In this document: one piece after another, positions 1-64,000 of the stretch
Numbering within the stretch: position 1 is the first letter of the stretch
Layout of the letters: the number at the start of each line of letters is the position of its first letter
Translations under genes and position numbers: made by a program
The notes under the pieces: model-generated
Seen by the model: the letters and a program-made list of their open reading frames with translations, nothing else
Database searches by the model: none
What the model was told of the DNA's origin: nothing
Origin: Bidens hawaiensis
Taxonomy: Eukaryota; Streptophyta; Magnoliopsida; Asterales; Asteraceae
Reading direction: 5' to 3'
Length of the DNA stretch: 64,000 nt
NCBI GenBank assembly: GCA_021521415.1
Contig: JAIQDT010014326.1
Span: 62,001-126,000, forward strand

Positions 1-2
1 GT

Positions 3-284
3 CACATCCCTGCTACTGATGAGGATCAATGTCTTTTCAAAGATCTCGACATTAGATTTCTAAAGGATTCTGGCTTGTTACCCGCCGAGGCCGTCATCAG
101 ACCATACGACCCCAAAGCCAAAGCTGACTTTTCATCCGAAACCTGGGTTTGTTTTTTCTATTACCCTTTTTCAGTCGACCTTTCGTATCCATTTTCCCCG
201 CTCATTAAGGAGTTTTTCGATATCACCGGCTTCTCCTACTCCCAAATTAACCAGCCCACATATTTTGAAAGTAACCCAAACTGA
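3..284 (+). pseudogene. Fragment of plant 'putative gypsy type transposon' protein
   Basis: An open frame runs in from the window edge to a stop at 282-284. It reads HIPATDEDQCLFKDLDIRF and later SYPFSPLIKEFFDITGFSYSQ. The block with YPFSPLI, EFF and GFSYSQ resembles the N-terminal domain found in many plant proteins annotated as gypsy-type transposon (PF04195-like), recognised from memory only. The family is normally several hundred residues long, so this is one piece whose 5' part lies outside the window; the frame ends in unrelated AT-rich sequence. No ATG is needed to explain it. It could also be an exon of a captured gene. Family call is moderate, non-functional state is likely. Confidence 0.45.
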
Positions 285-419
285 CCCATTTGAAAAGCTT
301 AGGTTAAGATTCCCCCTCTAATTGTACATAATAAATAAAGAATACTTTTTAAAACTATAACCAATTTCTTTGTAATCCGTAAGACTCGAACCTAGAACCT
401 TTAGGCGTTTAAAAGAGTT

Positions 420-1500
420 TGTCTCTGCACTGGGCGACCAACAGCCAGGACAATAATACTATTATTAAGGGGGTGTTTGGGATTCCATTCGTGCATCTGC
501 AATTTCCTTTTCTTTCTACTTGCTCTGTTCCAGAGCAGTCCTGACTTTGATGTAGTATAGGGAATTCTAATAAAACAGAAAGAGGAGAAAGCGCCATAGT
601 GAGAAAGATAACCGCTATGTAGCCAAGTCAAAGTACTAGAACGAGCACTATACAGATTGCTGACACTTCTTGTTAATGCTTCTACACCTTCAGCAAAAGG
701 AGATTGGGGCTATTCTCCCAACTAAGTGATACGCTACCTAAATGTCAACCATTATTTAGGATATCTCGTTTTAATAGCTCGACTATAGAGAGAGGAACTA
801 ATGGTAACAAGCCAGACCAGATGATCTTCAAAGACATCCTTCACCGATCGATTAGATGAGAGAGGTCATTCAGTGTAAGACCTGAGGTAGACGAACGGTT
901 CACTGTCAGTGGTTCCATACGTCAATCCCATCCTGAAGGAGCTAATGAAAGCCTGAATTCAATATTCAAGTGGGCTCTTCCTCTTCAGCCCATTGATTCC
1001 TATGAAGATAGGAAACTTGTATTTCTCATTCACAAATTCATCTTTGTTTATGCTGCTAACTCTCAATTTGGTCCTACTTCTAATTCATTTTGTTACTAAA
1101 AAAGGAGGAGGAAACTTAGTACCAAATGCTTAGCAATCCTTGGTAGAGCTTATTTATGATTTCGTGCTGAACCTGGTAAACGAACAAATGGGGGTCTTTC
1201 CGGAAATGTTAAACAAAAGTTTTTCCCTTGCATCTTGGTCACTTTTACTTTTTTGTTATTTTGTAATCTTCAGGGTATGATACCTTATAGCTTCACAGTT
1301 ACAAGTCATTTTCTCATTACTTTAGGTCTTGAGATCATTATTGCATAGATAAGGTGCCTATCTTGACACGGTACTTCCAGAATGAGATAAGAAAAGCAAA
1401 GAAGGGGCTATTGTTGATACTTGTTTGATTCGAAACTAGTGAGTAGTGGTTTTCTTTTTCTTTTTTCCCTTGGTTAACAACCAAGCAAAACTCTCTATAT
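420..1500. other. Nuclear insert of mitochondrial DNA (NUMT)
   Basis: This stretch is less AT-rich than its surroundings and contains a clear piece of the mitochondrial atp6 gene at about 990-1330. The DNA before and after the atp6 piece (about 420-990 and 1330-1500) has the look of plant mitochondrial intergenic sequence, but the edges are estimates. No tRNA or rRNA gene was seen in it. Confidence 0.6.
990..1330 (+). pseudogene. atp6: Mitochondrial atp6 fragment, broken (NUMT)
   Basis: Translation from about 995 gives IPMKIGNLYFSFTNSSLFML, then LIHFVTKKGGGNLVPNA, a stop, and QSLVELIYDFVLNLVNEQ. After a shift of one base the next frame gives NGGLSGNVKQKFFPCILVTF and then LLFCNLQGMIPYSFTVTSHF. 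This is the central part of subunit a of the mitochondrial F1Fo ATP synthase, the membrane proton channel subunit. The expected Trp codon after LVPNA is TAG here, there is a frameshift near 1190, and sequence is missing before IPM at a short repeat (CCCATTG). Homology stops near 1328, well before the usual C-terminus. The damage shows that it is a non-functional nuclear copy. Confidence 0.85.
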
Positions 1501-2032
1501 TTATTCACTACAACACGTGAGTTTTTGCTTTTACGGCCCACCGGCCAACTATTCCTTTGAACTATCCTTACTAATTTATAAAAAAAAATAAAATAAAAAA
1601 TAATTATATTTCAACCTTAATAAAGATGGTTTATATTAAAACAAAAGGCAAACAAGCAACAAGCTGCATCGCTAGTCGTTTTTGAATTAAGCTTGATATT
1701 CTGACTAAGTATAGGCCGATCACACCAACATAGCCCACATCTCTTCCTCGCGCTCCTTGTAAATTTCTTGTTAAATAAAAACGCACTGCGTAATATCATA
1801 TGGGTTTTCATTTTTCAATAAATCTATCCATTATTTGGAATTTAAACATGTTTCACACAACTTTGTAGCGAAAAAGTTAAAAAAAAATTCAAGGACATTA
1901 ACTTGTAACCTGATTTACTTCTCTTCATTTACATTTTACACCCTAGTAATTCTTTACAAAAGAATCAAAGTTTACAACATTGTAAACAAATGAATTCAAT
2001 TTCAACATTTTTTTTTTCAACTGTTGAGTCTT
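1501..2032. other. AT-rich intergenic stretch, nothing recognised
   Basis: Lies between the mitochondrial insert and the 3' end of the PHD-finger gene. It may hold the 3' untranslated region and poly(A) signals of that minus-strand gene near 1850-2030. No reliable ORF, RNA gene or repeat was seen. Confidence 0.4.
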
Positions 2033-2954
2033 TCAACCAACTAAAACCTCAGTTTGCCCATCTGCAGCCATCATCCAATCTATCAAACCAACACCATCCA
2101 CCTGCTCCAAGTCCTTATGCGTACGGATCGAGTCACAACACCGGTAACACATGAACAACGGTGGTACCACCTCACCATCCGCGATCCCACTGCACCGCGT
2201 ATGCTGCCAAACCTCACAAAGATCACACGCCACCATCCGCTCACCGTCATCATCCCGGGCCCCACATTTACAATGCACAACCCAATTATTCTCACCACCT
2301 TCATAGTTAAGGTGACTAGTGGTCAACAAGTCAACCCCGAACCCACGAACCCGAATCTCCGACCCTGACTCAAGTGCCCCGAATATCACCTCGTCATCAT
2401 CAACACCTTCTAGTTCCACAATCTCTCTAACTTTTAACTTCTCCATCACACAATAAGTGTCCCACATCGCCTTCTCCGTGGCGGTTTTCAGCTCCCCAAG
2501 GGTGGCGTGTAGCGGCACCACCACCACCTCACCGCTCGACTCGGATGTCGCTAACGGTATCACCCGACACATGAACCGCAAAAACTCGCCATCGTTGTCG
2601 TTTAACTGCCACAGTTTTGTGAAGTGTTTGCTGTCCAAAACCGTCCTAACCGCAAACCCGACCGTTTCATTACCCGATTCATTAAAACATGCTGATACAA
2701 GTAGTCCACATCTTTGTATATATCACTCCGACCCATCAAGTTGACTCGGTCAACAGAGTCAACTTGGTGGTTTGACTCATTGTCTTGGTTGACCTCTTGA
2801 AGTGAATACTCTAAAACACCCGTTTTAGGATTAGCGGCCCGACGAACCACGTATTCCCCAAGGATCACATTATTCATGGATTTCAACACGTAATCAATCA
2901 AACCCGTGTCACCGATATGTAAGTGGGCCGTATCACGAACCTCCTGCCAGCTCA

Positions 2955-3008
<54 letters not shown>

Positions 3009-4314
3009 GTTCTTTTAAAGCATTCACAACTACATTAGCAACATCCTGTAACCTCCTCACGTGCCATCTGCTATCCAATTTAGCAGCCAAATTAGAAAAC
3101 TTTCTACACCTCGCTTGCTTCTCTTTCTTGTTGGTCAAAGTCAACAGCGGGTTGTTGTTCATTTGTAGGGATTGAAACTTGAGATTTAACATGAACTTGA
3201 ACAGATCTCGGATTGTGATCAAGTGGGTGTCACTTAAGTCTCTGTATTTAGAGACAAGTTTCTTGATTGACCGATTGTTAACGATTGCGTCGAGTTCTAA
3301 CGAGCTTAATAGTTGAAGCGTGTGCGCGTATTGGTCTTTTGTGACACCAAAGCTCCCATGGCAAGACCTATAATCCCATCTTCCAAACCATGTGTGCCCG
3401 TATGATACCCCATATAGAACCCGAAGATCCATCATTCTCTTCTTTGATGTATCCACAATGCTTATTTCCCTTCAATAATTACAACAAATGTTAAGACATA
3501 TTTATTTCCCTTAAAAAATTTCAAGATTTTAGTGTCAGTGTTTTGAAATTTTGATATCAAATTTCAAGGCTTAATGGATGACCTGCAGTGAAGGGTGGTG
3601 CAGATTCGGTCCCAAAGGTCCATAACTTCTCTGCCATAGACGAAACTGGACCCACCTTCGATTCCATTAATACAGAGAAGGTGACCGAACCCGTTGCAGT
3701 GGATAAGACCGTGCAACACGTGAGTTTGAAGATCAAGAACGCCATCGTCGATTGGTTTGTTCCATCCTTTGTCAATGGGGATGATGAAATGGTACTTCCT
3801 TGTTGATACAAAATGGTGACTCCATCCTGTAACAAGTACAAAATCTAGATTAATTAAACCCTAACCGAATCACCAAAACCCTATTTGGATGATATACCCA
3901 GCTAAGAATTATGACTTGAGACCTAGAGCAAACAATTCCTAAATTCTCATATTAATCATTTAATCAAATAACCGAAACCCAGATGAGAAATTGCAATTCA
4001 AAACCAGTATTTAAGCCACAAAATAAATAATTACCGGAGCATCGGCAGTGATCACAGAGCGGCTGAATCGAGTTCTTGACACACTCTTCAATGGTATACA
4101 ACGGCAGCACGAAGCCTCTGTTTTCATGAAACAAGAATGTGCACCAAATGGGCATCCCATCAACACTATTATCCTCAATCTGACAACGCTCCTCAAGAAA
4201 GACCCGAACATTGTCCCGAAACGGACCCGGCTGGAGAAAGCTCTGTAACCAGTAATACTTGCCTGCTGACGTCGCCTTCCGTTTCTTACAGTGACTACTA
4301 CTCACTCCGTTCAT
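2033..4314 (-). pseudogene. MMD1/DUET-like PHD-finger gene, 3 exons, one frameshift
   Basis: Minus-strand gene of the MS1/MMD1 family: nuclear PHD-finger regulators of male meiosis and pollen development in plants. I assembled three exons. Exon 1 is 4314-4035, starting MNGVSSSHCKKRK and containing GPFRDNVRVFLEE, PIWCTFLFHE and CDHCRCSG. Exon 2 is 3826-3583, with GWSHHFVSTRKYHFIIP, LHGLIHCNGFGHLLCINGIE and REVMDLWDRICTTL. Exon 3 is 3460-2033, with VDTSKKRMMDLRVLYGVSYG, WFGRWDYRSCHGSFGV and a C-terminal PHD finger (CKCGARDDDGERMVACDLC, WQHTRCSG, CYRC; C4HC3). Each junction has GT donor and AG acceptor, and the phases fit. Near 2690, after YLYQHVL, one base is missing relative to the frame that continues NESGNETVGFAVRTVLDSKH. 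A 17-residue Asn run lies in exon 3. It is either a recent pseudogene or carries a sequencing error; otherwise the gene looks complete. The other paralogues (At1g33420, At2g01810 types) fit less well. Confidence 0.8.
2954..3008. repeat. (ATT)n microsatellite coding a poly-Asn run
   Basis: About 18 ATT units; on the minus strand they read as consecutive Asn codons (AAT) inside exon 3 of the PHD-finger gene, just before MSWQEVRDTAHLHIGDTG. The length is likely variable between individuals. Confidence 0.95.
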
Positions 4315-4986
4315 CTTCAATTGTGATTGAATCCAGCTTGCTTGGACTTTGAATGTTTGTTGTACGGGTACTTTGCCGCCCGAAATTGGGGAGTGTGATC
4401 GGACAGTTGAGGTGAGAGGGTTTAATATTGGCCGTTGGATGGGATTTGTGTTTGCTTCACTCTCATGATTTATTTTCATATAAAATAATTAATTTATAAA
4501 TAAATCCATTGTTTATTTAACAGCCGTGAAAATAATAGACAAAACTAGTAGTATAGAGGTAGGGTAGGCAACATTCGCGGGTCATACGGGACTTCCTCTG
4601 AAGTCATCCGCGGAATATTCCCATCACCCACATAACTTAAGTCGGAGGAAGACTAGAGAACAATTCCAAATACTATCTGCGGGTTACGTAGGACTTCCTC
4701 AGAAGTCATCCGCAAGACGTTACCCTGACGCGCGAGATGACAGAAGAGTGACGTCAGCAAATCATTTGTAACTAACTTTTATTCTAGAAGATTTACGTGA
4801 AGATTCTTTATTGGAAAACACGTGAGGTGACAATCTATCAGGAGAAGACATCTGATAAGGTTGTTATAACCTTGCACATGGCCAGTTGTCCTGTTCTATC
4901 GTATGCGGACACGTGTCCGGGTTGTTACAAAAAGTATCTTCTAGAAAAGGACAATTGTACCAATAATATTCCCCTTAACCACCGGC

Positions 4987-4994
4987 TATAAATA
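4987..4994 (+). promoter_or_regulatory. TATA box of element E LTR
   Basis: TATAAATA in a GC-richer stretch, about 300 bases before the presumed LTR end and primer site; normal placement for an LTR promoter. Confidence 0.5.
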
Positions 4995-5362
4995 CACTAT
5001 CTATCATCATGAGGTATTCATTCACACTTCACATATTACATCAATCACTTAAAGTACTTTCTCTCTCTAGAACTGTACTTATTCTCACGCCGGAGGGTGG
5101 TTACGGGAAGACCCTCACTTTTGTCCTTCCCGTAACGAGCTCACGGTATTCTGTTTTGCAGGTTTCCATCACCGGACTTGTGGAGCTTTCACTCATATAT
5201 ACCGTCGTGCTATTTGTTATTATATCCATACCATGTGGAATCATCAGACTAGCCTATCCAGGTTTAGATCCGTGTTTCTTCATTGGCGCCATCCGTGTTT
5301 TTCCTAGAACTTCACAGTTTTTCGATTGTTTAGGTGGTATGATTCAATCTATTTAAGGTCCG

Positions 5363-6540
5363 ATGGAAACTCCGGCGATAACCAGACGTTCTGCTGGAAT
5401 TTCGGCACCTATGGGCCCGACTCCTGGAGATTTTGGATGTGTGACGGCGGAGACTCGTCGGACTCATCAGGAGCCATATCTGGGAATTCTCTTTGGCGAG
5501 GTCTCATCGTCAGAATCTCATATCTGAGGGGATTCAGTCTCGAGAAGAATGGTTGCAGTTGTAACAAAAGGAGGTTATAGCTGAGTAAGAGCGCATGTTG
5601 TGTGAGGAAAGAATCTGTGCCAGTACCTAACATATGATGATGCTTCGTCCAGGTCTCCATCTCTTCCTTCAACAGTTCATCGGAGTCAGATGCGGGAGAG
5701 TGTCAAGACTACAGGGTATTCTGAGGAGGAAATGGAGGTGAGAAGTCGTGACAGAGGTCGTCCAGTTATGCGGAGATCTTCCCGCGCGAACTGAGTATGA
5801 TCAGAGTCATACTTCCAGAAGTCAACGAGATCCTACATACCGTCGTAATGAGGATAAGTATTTTAGTGATGACAGTCAAGTTCATGGTAGGGAAAGGAGC
5901 AGTCGCCCGTGTGCGATGGTCAGACACACTGAGTACTGTAGTGATGCGGAAGAAGACTATACAAAGCCTTATCATCCTGCAGCGTTCGTGGAGAAATCAA
6001 AGTTCGTCCCACGCATTGCTACATCTATGTTTCCTTTTAACGCAAAAATTCCTACCAACTTGGGGAAGTATAACGGTATGACGGATCCAAACGATCATCT
6101 GCTTAATTTCACTGCAGTGGTGGGGTTAATGGTTGGACTCTTCCTTAATGGTGTCATATGCTTGCTTTAACATTGACTGGAGCCGCCCGCGAGTGGTTCG
6201 AAAAGTTACCAGACGGACAGATTCACAATTGGAATGATTTGGTGGCCAAATTTTCACAGCATTTTAGTCAACAGAAAAAGCACACGCGTGATCCATATGA
6301 GATTTTAGATGTCATTAGGCGGGATAGTGAATCTGTTGAAGATTTTATTACTCATTTTTATGAGGAAATTCTGAACATTGGCGGAATCAGCGAAGATATA
6401 CTGCGCAGAGCTTTCGGCAAGAATGTGTGGAGCAGTGCTTTAGTTCGTTGTTGAACTGAAAAAGATAGAATGCCCAAAACTTGGGACGAGATCATGTCAG
6501 CAACTAAACTTTTGCTAGAACAGAGAAAACCTTAGGAATT
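5363..6540 (+). pseudogene. gag of gypsy element E, broken
   Basis: Begins METPAITRRSAGISAPMGPT after the presumed primer site and hits a stop near 5525. Further pieces follow in several frames: an Arg/Ser-rich linker, then FNAKIPTNLGKYNGMTDPND, and MLALTLTGAAREWFEKLP with HNWNDLVAKFSQHF and DPYEILDVIRRDSESVEDFI. The second part is the retrotransposon gag domain (PF03732-like), the capsid-like core. The domain is split by at least one frameshift near 6120-6170 and ends near 6454. No zinc knuckle was found. Clearly not functional. Confidence 0.75.
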
Positions 6541-6828
6541 GAAAGTCCTAAGAAAATAGCAAATGTGGAGTTCAAAAAGTCGCAGACGAACAGGCCGGTG
6601 CTAGGTTCAATCTGGTCGAGAATCCAATCGCCCGCAGAAACGTCAAAACAGTTGGATGCACGGTCTTTGATTTGAAACAAAAACAAAGATCACAACTGGG
6701 GCCAGGATGATAGGAGATGGACTACGTTAACAAAAACTCCTTCAGATATTTTGACTACAGAAAATGTGAATTTCAGAAAGCCGTAACCACTGCTGAAGAG
6801 AACGCATTTAAATCCTAATAAAAAGTGT

Positions 6829-7473
6829 TTGTTCCAAAATGACATAGGTCATCATACTAATGACCGTGTTAGTTTAAGAAATGAGATTGAACAAGCAATC
6901 AAGTCAGGAAAGCTAGAGCATCTGCTGAAGAATGTAAAGAAAGAGACCCGCAAGCCACCCACACAAGTCAATTCTGGTTCGCCTATAAAGCAGGTTAAGG
7001 ATTTAAATGTCCACATGATCCAAGGAGGAAAACTCTGCGAATATAAGAGACAAGAAATTGATTATGAGGAATGGAAGAGCGAACTAGTGGTGTTCCCGCG
7101 GGTCAAAGGAGGTCCATGTATGAAGTACCCGCTGATTATCACAACATTATTTGGGTATTGCAGGTCCCAATATGTTTTCTTTGACACGGGGAGTAAATTT
7201 GACATTAAGTACGAACAATGTTTTGAGCACTTGGACGAAGAAGACAAGGCGAGGTTGAAACCTATTCACGCGCCGGTGTCTGGGTTTGGGTATGAAGTTA
7301 TGCATCCAAAAGGGGTAATTTCTTTCCCGTTTACCCTCAGTGATGGCACCCATTCGTGGACTGAAGATGTAAAATTTTTGGTCTTGCCGGTCGAGTCAAA
7401 ACATGATATAATTTCGGGAAGAGAGGCAATTGGTGATTTCAATGCTAATCCATCTACAGCGCATATGTGGTAG
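6829..7473 (+). pseudogene. Aspartic protease region of gypsy element E
   Basis: A 214-codon open stretch. The protease region carries FFDTGSKFDIKYEQCF, where DTGS is the active-site motif (most plant gypsy elements have DTGA or DTGS), followed by DVKFLVLPVESKHDIISGRE, which matches the second half of such proteases. The part before it (residues 1-90) is the linker between gag and protease. It is separated from gag and RT by stops and has no proper start. The enzyme would cut the Gag-Pol polyprotein in the cytoplasmic particle. Confidence 0.65.
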
Positions 7474-7654
7474 GAGTCCCAACCCGCACAGGCATAGCAA
7501 TTATCTGTGTCAATAAACATTGCTTCACGACAGAAAGTTCAAAACCAAGTAAGATTCCAAAAAAATTGGAAAGAACTAAGCCGGAGAAATGGGCGATGAA
7601 CCCAAAATTTCCAGAACAGACAATTAAAATTGGTCTCACTATTTCTTAAATAGT

Positions 7655-8231
7655 GAGGACATTTTTGAAGCAACTTTTAGTGAAGAACTTGGATGTTTTT
7701 GCCTAGCAACCCGCAGACATGACTGGTGTTCCAAGAAAAATTGCGGAACATAAGTTGCGGGTCAATCCAGCATTCACTCCAATTGTCAGAAGACGCGGAA
7801 GATGGGACCTGACCAGACAAAGGCCGTGAATGAGCAGGTTCAAGATTTATTGAACGCTGGGATCAATCGAGAAATTCAGTATCAAACATGGGTTGCAAAT
7901 CCGGTTATCGTTCCAAAGTTGGAACATGGAGGATGTGTATTGATTTTAAATATTTAAAGAAGGCGTGCCCGAAGGATTGTTATCCTTTACCAGAAATTGA
8001 TCTGAAAGTCGACACGATTACACCGTTTAAATTCAGGTGTTTTCTTGACGCGTACAAAGGATACCATCAGATTCGCATGGCAGCTAGGGATGAGGATAAA
8101 ACCGCATTCCGCATAGACCAAGGAACATTTTGTTACAAAATGATGCCCTTGGGTTGAAAAATGCGGGTGCAACATACCAGCGGCTGATGTATGAGGCTTT
8201 CAAAGAACAAATTGGGCATAACTTGGAGGTT
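7655..8231 (+). pseudogene. Reverse transcriptase N-terminal part of element E
   Basis: Pieces in more than one frame: LKQLLVKNLDVFA, a stop, ADMTGVPRKIAEHKLRVNP; then WRMCIDFKYLKKACPKDC, YPLPEIDLKVDTITPF, FLDAYKGYHQIRMA and DEDKTAFRIDQGTFCYKMMP, and finally LKNAGATYQRLMYEAF. These are the first RT blocks of a Tat-like gypsy element. The frame is broken at 8155-8160 and the gene is interrupted at 8231 by element B, before the YVDD active site. Remaining RT, RNase H and integrase are absent from the window. Confidence 0.75.
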
Positions 8232-9310
8232 TGTCGGTCCCGAATAGCTTACTCAATAGATCACTCACTCACTGTCGTAACCTGCACATAAGTGTTGAAA
8301 AGAAGGTTCATGACTTACTATTTTAGGTAATAACAATAGAATATTAAAGGCGGAATCAATAATACTCTAAATGTTGCTTGACAGACAGAAATGTAACAAA
8401 CACACAAAGTAACTCAAAAGATTTCCATATATATATATATTGCGAAAGATACAATGCAAATCAATTAGGGCTTCTAGTGGAATGTTTGGATTTATGGCAG
8501 CTTTCCGTACAGGATTGAGGCAGCCGTCGAATCACAATATTCTCGTTGTCATGTCCTAGTCAGGCGTGCCCTAAATTATTCCTTTTATAGACCTAACCTG
8601 ACATCTGACATTCCCTTCTAGAAACCCTAATGATTGAAACGTATTCAAAACATATTACAAAAGATTCTAAGTGTAAACAGGTCTTCGAGCAAGCTTTGCA
8701 GCTTTTGTCTTTATCGAGCAGACCTGGTAACCATTAATTGTGTTGGGGAACTGTTCTCCGGGCAAACTTTACTTATAAATATTTTCCTTAGAAAATATCC
8801 ATCTAGCAGACTTCAATCCTCCTGACCATATCAAACTTTGCTCGATATAGTCCTACGAGCAAACTTATTCTTCAGAGATCCCTTTGTTAACTTAACTTAT
8901 TTGAACAAACATAAGTGTGCTGGTAACACTGTATCTTGCCCTAAGTTGAACCTTGCTCGGCAGAAGTCCTAAAGTAATTTCTTTATAAACTTCCTTCAAG
9001 CTTGCTGGGACCACTGTTTATTAAGAATAAACCTTGCTAGATCTTCCAAAAGACTTGGTTTAGTCAAGAGTTTGCTAGGAAACAAACATTGCTTGACTTG
9101 AAGAACAACCTTGCTATACAAAGTGAACCTAGCTCAGTTTAACACTTAAGAGGAATTCTAGAAGATAACCTTGCTGGGAAAGCAAAATACATTGCTAGAT
9201 TACGTAAAAGCTTACTAGGATGCCTGAGTTTGCTCGGTTTCCATACTTAGCCATTTTCAGAGAGTTTGAGAAGATTCCAAACTTCCTTATGTTTTTTCCT
9301 CATCCCAGCA
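8232..9310 (-). repeat. 3' LTR of element B
   Basis: On the minus strand it begins TGCTGGGATGAGG right after a purine tract TAGGGGAGAT (9320-9311) and ends ATTCGGGACCGACA at 8232, so it has TG...CA ends and is 1079 bases long. The 5' LTR partner is not in the window, so the right edge rests on the purine tract and the left edge on the junction with the interrupted RT. Confidence 0.65.
8640..9245. repeat. Dispersed TTGCTCG words in LTR B
   Basis: About fifteen degenerate copies of a word around CCTTGCTCGGA or its reverse complement CGAGCAA, every 20-60 bases (for example TTGCTCGATA, TACGAGCAAAC, TTGCTCGGCAG, TTGCTAGGAAAC). The same kind of word fills 28290-29330 of the same element. Confidence 0.6.
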
Positions 9311-9487
9311 ATCTCCCCTAGATTGAAACATCCTCAGCTGTACCAAAACACCTCTAAGGTAACATACACTTTACCAAAATACACATCAAATTTTCAAGAA
9401 AGTAAATTACATATCAAAATAAAAAGATTACAACTTATATTTCTGCCACAAGGGCATTACACATCAGATCTAATCTAAGTTGCATTT

Positions 9488-9802
9488 TCATCTTCTAGAG
9501 CTTGAGGCTTCCATCCTTCTATCCAATCTTACCGATGCGGCCGTTTCTTTAAATAAGAATAATTGTATGTGGTGAGGATGCTGAGAGGGCAGAGTCCATC
9601 TGATTATATCCTCTAGATCCTCCACATTAAAAAATTCAAGGTCAGTATCTTCCTTGATGATGCCCAAGGCTAGTACATCAGAGTTTCTAATAATGAAGGA
9701 TTCATCATGATCTTCAAATACAATGTCAGTAATCCTTCCACTCCTTTGGACTTCGTGATTAGGCCTTGTCATCTGCCACCTCATGCTTAGACATTCTTTC
9801 AT
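9488..9802 (-). pseudogene. Probable C-terminal piece of env-like ORF, element B
   Basis: 104 codons open on the minus strand: MKECLSMRWQMTRPNHEVQR, then ITDIVFEDHDESFIIRNSDV and SQHPHHIQLFLFKETAASVR, ending EASSSRR. It lies about 180 bases before the purine tract and LTR of B. Its charged composition and position suit the end of the long extra ORF of SIRE elements, but it is separated from the rest (stop at 11537) by 1.7 kb of unrelated non-coding DNA. Function unknown. Assignment is by position and faint memory of similar Asteraceae sequences. Confidence 0.4.
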
Positions 9803-11530
9803 GTAAAAAACTTGATGTGCTGAAATTAGTTATAATATTATTAACTAAAATTACGCTAATCTAGAAATTAAGTAATAATTCTAGACTCTTAACTTAACTA
9901 AAACTACTAACCGACAAGTGAACCGGTTGACTCTAGTACAGCTAAGTAAGTCCGGATATCGAACTCATAAGACTCTTTAAATTACGTAAATTAACTGACT
10001 AGACTCAACTACAGACACGACTATTTATTTATTATTATTGAAGATGGGGTTTTATTTAAAAAATAAATTTAAACTAATTACGAAAAATAAGTAAAATAAA
10101 CAAAAGACAATTTTAATTGATTTAAATAAGATGACGATGAAAAACCACCTAGGCTAGAATCCCCAAAGTTTCAGTTATCAATTAATCGGAAAATGCTTAT
10201 TATGGAACCGGGATCATAAAATAGCCACTTAAAAGAAAATCCAAGTAGGACCCATGACCCTTCTCAAGAAGACACCTATTGATTTATATTAAGTTCTTAG
10301 AAACGCCGGTTTTAGTATTAGACATCCTTACGTTTATCAATTAATTATGAAAGAGTACCTTTATAGTGAAATCCTACCTTACAGCGCGGAAATCAAAGGT
10401 AATTTGACGAACTTAATTGACTCGCTAGACAATATTAATTAATCAAACCTAGACGGACTCCTTACGAAGAACTAAATCTAGCAATCTTAATCAACATAGA
10501 TCTAGCAATAACCTATCACCTTACAGCTTTCTAGGTTAGCAGCACAATTATATTCGTTTGACTAATAATATTATTCCTATGATTTTATTCGAATTCAATC
10601 ATAAACTAGTCAAAAACACACAGTAGATGACCTAACAAAATCCTATCATATGAAACAATCACCAAGAATTTTGTGGAATAATAAAACTAGAACAACCAAA
10701 ACCAAGTACGCATACGCATCAATCAAATAAACCAAATAATTTACTGAATCATAAAACCATAACGAAAAGCAAATTTCAAATAAAATAAAACTTCAAACAA
10801 TGGTTCATCACAAGCCTAGGCAGTCTAAGGGTTTAGCCAACAACCATACTCAAGAACAAAAGAAAATTAATTGGTTCAAATAATGAATTCATAAAGATAA
10901 TAATAAATTCAAACCAATAATAATGATGTTTGGTTGAGTACGTGTTGAACCCGAACGCTCTTTCCTCGAACCAAGTGCTCTTCCCTCTCAAAACCCCTTT
11001 CTTGAGTTTAAAGTCTCTTTTTATTTTTCTTTCTGTGCGTTTCCTCCTTCTTGTCGTAGGGTTCTTTTTCTGTCGAACTCTCAATAATAAATATATATTT
11101 TCTAGTTGCCAACACCCCAGACCAGCCTTCAAAGTCAAAACAAAAGTCCCTAAATATTTTCTTCTTTTTAACCGACCTATGTTATATCTTGGCCCTTTAA
11201 ATTGGGCCAATTATTCTCGATGCAAATCTACTCACAAAATTTGAACACCACAAATTAATTTCATCTTATTCTCTGTGAAAACTCACTCTGCCAACGTTTA
11301 TAACATATGTTAATAATTTAAAATGCAAGATATAATAATTAACTCTTTACAATTTCACAAAATTAATGACGTTTTATATTAACACTATATATCTCATTTA
11401 AGCTCGTTTAATCATGTAACTTTTTTAAAAACTTATATATAAACCAACTTAGGAGTAAATATTAAATAATTACAAGCTCAAAAGCATTCAAAGTGTAAGA
11501 AATATTTATATAATAATATGTATATTTTGA
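9803..11530. other. Unassigned AT-rich block within element B
   Basis: A 1.7 kb non-coding block between two pieces of the env-like ORF of B. It has a TATA-like TATATATTTATT on the minus strand near 11085-11100. It may be a solo LTR or other insertion, but I could not find matching target duplications or clean TG...CA ends. The ORFs at 10833-11244 are short, on both strands, and look like chance. Confidence 0.4.
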
Positions 11531-11536
11531 ACCATA

Positions 11537-14500
11537 TCAGTTGGCCAGAGGATTGTGGTTTTTGGTCTTCTTTTTAAAAGAAGCTTCAGTAAGTTTAATG
11601 TCCAACAGTCTCCTCTGCCTCTTCTTCCTCTCAAACTTTGATTGCTCCAGCTTCCTCTTCTTACTCAACATTGTGAAACCCTTTCTTGCTTGATCTTTTA
11701 GGTGTTTAGAGAGTTCATTCTGTTGTCTCCTTGCAAAGCTCTATCTATCTTGATAGTCAAACAAACTCAGAGTAGCCACCTCAGCCAATTGTTCTCTTTT
11801 AAAATCCATAAAATCATCTTTGATTATTATATCCCTCAGCTCATCACTAGTCATAATGACTTTCATAGATTCAGTTCTTGCATCGAAGTATAACTGCTTA
11901 GGTAGGTCCACATCAGCTGGTGGCCATTTTTGTCTTTGATATGAAGCTCTAGTGGTTGGGATTGAGACACTTACAATGGAAGGCCTAGAAATGTGTTTCT
12001 TCTTGGTGATTGGCCTTCTCACATGCCCAGATTTTTCAAATAACTCAATAATTTTCCCCCTTAGCAACAAAATGAGTTCCAAATAGTTTTCTCATTACCT
12101 TACCAATGTTGTAATCATCCCCATATCTCCTCATTAGTTGGACCCATAGGAAAAGATTTTTGACCCCTAGGTCCACACTGGAATTCCAATAACTTCCTCT
12201 TCTAAGCTTCCAATTTTTCCCATTTAACCTTTTCAGAATAAAATAGTTCTTTTAGTTGACTTTTACCCAGGTTGTCAAACACTTCTCCAGCCATTCCCTT
12301 GCTAAGCATCAAGCCTTTGAGAGTCTTGATCTTATTCTCATCTTCCCATGGCTCAACTAGTTCAACTGGTTCCTCCTTCACAGTCACAAGAATAGGAGTT
12401 TGAGAAATCTTTGACTTTGATTTTTCTTTGTTGAATGCAACTTTCTCAGATTCATACATTGCCAATTTTTCTTTCTTGTTCATACTTTTAACCTTTTCAC
12501 CTTGACCTCTTGCTTCCATCAACCTGTCAAACAAATTAATCTAATCATCTTCCCACTGCATCTTCTCCTTCTCAGCCAGAGTAATAATTCTTGGCTTTTT
12601 TGTGGCCTTTTCAAACTTTTCTTTCCTTGAAATTCTCTTGAAGTGTGTTTCAACTTGTTCCTTACTTAGACTGTCCACCACTTCAATTGATATATCCTGA
12701 TCAATTAAATACTTGCACTTCCCCACATACTTGCTAAATAATCTTTCAAGTTTTTCTGTCTGATTAGTTGCCTTCTTTATCCTCTCCAATTCATCTCTTT
12801 TTACAACTTCAACTGTTGTAATGTAGGCACTTTCCAACTCTCCAAACTTCATATGGCTAAGTTGTTTCTCAGAATATCCATGTAATCTCAAATAAGCGAG
12901 GAACTTTTGGGTATCCTTGTTTTTCTTTTCCATCCTTTTCTTCACATCCCTTGCCTCTCCATCAATCAATTCCTGCAACTCCTCATCAGTCTTGGGAGCT
13001 AGAGTTTCAAATTTGTAGCTATGATTTATCAGTCACAAAATTTTTGGATCATTCCTTTGGGCCTTGTTCAACATATCTTGAATGTTCTCCCTATGCTCAT
13101 TAGTCATTGTCACATCAGGGGAATCAACTGTATCATCATCATCATTTTCAGAAAGATCTTCAAGTGCCTTTATTCTTGGTTCATTCACTATGGGCTCTTG
13201 CTCAACATCAACAGTCTTGACTGTTTGAATTGGTATGGCTTGAATAGGAACATCCTTGATAGGACTCTTCTAATTCTTGGGGATAGGATCATCAATATTT
13301 TCACTTTTGTTTTCCCTCTGCCTCTTTCTCTGGTATTTCTTTCCATATATGACTTCATTTCCACGATCCCATTCTTTTGGACTCTTATCTAGATCAACCA
13401 TAGCCATATGTTGCCATTTTTTACTCAAAATTTGAACCATAGATTCAGCAACATATTCATCTTGACTACTTGCCTTTCATCATTTTTCATTTTAGGTTCA
13501 GTGGTGGCTTGTTCTGGTGTTTTTGTTTGGGCTTGTTTGAAGTTGTAAGTGACCAGTGCCAAAGTGTTACCAACTTCTTCAATTTGTTTCAGTTTTATTA
13601 GCCCTTCAATTACTTCTTGTTCTAACTCCCCTCTTCATTCAAATTTTTATTCAGCTCAGCCGCTTCTAACAAAATTTTCTGTTGTTCAAGTTCTTGATTA
13701 GTCAATGATCTTGTGATCCTTTCTCTTTGAATCATCTCCTCTACAACATTATCATGCCTTTTGGCAGCATCTTCAGTACTTTTATCAACCATCAAAACCT
13801 CGTCACTAGATTTCATTTTGTTGGATTCCAAGGGTTGTAATTAAACTTCATTCTCAGCCACAGATTTACCCTTGATCATTCTTCTCTCCTCTTCATCAGA
13901 TTCCCTCACCTTAGTCGGTTCATTGGGAAAATTATTTATTTGCTCAATTAGATCCTCCATCTCTTCATCCACAGTTTTGTTCACATCAACATATTTTTCA
14001 ATCACAGTCTCCTTCTCCTTTTCCAACAGGTTTTCAACATTATCAAACTCACCATATAACACATTTAAATCATCCTTCTAAGTAACATCATCAATAATCA
14101 CATTATCAGCCACATTATCTTCAGTTTCAACGATCTCCTCATCAACTACCTTCTTTTGCACATCCTCCTCATTATCATCATTTTCTTCAACATTCTCATC
14201 AGTTAATACAATCTCCTCAGTATCACCACCTTCTTCAATGATCACATCAGTTTATGGCTCAGTCAATATAGCATCAGTTGCTATAGCTTCAGCTAAAATA
14301 TTGTCAGTATCAGCCACATTCTTTTTAGTAGTTTCATCATCCACCACTTTCTCAACCTCCTTTTCTACAGTGACCTCAACCACATTCTTCTCAAACACTT
14401 CATTATTGACATCATAATCTTCTTCACCTCTATCAGATTCATCTGCATCATATCCACCTTCCTCATCTCTCACCTCCTCATCCTCTTCATCACTTCCATA

Positions 14501-14739
14501 TACAGCACATAAATTCTTCAAAATGTCACTATCGTCCTCATTGACCACATGTGGTGGATTCTCCCCTCTATTTTGGTACAGCTGAGGTCTTCTCAACCTC
14601 AGTGACCAGGGATTGAATCCGTTTTTATGCCTGTGCCAACAGGGATTCCAATTCAGAGTTCCTCTTTCTCAGCCCCTCATTATCCCTTCTCAAATTAACA
14701 TTTTCAATTACAGCATCCATATATCTTCCAAACAAATGG
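11537..14739 (-). pseudogene. Env-like ORF of element B, acidic coiled-coil part
   Basis: Continuation of the env-like ORF on the far side of solo LTR H. From 14739 downwards: a coiled-coil-like stretch (ENVNLRRDNEGLRKRNSELE), an acidic region (YGSDEEDEEVRDEEGG), Lys/Glu-rich helices (YSEKQLSHMKFGELESAYIT, EKLERLFSKYVGKCKYLID, KIKTLKGLMLSKGMAGEVFD), then QLYFDARTESMKVIMTSDEL, and a basic tail LSKKRKLEQSKFERKKRQRR ending at a stop at 11537. There are about eight stops or frameshifts (for example at 12541, 12978, 13622, 13841, 14252), so it cannot be translated. SIRE elements carry such an ORF after pol; the function is not established, although it has been called env-like because of its position and helices. 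Confidence 0.6.
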
Positions 14740-15203
14740 TGTAACATCCTAAAATTTTAATGATGAATAAAGGAAGTTATGTTTAGTGATTTCGCGTAAT
14801 TGATTAATGTCGGGGAAGGAGCGGGTCTTGGACTTGGATTAATTGAGATGGGTTAAATGAGAATGGGATTTCAGGGATATAAATACCCCCAAAATCCCAA
14901 AATATCTTCATTTTCCCCCACTCTCCTAAACACACACCTAGCACACCCAAAACCGCCGCCGGCCGGGCCGAGAAAGAAGGAAGGATCGAGCGAGGTCCGG
15001 GTAAGAGAGAAAGATTAGTGGTGATACCAAGATAAACGAGATCCAAACAAGCTCAAAAGGTATGATTCTTGATCTTGGAAGTTTAAAGATCCGAGCTTTT
15101 AGTGTATAAACGACCGAAAATGGTCGGGAAGTGTAGTGGGTGGTATTGAACCTTAACAAGGGTGTTAAAATCGCCCGAAATGTTGATCAGAAACCGAAAC
15201 AGC

Positions 15204-15480
15204 GGACATCTGGGCAACTTCGCCTTCATCTGGGCAACTTCGCCTTCATCTGGGCAACTTCGCCTTCAAGCGATGAACTTCGCCTACAAGCTAAGTTCGC
15301 CTGATGAACTTCGCCTGCAAGCTAAGTTCGCCTGATGATAAGTTCGCCTGAGGTTTAACTTCGCCTAAAGCCAAGTTCGCCTGAGGTTTAACTTCGCCTA
15401 AAGCTAAGTTCGCCTGAGGTTTAACTTCGCCTAAAGCTAAGTTCGCCTGAGGTTTAACTTCGCCTAAAGCCAAGTTCGAT
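15204..15480. repeat. AACTTCGCC / AAGTTCGCC word array in LTR H
   Basis: Three copies of a 21-base unit around TCTGGGCAACTTCGCCT come first, then a run of about 45-base units with AAGTTCGCCTGAGGTTTAAC and TTCGCCTAAAGC. The short ORF over it (15291-15473, LALGEVKPQAN repeated) is only a by-product of the repeat. The same words occur in copia element D. Confidence 0.85.
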
Positions 15481-15714
15481 TAGAAAATAAATTAAAAACC
15501 TAATGAAAAATGTGTTAAGACAGTTAATGGAAATAAAATTTTTCCAAGCTGACCTGGCAGCTCGACCCCAGCCAGGGGCTCTGCCCATTGGACCCTGCTA
15601 GGGGCTGCCGCCCCTAGACCCCGCTGCCAGGGGCGCTGCCCCCGGACCCCCTGTGACACCCGGTAAATTCCCCAATCCCTTAAACTAAGTAATCAACCTA
15701 ATAATTAGGTGATT

Positions 15715-15966
15715 GTAAATATTATGCGCGCCATGTTAGTCAGCGCGTGCATTTGTTATGTGCGCCCTGCGCGAGCGCGCTATGTTAAGAATCAGCGCGG
15801 GCACATTATGTGCGCCCGGCGCGAGCATATGTTAGAATCAGCGCGGGCATTTGTTTGCCCTGCGCGAGCGCGCCATGTTAGTCAGCGCGTGCATGTTATA
15901 TGCGCCATGCGCGAGCGCACCATGTTAAGAACCAGCGTGGGCATATGTTATATGCGCCATGCGTGA
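15715..15966. repeat. GCGC-rich tandem repeat in LTR A (copy at 22782-23033)
   Basis: About four to five degenerate units of roughly 55-60 bases, each with GCGCGAGCGCGCCATGTTA and CAGCGCGTGCAT-type words. It lies upstream of the TATA box, so in U3, and is unusually CpG-dense for this window. Confidence 0.8.
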
Positions 15967-16607
15967 ATGTTTTGGCTTTATGTTTTCATGTAACTTAACG
16001 TTGTCTAATGGGTTGACCGTCACGCATGATGCTAAGGCGGGTGCACCCTAAATCGTTTATGCGCGTGCGGAAGGGAACTAACCTCCCCGCATGGCGGGAA
16101 CATTGAGAGCTAGTTTGTCTGAAGCTCCAGGATGGAATTGACTTCAACATGACTGATCACTATGTTGAAATACCAAGACCACCTGGAGAATCTACAAATG
16201 AAACTCAAATGTCCCTAACTGCGAGAAGGTTACGCACCTACCCGCAGCAAAGAAATGTTCTACACGCAGAAAGCTATGCGCACCAAGTTATACGCGCAGA
16301 ACACTTAGTCAAAATGTTCAGATTTACGGAAATTGTTCCCGCCCAAAAGAAAACAGTAACGTGTTTCAGAAAATTTCTACTTTTTACTGTGCACTGGCAA
16401 AAGCACACTGTAGCATGAACGGTCAACTATCAGCCACCCTACTTTCACCAACCACAGACCTGCATGTCCTGCAAAAATCAGAATCTTTCACCCACTCCTC
16501 CACTTTTGAATAAATAATAATACTTTCCATACTTTATCATCATCACACCTAGATATGAAAAGATTACAATCCCCTAAATCAAGGGATTGTGTTCCATTGA
16601 ATTTGCC

Positions 16608-16615
16608 TATAAATA
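16608..16615 (+). promoter_or_regulatory. TATA box of LTR A (copy at 23675)
   Basis: TATAAATA in the context GCCTATAAATATG. Transcription would start roughly 30 bases downstream, making everything from about 16640 to 18026 R/U5. Confidence 0.7.
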
Positions 16616-16885
16616 TGTAACCTAAAATTATCACTCAACACACTTCAAACTTCTCTCTTAAAACTGCAAATCTGCCCTGAATCATCTCCCAAGCATCTAT
16701 TTTGATTTTCAATTCCGTTCCTGTTACAAGGTAAGCCGAGATTATAACCTTGAGATCTACTTTCCGACCCATATATCTTGATCTTAATATACATATTTGT
16801 TATTTAATCGTATTCTAGACCTTCGATTCCGAGGCCAACACCAAGAAAACCCGAATCTCGATTAATTCCATAACAAGAACCACAG

Positions 16886-17721
16886 GTGAGTCTCACAGCC
16901 CCTATTTTCACTGTTTTCACTGTTTTTAAACTGTTTTCGGGGCGAGGGACACGTACTTTAATAATGATTTATCATGGTATACTTACAAGCTATGCAAGCG
17001 ATTTTGTGTTTAAGTTATGTTTCATGATGAGCAATGCGAATGGTTATCTAAGGTTTTCGATGTATGTGCGCTAGAACTCGAGTAAGTGATCACTTTACCA
17101 TTGGAACTCTAAGGGTAGGGACTGCTGGTTTGATCCACCCACTCGTAGGGGTCGCACCTCTTTGCATGGACGAGTGCCTAGTATGGTCATGGGGCAGTAC
17201 TATGGGTTTGAGCCCGCTCGTAGGGGTCGCGCCTCTTTGCATGGACGAGCGCCTTGTTTTCCGGCACAACGTCCGCGCGTAACCCGCGGGACGGTAATAT
17301 GTTATTTTAGCTCGTAGTGGCAGCGCCACTTTGCATAGACGAGCACGGTTTTTCAGAAGTGTCCGCGCGTAACCCGCGGGACGATATTACTTTGTTTTAG
17401 CTCGTAGTGGCAGCGCCACTTTGCATGGACGAGCACATTTTCCTGAAACGTTCGCGCGTAACGGTATTACTTATGTTTAGCTCGTAGTGGCAGCGCCACT
17501 TTGCATAGACGAGCACAGTTCCCAGAAATGTTCGCGCGTAACCCGCGGAACGATTTTACCAGAATATATTGATAGAGCTATGTTTTACCAAGCATGTGTT
17601 TTAATGAGGCTAACAGAATTATGTTTCAGAATGATTATGATGCAATACGATTTATCAAGTTACTAAAACTTGTGAACTCACTCAGTTTATACTGATTCAA
17701 ATGTTTTTACGTGTCTTTCAG
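16886..17721 (+). other. Candidate leader intron in LTR A (copy at 23953-24788)
   Basis: Donor-like CCACAG|GTGAGTCTC at 16886; branch-like ACTGATTC near 17691; pyrimidine-rich GTGTCTTTCAG|GAG ending at 17721. Length 836 bases, downstream of the TATA box. The same arrangement occurs in LTRs H, F and G. It contains the hairpin repeats at 17140-17560. Splicing is inferred, not shown. Confidence 0.5.
17140..17560. repeat. Tandem nested-hairpin repeat in LTR A (copy at 24207-24627)
   Basis: Five units about 80-95 bases apart (starts near 17140, 17217, 17311, 17401, 17481). Each core has an outer stem CTCGT...ACGAG; in the last three, an inner stem AGTGGC...GCCACT sits inside it. Between cores lies GTCCGCGCGTAACCCGCGGG or a close form. 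It is in the presumed transcribed part. Confidence 0.85.
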
Positions 17722-18029
17722 GAGATAACTAGGTAGCGCATGGAGTCACACTTAGAGCACCACACGCTGAACATCTAAAACAAGCTTTTTGGAAGATTTT
17801 GGTTTTATCCCCTCGATGCGCACGGTTACCCGCCGCGCAAGGGGATATGGCGAGGAAATCTTCAGTTTTATACTTGGATGTTTTTATGTAACTTTTAAAC
17901 AATGTAATGTATTAAACATTTCTTACGCAATGAAAATCTTTGAATGTTTGCAATGGCCCGTGCTTAATTATCAATCCCCACTCGCGCGCGCCCGGCTGTT
18001 TCCGCCGCTCAGGGCCGGGTGTGACAGAT

Positions 18030-18041
18030 TGGTATCAGAGC
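18030..18041 (+). other. Primer binding site of element A
   Basis: TGGTATCAGAGC, complementary to the 3' end of initiator tRNA-Met, three bases after the LTR end. Confidence 0.92.
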
Positions 18042-18235
18042 ACTGGTTATAGCGAACTAGGAAAAGAAGTTTTTAACCTAGACTATAACCTTTGGGGAAT
18101 CGCATGAAAAATTTTTCAAAGAATATTTTCAAAAGAAAAATCACACACGCACTTAGGAACACGGGTCACAGTGTCTAGAGATAAGAACATTATGTGCTCT
18201 GAGTACATGCGCTAAGTTTGTTATATTTTCTTTTT

Positions 18236-21200
18236 ATGAAAAGAATGCCTCCAACCAGAGCCAAGGGAATTACCATGACACCCGAGGAGCTCGCAGAAAT
18301 AATCGCGCAGGCGATTGCAACGCATGAGGCCAGCAAGGCCGAATCTAGTCAGGGTCGCCAAGAGAACGAGACCCCAGAACCCGAATCAGGAGCCTTGGAC
18401 AAAGGATGCTCCTATAAAACATTCATGGCCTGTAGGCCTTGGCCGTTCAAAGGCACCGAAGGAGCCATTGGGCTCTACAATTGGATTGACAAGATGGAGA
18501 CAGTTCTCTCCATCAGCGGATGTAGTGAAAACCAGAAGGTCCTTTACGCGACCTGTATGTTCCAAGAAGCAGCTTCATCTTGGTGGAAGCTTCAAGTGAA
18601 AACATTGGGGAGAGAAGTTGCTCTCCACAAGACCTGGGAAGAATTGAAAGAAATGATGATGAGAAAGTTCTGCTCTCGCGCAGAAATTCAGAGCTTGCAA
18701 CAAGAATTCTGGAACCACACCATGGTAGGAACGGATATCGATGCCTACACCAATCGTTTCAACGAGCTTTGCCAGCTGGTGCCAGACATGGCAAACACAG
18801 AAGAAAAGAAAATCGAGAGGTACATCTTTGGGTTACCTCCTGTCGTTAGAGTCCCGCTCAACGCCGCCGCACCTCCGACCTTTGACGAGGCGGTTGCGCG
18901 AGCCATCACCCTTACAAGGGATACGGTTCGTGCGGGTATGTTGACTGCTCGCTTGAACGAGCAGCGAACCTCTGACTCCAAGAGGAAATGGAACTCCCAC
19001 CGAGGATCAGACTTCAAGCAACCACCGCCCAAGAAGCAGGAAAGCACAAGGGTTTACGCGATTCAAGCCGCGGAACCATCAAGGAAAGGATACAGCGGGC
19101 CTCGCCCATGGTGCAGCAAATGCAAGTACCACCACGATGGTGAGTGCACAAAAATCGAATGCGCCAAATGTGGCAGACCAGGACACAAGGCGATGAATTG
19201 TCGCATCAGAGAAGCTGGATCGAGCGACAGCTGCTACGCATGCGGGAAGCCTGGACACTTCAGTCGGGATTGCCCACAGAAAGGAAACCAAGCTCGCGGG
19301 AGAGCTTTTGTGATTGGCGCGGGTGAAGCAAAGGAAGAGCCAAATGTGGTAACCGGTACGTTTTTGCTTAACGGTCATTATGCATCTGTCTTATTTGATA
19401 CTGGCGCTGACCTAAGTTTTATATCCCATGAGTTTAAAAACTCCCTGGGCTTAGCAACCAGTAGGCTAGACAAACCTTATACTATAGAACTAGCCAATGG
19501 TAGGCAGTTATGCGCGAATGAAAGGACTGAACAATGTGTATTAGTCATGGGAGGTCATGAGTTCAATATTAACTTGTTGCCAATAGATTTGGGAAGTTTC
19601 GATATTGTGGTAGGTATGGATTGGTTGGTCGAAAATCTCGCGGAGATTGTTTGTCATGAGAAGCAGGTTCGGATTCCACTGTTGAACGGAGAAACTTTGA
19701 TGATTCAAGGGGAAAGAAGGGGAGTTGCGACGAAACTGATTTCGTGCCTAAAGGCGCGTAAGTGCCTAAGGAAAGGGTGCTACGCCTTCCTGGCGCATGT
19801 AGTAGAGAAAGGAGATGAGCGAAGAATTGAAGACTTACCAGTAGTGCGCGAATTTCCAGAAGTTTTTCCTGAAGATTTGCCCGGGTTACCGCCGCCGCGA
19901 CAAGTCGAGTTTCGTATTGATTTGGTCCCAGGAGCTGCGCCAGTAGCTCGAGCGCCTTATCGCTTAGCTCCATCTGAGATGCAAGAGCTATCCAATCAGT
20001 TACAGGAACTATTGGATAAGGGTTTCATACGCCCAAGCTTTTCACCTTGGGGAGCTCCAGTACTGTTTGTAAAGAAGAAAGATGGTTCGTTCAGAATGTG
20101 TATTGACTACAGGGAGCTGAACAAGCTGACAGTCAAAAATCGGTACCCCTTACCGAGGATTGACGACTTATTTGACCAGTTGCAGGGATCCAGTTATTAT
20201 TCGAAGATAGATCTACGGTCAGGATACCACCAACTTAGGGTCCATGAGGAAGACGCGCCAAAGACAGCCTTCCGAACCAGATATGGCCATTATGAGTTCT
20301 TAGTGATGCCTTTCGGGCTAACTAATGCGCCGGCTATATTCATGGATCTGATGAACCGTGTGTGCAAACCATACTTGGACAAGTTTGTGATTGTGTTTAT
20401 AGATGATATTTTGATTTACTCTCGAACCAAGGCCGAGCATGAGCAACACCTGAGAATGATTTTGGAATTGTTAAGGAAAGAAAAGTTGTATGCGAAGTTT
20501 TCCAAGTGCGAGTTCTGGCTTAGAGAAGTTCACTTTCTCGGTCACGTTGTTAACGAGAAAGGAATTCACGTCGATCCTTCTAAGGTTAAAGCCATCGAAA
20601 ACTGGGAAGCGCCAAAAACCTCAACTGAGGTGAGGCAATTCCTTGGGCTAGCTGGCTACTATCGACGCTTCATTGAGAACTTCTCCAAGATAGCTCTACC
20701 TCTGACCGCGCTAACTCAGAAAGACAGGATGTTTGTTTGGGGCGAAAACCAGGAAGCAGCGTTTCAAATGTTGAAGCAGAAGTTATGTAGTGCGCCAATT
20801 CTATCTCTGCCCGAGGGGACAGATGACATCGTTGTTTACTGCGACGCTTCACATCAGGGACTTGGATGTGTCCTTATGCAGCGAGACAAAGTCATAGCGT
20901 ATGCCTCGCGCCAACTTAAGACCAATGAGAAGAACTACACAACGCATGATTTAGAACTTGGAGCTGTTGTCTTCGCGCTAAAGATTTGGCGCCATTACCT
21001 CTACGGTACGAAATGTGTAATCTTTACGGATCATAAGAGCCTCCAACATATATTCGATCAGAAGGAATTAAACATGAGGCAACGAAGATGGGTTGAATTG
21101 TTGAATGACTATGATTGCGAGATCAAGTATCATCCGGGGAAAGCGAATGTGGTAGCAGACGCGCTAAGCAGAAAGGAGCGAATAAAAACGCTACGAGTCA

Positions 21201-22684
21201 AGGCTCTAAGATTGACCATTCACGCAGATCTCGCTACTCGCATCCGAGAAGCTCAGCAAGAAGCCTTGAAACCAGAGTTTGTTAAAAATGAATGCCTTGG
21301 AGGTATGGTTAAAAGTTTGGAACTGAAAGAGAACGGCAATCTATATTTCGCTAACCGCATATGGGTCCCTCTCAAGGGAGGATTGCGCGAGCAAGTTTTA
21401 AACGAAGCTCACAAGACGCGGTATTCCGTACATCCTGGCGCAGACAAGATGTACCAAGATGTTAAAATGTTGTATTGGTGGCCCAATCTTAAAGGCGCCA
21501 TCGCGACGTATGTCAGTAAGTGCCTGACGTGTTCGAAGGTAAAGGCTGAATACCAGAAACCATCGGGGTTGCTTCAGCAGCCAGAAATTCCCATGTGGAA
21601 GTGGGAACAAATCTCTATGGACTTCATCACCAAACTACCAAGGACACCTGGGGGTTATGACACGATATGGGTTATTGTAGATCGGCTAACTAAGTCAGCG
21701 CACTTCCTGCCGATTAAAGAAACTGATAAAATGGAAAAGTTAGCCCGACTATATATTCGAGAAGTAGTTTCAAAACATGGAGTCCCAGTGTCCATCATTT
21801 CTGATAGAGATAGTCGGTTCACCTCAAGGTTTTGGAGATCATTACAAGAGGGGTTAGGTACTCGACTGGACATGAGTACGGCTTATCATCCTCAAACGGA
21901 TGGACAAAGCGAACGAACGATCCAGACATTGGAAGATATGCTGCGCGCGTGCGCGATCGATTTTGGAGGTAGTTGGGATACCCACCTCCCGTTGGTTGAA
22001 TTTTCTTACAATAACAGTTATCACACAAGCATTAAGGCTGCGCCGTTCGAAGCTTTATATGGGCGCAAGTGTAGATCCCCACTGTGTTGGGCTGAAATGG
22101 GCGACAAGCAAATGACTGGTCCAGAAGTGATCCAAGAAACAACAGACAAGATTTTTCAGATAAGGGATCGCCTTAAGGCAGCACGCGACAGGCAGAAAAG
22201 TTATGCTGATATGAGAAGGAAACCGTTGGAGTTTCAAGTAGGGGATAAAGTACTTTTGAAAGTCTCTCCATGGAAGGGAGTCCCCCGTTTCGGTAAGCGA
22301 GGAAAGCTAAATCCGCGCTACATTGGACCTTTTGAGATCCTGGAGAGGATCGGTCCAGTTGCTTATAAACTCCGTCTACCCGCCGAACTCAGTGGAGTTC
22401 ATGATACGTTTCATGTATCCAACCTCAAGAAATGTTTATCTGACGAAACGTTGATTATACCGATGGAAGAAATTCATATTGACAAACAGCTGCACTTCGT
22501 AGAAGAACCTATAGCAGTAACCGATTGGAAAGAACAAAGGTTGCGCAGAAGCAGAATCAAGTTGGTAAAAGTTCAATGGAACTCAAGGCGTGGGCCTGAA
22601 TTCACTTGGGAAAGAGAAGATCAGATGCGCATGAAATACCCACACCTCTTTCAGAACATGGCTTCTGCCAGCAACGTCTCCTAA
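18236..22684 (+). CDS. Gag-Pol polyprotein of chromovirus A
   Basis: One open frame; ATG at 18236 (or 18245, MPPTRAKG) follows the primer site by about 200 bases. Positions below count from 18218. Gag core about 76-210 ([26 protein letters not shown]). Zinc knuckles [14 protein letters not shown] at 314 and [14 protein letters not shown] at 338. Protease [12 protein letters not shown] at about 392. Reverse transcriptase about 600-780 with [17 protein letters not shown] and [11 protein letters not shown] (catalytic Asp pair near 729). RNase H with [11 protein letters not shown] (876) and [11 protein letters not shown]. Integrase with an HHCC zinc site from about 1065 ([14 protein letters not shown]) and core [25 protein letters not shown]. 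The C-terminal 55 residues ([16 protein letters not shown] to [12 protein letters not shown]) look like a chromodomain, as in Tekay/Del. It makes particle proteins and the enzymes for reverse transcription and integration. No break seen; likely functional. Confidence 0.97.
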
Positions 22685-22708
22685 ATTTCGGGACGAAATT
22701 CGTTTAAC

Positions 22709-22718
22709 GAGGGGAGAA
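22709..22718 (+). other. Polypurine tract of element A
   Basis: GAGGGGAGAA directly before the 3' LTR; primes plus-strand DNA synthesis. Confidence 0.9.
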
Positions 22719-25093
22719 TGTGACACCCGGTAAATTCCCCAATCCCTTAAACTAAGTAATCAACCTAATAATTAGGTGATTGTAAATATTATGCGCGCCA
22801 TGTTAGTCAGCGCGTGCATTTGTTATGTGCGCCCTGCGCGAGCGCGCTATGTTAAGAATCAGCGCGGGCACATTATGTGCGCCCGGCGCGAGCATATGTT
22901 AGAATCAGCGCGGGCATTTGTTTGCCCTGCGCGAGCGCGCCATGTTAGTCAGCGCGTGCATGTTATATGCGCCATGCGCGAGCGCACCATGTTAAGAACC
23001 AGCGTGGGCATATGTTATATGCGCCATGCGTGAATGTTTTGGCTTTATGTTTTCATGTAACTTAACGTTGTCTAATGGGTTGACCGTCACGCATGATGCT
23101 AAGGCGGGTGCACCCTAAATCGTTTATGCGCGTGCGGAAGGGAACTAACCTCCCCGCATGGCGGGAACATTGAGAGCTAGTTTGTCTGAAGCTCCAGGAT
23201 GGAATTGACTTCAACATGACTGATCACTATGTTGAAATACCAAGACCACCTGGAGAATCTACAAATGAAACTCAAATGTCCCTAACTGCGAGAAGGTTAC
23301 GCACCTACCCGCAGCAAAGAAATGTTCTACACGCAGAAAGCTATGCGCACCAAGTTATACGCGCAGAACACTTAGTCAAAATGTTCAGATTTACGGAAAT
23401 TGTTCCCGCCCAAAAGAAAACAGTAACGTGTTTCAGAAAATTTCTACTTTTTACTGTGCACTGGCAAAAGCACACTGTAGCATGAACGGTCAACTATCAG
23501 CCACCCTACTTTCACCAACCACAGACCTGCATGTCCTGCAAAAATCAGAATCTTTCACCCACTCCTCCACTTTTGAATAAATAATAATACTTTCCATACT
23601 TTATCATCATCACACCTAGATATGAAAAGATTACAATCCCCTAAATCAAGGGATTGTGTTCCATTGAATTTGCCTATAAATATGTAACCTAAAATTATCA
23701 CTCAACACACTTCAAACTTCTCTCTTAAAACTGCAAATCTGCCCTGAATCATCTCCCAAGCATCTATTTTGATTTTCAATTCCGTTCCTGTTACAAGGTA
23801 AGCCGAGATTATAACCTTGAGATCTACTTTCCGACCCATATATCTTGATCTTAATATACATATTTGTTATTTAATCGTATTCTAGACCTTCGATTCCGAG
23901 GCCAACACCAAGAAAACCCGAATCTCGATTAATTCCATAACAAGAACCACAGGTGAGTCTCACAGCCCCTATTTTCACTGTTTTCACTGTTTTTAAACTG
24001 TTTTCGGGGCGAGGGACACGTACTTTAATAATGATTTATCATGGTATACTTACAAGCTATGCAAGCGATTTTGTGTTTAAGTTATGTTTCATGATGAGCA
24101 ATGCGAATGGTTATCTAAGGTTTTCGATGTATGTGCGCTAGAACTCGAGTAAGTGATCACTTTACCATTGGAACTCTAAGGGTAGGGACTGCTGGTTTGA
24201 TCCACCCACTCGTAGGGGTCGCACCTCTTTGCATGGACGAGTGCCTAGTATGGTCATGGGGCAGTACTATGGGTTTGAGCCCGCTCGTAGGGGTCGCGCC
24301 TCTTTGCATGGACGAGCGCCTTGTTTTCCGGCACAACGTCCGCGCGTAACCCGCGGGACGGTAATATGTTATTTTAGCTCGTAGTGGCAGCGCCACTTTG
24401 CATAGACGAGCACGGTTTTTCAGAAGTGTCCGCGCGTAACCCGCGGGACGATATTACTTTGTTTTAGCTCGTAGTGGCAGCGCCACTTTGCATGGACGAG
24501 CACATTTTCCTGAAACGTTCGCGCGTAACGGTATTACTTATGTTTAGCTCGTAGTGGCAGCGCCACTTTGCATAGACGAGCACAGTTCCCAGAAATGTTC
24601 GCGCGTAACCCGCGGAACGATTTTACCAGAATATATTGATAGAGCTATGTTTTACCAAGCATGTGTTTTAATGAGGCTAACAGAATTATGTTTCAGAATG
24701 ATTATGATGCAATACGATTTATCAAGTTACTAAAACTTGTGAACTCACTCAGTTTATACTGATTCAAATGTTTTTACGTGTCTTTCAGGAGATAACTAGG
24801 TAGCGCATGGAGTCACACTTAGAGCACCACACGCTGAACATCTAAAACAAGCTTTTTGGAAGATTTTGGTTTTATCCCCTCGATGCGCACGGTTACCCGC
24901 CGCGCAAGGGGATATGGCGAGGAAATCTTCAGTTTTATACTTGGATGTTTTTATGTAACTTTTAAACAATGTAATGTATTAAACATTTCTTACGCAATGA
25001 AAATCTTTGAATGTTTGCAATGGCCCGTGCTTAATTATCAATCCCCACTCGCGCGCGCCCGGCTGTTTCCGCCGCTCAGGGCCGGGTGTGACA
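22719..25093 (+). repeat. 3' LTR of element A
   Basis: Second copy of the 2375-base LTR, offset 7067 from the first, followed by the duplication CCCCC. I saw no difference from the 5' LTR, which indicates a recent insertion. Confidence 0.97.
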
Positions 25094-25234
25094 CCCCCGT
25101 TCGTTGTGGGTCATATAAAGATAGAAATACATTATGAGAAGTGATAGTTAATTGATATGTATACTTGTTATACAGTCAGCCGTGCACAACTGAAGAAAGG
25201 GATTACGATTAACGGTGAACGTAACCGTGTTCAG

Positions 25235-26152
25235 GTGAGTTTCTAGCCCCATTTATGTGTTACGTTTTCGGGGCTGTGTGCATACTCAATATGTTTGTTA
25301 ATACACTTATCCTAAGAGATAAGTGTATGCCTTATGTGGATAATGTGAAATGTATGAATGATTGCTTGATAGTACGTGAACGATCTCGGATATTGCACGT
25401 ACTGTCAGGTTGTAACGCTATGTATAAGGTAAGTATGTTATGTATGTTTATGTGTATGAACATGATAGAGATAATAGAAGAAAGAAATGATAATGTATGG
25501 TTACGAAAAGGGTACCGAGCCCTACTAATACTCGAGGTATGATGTATGGTTGTATGGTAACGAAGAGGGAATCGAACCCTTCTAATATTCGAAAACTAGG
25601 GACCAGACCCTTATAATATCTGTGATGATAGGGACCAGACCCTTATAATATTTGTGATGTTAGGGAATCGAACCCTTCTAATATTCGAAAACTAGGGACC
25701 AGACCCTTATAATATCTGTGATGATAGGGACCAGACCCTTATAATATCTGTGATGTTAGGGAATCGAACCCTTCTAATATTCGAAAACTAGGGACCAGAC
25801 CCTTATAATATCTGTGATGATAGGGACCAGACCCTTATAATATCTGTGATGTTAGGGAATCGAACCCTTCTAATATTCGAAAACTAGGGACCAGACCCTT
25901 ATAATATCTGTGAGGTTATAGGGCGAAAGGCTCTTTAAAAAGTATGATTATGTATGTAAGGAAAGCATGAAGGTAAAAATGAACGTATGATTATGAATGT
26001 AAAGAAAGTATGAAAGTAAAAATGAAAGTAAAAGCACTTAGGTGTATATGAAAGAAAGTTAAGAGATTAAGTATGAAGCGTAAGAATGTATTGTATGATT
26101 ATGTGATTAACTAGAACTCACTCAGCGTAGCTGACTTTTAGTATGCACGCAG
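25235..26152 (+). other. Candidate leader intron in solo LTR H
   Basis: Donor-like GTTCAG|GTGAGTTTC at 25235; AACTCACTCAG, branch-like GCTGAC near 26130 and acceptor-like GCACGCAG at 26152. Length 918. Encloses the 96-base tandem array. Confidence 0.45.
25560..25920. repeat. 96-base higher-order tandem repeat in LTR H
   Basis: Four copies, with GAATCGAACCC at about 25569, 25665, 25761 and 25857. Each 96-base unit consists of three related 32-base subunits: one GGGAATCGAACCCTTC type and two GGGACCAGACCCTTATAAT types. Confidence 0.92.
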
Positions 26153-26412
26153 GTGAGTAGGATGAGACAGCTGGCTTGAGCGGGGACACATGGCAGAAGA
26201 ATAAGAGCCTGGCATCTGAAGACTTATGATGTTTTAATTTTAATGCTTTAATGTTGAAAGACAATGGATGTTTTGAGACAAGTTATGAGTTATGTAATGT
26301 TTAATGAAAGTTTTATATTCCGCGTAAATGTTTTAATTAACTCTGATATTTAGAACTGTGTTTATGAGTAAATCCAATACGAAAGTAGGGCTACCGGTAA
26401 TGGGGCCTTACA

Positions 26413-27886
26413 AATGGGCACCACGGGAAGGGGAACTTATAGGTTAAGTTGGGAATGGGTCTGCAATATTGGTTTGGGGTTGGATGGGTTAATGGGATGG
26501 GCTTTCTATGATGTTTGTAGTTGTGGAGGGTAATGGGTTAATAATTTAGATTATTGGTGTTAAAGTGTGGATAATTTCAAAGGTTGGATTAATGGATTGG
26601 TCAGTACTTTGTGATTGGGTAGGTGATTATTAGGGAGTCTTAGGTTGGTTTATCAGGTGGGTTGGTACATGTTGAGGAATATAAGCTTCATGGATAGATT
26701 GGTATTGGGTTTTGGTTAAACGTTGGGTTAAGGTTTGGGTTTGGGGTGGGCTTTGGGTTTGGTTTTGGGTGGTTAGTGGTGATGTTGGTGGGGATGGGAT
26801 ATATGGTTAATTGTCTTGGTATTGTGGTGGTGATTGGATTTGGGGGTGGGGATATGGTTTGGTTTAATGGCTAGTTTTGGGGTGAGGTTGGTGGTGTAGG
26901 AATATGTTGGTTTTAGGGTGAGGTGGGTGGTGTAGGAATGGGTTGGTTTAAGTTCTCCCCCTGAGCCTCTGCATTAATGTTTTCAACAATAATCTCCTCA
27001 TAATTTCCTCCATCACCTCCATCATGTCCATCATCAAACTTATCACCAGAATCATCATCATCTTCACTATCTTCCTCCTCAGAACTCACCCGTGGTGATT
27101 CTGGAACAACCATAATCTCCAAATCATTATCCACCAGCCATGGCAAAATATCGAAATCAACTTGTGGGTTAAAGTTGCTGGTGGACACCAACTTTTCTAT
27201 CCTCTTTTAAACATTAGGATCTTTCAATATATGTGTTGTGCCCATGGTTGGCAAATCAGGTATCACCAAATTAAATATGATTTGCAGGAATCTCGGATAA
27301 ACCAAGAATTTTTTTTATCGTCCTTCCTCAAGTTAGATGCCAAACCCTCGAATATCATACGTGAAAAGTTAAATGGATGTTTGTAGACAATATCCACTGT
27401 GGCATTGGCAATCTCCCGGTTCATTAATGTCCATGACCCCTTCCTGGGTGTATAACCCTGTACAATGTGGTGTATCAAAAACCAATAAAGACTAGGGAAC
27501 ATTCCCTTTTTAAACTGTCCTTCATGGACGTCCCGTTGATATCCCATAGTCTCCTGGAATATCCTCAACAATCGGGCAATAGAGAAGTAAATAGAGGCCT
27601 CCACATTGTCATGTAATTGTAGACTGGCTCTGATTAATTGTTCAATGATAACAATTTCTTGCCGTGCTACTGTAGCCTTTATATGCCTTCCTCCTTCACC
27701 ATCAATCAATTGTGCTGAATGCCAGAAATCTAGTTGATGATTTCTATATATGACCGGGCTTTCTGTCAATGAGAATATGAGATTTGAACGTTGCAACCAA
27801 TGTATCATGAGTTCCACCGGTCTGTTGTCATCTGTCACTTGAAGTAAAGCACACATATTGTGTTTCTTTTCAAATGGATACTCCAT
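26413..27886 (-). pseudogene. Env-like ORF of element B, N-terminal part
   Basis: ATG at 27886 (MEYPFEKKHNMCALLQVTDD), two bases after an acceptor-like TTTTTTAACAG. The first 200 residues form the conserved globular domain of SIRE env-like ORFs in composites: MIHWLQRSNLIFSLTESPVI, QLDFWHSAQLIDGEG, FKKGMFPSLYWFLIHHIVQG and KHPFNFSRMIFEGLASN. It corresponds to FLQRSRVFHAITNTLPISLP and so on in element D. A frameshift or stop near 27263 separates it from an acidic segment (EEEDSEDDDDSGDKFDD, 27191-26913), followed by a Pro/Thr/His-rich stretch up to the H insertion at 26412. Not translatable as a whole. Role unknown. Confidence 0.65.
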
Positions 27887-28289
27887 AACTGTTAAAAAAC
27901 AAACAAAAACACATTCAAAGTGAAGTTTAGTTATAAAGTTCACAACTTTGACATGTTTTAAGTTATAATTTGTAGAAGAAAGGAAAATTTTTCTTTAAGA
28001 ACTTGTTCCTTGACAAATTGATAACCAACTCAGAAAACAGAGACGTTAGTAAGATGAAATTAAAGCCCTATATCCGTACAATCAGCATCAGAAAACTATT
28101 AATTGAAGCTTACCGAGTCGAAATTAGTGGCCTGATAAATTTATGTTAGGATTATTAAGAAACGATTGAAATTCTGAGTGTGAGCAAACTGGCAATAATG
28201 TAATAGTGGAAAGAGGGAGAAAGGTGAAATGTAAATTTTTCTAAGTCCCTCTTATATACCCTTTTGAAATTGGGTTTTAAATGAAATTT

Positions 28290-29330
28290 GTCTTTTAGTT
28301 TGAGAATACTGCCAAAAATATCTCAGTAAAAAATAAATCTTTCTCTTTTAAAACCTTGCTCGATAAAGCACATTTTTCAAACCTTGCTAGGTAATATTCA
28401 TTTTCACATTTTGCTCGTCCCAGAGTTTGTTCAAATATTATAAAGTAATAACCTAAGTGAATAAAGTGAAGGAAGCTTACTCGAATATACAAGATTGCTT
28501 GAGAAATAAATTACAAGACAAATAATCAAGTATAATCTATCAAATAGGCAACCTTGCTCAGAATCAATAAAGAATCCAAAATAATAACTTAGAGATATTT
28601 TTAATTGTCAAGCTTGCTCGAACATCTGAATTTCACAAACCTTACCCGATAATACTTATAAAAGAAAAAAGTAAACACATATTCATTCAAGTATACTATA
28701 AAGAAAAAGTATGCTCGAAAATGCTTCAAGAATGCAAAGTTTTCTAGAGGAGACTTGTTATCCTTTGATATACAAGTGTGCTCATAAACAAGTTATCATT
28801 TTGCCAAGTATACTCGAAAAGCACCTAATTTAACTAAGACAATTAAGTTTACTCGAAATATATGTTTTAAAGTAAAATATCACATGTATCATATAGTCAT
28901 CATGTGTGCTTGATAAAGATAACTTTCCAAACAACCAAGTTTACTTGAAAGACTAACTTTATCAAAGTGTACTCGATAATACATGAATAACCATTTCTAA
29001 GACAAATCAGTGGCAAGTATGCTAGACAAACACTTACCTCAAATAAAACATTCAAGTTTACTCGAAACAAGTATTTAAAGCATATTTAAACAGGTATCAC
29101 ATAATTATCAAGTGTGCTTGATAAAAACAACTTTCTAAACAACCAAGTTTACTCAAAAGTGAATAATTATCAAAGTGCACTCGATAATATATGAATAATT
29201 CTTTTAAGTACAAATAAACATCAAGTATGATCGAAAAGGATGAACTTCAAATAAAAACATCTAAGTTTACTCGAAAGGTTAAAAATCATCAAACCTTACT
29301 CGAAAGTACATATTCAAACATATTCAAGGT
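28290..29330. repeat. Dispersed TTACTCGAAA words in spacer of B
   Basis: About two dozen copies of a degenerate word around AAGTTTACTCGAAA (variants CTTGCTCGATAA, GTGCTTGATAAA, GTACTCGATAAT), every 25-60 bases. Same family of words as in LTR B at 8640-9245. Confidence 0.7.
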
Positions 29331-29394
29331 AAAATGCAACTCTTTTTGACTTAAACCATATTTCAAACAGTTTTATCATTAACAATCAAGGTTT

Positions 29395-30360
29395 GAGAGA
29401 AAATGATGCATAATGAGATCAAATTTCAGTATTATTTCCTTTCGTTTTGTGAAAAGATCTCAACATGGGATCATATTGATTAAGTCACCTTTCAATACTT
29501 CATTCTCAGCATCATTATGACTGATCAGGCAGGTTAATAGCAGGTCTAGACTTAGCATGAATTTCATTACATATTGGTGATATTATTAAGGTTCAATTAG
29601 TTTGCATAATACAAAAATGGATAACACTTATTGCACTATGATGTCCCATATCTCTTCTCAAAGCATATTTAGCTTTCCCCAGATCACCCTAAATTGACTT
29701 CGAACCCTGATATTTGGTCAAAATATTTTTCATGACAAAACATTTAAATTTATTGGATTTTTCTTTCCAAAACTACAAACATATTTGAGGTTGAACGTTG
29801 GACTTACATCCCACGCAGTTCGGACTTACAGGCCTTTCATTCGAAATGTTAAAGGACTTATATTATTGCCACCACCACTGTAGTTCTATAATTAACCCTC
29901 ATGTTTGGATTTTCTTTCAAAATATGTGAACAGAGATCAACTTTTGGTTGAAAAAATAAAAGTTTTGCTCACATTTGTTCTTTGTCATATTCATAAGATG
30001 ATTCATTTTTGGTTACCAAATACCAACAGACTCGTGTATGACTGGGCAATCACTTTTCTGCCTATCATTCGGAGAGATTTATCTTGAGACATGCATATTC
30101 AACAATGTATCTCCACATTAAGCTTAGCATTTTCATTATGTTTATATCACCTCAATTTTTACACATCATGGAAAACAACCATACATACTAATGACTGCAC
30201 TAATAATTTTTTTTAGCCTATTAAATCCATATGATTGGCATAAATAATCAATGTATGATCATTTCCCAAAGGTTGGATCAATTCATTGAAAACCCCCTTT
30301 TGAGCTTTTACAAAGCTTTAAACTGAATAGTCTTATCATATCTCAGCACCTCCCAACTTG
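29395..30360 (-). other. Conserved pol-env spacer, copy in B
   Basis: Aligns by eye with 33560-34510 (C) and 56090-56990 (D). Shared blocks: TCTTCTCAAAGCRTATTT, CGTGTATGACTGGGCAATC, CTTTTCTGCCTATCATTC and CCAAAGGTTGGATCAATT. A stem GGAGA (30071-30075) / TCTCC (30110-30114) is kept. There is no coding potential. The element is transcribed on the minus strand. Confidence 0.65.
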
Positions 30361-30848
30361 CTTATTATGTCAAAAATACTTTTCTAGGAAAAACTTCTTT
30401 TGCAAAATATTCATTTGAGCATACAAGTTTGACACAAAAACTCAGTTTTGACTCAAGCAGTTTGCAACATATTCAAGAATAATCAGATCATTAATGAAAC
30501 AATCAAAATAAGCAGACTTAACATAATGTACATCCAAGACAGATTATGCAAAGTCTATCCTATCCTAATCACATCATCTTTTTTCAGATGATCCATTTAA
30601 TCAAAACATCATATAAGCACATAGATTTATCATTTCAAATCATTTGTAGACAGACTTATCCTGATATCACACATTCAAAATCAAACATAAGTATCATAGA
30701 CACTTAGGTTGCACACATTGTCATTCATAGCATACAAATTTCTTCAATCACATATTCAAACACACAATTTTCATGCAATCAAATAATCAAAACTTTCACT
30801 CACAAGATCATAAAGATAATCAATTAGCATAGTGAGCACACATCATTA

Positions 30849-31703
30849 ATTAGACCTCATCAGAGTTGATCATTCCCAAATCTTTCAAGAGAAAGTGGAA
30901 TCTTGTTTTATCAATTGGCTTGGTGAATAGGTCAGCTAAGTTGTCACTTGTATCAACTCTCATTACAATCTCTAATAAAGTGATGTCTGATTTCAATGTG
31001 CTTGGTCTTAGAGTGTTGGACTATGTTCCTAACAATGAACAAAGCAGCAGTATTGCCAATAAAGTCAGTTGATTTTGAATCCAAAGGACTTGTGCACAAC
31101 AGGCAGATGCAACAATGTACTCAACTTCAGTAGTTGAGATTAACACAGTAGTTTGTTTTTTGCATTGCCATGACACTAGCCTGTCTCCCAGAATTTGGCA
31201 TCCTCTAGAAGTAGACTTCCTACACATGTTGCTGCCATCATAGTCACTATCAGTGTAAGCAATTAGATTAAAGGCATGGTTCTTTGGATACCATATCCCT
31301 AAATCAGGGTTCCCCTTCAAATATCTGAAGATCCTCTTGACAACAGTCTTGTAACATATCTTTGGACTTGATTGGAATCTTGCACACACACAAACAGCAA
31401 ACAAAATATTTAGCCTCGAAGCAGTCAGTACATTAGAGATCCAATTTTTGCTCTGTATTCATGTTCATCAACAGGTTCTCCTTTTTCATCACCAATCATC
31501 TTCTCATAAGTGTCCATTGGAGTAAAAGCAGTATTGAGATCTTGACACTTGAACTTGTTCAGAATGTCCTGCACATACTTTGATTGAAAAATGAAAATAC
31601 CATCCTTCTTTTGTTGAACTTGAAATCCCAGAAAGAAATTCATTTCACCCATATAGCTCATACAGTACTTGGACTTCATTACTTCTTCAAACTCCAAACA
31701 CAT
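30849..31703 (-). pseudogene. 3' end of copia pol of element B (RT end and RNase H)
   Basis: Minus-strand pieces: CLEFEEVMKSKYCMSYMGEM, NFFLGFQVQQKKDGIFIFQ and KYVQDILNKFKCQDLN (end of RT, 31703-31425), then CARFQSSPKICYKTVVKRIF, LIAYTDSDYDGSNMCRKSTS and RLVSWQCKKQTTVLISTTEV (RNase H, to 31021), then TKHIEIRHHFIRDCNE, a shift, and DKTRFHFLLKDLGMINSDEV with a stop at about 30849. The frame is broken at about 31425-31404 and again near 30950. Most of pol upstream was lost at 31704. It matches the same part of the intact pol of D. Confidence 0.85.
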
Positions 31704-31922
31704 TGTTGCTGCCTATTAGATTGTTCAATGACTTCCTCTCGAATTCCCTCGTACAAACAAGTCTGTTATTACGTTCCGGACCATAATAACCCACTTGTCC
31801 ATTCGAGTTCATCCCGTGAATCATCAGTATATATTATTTAATATTATTTTATTCCCTGAGCTAATCGGCCTACTGATATATTAGGGTATCCTAAGGGACA
31901 TCCTAATTCTTTATAACCAATG

Positions 31923-31935
31923 ACTCTGATACCAA
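31923..31935 (-). other. Primer binding site of element G
   Basis: On the minus strand TTGGTATCAGAGT, a few bases past the LTR end at 31940; initiator tRNA-Met type with one change at the last base (T for C). Confidence 0.8.
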
Positions 31936-32472
31936 CTTCTGTCACACCCCGACTAGGTAAATGCGGAAGCGTAATACGGGAAATGTAACAGATAACTCTG
32001 GTATCAGCCACATTGTTTATGAAGAAATTCAACAAGCTAATTTACATCATATTACATTGGTTGGTACTAAGTCTACAAACTAGGCGAAAATCACATAACC
32101 AGTTCTCAGGGCTTCTTCTTCTTTACTATATACTTGTATCTATCTACAGCGATTCAACTTCACTCTTAACACCGAGCACGTAAGCAATCATTCCAACTTT
32201 GGCTCACCTAAAAAGCATGTTAAAACAGGTCAACTACGTCTAGTTGGTGAGTTTCAAGTTTCACGAGTACTAACAAAACCAGTATACGTAATCATAGTAT
32301 TCATGTTTTGTAAATGTGCGATGTAATTATACTAAGCCACGAGTGAATCCTCGACCAATTTCCATTACGTGTACTCTACAACCCACACACTTCCTATGCC
32401 CACATTGGCTCTATTTGCCTCAAGTATGTACTATGTCTAACACCACATAGCATGTTACAAAAGGTTTGCATG

Positions 32473-32877
32473 TGTAAGTTTCGAATCTGGATCACTACAA
32501 TATGATATCAACTAAACGAGTATTGGTGCGGAATACCAACACTCGGTGATGCAAGAACATGAGCAAGAACACTAAAAGTAACACGGAATTGCTTCAAAAC
32601 ACACGTATATTATTGAATACGTCGGGTGCTTAAGCACTTACAATGATCGATCACAATACTAGGAATTAACAACCCTCTAGTTCTGCTCACTCTCTGCTAA
32701 TGTGAACAACCTCTACCCTATACATTATGTAAAATATATATAGGGAAACCAAACACCTAGGCCCATATTAATCACAAGCCCACCGAGAACTCTAAGAGTT
32801 CTCGGTTTACATAGCTAACCCGTAGCCCAGCCCAATAAACACATAACTAAGCTCAAACCACAAATATGGACCCAACA
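32473..32877 (-). repeat. 3' LTR of element C
   Basis: On the plus strand TGTAAGTTTCGAATCTGG at the left end to GACCCAACA at the right end. Nearly the same as 35490-35886, with a few base changes. The first 15 bases differ from the other copy. Confidence 0.75.
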
Positions 32878-33559
32878 ATCTTCGCCTTGGTTTGTAGCTT
32901 CGTTCTTGTTTATTTCACTTCAGACCAGCCTAACCGAATTTCATAGGGATTTCGGTAGTACACCAATGTAGTTCTTCAACTCGTCTTCGTTTACATCACT
33001 TTAGTCTTGATCATGTCGTGGTCCTTTGATATGCGTCATTCTAACCAATTTATGACCCAACAATCTCGCCTTTAGACTGATACTTTCAAGATCTTCAGAA
33101 TCTTTACTTGAACATGATCAGCAACTTCAATGATCAGCAACTTCAGCATCTGCATCCAATACTCTACCATCTCCCCCCTTTTTGATAGCATCATCCCATT
33201 TGAATCTCAGATACTTCATATGCTTCCGTTGCAAGAAATCAGTCTTGAAAGAACACTCAACTTGGATAGAAAGATCAGCCAAAATATTTTGAAAACAATT
33301 AAATAAAACAAAATAAGACAGACATATTTTTTGATTTTTTTAATTTTTAATAATTTTTTTATGATTTTCTTGAAAAGACTTGAAATGAGATCATACCATC
33401 TAAACCAACTATAACACAATAACCGATATCAGATTTCATGAGCTGAAAACTTCAAAACAATTTCTTAACACATTTGTTTCGACAGGAGTAATCAAGAGGT
33501 AAAAATAAATGAAATAAAACGAAACCAAAAACAACAAATAAAACAAATTTAATTACCCG

Positions 33560-34510
33560 GTCTTCTTGTAACTTAGCAAAATCAGGGATTAAATTGCAGT
33601 TTTGATAAAAACGCCGCCTTTTTATGAAAAGATCCGAACATAGAATCATATCGTTTAAAAGGCTGTCACAAGGATTCATGTTCAGCGTTATTATGACATT
33701 ACGAGATAGGTTGATAGTGTGTATCCCATACTTAGCATGATTTTTCATTGCATCAGTGATATGATTAAGGTTCAGTTCGGCATAAAGCTTAGATGGACAT
33801 CACTCATGGACCTGTGATGCCTACTATCTCTTCTCAAAGCGTATTTGGCTTTCCCCAGATCACCTTGATTTGACTTTGACCCACTGGATTTGGTTTTAAA
33901 AACTTTTAATGACAGAACTTATTTATTTGATTTTTCTTTTGAAATTTGCAAACATATTTGAGGTTGAACGTTTGACTTATAGTTTAAATTAACAAGCCTT
34001 TCATTCGGGATGTTAAAGGACTTATATTATTGCCTCCACCTCTGTAGTTCTGTTATTAACCCTCATGTTTGTGTTTTTCTTAAGAGCTTGTGAACATTTA
34101 TCAACTTTTGGTTGATTATATATTTAAAGTAATTTTGTTCACATTTGTTCTTTGTCATTCTCAATGAGATACTTCATTTTGGGGACCAAATACCAATGGG
34201 CTCATGTATGACTGGGTAATTGCTTTTCTGCTTGTCATTCGGAGAGATGTATATGGAGACATGCACATGTCTTCAAAATGACTCTCCACAGTAAGTTCAG
34301 CAAGTTTAGTTTATATCACTTCAACTTTTACGCATCATGGAAAGCTACCATACAAATCAATGACTGTTCTAGAGCCTTTTAAGCTTAATAACTTCACCTG
34401 TTAGGCACACAAAAACAATTTACCTATCATTTTCCAAAGGTTGGATCAATTTTCAGTTTAAAATATTTTGAAGCTTCTAAAAAGTTGTTAACTGAATAGT
34501 AATATCACTT
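33560..34510 (-). other. Conserved pol-env spacer, copy in C
   Basis: Aligns with the copies in B and D. Includes the stem GGAGAG (34241-34246) / CTCTCC (34282-34287) after TGTATGACTGGGTAATTGC, and CCAAAGGTTGGATCAATT. Non-coding. Confidence 0.65.
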
Positions 34511-34569
34511 CCCAGAAGACACAGAAGACACACATGTTAAGAGCTCAGTCACCCCGGTCACTCTTCAGT

Positions 34570-34850
34570 TTTCAGGTAAATGGCTATCCCGTATGACCAC
34601 TAGTGGTTAACAGGACCAAAACACATATGAAAATACGTGTCCCTCCAACTTGGAATTACCGACATAATTTTAAGTGAAAGAATTCAAAACACAGAAACAC
34701 ATCACAAACGCCCCAGATGCTTTCAGTCTTTAGATAAATGGCTATCCTATGAATCTACAAGTAGATCACCGGACCAAACATATACAAGTATATGTTCTTC
34801 AAACTTGAGCAACCGACATATTTTAAGCGAGAGTGAAGTTTGAAAGACAT
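34570..34850 (-). other. Two tandem hairpin units, copy in C
   Basis: Each unit reads about: TCAGGTAAATGGCTATCC, hairpin 1, GGACCAAA, hairpin 2, CTTCAAACTTG, ACCGACATA, TTTTAAG. Unit 1 stems: ACCAC/GTGGT (34596-34607) and ACACATAT/ATACGTGT (34621-34640, one mismatch). Unit 2 stems: ATCTAC/GTAGAT (34753-34766) and ACATATAC/GTATATGT (34778-34795). The stem sequences differ, the pairing stays. Confidence 0.65.
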
Positions 34851-35478
34851 AGAATTTTTTATTATTAAACGCACACACACTCTTTTTGAATTTTTTAAAT
34901 TTCTCCCCCTAAATTTGTGCAAAAATTTTGATAGAAAGGAAAACTTTTATGTACAAATTTAACCTCAAAAAGACGCAATTGTCGAAACGAAGTATTTAAT
35001 AAAAAATGAAGTGTGATAGTCAGCTAACTGATGTACTATCATTTCTCATGCACGTTCAAGTCATTTTCTCATTTTATGAGAAACAAAATACACTATACAT
35101 GAAAAACTATACGTGTTTTTTTGAATTTTTAAATTTAAAATATTAATATCTTTTTGATTGATCAATCTTTTATACCAAAGTGATGCGGTTACCTTTTATC
35201 TTCAAGACATCATTTTTCAGTTGTGAGTATCTCCCACTAGGAATAAGCTTGTTTTGAGATTCTGCATCCTTGCGAGTTGAATGTCTGGAACAAACCTTTT
35301 AATATGCAATGTATTCCTTGATTGTTCCTACACACTTAGAGAGCAGATTAAAAACGTTCTATCACCCTAAATTCCCGTCCAGGCCATAAATAATCCATTT
35401 TATGGTTTAAAGATTAAAAATAAATGGATATTTGCCCTGTCATGTGCCTGGAACAACCCATTTAATAAACAATGAATT

Positions 35479-35886
35479 TGTGGTTGTTCCGAATCTGGAT
35501 CACTACAATATGATATCAACTAAACGAGTATTGGTGCGGAATACCAACACTCGGTGATTCAAGAACACGAGCAAGAACAGTAAAAGTAACAAAAAATTGC
35601 TTCAAAACACACGTATATTATTGAATACGTCGTGTGCTTAAGCACTTACAATGATCGATCACAATACTAGGAATTAACAACCCTCTAGTTCTACTCACTC
35701 TCTGCTAATGTGAACAACCTCTACCCTATACATTATGTAAACTATATATAGGGAAACCAAACACCTAGGACCATATTAATCACAAGCCCACCGAGAACTC
35801 TTTAGAGTTCTCGGTTTACATAGCTAACCCGTAGCCCAGCCCAATAAACACATAACTAAGCTCAAACCACAAATATGGACCCAACA
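35479..35886 (-). repeat. 5' LTR of element C
   Basis: Ends GACCCAACA at 35886. Similarity with the left LTR begins at CGAATCTGGATCACT (35490); the preceding TGTGGTTGTTC replaces TGTAAGTTT, so its inner edge is uncertain. Confidence 0.7.
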
Positions 35887-37929
35887 GCATGGTCATGTGC
35901 AATTATAAAAACATGTTCCGGCATACCCCTCCGGCCATGTCAATTGGTTTTTTCAAACCAATAGTACTATACCCATGCCTTGGCTCGTAGTTAATCACTC
36001 ATGTGGGAGGCCTTTCAAGTGTTAGCACTTAGATAATTCACATCATAAAAAGTTTTCAAGTACATAAGTATATGTAAACATGCTTTCCACCCCAAAAATT
36101 CCGTAAAAAAGTTTAGAAAGCAGGGTTGTGAAACTCACCTTTTCATAGTACTGATCGGATATACGTGTAGTATGTATAATGCCTCGATTATAGCTCGTAT
36201 CCTATAATCGGTATAGTATGGTTAACATTTGTACAATCTTTAAACTAAATCTAGCTGTTTATCTAGTCTGGGTATAGCTCTTACACCCAGAACGTGTCAG
36301 TAATCTTGGATTGTGACGTTGTATGTTATGAAATGTTTAAAACCAGATTTGGCTCAATTTCACAGTTTTCCATGCATGGCCAAGTTGATCGTTTACGCGT
36401 TTCAGAATTAGGTAAGATCACATAAACTTATGTAAACATACTGTTTGATAAAATGATTTGATTTATAAATGAAGTTTAAAATTTTGGTATCTGGATTGAT
36501 CGCAGGGTTCGTTTCCTGATTCGTATGGGTTTGATTATACAAAACAAGTACAATCCACCCCAATCGTCCGAAAATCTCGGAAAGAGTTCATTTTTATCAA
36601 ATTCATCTAAAACTATGATATTTGACCACCTTTGATGTTTTGACATACCAGTCAGTTCGTTAAACACAAAACTGCCGGTTTCGTTAAAACATATATAATT
36701 TAAATCTTCAAATAATTATAACTATTTATGTAATTATATATAAATTATGAGAATTTTTGTAAAATAAATTAAAATCTGTAAAAGTTTAAAAAATTCATTT
36801 TATGTGTTATAACTAACCGATAAATAACCCGTTTATATCAAACGACATCAGAAAAATCCGACAGTTTTTGTATGTGGTCATAATACTATAAAATAACCCC
36901 CGTAAAAATTCCAGAACCTAATTCTTTGTCCAACATACCCTTTTGGTTTTTGGGCGTTTCAAGCTGTTTTCTCACGGTTCTAATGTTGTGACTAACTAAG
37001 AAGATTACCTACAGGCCATACACAACAATACTAAGCATAAATCATCCATGACCAAGCCTTGTTAATTAAGCTCGTTAAGTTGTACACGTTTTTAGGTTCA
37101 TTAAGTTCCTTTTAACATAAAGTTCGTTACTTTCCGTTTCGTTTGGACCCGATCTACCTTACGTTCAAGTTTCAAGGCCAAACGTTTATTAAAACATAAA
37201 CTTTAAATTCAAGAACATACCTTTAAGAGATAGTTTGGTCTTGGTTAGCTTGATTATAGATCTTGAATCTTGTATCTATGTATATATCGAAGATCTATCT
37301 ATATTTGGCTTGATTTTTGGTCTCGGATTCTTCCTTTCTCTCTTGCGGCCGTTTATAGTAATATATGTGTGTATTTGGAGTGTGTGTAGATATTAAGATA
37401 GAAAGAAATGAGAGTTAGGGTTTTGGAATAGTTTAAGGGGGTATTTATATCCCCTAGGGCCCATGGACCCTAAGCCCATCTTATCCATAATTCCATCTTG
37501 ATTAATCTAAGTCCATTTTCTTTCTTTATTTAATTTTAATTAAATATTAACACACGATAACTAACACGACTTTCTTTATTTAATATTATAATATTTAGGA
37601 TGTTACAGTAGGACAAATATTATTATTCGAAAATACTGAATATATGATTCATATTATTTTGATAATGTTGACATAATCAATACATTAGTTTTGAAAAGAA
37701 GAAAATCAAGAATTAACAATGGTAATTTAACATAATAAAATAAAAATAAAAATGATTAGTAACTTTCTATTAACATTTATTAGTTACTAAAATAAAATAA
37801 AAAACTAGATAATTTACTAATACACCCTTCTAATTAAATAACCTGAAAACAGAAAAGAAAATATATGATTGGTTAGAATTATTTCTCACATTTCTTGCAC
37901 TAAGATCATTCCTCTCTTGAACTTAATCC

Positions 37930-38442
37930 TATATATATCTATAATATATATAAACAAAAACCCAAAAATCATATGTGTCGCGATGTGGTTGCTCCCCCTT
38001 TTTTTGAAGTCACCGGATTTACTTGATTTTTAAAAGAGGGTTTTCATGCATTTGACCCGAATTCACGGGTATGGGTCTTACCAAACCCAGATATTCCTTA
38101 AATGAGTTATAACATTTCATTAAATTAAAAATTATTCTCACCAAATTATTGATGTGAAAATCCTATAAAATAGGATATACTAAAAATTATTATATGATTT
38201 TTTTTAAATACAATTTATAATTTTTAAACAATTTTATAGTAAAAAAATAAGTGGGTCTTACCAAACCTAGATAACTTTTAAACTGGGTTATAACATCTTA
38301 GTTATTTGTGAAACCTTTTTATCATCAAACTCTAAGTATGTTATAAATTTCATTAGAATAAATAAAGTTAAACCAAAAACGTATATAAATATTAAAAACG
38401 AGTAATGTAAAACAGCCCCTGTAACACGGGGGATAAAAACTA

Positions 38443-38443
<1 letters not shown>
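37930..38443 (+). mobile_element. Helitron-like arm, 3' end at 38443
   Basis: Ends CCCCTGTAACACGGGGG, then GATAAAAACTAG|T: a short hairpin about ten bases before CTAG, typical of a Helitron 3' end. The body (AATTCACGGGTATGGGTCTT, ACCAAACCCAGATA) is an inverted copy of 43948-44600. The 5' edge is estimated. No helicase or Rep gene, so non-autonomous. Confidence 0.6.

Positions 38444-38478
<35 letters not shown>
38444..38478. repeat. (TA)n microsatellite
   Basis: Uninterrupted TA run between the Helitron 3' end and the small MITE. A second TA-rich run lies at 38684-38710. Confidence 0.95.
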
Positions 38479-38480
<2 letters not shown>

Positions 38481-38683
38481 TGGGATTAAAATAAGAAGTG
38501 GAGTGTGTTTAAGAAGTGTAAGAAGTAATTTGGAGCGTTAGATATGTTGATCTAACTATGGATATGGAAATTGTGTTTATTGTGCGATGTGTTTATTATG
38601 CGGTGTGTTTTATTAGATCTAATGGTGAAAACACACTTTTTACACTTCTTAAGAAAAATCTACTTCTAATTATAACCTTGTTC
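38479..38683. mobile_element. Small MITE in TA-rich DNA
   Basis: 205 bases. Left end GGTGGGATTAAAATAAGAAG and TTTAAGAAGTGTAAGAAG; the right end is the imperfect inverted copy (TTACACTTCTTAAGAAAAA, TACTTCTAATTATAACC). Flanked by TA repeats. Ends resemble those of the 5.2 kb element next to it. Confidence 0.6.
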
Positions 38684-39149
38684 TATATATATATATTATA
38701 TATATATATAGGGGTGGGATCAAGAGAGAACTCATCTTAATGAGAGAACTAGAGAACTCCATCATAAACTTTGATTTTACTTAATTAATGGGTAAAAATA
38801 AAGGAGGGGAACAAAAGAAAGGAAAAACAGGGGTTTTGAAAGAAAAAGGTAAAACAAGTATGCATAATATCTTTACACATTCCCATTCACCATATCGTTT
38901 CCTCTCTCTCACTCGTCCACTGTTGCCCCCAACCTAGGGTTTCATCCGATTTGCCTGCAAAATTGTCTAATCCATCCCCGAGCCAATCAGTTATACCAAA
39001 GAAAACCATCAGGTAATCGTTCATCTCAGTTCTTCTCACCTATTTCATGTTAATATCATTCGTATTACACTGAATCAACACAAATAGTCTCTGATTCTCT
39101 GTTTTTGTGTTTTCTTTTTCTAAATCGAGTAATAGTATGTTGATACCAG

Positions 39150-42100
39150 CTCATATTTGTTTGACTGCATATATGTAGTACATGACTCATAGGTGTATTA
39201 CACATAAACAATGCAGAATACTCTGTTTTTTTGTTGATATCAATTCATATTTACAACATACTCTGTTTATGTGTGTTTTTTTGTAACAATAATACATTAA
39301 TATCATTTAATATTTGTTTGATTGCATATATGTGGTACGTGAATCAGATATGTTTGTCAAAACATAGTAATGTTACATTATATGAGTATATTCGTATACA
39401 ATGCATAGGGGTATTACATTATAATTTTATTATTTTGATGCAACCGAATCTATTTGTGTTTATTTCATGTATGTAGTGTACTTTTTTTAATTGAATAATA
39501 GTATATTGATAGCAGATTGTATCTTGAATGTCATGCTGAATATCGCACATGCGTAGTACACGAATCATATGTTTGATTAAATACATTTCCAATTTATATT
39601 TGTCGAGCATATAAATGTTTATGCTATTGATAATATTCGTTTACAACGCATATGCACATCGCATTATAAGATAGTTAGGTCGATACAACATGTGCACTTG
39701 TGTTTATTGTATAAATGTATCGTATACTTGACAAGAATGTTGTGATGTTCGCTTAGGTACACAACATGCAATATATATCATGTTTAGCATGTTTATTAGC
39801 ATTTACTTATGATGCATATAGGTAATAAAAAATAATATGAAATCTCGAAATATGCGTCGTTAAAAGCTCGCTTACACAAATAGTTCATGCATACACACTT
39901 ATTTATCGTAGCAAAACTATATTGTTAAAACTCGGGAAAAGGCAAAAGAAAAATCAACATCACACGACCTAGTGAATCCAATTAAAGTACCGATAATGGA
40001 TAATGACGTGCAGCCACAACACGTGTAAAAGAAGATAAACATTGTATTAAACAAAGAAATAGGTAATAAAAAGAGTTTTTAGATATCAACAAGTCCGGTA
40101 AGTTATACTGTTTATTTGTTTTTCTTTATTTAAAATTGCAGATGTTGAATTATACAATTTTTTTCAAAATCAGACAAAACAAGGTGATATAAACAAGAGG
40201 ATGAAAATGAAGTAGTTTGAAGCAGGGGAAGTATATCGGACGTGAATAGACAGATTCAGGTAAGCATGACAAAAATGAAAGTTTTTTTTAATAGGTGTGC
40301 CTACATATATAACATTACCTATATTTTGCAGCCAAAAAGACAACAAGGGCGTTAAAACGTGCATGTATATCAAAACGTGCACGTTGTACGATGATGTATC
40401 CGAGGGTGAAAACGAGAAAAAAAACGAAGGAAAATGTGAGGACAACATAGAGGATACAAGTGAAAGAGAGAAAAATGAAGAGGATACACCACCATAGACG
40501 GTACGACCCTTATAAAAACAATAGTCTTGATTTGGTATATGCATTATATGTATGTGTTGCGCATATGCATTAATGGTGTATTAAACACTTATGTGGATGT
40601 GGTGTATCATATATACGCATTACTGGTAGATTAAATGTTTACGCGGATTTTGTATATTACATATATGAGATGCAGAGGTATTATTTGCATTATTGATGAG
40701 ATACATATATGCAATATAGGATGCATTGCACATATGCAAAACTGGTGTATTACACGTTTATGCGGACCTGGTGTATTGCACATACGCTACAATGGTGTAT
40801 TACATGTCTAGGTGAGCATGGTGTAATACACATATTTACACGCATAAAACCACGCCATACAAAGTGGCAAGTCGAGCGTAATTTCAATGCGGTAGTGATG
40901 CATATATGCAAGTCGTTAGTGTTACATATGTGTATTATATTGACAATGCTTACATTAAACAAATTAGTAATACATAATGTCATGATACATGTTTGTTATA
41001 ATGATTGACTTTTTTTACATAGGTTGACATATTTAGCAATTACCTAATATCGGTTGGACACCCAAAGAAGATATGATGTTAGCAAGGTCAAGAAGAATGG
41101 AGTTCCCATGGGCAACAACAGATAATGTCACGTACTGTGTGATATTGACGATACGACATATGGAATACTATGAACGAGGTGACTGGGTTTGCTGTGATTT
41201 TAGGACAGACGATGTTATAAAGGCTAAACAGATCAAGATTCTTTAGATGAGTTACATAGCTCGTATATTGATTTTGGTTTATTGAGCAGTTAACTCTTAG
41301 AATATTCTATTGTGCGAGTATTTTGCTTTCAGATATCAACGGGTGATAGAAGATGAAGTAAACAGATAAAAATAGGTAAATCACAACAACATGGCTAGTT
41401 AACAGGGTATCTTTTAGTAGTATTATATTGTTGTATATGATTAAATTTTGAATCGGTTGTTAAAACATGAGACTGGACTTGAATATTAATCTTATGGTCT
41501 ATTTACTTGGTGGTGTTAATTGAAGTATGAAATTTTTAGTTCTCTCTTACAGTTATAACTCATATTCGTATGTGCATAAGTCTTGTAATACATATATGCA
41601 ATGCAAACATACATTACATATATGTGCTACAAACATATAATGTTGAGCGAGTTTTGTATATTATGAAGTCCACGTATATACTGTTTAAAATGAAAGTAAA
41701 ACAACCAATACACATATGTAGTACAAACATAGAATTCTAATATGTAATACAAGCATACATTGTATATGTGTAATACACACATATAATATAGAAAAATTTC
41801 ATATATTATGGAGAACATGTATACAATGTTCAAATTTCAAGTAAAGCAACTAATATACGTGCGTAAGTCAAACATGAAAGATTGAATGAGTGATGCGGTC
41901 TGATTAATACTAAGATTTATCTATGAGTCATGACCCATGTATCCGTTTATTTGTGCCTAAAGGGGTAGAAAACCAGTTTCATAACCATACATCTCATACT
42001 CATTGACAACATATTCCCAACTGTGCCCACTTCAGGTATATACTCTTCGGGTACATCAACATCCAATATATTTGTTTAGTTTGTTGTTAGATAAACGATG

Positions 42101-42480
42101 CTCAATGTGCCACCTGCAATTAGTAAAAAATGAAAATAAGTACCAATAAAATTATATGTATACAGTTAGATGGTAATGAGAAACCTTACAATAAAATACA
42201 TGTAACGGTACAAAGTAATAATGTCATGTGTGTATAAACGTTTGTGTTATAGTCATGAACACACTTGCTGATTCTATATACATTAACAACACGTAACAGT
42301 GCAATGCACATATTTAATACATGGAGCAAAATGTTAAAAGAAGCATCTTAGCAAGACACACTAATAACATCACGCATATGTATGAACATTGTTGCATTGA
42401 CTGTGAAGAAAACATGTGTTAATTTCATGTATAGTGCGTTATACTACATGTATGTAGTACATAACAATATACTACATATA
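39150..42480. repeat. Degenerate TGTATTACAC / ATATGCA word field
   Basis: Many loosely spaced words such as GGTGTATTACACGTTTATGC, GTAATACACATAT and CATATATGCAGTACA, densest at 39150-39800, 40560-40990 and 41570-41860. There is no fixed period. ORFs here are short and unlikely to be real. Confidence 0.45.
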
Positions 42481-42512
42481 CGCAGTAGATGAATAAGATG
42501 GTATCTTGTTAC

Positions 42513-43078
42513 TAGGGTTGTAAGCGAACCGGACGTCCGTGTCCGTTCGGCAAGAAGTTCGTTTGTGTTTGTCCTTTTAATAAATGAACTAGACATGGAC
42601 AAAAAATTTCGTTCGGTGAGCTTAATGGACGAACACAGACAAAGGCCATGTCCGTCCAATAGTGTCCGTGAACGTCCGGTAACATCCGTTCGATTACGTC
42701 CGGTAATGTCCGTCTGGTAACGTCCGTACAGATAGGTTTGTGTGTGTTTGTTCTTCGATAATGAAAATATTAGTGTTCGTTTTCTATTGGTGTCCATTAA
42801 TGTTCATATGTTTGTTTGTCCACTAAGGTTCATTAGTGTCCATTAATGTTCATGTGTTTGTTTGTCCATTATTGTCCGTTTGTCCATTAGTGTTCGTTAA
42901 CGTTCGTTTACAATATTAACAGACGGACACGGACAAACTCAATTTCTTAATGGACGGACATGGGCCTTAATTTTCGTTCGATATAGTGTTTGTGAACCAT
43001 CCGTTTTTCCGTCAAAAGCTTAACGGACGAACATGGACACGGTCTCGTCCGTGTCCGTCCGGTCTGTGTACACCCCTA
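42513..43078. mobile_element. hAT-type MITE
   Basis: Ends TAGGGTTGTAAGCGAACCGG and the inverted CCGGTCTGTGTACACCCCTA. Eight-base target duplication CTTGTTAC / CTTGTTAT, one mismatch. 566 bases, inside the 5.2 kb element. The interior is full of GTCCGTTCG / CGGACGG words, forming a long imperfect inverted repeat. Confidence 0.85.
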
Positions 43079-43947
43079 CTTGTTATCAACACTAGCAAAT
43101 TCCAAAATAATTACCAAAATTTAATTTTATATCAGCATATGGACTCGTTTGGGTACTCCAATCAAACAAGTTAGACCTTTTTACTCGAGTAGTAAAGGTT
43201 TCTGACCCATATTCGTTTGGAACTGCGATCAAACATAATAGGATTTGTTGATATACCAGAATAAGCAATACATAAACAGTTTACCATAAAACGACTGTAA
43301 TCAAGCTGCAACTGCAATCAGTTAATAAATTAGTGATAAAGGAAGATAACATTTGGATAAAAAAATTACCTTAAATTATCATGTCAAACAACTGAAATCA
43401 AGTTGCAATGATCTTCAATGGAATTTAGGATGTAGTGATGCTCAACGGTGAATCACTTTGCAATATTTGTCCATTAAACACCCTGCAATTTTGAATCTAA
43501 ACATAATAAAAAAAGCCCTAATTTAGAATACTCTACTATTCACAAAACTAAGAAACCTGAACACACTTTTGTAATTTTTTTACAAAATTGTAAGCAATTG
43601 CTCATATATTATGTTAACAATCGACACAATTTCACCAATTACATACATAATGTCAATTTTGAAAATCAAAGAAGTGTGTATCAGGCGAACCTCGTAATCG
43701 ACACTCATATGAAGATCGAGTGGATATAGCTATGGTTCATAAAATCCGGTGGAGACAATTATGGTTCAATCATCGCATTCAGAAGATTGAGTGGATTCAA
43801 TTAGGGTTACAGGGGAAGATGAACACAATGGAAGCGCGTCGTGTTTTGGAAAACCATTTTTACATATTTAACCCTGAAGTTAAGAGTTCTCTAGTTCTCT
43901 CTCTAAAAAGGAGTTCTCTCTTGATACTTCCCCTATATATATATATA

Positions 43948-44600
43948 CTAGCTTTTATCCCTTGTATCACAGGGTTGTTTTACATTATTAGTTTCTAATA
44001 TTTATATACTTTTTTGGATTTTAAATTTATTTATTGCAAGAAAGTTACGGGGTTGTATTACATTATTCGTTTATAATATTCATATATTTTTATAATTTAA
44101 TTTTATTTATTGTAATGGAAGTTAATAACATACTTATGATTTGATGATAAAAGATTTCACAAATAAATAAGATGTTATAACCTGGTTTAAAAGTTATATA
44201 GGTTTGGTGAGACCCAAGACCCGTTTATTTTTTTACCATAAAATTGTTTCTTAATTATAATAATATCATTAAAAAAAGAAAAGAAAATATTAATTTTTAA
44301 CATATCCCTATTTTATAGGATCTTCATATCAAATATTTGGTGAAATTAATCTTCATATCTGGGTTTGGTGAGACCCATACCTGTGTATTCAAAACAAATG
44401 CATAGGGAGCAAATGTTTTAATTTAGTGAGATGTTACAACCCGTTTAAGGGTTATCTGGGTTTGGTGAGACCCATACCCGTGAATTCGGGTTAAATGCAT
44501 GAGAAACCTTCTTCACAAATAAAACATTTTGATGACTTGAGAAAAAGTAGTGAGCAACTAGAGAGCTTTTAAAGGTTTCGTTTATATATATTAAAAATAT
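43948..44600 (-). mobile_element. Helitron-like arm, 3' end at 43948 (inverted)
   Basis: On the minus strand it ends AACCCTGTGATACAAGGG, then ATAAAAGCTAG|T. The body (GGGTTTGGTGAGACCCATAC, CCGTGAATTCGGGTTAAATG) is the inverted counterpart of 37930-38443. The 3' ends of the two arms face each other across the TA-rich cluster. Confidence 0.6.
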
Positions 44601-44684
44601 GTTGTTACAACTTCATAATCCGGTGATAAACATGTATTCATCGGCCCCGATCCAATAAATATTTTGCAAGACCTTAATTCTGAT

Positions 44685-45368
44685 TAGGGGTGTTCACGGT
44701 CCGGTTTTCGCGGTTTTAGGGTCAAACCGCGAACCAAACCGTTAGCAATGGTTTTTAGTTTTTGCAAAACATAACCAAGCCGTAGAACTTTTAAACCGAA
44801 CCGAACCTAACAGTTACTAACGGTGTGGTTCCGGTTTGGTTTCACAGTTTGGGCCTTTCTAGTTTTGTATACAAATTGTTCGACATAAGGTATGATATAT
44901 TTATAGTAAAGTTGTCAATAATTTGCAAATATCAAACATGTTTAAACACGATATGTTCACGGTCTAAGTTTAAACACAAGTTGTTCGAAACACACATCAA
45001 AATAAGTATGTGACCGAACTATAATATGCCAAAATACATCAAAAAGTTAACGGTTTGGCTTAGCACATTTTCTAATTCATTGCAAATATGCAGTTAATAT
45101 ATATTATATACATTATTAGTTATAATTTAACAATTATATTCATATATAATCTAAGATATTTTAAGAAACTAAACATAATTAAATTATACAGTACGGTCCG
45201 GTTTTATACGGTTGGTTTTCGGTATAAACTGTAAACCAAACCATTCGCTACGGTTTGAAGTTTTTGAAACCGACCGACCGAAACTTAAGAAAAAAACCAA
45301 CCATGAAACCTAACCGATGACCGGTTTGAGCGGTTTCATGGTTTCGAACCGAACCTTAATCACCCCTA
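44685..45368. mobile_element. hAT-type MITE, second copy type
   Basis: Starts TAGGGGTGTTCACGGTCCGG and ends CGAACCTTAATCACCCCTA. Eight-base duplication ATTCTGAT / ATTCTAAT, one mismatch. 684 bases; many AAACCGAACC / GGTTTCGGTTTG words form inverted repeats. No ORF of note. Confidence 0.85.
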
Positions 45369-45659
45369 ATTCTAATGATATCTTGCGCATTAAATGTTCA
45401 TGCTTGTATCCGTTGTGGTTAGCATGTCAGGATGCTCTATTCGTCTTACCATGACCCGATCCATTGGACTGTCCTCTATGGTAAGAGGATTCGAAGCCCC
45501 TCCCCGGTGCCACGTCAGCGTCACGTGGGCACTGGGGGCTTCAAAGCCCCACCCCAAAGATGCCCCTCTATGATGAGGGGGCTTCAAAGCCCTTTAATTT
45601 TTTTTATTTTTTTTAAATTTAGTAAATTAACAAACTTTAATAATAAAATACAAACTATA

Positions 45660-46125
45660 TTAAACTAAATAATAAAAATCAGACTTAATTAAACTAAAAA
45701 ACATACAAATAGAAAAAAAATATAGAACTACTATTCGGCGTCCTAGTCCTCGTTTGCGTATTTTGCCATTATCCAAAAACGCCCGCGTGGCCGGATCCAG
45801 ATGCGAGAGTTCCTTTGCGAGGAGCTTGAAGTCCTTCTCTCGTTGCCGCTCCGATTTAGCCTTCTTTCTTTCTTCATGCATGGCTTTGTATTCCGCATGC
45901 ATCGTTGGGAAACAGTTGTACGTTTGGAGGCATGGCGGGTAGATGATGGTTGGCATAGAAAGGGTTGGTAGGGTCATTGTTGTTTGCGAGCATACTAGCC
46001 CACCACCTTTGAGCCGGATCCCGCGGGTTTGGGTTGGTGTTCGCGTTTTGGTTAGGGTTTGAGCTCGAGCTCGTGTTCGGGTTTGGGTTTGAGCTCGAGC
46101 TTGTGAAATGTGAGAAGGGATCCAT
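45660..46125 (-). pseudogene. Remnant of a Harbinger-like transposon ORF
   Basis: Minus strand: MDPFSHFTSSSSNPNPNTSS, Asn/Pro-rich repeats, then DPAQRWWASMLANNNDPTNP and NVQLFPNDA. After a frameshift near 45900 follows AEYKAMHEERKKAKSERQRE and LLAKELSHLDPATRAFLDN. This looks like the N-terminal low-complexity part and the Lys/Glu-rich C-terminal helix of small proteins encoded by PIF/Harbinger-type plant transposons (MYB/NAM-associated type); the call is from memory of similar plant sequences. GC-rich flanks at 45466-45600 and 46260-46420 (CTATGG, GGGGCT words in opposite directions) may be the element ends, but I found no clear target duplication. Confidence 0.4.
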
Positions 46126-46425
46126 GGTATAGAGTTAAGAGATTTTTTTAGTGAAAGTTGATTGAAATTTGGTATTTGTTTAAGTAAAAAATGATAAAAT
46201 GGGTTAGTATTTATAAATAAAATAATTAATTTTTTTTTTAAAAGTAGCCGTTTATGAACTTTGGAGGGGGGACCCACCAAATTTTCAAAACCGCGCCGGC
46301 CGTTGGAAACACCCAACCTTCGGCACCCTTGGTTGGACCGCGCCCCACCGCGGTGTTCCGCGCCCATCGGCGCCCGCCAGGTCAGCCGTTGGAGCCCCAT
46401 AGTGGGTGGTCTTATATATGGGCCT

Positions 46426-47189
46426 TCTTTTTATTCATTGTTTTGTCTTCATTCTTCTCATCCATAATCCATCATCACATCAGTCACGTGTTCGGAGCCT
46501 AGTCTTGACGGGGGACCTGGGTTGAGGTACCTCATTAAACAATATACCAAAAACAATTTTGAATGTTTGGTTTTTAGTGGAAACTAGTGTTTTGACCTCC
46601 CGCATTATGAAACTATCAAGTCGCTTGGCGACCCCGTGGATATTGAGAAAGGAAAAAAAAACCGTAAATGTTTTTGTGAATGCCTGAAAATCGTATATAA
46701 GGGTAACTCGCTAGAACATGGTAACACAAAATAAAAGTTAGTGACTATTATTCTAATGACCAACACATATTTCCTATTCGACAATAGAAAGTAGTGCAAC
46801 TTGAATTGTATAATTGCATTGTTGAATGTGGGTAGGGAAAAATAACTTGTGAATGGAAAATGCAACAATATTTCAAAGCAATTACAACTCCAAAACCATA
46901 TACTATTTCCAAAATGTAGTGAGCATAAGTACCATTAAATTATACTCCATACGCAACCCACATTACTACCAATTAGTGCAATGGTTTAAATCTCATTTGA
47001 CTAAAGAAATACACACAAACATGCTTGTTTACGTTATATACACATTTCTGATGAAGTAGACAATCAAACTCAAGAAGAACTATGAAATCTTAAGTACACA
47101 CCTTCTCACAAAGTTGAAATAGAGTAAGGAATGAAGGACATAGCGTATGTCAAAAGCTGCCGACCCGACAAATAAGTGTAGCATCGCAT
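46426..47189. other. Intergenic, nothing firm
   Basis: AT-rich. A possible Helitron 3' end on the minus strand lies near 46585-46610 (GGGAGGTCAAAACACTAG), but I could not define its hairpin well. Short ORFs on both strands look like chance. Confidence 0.35.
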
Positions 47190-48180
47190 CAGATCACTGC
47201 CAACACCAAACCACCGCTAGCTAGTGTTGCAAAATTAAACGTGTAATGCCAGCGACGAAACCACCGATCGCCACCTAGGTTTCCAAATTGAAATCAGTAA
47301 CGAATACCGAAGACAAAACCGCAAACGTTCGACTCAATGACTGGACCCTGTAACCTCAATGACTCCGCCTCCACCCTGTAACCATACAAACAACAATATA
47401 TTATCTCCCTACCACATTTTGCTCCATCTAGACAATAGACTTTCTGCCATGTTTGAGACATCTGATCTTCAAATCAGGTTATGAGATTCGAATAACAAAA
47501 GAGCAAAGAAAAAAACAACATAAGCTCACCCGGTGATGAGTCGGAAAATATTTATCCATCATAGCTTATGCTTTTAAAGACGACAATCGAGCTTCCTAGC
47601 GGCAGCAGTAAGTTACTCACATGTAGACCCAAACAACAACAGATGCATACACCCAAAGGTTTAAGCCACGAATACCCCTACTCAGTAAACACTGATGCAA
47701 GTGAAAATAACAATTAAGGCATTTAATCGAACAGCTAACGTGCAGGTCAAAAAACAACACATACACAAACTGAGCAACGACATGAAAATCCAAGAATTGT
47801 GTAATGTCCAACCAAACCTCAGTTGTTGTTTTCTTGTTTTTGTTTGGAGTAGTGCGGGTTAGTTTTTATCAAACAACGGAGATCTCAAACGCCTCACCAT
47901 CACCTGAAAAAAGAATATTCCGGCCGATCAACACAAACCACAGGGTTTACGTTGCTCAGTTAACTTATAATAAAATGCTTCAAAAGTAGTTTTATGCATA
48001 ACAAACTCGATTGAGGAACTGCAGATCCGCCACCACCACCGCCTAGGGTTCCAAAATGGAACCTGGCAACAATCACATCGCCGTCGCCAAGGGTTTCCAA
48101 AATGGAACCCGGCAACAGACGAATCGGAGACGCAATCACGCAACAGTGAAACACCGCCACCTGGGATTCCAATGGCAACA
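47190..48180. repeat. Degenerate repeats with GGTTCCAAAATGGAACC palindrome
   Basis: Two blocks (about 47205-47300 and 48015-48175) contain units like CCACCGCCTAGGGTTCCAAA, ATGGAACC and GGCAAC, two to three times each, roughly 50-65 bases apart. The palindrome GGTTCCA...TGGAACC is perfect at about 48049-48065. The minus-strand frame at 47928-48287 crosses it but has no recognisable domain. Confidence 0.5.
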
Positions 48181-48959
48181 GCCAAGATTGGAAGAGATCG
48201 GATTTCATGAATGAAGATAGAGAGAGAGAGACACTTCCTCAAATCTTTGGGAAAGGATGAAAATAGAGAGAGGAAATGCCTCTTCAAATGGTAGCAGGGA
48301 TGCTATACGTACAACTTCTAAGGCAGTAGTCACACCCTTTGTAGCATCATGTACAACTTTTAAAGCACAGTTTGGTAAAGCAAAGTTCAAAATTGTAATG
48401 TTTAGAAAGCAGCCTCACTTCCGGCAATTCTTTTACAAAAGACAAAATACATGTGATGTGCCTAATGTCTTCTAGTACGATTTCTTTGTTGAACTTAAAA
48501 TGTGAAATTAATACACGGATAACAAATATAGAATGCCTAGTTATTTCGTATGGGATTGATCAATAGTAAAAAGTCATCGTTAGATGGCCTAATCTAGCTG
48601 TACGAAACCCTTAAGCGCCTCAAAGTTATCTCTGATTATGGGAAAAACTCACTCACCCGAAAACCCGCTGATCGTAAAACCCGGACACTCTAAGATCAAA
48701 CTGGAGATCACAAAGATCTCAGTCTTTCTTTATTGAGCTACCAATGTCCTCAAAAATGTTGTAAGTGAAGATTAAACTTAGGTCTCAATTGAGAAACTTA
48801 AGCTTCCTACCATTACATCATGTTGGGAAATTCTCAATTAAGAAATTAATTCATTCTCATTTTAAATTTTATCACTTCTAGATATTATTATATTTATTAT
48901 ATAATAAAAAAAACTTGATGTCGTAAGTGCCCGATTGGATCACTTGACGGCCTTAGTGA
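48181..48959. other. Intergenic, nothing recognised
   Basis: Purine-rich GA stretch at about 48208-48235, then AT-rich DNA. No ORF with family resemblance and no clear repeat. Confidence 0.35.
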
Positions 48960-49446
48960 TTAATGACACTTTTTATTTGTTTTTTTTTTGGCACCGTAAC
49001 GAACATAACGTAAAATGATGAAATTCAAACTTTGTTTTTTCTTTTTGTTTTAGTTCCGGTATCGCAACTAATATGAGGGAAACCGACCGAATTCAGATAG
49101 ACCCACAGCCTTTTATTTTAGTTTTGGTACTTAACGAACATAACAAAAACCAATTGAATGCCAAATTTGTTTTTCTATTTATTTTTGTTTTAGTTTTGAT
49201 AATGTAACAAACATAACTAAGACCAACCAAATTTGCGTAGATTCACCATCTCAACACCCGGGATTGACAACGTTTAGGTTTTACCGACGTCTGAGTTTTA
49301 GTTCTGATATCATAGCGCACGTACCAAAACCGACCGAATTCGTGTCGACTTACCGCATCAATGTCTGAGGAACGACAACTCTTGGTTTTACCACCGCTCG
49401 GGTTTTACCGATGTATCTCGACGCAACGCACCGAGTGTAACACTAG
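48960..49446 (+). mobile_element. Helitron 3' part with ~100-base internal repeats
   Basis: Ends CTCGACGCAACGCACCGAG, then TGTAACACTAG|T: a hairpin with CTCG...CGAG followed by CTAG, typical of Helitron 3' ends. Upstream, units of about 100 bases recur with GTTTTAGTTTTGGTAC, AACGAACATAAC and ACCGACCGAATTC. The 5' end was not located. No Rep/helicase gene. Confidence 0.55.
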
Positions 49447-49590
49447 TTACACTTTAATTTGAATCGCGTTGTTACTTATATATATAAAAAAGGTATTTAG
49501 TAATTGTTATTTATTATTATGATATACTTTATTTTTATCGATCTTCTGAAAATCAGTAACGAAAGGGTTAAGCTAAATGTAATTGTCATA

Positions 49591-50268
49591 CCCCCTCTCC
49601 TAGACTTTTAGTTTCTTCAACAATTTTATTTGACATATTACTACCCTCTAATATTTTTAGGCATTTCAAGTCTCCTTTAAAATATCAAATCAAATACTAT
49701 AAAGTTTATTTTTTTTATTTTTTTCATTTTCTATTTTTTTTGTGTTTATTGTTCTTTATCATAATAATAATAATAATATTTATTATCATTATAAAATGTA
49801 TTTAGAATAATGATATAACATATTTATAAAAATGATAAAACGTTTTGTTTATATTTATCTTATCATATGCCTCACACCCAACAAAATGATAATTTAAATA
49901 TTTTTTATCGGTTCGAATGCATGAAATTAATGTCACATGAGAAAAGAACCAACTTGTTGATCATGTCTTATGTTGTTTAATCTGTTTTATTGATAAAAAA
50001 ATATGTTTCAAGTTAGCTAACTTTAAAAAAATATTTGAAATGAAAAACACACCCTAAATGTTTGTTTTTTCTTTTTAAATTAAAAACGCTTTTTACATGA
50101 ACAATTTTTGTTATTAAGAAAAACAAAAAGAAAATATAATATGCAAAACAAAAAAAGAAAAAGAAAATTTAAATAATATTTTTAATAAATAATGATAAAA
50201 AATGACAAAATAACAAAGAATAAACATAAAGGTTTAAATCGTATTAATGTAAAACTTAAGAGAGGGGG
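49591..50268. mobile_element. Long-hairpin MITE with TA target duplication
   Basis: TA|CCCCCTCTCCTAGACTTTTA at the left, and inverted CCCCCTCTCTTAAGTTTTAC at the right, with TA on both sides (49589-49590, 50269-50270). The inverted similarity goes deeper (TTTGTGTTTATTGTTCTTTA against TAACAAAGAATAAACATAAA), so the 678 bases can fold on themselves. Fits a Stowaway-like (Tc1/mariner) MITE, though longer than usual. Confidence 0.55.
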
Positions 50269-50270
50269 TA

Positions 50271-51714
50271 CGTTTAGTAAAAATGAATGGAAAAAAGAAT
50301 ACGATTAGCAACACCCTAACGAAATCAGAATCCGTCAATGGCCGGATAAAGAAATAACTTTTCTAGTATAAATAAAAAATAAATAATATGATAATGATAA
50401 ATACATGCTTACTTTCAAAAAGAAGTATTTGTCTTTGAATTTTGTTTATGTTTGCTTTCTTCCGAATATGTGATAATTTTATATCAGAATAATTAATTAA
50501 TAAAGTAAAATGAAAAATGAATATTTTCTTTTTCATGATGAGTTTTTTCAAATGATGGTCTTGGCTATTTGAGGAGTGAAGACGAGTGAGCGGACAATTG
50601 ACCCGTCAGTGATTCAAATTAGTCGTTAAAAAATGAATGTTTTTTTAATACTTAAAATATATATTTTGAAAATTTTAAAATTTAAACAATAGTTGTAAAT
50701 CCACCAATTAAGTTAATTTCACATTTTAAATTTGTTTTTTAACCAAAATTTGTGTCACTAATAAGTCATTGACTCACTCGGTCATATTCATTCCCCAAGT
50801 TTGAAATCATGTGGTGTTAGGGGTGTACGTCCCCGAAGAAAAACTCATACATTGATCCTATCCCAGAAACCATCCTTAAAAGAGACCCGCAATAGGTGAT
50901 AAAACTTTCTAACCAAACTTAGAACCTTTAAGTTTTATTACTTGTGTTTTCTCTCATATTTTAAAATAGTTATAACGAGCTAAACAAAACTATATTATTA
51001 TAAACCCTTGAAATCAAATTTAACAAAATAACAAAGCTCCAAAGAGCTAGAATAATAATTTAATATTTTGTAGTTGCATTTTGTTTCAATAACGTGAGTG
51101 TGATGGTTAAGACTTAGAGATCTTTAATGTCTCAAGTTTGAAACCAGTTTGGAACGTTAAATCAATATAAACGGTTAAAATCCCAAATTAAAATGGCTCA
51201 CCCGAGTATAAGGGGTGTTTAAAAACGATGTTAAAATAAAATAACTTAAGACGCATGTCACTTGAAGATTTATTCCACCGCTCATACTATTCTTCAATTT
51301 TTAATGAAAACATATTTGTGTCTATTTAATTAAAACATATCAATTCATCCTTAATTGTAAAGATTAAAATATATACGAGTATTTACGTCAATATAATCAA
51401 AATATTTATATCTTTAATGAAATCTTCTACTTTTTTTATTATTAAATAAATTTATATACACTATTGAGTGTAGGAGATTTATGTGTTAAAATTCAATAAA
51501 CGATATTTATAGAACTAAGATGATGAAGACAAAAAGAAAGAAATTCTAAATGAATAACAATTTTATTCTCATATATTCATTCAATCTTCATGGATGGATC
51601 AATGGCGTTTTTATCCATCTTTTTTGAAACTGTAATAGAAAATAGTGTTTTATTCATGCTAATTTATTATTTATGATGTTTTTTTATGTCATTCTTAATA
51701 AAATATTTGATTAT
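50271..51714. other. AT-rich intergenic, nothing firm
   Basis: No gene or clear element. TAGGGGTGTACG at about 50818 looks like a lone hAT MITE end without a partner. Confidence 0.4.
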
Positions 51715-51890
51715 TGTAACAACTCGGATTTTATATTATTATTTTATTAACTATTACCCGACCCGTTTTATGTTTGGGATATTCTGTCAATAAAAATTAT
51801 CGTGTTTATTGGGTTGTTTAATTATTTTAATACTATTGTATAATTATTTATTTATTTTAGGTAAAACAACTTTCAAGGTTATACGTTTTT

Positions 51891-52311
51891 TGTAGGTTCC
51901 TGGACGGATCGTACACGGGATATCGCTAACAACGCAGGTGCGGAATCCCTGCGCAGGTAGTTACGAGTGTAGAGATAGAATCACACGAGCAATAAATCAA
52001 CCACGTTATATTGATAACCGAACACGTGACTCACGGTCACTATTACAGAAAATAACACGTAACACCAATATGAAACACACTGAAACAAACCCTAAACGAC
52101 CAACACTCAAACTGTTTCAGCGAAACAGTTTTATACACGACAACTTCGCCATTGGCGAAGTTGTCTATAACTTCGCTGATTCAACAAGTTCGCCATAGCG
52201 AACTTGTTGACAACTTCGCGTATTACAAAACAATCATAAACAAAACATAATTACATTACAGACTCGATTACAAATGCTAGACTATGAACTACTGACACAC
52301 ATGTACCAACA
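51891..52311 (-). repeat. 3' LTR of element D
   Basis: Plus-strand reading starts TGTAGGTTCCTGGACGG and ends ACATGTACCAACA. It contains two hairpins of the element's own word: CAACTTCGCCATTGGCGAAG and CAAGTTCGCCATAGCGAACT. Confidence 0.97.
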
Positions 52312-52322
52312 GACTCCCCCTT
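52312..52322 (-). other. Polypurine tract of element D
   Basis: AAGGGGGAGTC on the minus strand, directly before TGTTGG of the 3' LTR. Confidence 0.9.
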
Positions 52323-52375
52323 GGCAGTAGCTTCATATCTTGATCTTCAAATCTTGAGTCTTGTAATCTTCACCT

Positions 52376-55165
52376 CTACGCGTGCGCCCCTTCTCTCACA
52401 CATACCGACACTACCCCTTGATATTTCCTAGCTTGATCCTTCCAAGCAGGAATGTAGAAGATCTTCTTCTCGTTGAGCACTTTCAAATCAGCCTGCGACA
52501 GATTAACAAGATGCATCGGGTCGTACACCCGAAGTACTTCTTGTTCATCCTCATCTTCCATTACCGCCTCAGCTGTCTCACAATCCACGTACCACCATTT
52601 TAAATCTTTTAAGACGTTCTTGGGCATAACTTTCATCGGTACTTCTTTCAAATGACGGACTGGTTTATACTTCATAACCATCCATGGTTTGCCGTCAGCC
52701 CTCATTCCACGATCTTTGTCTTCTATCAACTTTCCTTTTTGAGGCTTTAGCAGTTCAAACTTTTTGTCTTTAATGGCTTCTTTCCATACGATCTTCTCAA
52801 TGATTCTTGCCATATCATCATTGCTTCTATTAATCAGCCCCAATCTCGCTAAATCTTTCACCTCACATTCTGGTAAGGAATTCAGAGATCTCAACAATCT
52901 CTTAAAGTACTGAATGCCGTCGTACCGTTGATCACAAATAGTTTCAGCTCTTTGTCGTACAACCAGCATATGATTCCCTTCTTTGACTCTGCATAGCCCT
53001 TTATATTATAAGTCTTTCTGAACATCGTTGGCACTGCAGGCTTCTTGGTTTTAACAAACCACTGAGCACAGCCTTCTTTCCAGTTCGGCTGCTCCTCCCA
53101 TACTGTATCTTCTATCACGCTCTCATCCCCCAATTCTGATCTCTCAACAGCTGGAATCTCATGTTCCACTGAATCATCCACAATCTCACCTTCTTCTAAT
53201 ACATCTTCCACATTAATCTGTTCTCCAATCCTCTCAATCTCATCCATAGGCAACACGTCGTCATCATCCATCAACTCATCGTCCTCCTCCTCATCCAACT
53301 CCTTCAAAGCATCGATAACGTCTTCAACATCAGCGTCGTCATCCACAACTACAACCTCATCACCAGCTGCATTTGTAGACTCCCCCTCAGTTGTGGAAGC
53401 CCCAAGAGCCTGAGAGGTTCTTGGCAGCTCATCACCTGCACCGGAAGGTGCATTGGGATCATCGTCATGATCTTCTCGTCTTTTCGTTCTCAACTCATCG
53501 CCCCTACAAGTATTCTCCCCCTGAGATGCCAAGTAATCCTTGAAGGCATCTATTATTCTTCCATGTTCAACCAGGAGGGCAGCTTGTAGTCGATTGGATT
53601 CCACTAGGCGGTCAATAGTCTTTGACTGTTCAGTAACAATCCGCTCTAGCGAAAGAATCCTCTCGGTATCTGAAGTAGGCAATGGAGTTGGTGGAACATC
53701 AGTAGCTGAAGTGACCGCATGTGGTACACTTGGTAATCCTGCAGTTGTTGTAATTGTAGAATCAACGAATCGTGCAACTACCACCGGTGGATTAAACGGT
53801 TGGGGTGGTAGAGACATAACTGCCGGTGCCGACGCCTCGACAGCAGTAGTAGTAACCCGTTCTGATGAAGGAATAAGAGACATACCGGACAAGGCAGGCG
53901 GAGCAAAACGTACTAGTCTTGAAGATTCTCCCGCTCCCGAACCCCTACCTGTCCGTTCTCTACGTGAACGTCTGAGCACAATCTGTACTGCCTCCTCTTC
54001 ATCCACTTCATCCTCATCCTCCTCCACAGTTCTCGGCCTCTTTCCCGTAATCCTTTCCCGAGATACCATGAGCCGTCTCGCCTCAGCAAACGTTTCGTCT
54101 AAATCGGAGTCAGCTACCGAAGTAGCTCTTCTAGTAACATCAACCAACTGAGGACCCGAGACATCCATATCAAACAAACCATGTCCACTAAAAGCAGCAT
54201 CTAGATCAACGTGTTCAGCAGTGGACACAGCCTGAGATATAGTAGCTGGCACAGCAGCAGAAGATACAACAGGCGCAGCTGATACAGCATGAGGTGCTGC
54301 CGCCTGATGTGGTTGCGGATCCCTGAACTCGTCCCCTCCTGCAGGAACATACTCCGGGTTGATGAGATACCCGAAAAGTGGAGTATGCCTGGGACGCCGC
54401 TCAGGGTTGCTACGAGTGCTCGACGTCCTGCACTGAGCAAAGATACGTTTTGTTACGCACTCAACGTATCTGATAGGGCGTCTTTGCGGTATAGACGGAG
54501 CGACATGATTAATAATCATTTGTAGAAACCGAGGATACATAATAAAACGCTAGCGCCGTCGCCCGTCTCTGACGATCAATCTCGTAAAAGATTAGCTGAC
54601 TAAAAGAATATCTGCGGTTGTAAGTCAGCGCAATCATGGCCGATTGCATCGTCGCACCCATCCCGTCTGTTCCTGCCTTTCTGCCGGACATGCATACTAT
54701 TAACACATGCATCAGAAAGCGCCATTGATCCAGCAGAAAGCCTTTCCTCCTCTGCGAGTCCCCCAGCGGACCCGAATAACCCATCCTCAAGTAAGCTCCG
54801 TCACGGAAAGGAGCTACGAACTCCGTTGGGTCGTCTCTCGTTTCATCACCGAACTGCAGAGCCAACCGTATGTCTTCCGAGGAAAACTGTATGCCTTGAC
54901 CATTGACAGTTGCTCGCATCACTGGAGGCTCAGGTCTGCAATCATAATACACCGTCTGCCAGAAATCTTCAATGTTAGGCAGAGATATGGGTAGTGTATT
55001 AGTGATCGCGTGAAAAACTCGTGATCGTTGGAGAAATGTGATAATCTCCCTATAGTCTTCAACGCCTCGTGCGTCTGGATCCAAAGTGATGTATTGGTTA
55101 TGGGCTGGAAAGAATTGTCGTTGCTCATCACCATCATCACCACCAGCACCTCCAACAGCAGCCAT
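52376..55165 (-). pseudogene. Env-like ORF of element D, two frameshifts
   Basis: ATG at 55165 (MAAVGGAGGDDGDEQRQFFP). Part 1 (to about 54545): globular domain with YREIITFLQRSRVFHAITNT, RATVNGQGIQFSSEDIRLAL, YLRMGYSGPLGDSQRRKGF and LIVCMSGRKAGTDGMGATMQ. Part 2 (54540-52891): MYPRFLQMIINHVAPS, RPRHTPLFGYLINPEYVPAG, then a long Ser/Thr/Pro/Ala-rich linker, a likely coiled coil (TERILSLERIVTEQSKTIDR) and an acidic region (DEEEDDELMDDDDVLPMDE). Part 3 (52969-52376): YFKRLLRSLNSLPECEVKDL, KPWMVMKYKPVRHLKEVP, ending CVREGAHA. The frame shifts near 54545 and near 52930. If those are assembly errors the protein would be about 930 residues. Same family as the env-like ORF of B. No signal peptide or clear membrane segment seen, so true envelope function is doubtful. 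Confidence 0.65.
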
Positions 55166-55167
55166 AT

Positions 55168-55185
55168 CTGCATAAAACAAATCAG
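55168..55185 (-). promoter_or_regulatory. Acceptor-like site before env-like ORF of D
   Basis: Minus strand CTGATTTGTTTTATGCAG, two bases before the ATG at 55165. Element B has the matching TTGTTTGTTTTTTAACAG ending at 27889, also two bases before its ATG. Confidence 0.5.
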
Positions 55186-55229
55186 GTTAGAGACCATATA
55201 ACCATCTCACAAGTTCGCTGTGTACCATG

Positions 55230-55930
55230 TGCGAAGTTGTGATGTACACAGAACAGGCGAATTTAAAGGTGAGGCGAAGTTGGGAACAACTTCGCTTCAT
55301 CTGTAAGTTCGTCTGAAATCTTATAAAAAATTTGAAATAGGCGAAGTTGTGTTCAAGGCGAAGTTATGGATAACTTCGCCATAGGCGAAATTAAGCTTCA
55401 AGCGAAGTTGTGGATAACTTCGCTGAAGGCGAACTTAAGCCACTGGCGAAGTTGAGAATAACTTCGCGTAAACCTTAACTTCGCCTGAATCTGAAACGGC
55501 GACTGTTCAGATTCAAACTAGTTTTATCCGACGTTTCGGACCGATTTAAGGATATAACAATGAAGTCCAACATATTTCAATGGTGTTAGGACGAAAAGGT
55601 CGTCCATGAACACGTAACGTGAGGTCGAAAAACTTGGTTTCGAAGGTTCGACGACCCGAGGTCTCGAACCGGGTAAAACTATACCGAACGAGTAAGTTTG
55701 TGAATGATATTGACAACACATACCGTTAATGAGCACAAGAAACTGGAAACAAAGATCGAAATCGAAAATATAATCAAGTTCGCCGGAAATATTCGTAAAT
55801 TCGCCGGAAGAAGTTGAGAATAATAACCTGTTACTGTTTCAAAGTCTATATATAGGGCAGAGTTTGTTCAGGCGAAGTTACGCTTAACTTCGCCTTGGCG
55901 AAGTTAAGCACAACTTCGCCGAATTCAACA
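55230..55930. repeat. GCGAAGTT...AACTTCGC hairpin words, spacer of D
   Basis: Dense palindromic pairs at 55255-55470 and again at 55865-55930, for example GGCGAAGTTATGGATAACTT, AGCGAAGTTGTGGATAACTT and GGCGAAGTTACGCTTAACTT, each closing with CGC. Stem of 8-9 pairs, loop of about 4-6 bases. Confidence 0.85.
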
Positions 55931-56089
55931 ACTTCGCCCGTAATTTCAAAATCAGCCCTTTAAGTTTGAAAAATCTTGCACTTAACATTAGAAGTTTCCA
56001 AAAAGAGTTAAACAAATATGATCAAGACCCAGTAACCAACAATAAAATAATATAACTACAAAAACTAAAAAAACTTAGAAAAATTTTAA

Positions 56090-56504
56090 CGAAATAAGGG
56101 ATCAAATTTCAGTCTAGTCAGGGACCACTACGTTTTAGAAAAGATCCTAACAGGAATCATACTAACGATGTGACTGTCACTTAGATCCGTGTTTAGCTGT
56201 ATTATGACATAGAGACACAGGTTGTAAGCATGTAAATAACGTAAATGGTTTTCATCGTTTCTGTGATACGGATTAAGGTTCAGTTAAGCTCAAAAATTTA
56301 AGTTGGCAACATCTCAGAGATAATGATGTCTTCTATCTATTCTCAAAGCGTATTTGGCTATACCCAAGTCACCCCGAATTGACTTCGACCCATAATGTCT
56401 GATTATCTTGTAGATACACGATGTCTGCCTCCCGTTTTCTTCTAACTCCAGACTTGAGAAGTCTTGATTGTTACTATGTCTCATAAGTATTTAAAAATAT
56501 ACAC

Positions 56505-56551
<47 letters not shown>

Positions 56552-56990
56552 TCAACATTTTTATCGACTTCGGAGTACTAAACCACTGCAAGTCCCGAAT
56601 CTGGATCACTGCAGTATCTTGAAATGCTTTCTTCACGGGAATCAGAACACTCACGGGCTCGTGTATGACTGGGTAGTCGCTTTTCTGCCTATCCTTCGAA
56701 AAGATATGTATGAAGACATACAAAACTCTTAAGGAGTTTCCACGTAAATTCGAGTAAATTTAAGTTAGTATCACATACACTTTTACGCACCATAAAAATT
56801 ACCATGACATACAATGACTGTTCTAAAGCCTTTTAAGCCTAATAACTTCACTAGTTAAGCACACACAATCAGTATATATATCATTTTCCAAGGTTGGATC
56901 AATTTTCTGTTAAACACAGCATAGAACTTCTTACGAAGTAACAGACTTGAAAAGTAATTTCATTTCCCGAAAAAAAACTTTAATTTCAAT
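56090..56990 (-). other. Conserved pol-env spacer, copy in D
   Basis: Aligns with the copies in B (29395-30360) and C (33560-34510): TATTCTCAAAGCGTATTTGG, CTCGTGTATGACTGGGTAGT, CGCTTTTCTGCCTATCC and CCAAGGTTGGATCAATTTTC. The stem seen as GGAGA/TCTCC elsewhere is GAAA (56698-56701) / TTTC (56737-56740) here, with the same loop length of about 35. Confidence 0.65.
56504..56540. repeat. (TA)n microsatellite
   Basis: TA run followed by a T run inside the spacer of D. Confidence 0.95.
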
Positions 56991-57009
56991 CGCCCCAATC
57001 GCGTCAAAG

Positions 57010-57260
57010 TCGTCAGGTAAACGGCTATCCTGAAGATCCAATGGATCAACTGGACCGACCACATACAAGTATGTGTCCTTCTTACTAAGTATGACCGACT
57101 AATTTTCAGCAACTGAAAGAACACACGTCATAGCTGCCCCGGTTACTTTCAGTCTTCCGGTTAATGGCTATCCTTATTTTCTAAGTCGAAAAACGAGGAC
57201 CAAAACATATCCGAGGATATGTCCATCAAACTGAGGTAACCGACTAATTTTAAGCAAAAA
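57010..57260 (-). other. Two tandem hairpin units just 3' of pol, copy in D
   Basis: Same unit as at 34570-34850. Unit 1 stems: GATCC/GGATC (57035-57047) and CACATAC/GTATGTG (57060-57075). Unit 2 stems: TTTTC/GAAAA (57177-57192) and ACATATCC/GGATATGT (57205-57222). Fixed parts around them: GGCTATCC before hairpin 1, GGACC between, ACCGACTAATTTT after. The block lies directly after the pol stop in transcript direction. Confidence 0.7.
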
Positions 57261-57316
57261 TGACCCTTGTTTTTTTTTTTTTTGTTTTTTTTTTTTATAA
57301 AAAAACAAAGACATGG

Positions 57317-60300
57317 TTACTCGGGATTGATCATCCCGTTTAGCTCAATTAGGTTTTGAAATCTGGATTTATCAAACGCTTTTGTAAACAAGTCAGCAAA
57401 ATTTTCAAGTGTATCAACTTTTTCGATCTTTATCAGTTTCTTCTCAGCACAATCCCGTATGAAGTGATGACGAATGTCAATATGCTTAGTTTTACTGTGC
57501 TTCACGGGATTGTTAATTACTGAGATGGCGGCAGTGTTATCAATTAAAATAGGAGTAAGTAAGAAATTCAGACCATAGTCGCGCAATTGTTGCTGAATCC
57601 ACAAAACCTGAGAGCAGCAGTGGGATGATGCCATGTATTCAGCTTCGCATGTTGAAATTGCAACTGATGTCTGTTTCTTGCACTGCCAGGAAACTAATCT
57701 TCCTCCAAGAAACTGACAGCCTCCTGTTGTTGACTTCCGACTCTGATTACATCCACCATAATCAGAATCTGTATATGCCACCAGTTCAACGTCTCCTCCC
57801 TTTGGGTACCACAAACCTAGTTTCGGCTTGCCCTTAAGATACCGCAAAATCCTCTTCACACCTTTCATGTGAGATTCCTTTGGGTTTGCCTGAAAACGAG
57901 CACAAAGACAAACAGAAAACATTATATCGGGCCTAGAAGCAGTTAAATACATTAATGAACCTATTATCGCCCGATACAGAGTAGGGTCCACATCTGCGTC
58001 ACCATCTGATTCAGCGCCCAATTTGTGATTGACGCAGATTGGGTTGTCATATGGAGAACTGTCCTCCATCTTGAATCTCTTCAGCACATCATGAACATAC
58101 TTTGTTTGATGAATGAACATCCCATCCTTCTTCTGATCAACCTGCAATCCTAGAAAGAAGGTTAGTTCACCCATAGCACTCATCTCGAATCGTTTCTTCA
58201 TGACAGCCTCAAAATCCTGACACATGGATACTCTTGATGCAGCAAAAATGATATCATCCACGTAGACTTGAACCAGTAAGAATTCACATCCTTCTCTCTT
58301 CACAAACAGTGTACTGTCGATCAATCCCCTTGCAAAACCATTTTCCAGCAAGTAGTCTGATAACGTTGAATACCAGGCACGAGGTGCCTGATGTAACCCA
58401 TATAACGCCTTGCTCAACCTGTATACGTGATCCGGAAAGTCTGGGTCAGGAAAACCCGGAGGTTGCTCAACAAACACAACCTCATCAACTTTCCCGTTAA
58501 GAAACGCGCTCTTCACATCCAACTGAAACACCTTCATCTTTTTAGATGCAGCAAACGCCAAAAACAATCTAATCGCTTCTAACCGGGCAACAGGAGCGAA
58601 AACCTCATTGTAGTCAATACCCTCTTGCTGATTAAAACCTTTAACAACCAGCCTCGCCTTATTTCTCACGATAATCCCCTTTTCATCTCTCTTGCACTTG
58701 AACACCCATTTCGTGCCTATAGCATGCACATTCTTTGGTTTTTCAACCAAAGTCCAAACTTCCATTTTTTCGAACTGAGCCAACTCTTCTTGCATGGCTT
58801 CGACCCACGAGCTGTCCTTTAAAGCCATTTGATAATTCTTCGGTTCAACTTGGCTTATGAAGCAAGAGTACAAACATTCGTTCATGATACCTGTATCTTT
58901 AATGCTTGTATAAACACAGGTGTGCTCATTCAAGCTACTTCTGGTTTGTACACTAGAGGACACATCACCTATAACATTCTCCAATGGGTGATCTTTGTGA
59001 ATTCTCGTGGTCGGAACAGCACCGACATGCAAATTGTCTTCCAAGTTTGAAGAGATCTCATCTATGGTAGTTTCAGGCTGAGAGTGAAAAGGATTAATAA
59101 ACTCATCTTCAGTTGAGGCCGCAGGGGTATCGATAGGGTTTGATGTGGAAGGCTGAGATTTTTCTGTCATCTGATGTTGCACTACCTCCTCTTCCTCATC
59201 AAATATCATCTTCGTCACTGCTCTTTCGTCTTCTTCAGAAATTTCCAAAGTAGGTACGTTAAACGACTTAAAAAGTTTAACATAGTCAAACAGCTCAGCA
59301 GGTCCATTGCTTGGTTTTGGCGGTTGGTAACTAGTAATGTCGGTGTTACAAACCACCTCCACCTTGCAAGTTGTCGTATTGAAGACCCGTCTGTTGGGAG
59401 TCCCAACAACATAACCGACTAGGATTCCCTCATCAGCTACTTCACCAAATTTCGAATTAGTCTTCAAAATCGAACAAGGAGACCCAAAAGGTTCAAGACC
59501 GCACAAGTTGGGCTTCCTTCCGTGCATAAGCTCGTAACAAGTTTTTCCAAGTCTCTTAACGGTTAACACCCGATTCAGAACATAGCAGGCTGTAGCAACT
59601 GCTTCAGCCCAGAACATCACAGGAAGCTTTGAGTCTGCCAGCATAGTTCTGGCTCCTTCAATCAACGTTCGGTTCTTCCTTTCAGCTACTCCGTTCTGTT
59701 GTGGAGTATACGGAGCGCTGTATTGATGCTCAATACCCTTCTGAAGACAAAAGATTTCCATCTCAAAGTTCTTGAACTCTGTCCCATTGTCGCTTCTGAT
59801 AAATTTAACTGATTTACTCATGACGTTCTCGACTTTTGTAATTAGATTCTTCACCATCTGAGTCGTCTCGTCTTTCGTTTTCAGAAAATATACCCACGAG
59901 TATCGCGAGTAATCATCAGTTATCACCAAGCAGTAAGAAGTACCGCCTAGACTTTGTACATTCACTGGACCGAAGAGATCCATATGAAGTAGTTCTAGAG
60001 TACCAGCAATTGAGTTGATCGTCTTGATGAGATGGCTTTTCTTGTGTTGTTTTCCCTTCTTGCACGCTATGCATTTATCTTCAAAGTTGAAACTCTTTAA
60101 GGGAACGCCCATCACAAGCCCATTTTTGACAATGAAGTTCATCTTACGAAGATGAATATGTCCCATTCTCCTGTGCCATAATTCTGATTCTGATTCGCTT
60201 GCCTTTGTCATTAAACAGGATTCTCCGGTGGCCATTTCAGTAGACCTCATATCCATCACGTATGTATTCGTTTCACGTGGAGCTTTCATTACTATCCATT

Positions 60301-60664
60301 CTTCAGGTATATGAAAACCAGGCTTCAATACAATCGCTTCATTCTTAGTGAAATGGACAGTGTATTCTTTATCACAAATCTGCGACACACTCAGCAGATT
60401 GTGCTTTAATTCCTCCACAAAGTTTACATTTTCAAGTGTCATTTTCCCATTTGACACAGTTCCTCTACCAGTTATCCTTCCTCCGCTATCACCAGCAAAA
60501 CTAACTCTAGCTCCCTGAACAGGTTTTAAATCTTGCAACAAGTGTTTGTTGCCAGTCATGTGCCGGGAACAGCCGCTATCTACAATCCAAAGATTGTTGG
60601 CAGCCCTGTTCAACTGTTCCTGCACAATAAAACAAAGAGTTAGAATCTTGGGACCCAAGACCAA
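57317..60664 (-). CDS. Copia Pol of element D (protease, integrase, RT, RNase H)
   Basis: 1115 open codons. Protease VDSGCSRHMTG at residue 28. Pre-integrase zinc region ELWHRRMGHIHLRKMNF and CIACKKGKQHKKSH (about 160-210). Integrase core with HMDLFGPVNVQSLGG, FIRSDNGTEFKNF and YTPQQNGVAERKNRTLIEG. Reverse transcriptase from SWVEAMQEELAQFEKMEVW through LDVKSAFLNGKVDEVVF to VQVYVDDIIFAAS (catalytic Asp pair). RNase H with LVAYTDSDYGGCNQSRKSTT, AISTCEAEYMASSHC and KTKHIDIRHHFIRDCAEKK. Ends LIELNGMINPE. No ATG lies near the start: the frame opens at 60664 one frame off the gag linker that precedes it (-1), so it would need frameshifting, splicing or a longer gag context. Catalytic motifs all look intact. 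This is the order PR-INT-RT-RH of Ty1/copia, SIRE lineage. Confidence 0.9.
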   Translation of the reverse strand: MVLGPKILTLCFIVQEQLNRAANNLWIVDSGCSRHMTGNKHLLQDLKPVQGARVSFAGDSGGRITGRGTVSNGKMTLENVNFVEELKHNLLSVSQICDKEYTVHFTKNEAIVLKPGFHIPEEWIVMKAPRETNTYVMDMRSTEMATGESCLMTKASESESELWHRRMGHIHLRKMNFIVKNGLVMGVPLKSFNFEDKCIACKKGKQHKKSHLIKTINSIAGTLELLHMDLFGPVNVQSLGGTSYCLVITDDYSRYSWVYFLKTKDETTQMVKNLITKVENVMSKSVKFIRSDNGTEFKNFEMEIFCLQKGIEHQYSAPYTPQQNGVAERKNRTLIEGARTMLADSKLPVMFWAEAVATACYVLNRVLTVKRLGKTCYELMHGRKPNLCGLEPFGSPCSILKTNSKFGEVADEGILVGYVVGTPNRRVFNTTTCKVEVVCNTDITSYQPPKPSNGPAELFDYVKLFKSFNVPTLEISEEDERAVTKMIFDEEEEVVQHQMTEKSQPSTSNPIDTPAASTEDEFINPFHSQPETTIDEISSNLEDNLHVGAVPTTRIHKDHPLENVIGDVSSSVQTRSSLNEHTCVYTSIKDTGIMNECLYSCFISQVEPKNYQMALKDSSWVEAMQEELAQFEKMEVWTLVEKPKNVHAIGTKWVFKCKRDEKGIIVRNKARLVVKGFNQQEGIDYNEVFAPVARLEAIRLFLAFAASKKMKVFQLDVKSAFLNGKVDEVVFVEQPPGFPDPDFPDHVYRLSKALYGLHQAPRAWYSTLSDYLLENGFARGLIDSTLFVKREGCEFLLVQVYVDDIIFAASRVSMCQDFEAVMKKRFEMSAMGELTFFLGLQVDQKKDGMFIHQTKYVHDVLKRFKMEDSSPYDNPICVNHKLGAESDGDADVDPTLYRAIIGSLMYLTASRPDIMFSVCLCARFQANPKESHMKGVKRILRYLKGKPKLGLWYPKGGDVELVAYTDSDYGGCNQSRKSTTGGCQFLGGRLVSWQCKKQTSVAISTCEAEYMASSHCCSQVLWIQQQLRDYGLNFLLTPILIDNTAAISVINNPVKHSKTKHIDIRHHFIRDCAEKKLIKIEKVDTLENFADLFTKAFDKSRFQNLIELNGMINPE

Positions 60665-60760
60665 TTGGTCTTGGATCGATACGTCCCGTACCCTGGCTTT
60701 CTCAAGTTAGCATCAGGATAAGTTCTGTAAGCCCTGTTAGGGTATCTCCTTGCAAAAACC
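60637..60760 (-). pseudogene. Remnant of gag C-terminal linker of element D
   Basis: Minus strand frame QVFARRYPNRAYRTYPDANL, RKPGYGTYRSKTNWSWVPRF, stop. The Tyr/Arg/Pro-rich linker between zinc knuckle and protease in SIRE-type Gag. The capsid and zinc-knuckle parts are absent; upstream sequence goes directly into the leader repeats. Confidence 0.55.
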
Positions 60761-60799
60761 TGAAAAACCTGGAAAAAACAAAAAAAATATTAAAACAGC

Positions 60800-61110
60800 T
60801 CAGTAGGCGAAGTTAAGAATAACTTCGCTTGAAGGTTAACTTCGCTGAAAAGAGAACTTCGCTGAGATCTTAAATTCGCTTGAATTTGGCGAAGTTAAAA
60901 ATAACTTCGCTTAGCTCTGGTGAACTTATGAGTTGAGCGAACTTGGGTATGAAGCGAAGTTGCGGATAACTTCGCTAAGGCGAACTTATGAAGTGAGCGA
61001 AGTTGTGGTTAACTTCGCTAATCCTTATATCTTCGCCAAAAACCCTAATTCCAGCGACGGCAACTTCGCCTGAAGAATGGTAACTTCGCCCGATGAACGG
61101 TAACTTCGCC
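60800..61110. repeat. GCGAAGTT...AACTTCGC hairpin words, leader of D
   Basis: At least four hairpin pairs (near 60808, 60888, 60954, 60993) such as GGCGAAGTTAAGAATAACTT + CGC, plus single AACTTCGCC words up to 61110. Lies in the 5' leader of the element. Confidence 0.85.
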
Positions 61111-61299
61111 CGATGAACAGGGAAGTTTGTTCAGATCTGTTTTCGTCAATCCAGCAGCTCCCGATCAATGCAAAGGCTTGAAAATGACTGTCAAGCACTA
61201 GCAAAACTCAATCCCAACAAAAACACGTCCCGCGAATAGGTCAAACGAGACGTTTTCTACACCCGCGTGAAATCCCGAACCTCACAATCGAGCCGATTC

Positions 61300-61311
61300 G
61301 CTCTGATACCA
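61300..61311 (-). other. Primer binding site of element D
   Basis: Minus strand TGGTATCAGAGC, complementary to initiator tRNA-Met, two bases inside the 5' LTR boundary at 61314. Confidence 0.92.
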
Positions 61312-61313
61312 AT

Positions 61314-61734
61314 TGTAGGTTCCTGGACGGATCGTACACGGGATATCGCTAACAACGCAGGTGCGGAATCCCTGCGCAGGTAGTTACGAGTGTAGAGATA
61401 GAATCACACGAGCAATAAATCAACCACGTTATATTGATAACCGAACACGTGACTCACGGTCACTATTACAGAAAATAACACGTAACACCAATATGAAACA
61501 CACTGAAACAAACCCTAAACGACCAACACTCAAACTGTTTCAGCGAAACAGTTTTATACACGACAACTTCGCCATTGGCGAAGTTGTCTATAACTTCGCT
61601 GATTCAACAAGTTCGCCATAGCGAACTTGTTGACAACTTCGCGTATTACAAAACAATCATAAACAAAACATAATTACATTACAGACTCGATTACAAATGC
61701 TAGACTATGAACTACTGACACACATGTACCAACA
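61314..61734 (-). repeat. 5' LTR of element D
   Basis: Same 421-base sequence as 51891-52311; I saw no difference, including an identical 86-codon chance ORF. Followed by the target copy TTTTT. Confidence 0.97.
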
Positions 61735-62308
61735 TTTTTAACCCTAAATTATACTTTAACCCTATTTTGTTTCCATCTATGTAGTTTAGGGACTATATTT
61801 CAAAATCCGAAAAAAATATTATTATAATATTATATCTTATCACTCCATACCCGTTTTATTGGCCCAAACCCATTTAAGATCAAAAAATACCTTAACCCGT
61901 TTAGATTTCTTGTACCATAATCCTTGTTTTAAAAACGTAATTGATTCTGGAAAATCATCCATATACCAAAAACGAACCTTACCGACATGATTGATTTGGA
62001 AATTGTAATCTTTATTATATGAATTAACTTAGTTACAGACCGTCTTATACCGTGTTCTTGAATTACAATATACACATCATAATATTTCAATTAAACCTGG
62101 GTACACAATCATCTTGACGTCGCAGATCTTAACCCTATGGTTAATTACGTTTTATGAATCTGCAAGACCTTGTTTTCGTCTCTTCTACGGCCGCCGCTGC
62201 AACTCGTCGTCCTCCATCAATCTGACATCGTTATAGGAATCATTAACGGTTTATCCCGAATGGTTCATCTCTCTCACATCATCACTTATTTTTCGTTCCT
62301 CTTATCAG

Positions 62309-62714
62309 GTGAGTATTCACTCCCCTTTTTACTTATTTTTTTAACCTTTTTGGGGACACTTGCGTACAATGCAAACTGTGATCTTTGTGTTGCGTATCAA
62401 TTGAATGACTACTTGGTATTTTTTATATGCTTATGTGTTTACTGTTTTTATGGTTGGTTGGTATCTCATCCTCATCCACATAGTATGATCATACGATCGT
62501 CGTAGTGGCCAAAGCCCGATTCGCATTGGCAATGATTTCACCGACACTCATTACTTTCCCAACAATTTCATTGTTTATACTCACAGATAACAGTTTTGCC
62601 TATTTTACTCTATTATTTATATCATTATATATTATCATTTTGTTTGTGTCAAAACTGGTGAATCCACTCACTCAACATGTGTTCTTGACAAATATATCTT
62701 GTACGCATTTGCAG
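62309..62714 (+). other. Candidate leader intron in LTR F
   Basis: Donor-like TTATCAG|GTGAGTATTC at 62309; branch-like CTTGACA near 62685; acceptor-like TACGCATTTGCAG ending at 62714. 406 bases. Confidence 0.45.
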
Positions 62715-62958
62715 GTTATAGATTGGATTGCTTATCGAACTGAAGCTCACGTAGAGATTACCTTACGATGTTAAACATAAACAAGAATAGTTGGTTTTAT
62801 CTTTGAAATTTTCTCTATTTTTGTTGTACTTAAATGTTCGTTGACAATAAATAAATTAATTAGATATTGTCACTTTATAATTGCATGATAGTGCCTTGTG
62901 AGTTGTACAAAATTAGTTCGCGCCCCGGCATTCCGCCTTAGGTTGGGGTGTGACAGAT

Positions 62959-62971
62959 TGGTATTAGAGTC
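62959..62971 (+). other. Primer binding site of element F
   Basis: TGGTATTAGAGTC, three bases after the LTR end at 62955; initiator tRNA-Met type with changes. Confidence 0.8.
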
Positions 62972-64000
62972 GAATGTTTAAGATAGGTCGTTAGTGGTGC
63001 CTTATTAACATGTTCAGGAGCGCCATACGTGCTTATTTGTTTACCTAATATGTTCTATTTGATTGTTTACAGCTTACGTAATTACGTTCTAGATTAAGTA
63101 CTTATTTAACTGTTTAATTAATTGTTTATTTTATTTGTCATGCACACACACACAACTCCGAAGCTTTTCTTCACTCTAAACATATTTTATTACTCCGAGA
63201 CTATGTCTCATTCTCAAAATATTTTTATAACTCTTAGGCTATATCTCAATCTTAAAATATTTCTATTTGATTTTATTAAATTGCCTTTTATTGTCGGAAA
63301 ATTTTCTTGAGAATTTCCTAGCTTTGTTTTTGCTCTTTTTCACTTAGAACTAGAGAGTGTGACAAGATTCCCCGCCATAGTGGAAATTGTCATGAGACCG
63401 ACACTTTAAGCATATAATGTAATCGGCTAAACGATTACAGCGTTTATTGTGTTTTATTGTTTTTAAAATGTCTAGTCGGGTGTAAAACCATGGGACGCCA
63501 TGGACACGCCAACTGTACATTGCACAATTTGTTATATTTGCGATATTTTGTTGGAACATTATCATTTGTGGTGATACATGAGATGTTTCAGCTACTTGTG
63601 CTTGAGTTCGTTTATTCGTTACTTAGTTTGGTCACTCAAATCGCCATATAACGCTCATAGGCCGACAATTGATTCGTTGATTCGTTAATTAAGTCGGGCC
63701 ATTAAAATTGCCATGTAACGCTCATGGGAGGCCAACTAACATATTTGTTTTGGTTTTGGTATCCTAATAAGTTGGGAAACAAAATGCCATGGAAAGCTCA
63801 TAGGAAACCCAACACATCGAAGAAAATTCTTTATTTGTTTATTTGTTTGATTTTATACGATACGATTTATGATCTGATTTAATTATTTAATTATTCTATT
63901 ATTAACTTATTACATCAATTTTGAATCAAGAGCTATTGATTCGAACTATTCTTACACTCAAAACATTTTTATTCCCTTGATCGGATACAAATTATTCGTT
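62972..64000 (+). other. Leader of element F, non-coding to window end
   Basis: No ORF of note. Near 63635-63815 a block recurs three times about 70-75 bases apart: CGCCATATAACGCTCATAGG, TGCCATGTAACGCTCATGGG and TGCCATGGAAAGCTCATAGG, each followed by a CCAAC or CCGAC word. Confidence 0.6.

Follow-up and report, generated by a model that had tools for sequence, protein, structure and literature searches.

The paired units in the linkers of two LTR retrotransposons of Bidens hawaiensis have a predicted fold of ~105 nt that is very probably conserved as structure, that is, under selection itself. Three of its helices, here called P1, P4 and P5b, pair and covary between families, the folding signal is biased towards the sense strand, and the units occur as a tandem pair in 60 loci. 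They match no described RNA family. We therefore describe each unit as a putative selected RNA domain in the sense RNA of LTR retrotransposons of Sirevirus type, which the two families, C and D, carry as a tandem pair in the linker (after pol in D). The window that we analysed is a stretch of 64,000 nt (GCA_021521415.1, contig JAIQDT010014326.1, forward strand, positions 62,001-126,000), and it holds one copy of each element, both of them deletion derivatives of larger families.

By its sequence, element D is probably of Sirevirus type (SIRE lineage of Ty1/copia). Its pol ORF (57317-60664, minus strand) encodes Pol_BBD, gag_pre-integrs, rve, SH3 and RVT_2 in Ty1/copia order, with rve (224-321) before RVT_2 (635-876), or integrase before reverse transcriptase. 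The 3' LTR (51890-52311, minus) and 5' LTR (61313-61734, minus; followed in the sense direction by ATTGGTATCAGAGC) are identical, and TTTTT flanks the element on both outer sides. The PPT octamer expected of a Sirevirus 10 bp upstream of the 3' LTR, AGGGGGAG (sense), lies at 52314-52321, two bases from the start of the 3' LTR at 52311. According to the portion of PMC2829016 consulted, the terminal PPT is followed by an AT/TG attachment site in 20/21 elements; D has TC/TG instead, and the window copy of C combines AT/TG with a degenerate octamer. Element D also holds 14 palindromic boxes at the places expected for RM boxes (LTR and upstream of ENV) and in the leader, with the core GCGAAGTT/AACTTCGC and not CGG-CCG, a core missing in one of 13 RMs in the same portion of that paper. 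Three overlapping ORFs without Pfam match (52376-55186, minus) occupy the place of the optional Sirevirus env-like gene between pol and the 3' LTR, and the largest has one protein match, itself from Bidens hawaiensis. Element C (32472-35886, minus) has a BLAST LTR pair at 32478-32877 and 35486-35886 (96.8% identical), GCATG on both outer flanks, and a 5' LTR that meets the linker near 35486-35490.

The original prediction of fixed words and eight hairpin stems was borne out letter for letter in C and D, although on the wrong strand. The positions of the pol ORF and LTRs place the coding of D on the minus strand, so the unit RNA is the reverse complement of the letters first read. The ordered sense words GTCGGT..GGTCC..GGATAGCC occur four times in the window compared with 0 in 100 shuffles, in agreement with the proposal of two tandem units in each element. 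All four units lie on the minus strand. In D, the first in sense order is D2 (57139-57244 from P1 to P1; P4 57205-57222, P5 57165-57202), which folds to the model, and the second is D1 (56995-57099; P4 57060-57075, P5 57022-57057), with the 3' strand of its P1 at ~56995-57003. In C, unit C2 (34714-34817; P4 34778-34795, P5 34739-34776) precedes C1 (34554-34663; P4 34621-34640, P5 34581-34618). The distance between tandem units is 145-156 nt in the C and D families.

Each unit is predicted to form a rod (P1-P3) that carries a Y made of hairpin P4 and arm P5. P1 is of the CGGUUAC/GUGACCG kind, P2 is AGUUU/AGACU and P3 is AGG/CCU, and the rod closes a three-way junction of P4 and the bulged P5. 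The two hairpins originally proposed for each unit are both present, hairpin 2 as P4 and hairpin 1 at the tip of P5 (P5b) behind a nearly invariant bulged helix (P5a), within a larger unit than was first described, since conserved words outside both hairpins pair as the outer rod. In the alignment, 298/330 cells are standard pairs and both sides change in 16/33 pairs. The single mismatch previously noted, in hairpin 2 of C1, is indeed A.C on the plus strand, but on the sense strand it is a G.U wobble. D1-type units (window D1, L117, L118 and L125; 4/14) fit the model more poorly, with ensembles that lack P5a or the full rod; the minimum-energy structure of the window D1 differs from the model, and copy L002, which carries the commonest P1 haplotype, folds to it. 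A cloverleaf with a third hairpin (hp3) and a closing helix GGUAA/UUACC, obtained by folding bare units, was dropped because the closing helix had 0.0 expected pairs in 14/14 units with more context and showed no covariation (354/720 permutations, six units); hp3 alone gave 29/720 in the same number of units.

Evidence of covariation is modest on the four window units and becomes strong only after adding families. With Watson-Crick pairs only, the combined shuffle p on the window units alone is 0.015 (hairpin 1) and 1.9e-4 (hairpin 2). From 85 pattern places in the 3.47-Gb Bidens hawaiensis genome we took ten further units, for a total of 14 aligned; these unseen units support the model. When strands were re-paired between families in seven representatives (5040 permutations), only 2 re-pairings matched the real pairing of hairpin 1 and 4 that of hairpin 2, and for P1 the figure was 30/5040 with corrected strands and L123 replacing L125. 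(A first P1 swap, in which D1 had been cut at the wrong place, gave 704/5040.) Covariation of P2 and P3 together was not found in this test (634/5040), and P5a, nearly invariant, offers hardly any variation in which to look for it. Within the C family purifying selection on the stems was not seen, their variability being close to that of other sites when scored on an earlier structure of the cloverleaf type.

The pair is regular in its occurrence. Exactly two units were found in 30/30 C-family loci and 30/30 D-family loci, and the unit profile had no match in 30 loci of the related family B; a possible relic in B, a single hairpin near GGATAG in aligned copies, was set aside on the same 0/30. 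Across the 30 D loci 251 nt are identical while other blocks differ from the window by 0.2% to 24% on average; this identity follows from the choice of D copies, and we make no claim of conservation within D from it. In the six C loci read, frames with a Gag zinc knuckle precede the units in the sense direction (PF00098 in both ORFs scanned), and 30/30 C loci gave no match to the C-terminal 399 residues of D pol. The idea that D and C are complementary halves, one with pol only and the other with gag only, was rejected for D because the lack of gag is peculiar to the window copy; in 39/39 other scored D copies the match to the query ends at one and the same point. In IMG/VR the word pattern matched 26 times, one per stretch, with 0/26 profile matches, which we take as chance, and a pol piece found nothing there. 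The supposition that the units resemble no described RNA domain was upheld in Rfam release 15, where the whole window gave 0 matches at gathering score and window positions 56950-57320 and units L119-L126 gave best E values of 1.5 or higher, far under gathering scores.

Our proposal is a cis-acting function on the genomic RNA, which we consider probable, with the two units offering a protein two sites to bind. The protein would most likely be Gag/nucleocapsid, in packaging or dimerisation, a suggestion that follows from the retention of the pair by a family with gag but without pol beside the units. Packaging in particular is a reasonable candidate that may well prove wrong, and the whole chain, from selected structure through cis-acting role to packaging, is put forward tentatively. 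The absence of units from the B family (30 loci), the misfit of D1-type units, and the lack of covariation in P2 and P3 count against this chain. Unlikely but credible is an element of export or stability, in which a host factor, bound by the pair, would take the transcript out of the nucleus unspliced, in the manner of the constitutive transport elements of simple retroviruses. Two structured sites in tandem after pol on the sense strand would suit such a function, which would also account for why a family with no pol next to the units keeps them, and LTR elements are known to face the difficulty of exporting RNA that has not been spliced (PMC10309623, in the part consulted); neither sequence nor the Rfam search, however, links the units to a known export element.

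Control of expression at the pol/env boundary appears improbable, whether through splicing, readthrough of the stop codon or internal entry for the env-like ORF. The unit block of D, as originally supposed, comes directly after the pol stop (it begins 73 nt past it) and lies upstream of the env-like ORFs, but these start ~1.8 kb downstream of the units. Moreover, C loci retain the pair with gag and not pol upstream. This speaks against a function bound up with either the pol stop or the env-like ORFs and makes the originally suggested action on the downstream ORF less likely. Between its units and its 3' LTR, the C copy in the window lacks any sense ORF >115 aa.

It is also improbable, to a somewhat greater degree, that the inverted repeats are protein-binding DNA sites like the 14 palindromic boxes of element D. 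On either strand, hairpins 1 and 2 read as inverted repeats, and swaps of their antisense strands do equally well (2 and 4 of 5040), so that the argument for RNA rests on folding of the whole unit. There the RNAalifold signal is far stronger in sense than in antisense (z -7.95 and -2.62 for the ten units), and the same direction is seen for all 14 units (-4.38 and -3.33) and for one unit per family (6 units; -4.15 and -2.21). The two strands of P1 lie ~100 nt apart, and in D1 the polymorphic strand of P1 uses G.U for part of its pairing, both of which speak against palindromic DNA. Together with the further units and the strand swaps, this sense-strand excess bears out the prediction of a selected structure whose pairing is kept as its stems change. 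Very improbable is a mutational artefact, in which template switching, able to rewrite a stem in one step and given many chances by reverse transcription, makes or corrects short inverted repeats and mimics covariation without selection: the letters of hairpin 1 are almost wholly different among C1, C2, D1 and D2, as this would have it, but P1 covaries across its ~100 nt, with single substitutions in L123 and the D1 haplotypes, the 14 aligned units have their variable stems at constant positions between fixed words, and a neighbouring conserved block of the linker, used as a control, gives no signal (z -0.35).

In the best-known retroelements packaging signals lie mainly in the 5' leader, not after pol, which counts against packaging by the units. 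It is conceivable, if doubtful, that in a large Sirevirus group the genomic RNA is recognised through this pair, located after pol instead of in the leader, with two Gag sites and common to full elements and gag-bearing families without pol, so that the proteins of one family mobilise the RNA of another. BARE2, a defective Ty1/copia family packaged by the Gag of another family according to the sections of PMC3735527 at hand, is a precedent. Sireviruses occupy large portions of plant genomes, ~21% of the maize nuclear genome (PMC3599292, in the part consulted), and structure, beyond sequence, can evidently be conserved in a linker that the consulted part of PMC2829016 terms extremely diverse. 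A defined RNA domain with a testable fold and natural family variants would offer a handle on the selection, export or packaging of plant retrotransposon RNA, and on the continued mobility of families that lack pol.

Among known systems, the constitutive transport elements of simple retroviruses are structured RNAs that lie in the 3' part of genomic RNA and have two binding sites. The units would resemble them as two-site structured RNA in that part of the genome, and differ in forming two separate Y-shaped units instead of one long hairpin and in matching nothing in Rfam. Packaging and dimerisation signals of LTR retrotransposons, as portrayed for BARE2 in the same sections of PMC3735527, would be comparable as cis signals kept by defective families that depend on the proteins of others; the units differ in lying downstream of pol instead of in the 5' leader. 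Also comparable are the Sirevirus linker motifs of Bousios et al. (2010, PMC2829016), given in the portion consulted as multiple PPTs, an inverted repeat at the PPT/3'LTR junction and palindromic RM boxes; that portion of the text nowhere uses the word "hairpin". Like the units, these motifs are conserved non-coding sequence in the same genus and the same region between pol and the 3' LTR, and the RM boxes are likewise inverted repeats, but where those motifs are octamers, short palindromes and one junction repeat, the units are multi-helix tandem domains of ~105 nt near the start of the linker.

The conserved words and hairpin stems originally predicted in two Sirevirus-type elements, C and D, each with two tandem units (C1, C2, D1 and D2), were recovered from the window sequence. 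The words in their order were found at four places, each on the minus strand, and 100 shuffles produced none. A 24-place pattern composed from these four units, and designed to miss their own four types, found 85 places in the 3.47-Gb genome and none with its reversed control. Ten of the 85 were examined (L117-L126), providing further units of type E (L119-L122 and L124) together with the similar L126, a C2 relative (L123) and D1 relatives (L117, L118 and L125). With more context, one common fold appears in 7 of these 14 units (C1, C2, D2, L119, L122, L123 and L124): a rod of helices P1, P2 and P3, then a junction with hairpin P4 and arm P5. The 3' strands of the rod are the conserved words after GGATAGCC. 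L120 has the fold with an altered P5a (the bulged helix of P5), L121 has it with a weaker rod and L126 has part of it, and neither P5a nor the full rod forms in the ensembles of window D1, L117, L118 and L125. The P1 3' strand of D1 lies outside the edge of the query over which D loci were picked by identity, and occurs as six haplotypes among 31 rows. Pairing energies are -10.4 kcal/mol for the commonest (14 rows), -7.2 for the next (13 rows), -8.2 for that of the window copy, and -9.2, -5.8 and -4.0 for the single ones. The model fold is adopted by locus L002, which carries the commonest haplotype, but not by L001 or L004.

That stems vary while pairing is kept, the core of the original prediction, is borne out by re-pairing the 5' strands of each helix with the 3' strands of other units (C1, C2, D1, D2, L122, L125 and L126): permutations equalling the real pairing numbered 2/5040 for hairpin 1 (P5b, the tip of P5) and 4/5040 for hairpin 2 (P4). 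For P1 the value is 30/5040 with corrected strands and L123 replacing L125, an initial 704/5040 having included L125 and a misplaced D1 strand; P2 and P3 together gave 634/5040, no evidence either way. Relative to column shuffles preserving gap pattern and conservation class, with each strand folded separately, RNAalifold z scores are -4.38 (sense) and -3.33 (antisense) for all 14 units, -8.76 for a ten-row subset, -7.95 (sense, 0/300 shuffles) and -2.62 (antisense, 6/300) for ten rows with D1 from L002, and -4.15 and -2.21 for six rows representing one unit per family. A ten-row linker control block, better conserved than the units (mean identity 0.80 versus 0.73), scored -0.35 (94/300). In the ten-row alignment both partners change in 16 of the 33 pairs. 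Of its 330 cells, 245 hold Watson-Crick and 53 hold G.U pairs, together 298 standard pairs, the remainder being 9 A.C, 21 other and 2 gapped; since the structure was derived on the sense strand, that strand is favoured by the G.U versus A.C count. Scored on earlier cloverleaf-type structures, stems within the C family vary about as much as the remaining sites (C1, 32 changes on 62 stem sites and 28 on 32 others; C2, 54 on 56 and 26 on 34), with 86 changes on 109 sites outside the units. The covariation signal lies between families, not within dead copies.

Element D, on the minus strand, has two identical LTRs (51890-52311 and 61313-61734) flanked on either outer side by TTTTT. Its 5' LTR is followed by ATTGGTATCAGAGC, presumably a primer site of the tRNA-Met type; the Sirevirus PPT octamer adjoins its 3' LTR. 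A pol ORF with Ty1/copia domains (60664-57317) is followed, between 55186 and 52376, by three overlapping ORFs at the position of the Sirevirus env-like gene, the largest having its sole protein match in Bidens hawaiensis. Between the pol stop and the first unit lies an A-rich run (sense; 57265-57310) whose length varies among D copies. The window copy lacks gag. With a 1001-nt query of its LTR, leader and pol start, it was the only full-length match among 40 scored copies; the other 39 agree with it over the first 754 nt (99-100%) before diverging, making the deletion breakpoint (60747) private to the window copy among those scored. From leader end to units seven D copies measure 5.99-6.01 kb, and therefore have space for gag, versus 3.49 kb in the window.

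Element C is bounded by LTRs at 32478-32877 and 35486-35886 (96.8% identical by BLAST), with GCATG on either outer side. It is a deletion product, as shown by the 29 other C-family loci, all of which diverge from it at 35488-35490, the start of its LTR. A Gag frame with zinc knuckles lies upstream (sense) of the units in the six C loci read (L038, L040, L041, L043, L046 and L055), ending ~0.7 kb before them where its end is readable (L038), and PF00098 is present in both C-family ORFs scanned. None of 30 C loci, which extend 1.5 kb beyond the query match on its upstream side, matches the C-terminal 399 residues of D pol. C is thus a gag-bearing family without recognisable pol before the units, and its window copy has no long ORF downstream of them. 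A third related element, a B-family relic on the minus strand (29445-31709), has a homologous linker without recognisable units, and its pol remains share ~50% identity with the pol of D. Elsewhere in the window, a Ty3-type element (15652-25093) with an open gag-pol frame (18218-22684) and 2375-nt LTRs, 100% identical (15652-18026 and 22719-25093), is a young insertion, and several long inverted repeats (37892-38748 and 43906-44523; 76-91% complementary), most facing each other over 5-6 kb, resemble foldback or DNA transposon arms.

Using a profile built from the 14 units, we found exactly two on the same strand in 30/30 D loci (145 nt apart) and 30/30 C loci (151-156 nt apart), and no match in 30 B loci or 26 IMG/VR stretches. 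Each genome search scored 40 copies, from 2178 (D), 4751 (C) and 4997 (B) first-look candidates. Because the pair is kept in a gag family without pol beside the units, and the window C copy lacks a long downstream ORF, these similar structured, word-conserved sites in sense RNA would do their job in cis. Our first choice is that Gag would use the pair for packaging or dimerisation of the RNA, with a role in RNA export or stability next. Expression control at the pol/env boundary, where the D units lie, is less likely, as is a mutational artefact. Palindromes at the DNA level are likewise less likely: antisense strand-swap counts for hairpins 1 and 2 equal to the sense counts (2/5040 and 4/5040) would fit them, but the folding signal of whole units is much stronger on the sense strand.

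Rfam has no match, in agreement with the original statement that no described RNA domain of this kind was known. Judged by titles and abstract starts, the open-licence literature on Sirevirus motifs, hairpins and linker RNA structure yielded no description of such a unit, nor did that on plant retrotransposon packaging signals or covarying RNA of LTR retrotransposons; one study (PMC10760457) reportedly deals with miRNA-like structures in maize elements. Compared with the Sireviruses of Bousios et al. 2010 (PMC2829016), D is a Sirevirus-type element departing in two details, since its attachment dinucleotide is TC rather than AT and its palindromic box core is GCGAAGTT/AACTTCGC rather than the CGG-CCG of RM boxes. 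Its 14 palindromes, GCGAA.TT(N)AA.TTCGC (52155, 52198, 55274, 55358, 55402, 55446, 55872, 55898, 60807, 60889, 60954, 60997, 61578 and 61621), look like RM boxes without that core. They lie in the LTRs and ahead of the env-like ORFs, as well as in the leader, which is not among the RM box places given in that paper. The precedent for the proposed packaging is BARE2, described in PMC3735527 as a defective Ty1/copia family that has kept its signals and is carried in the particles of another family.
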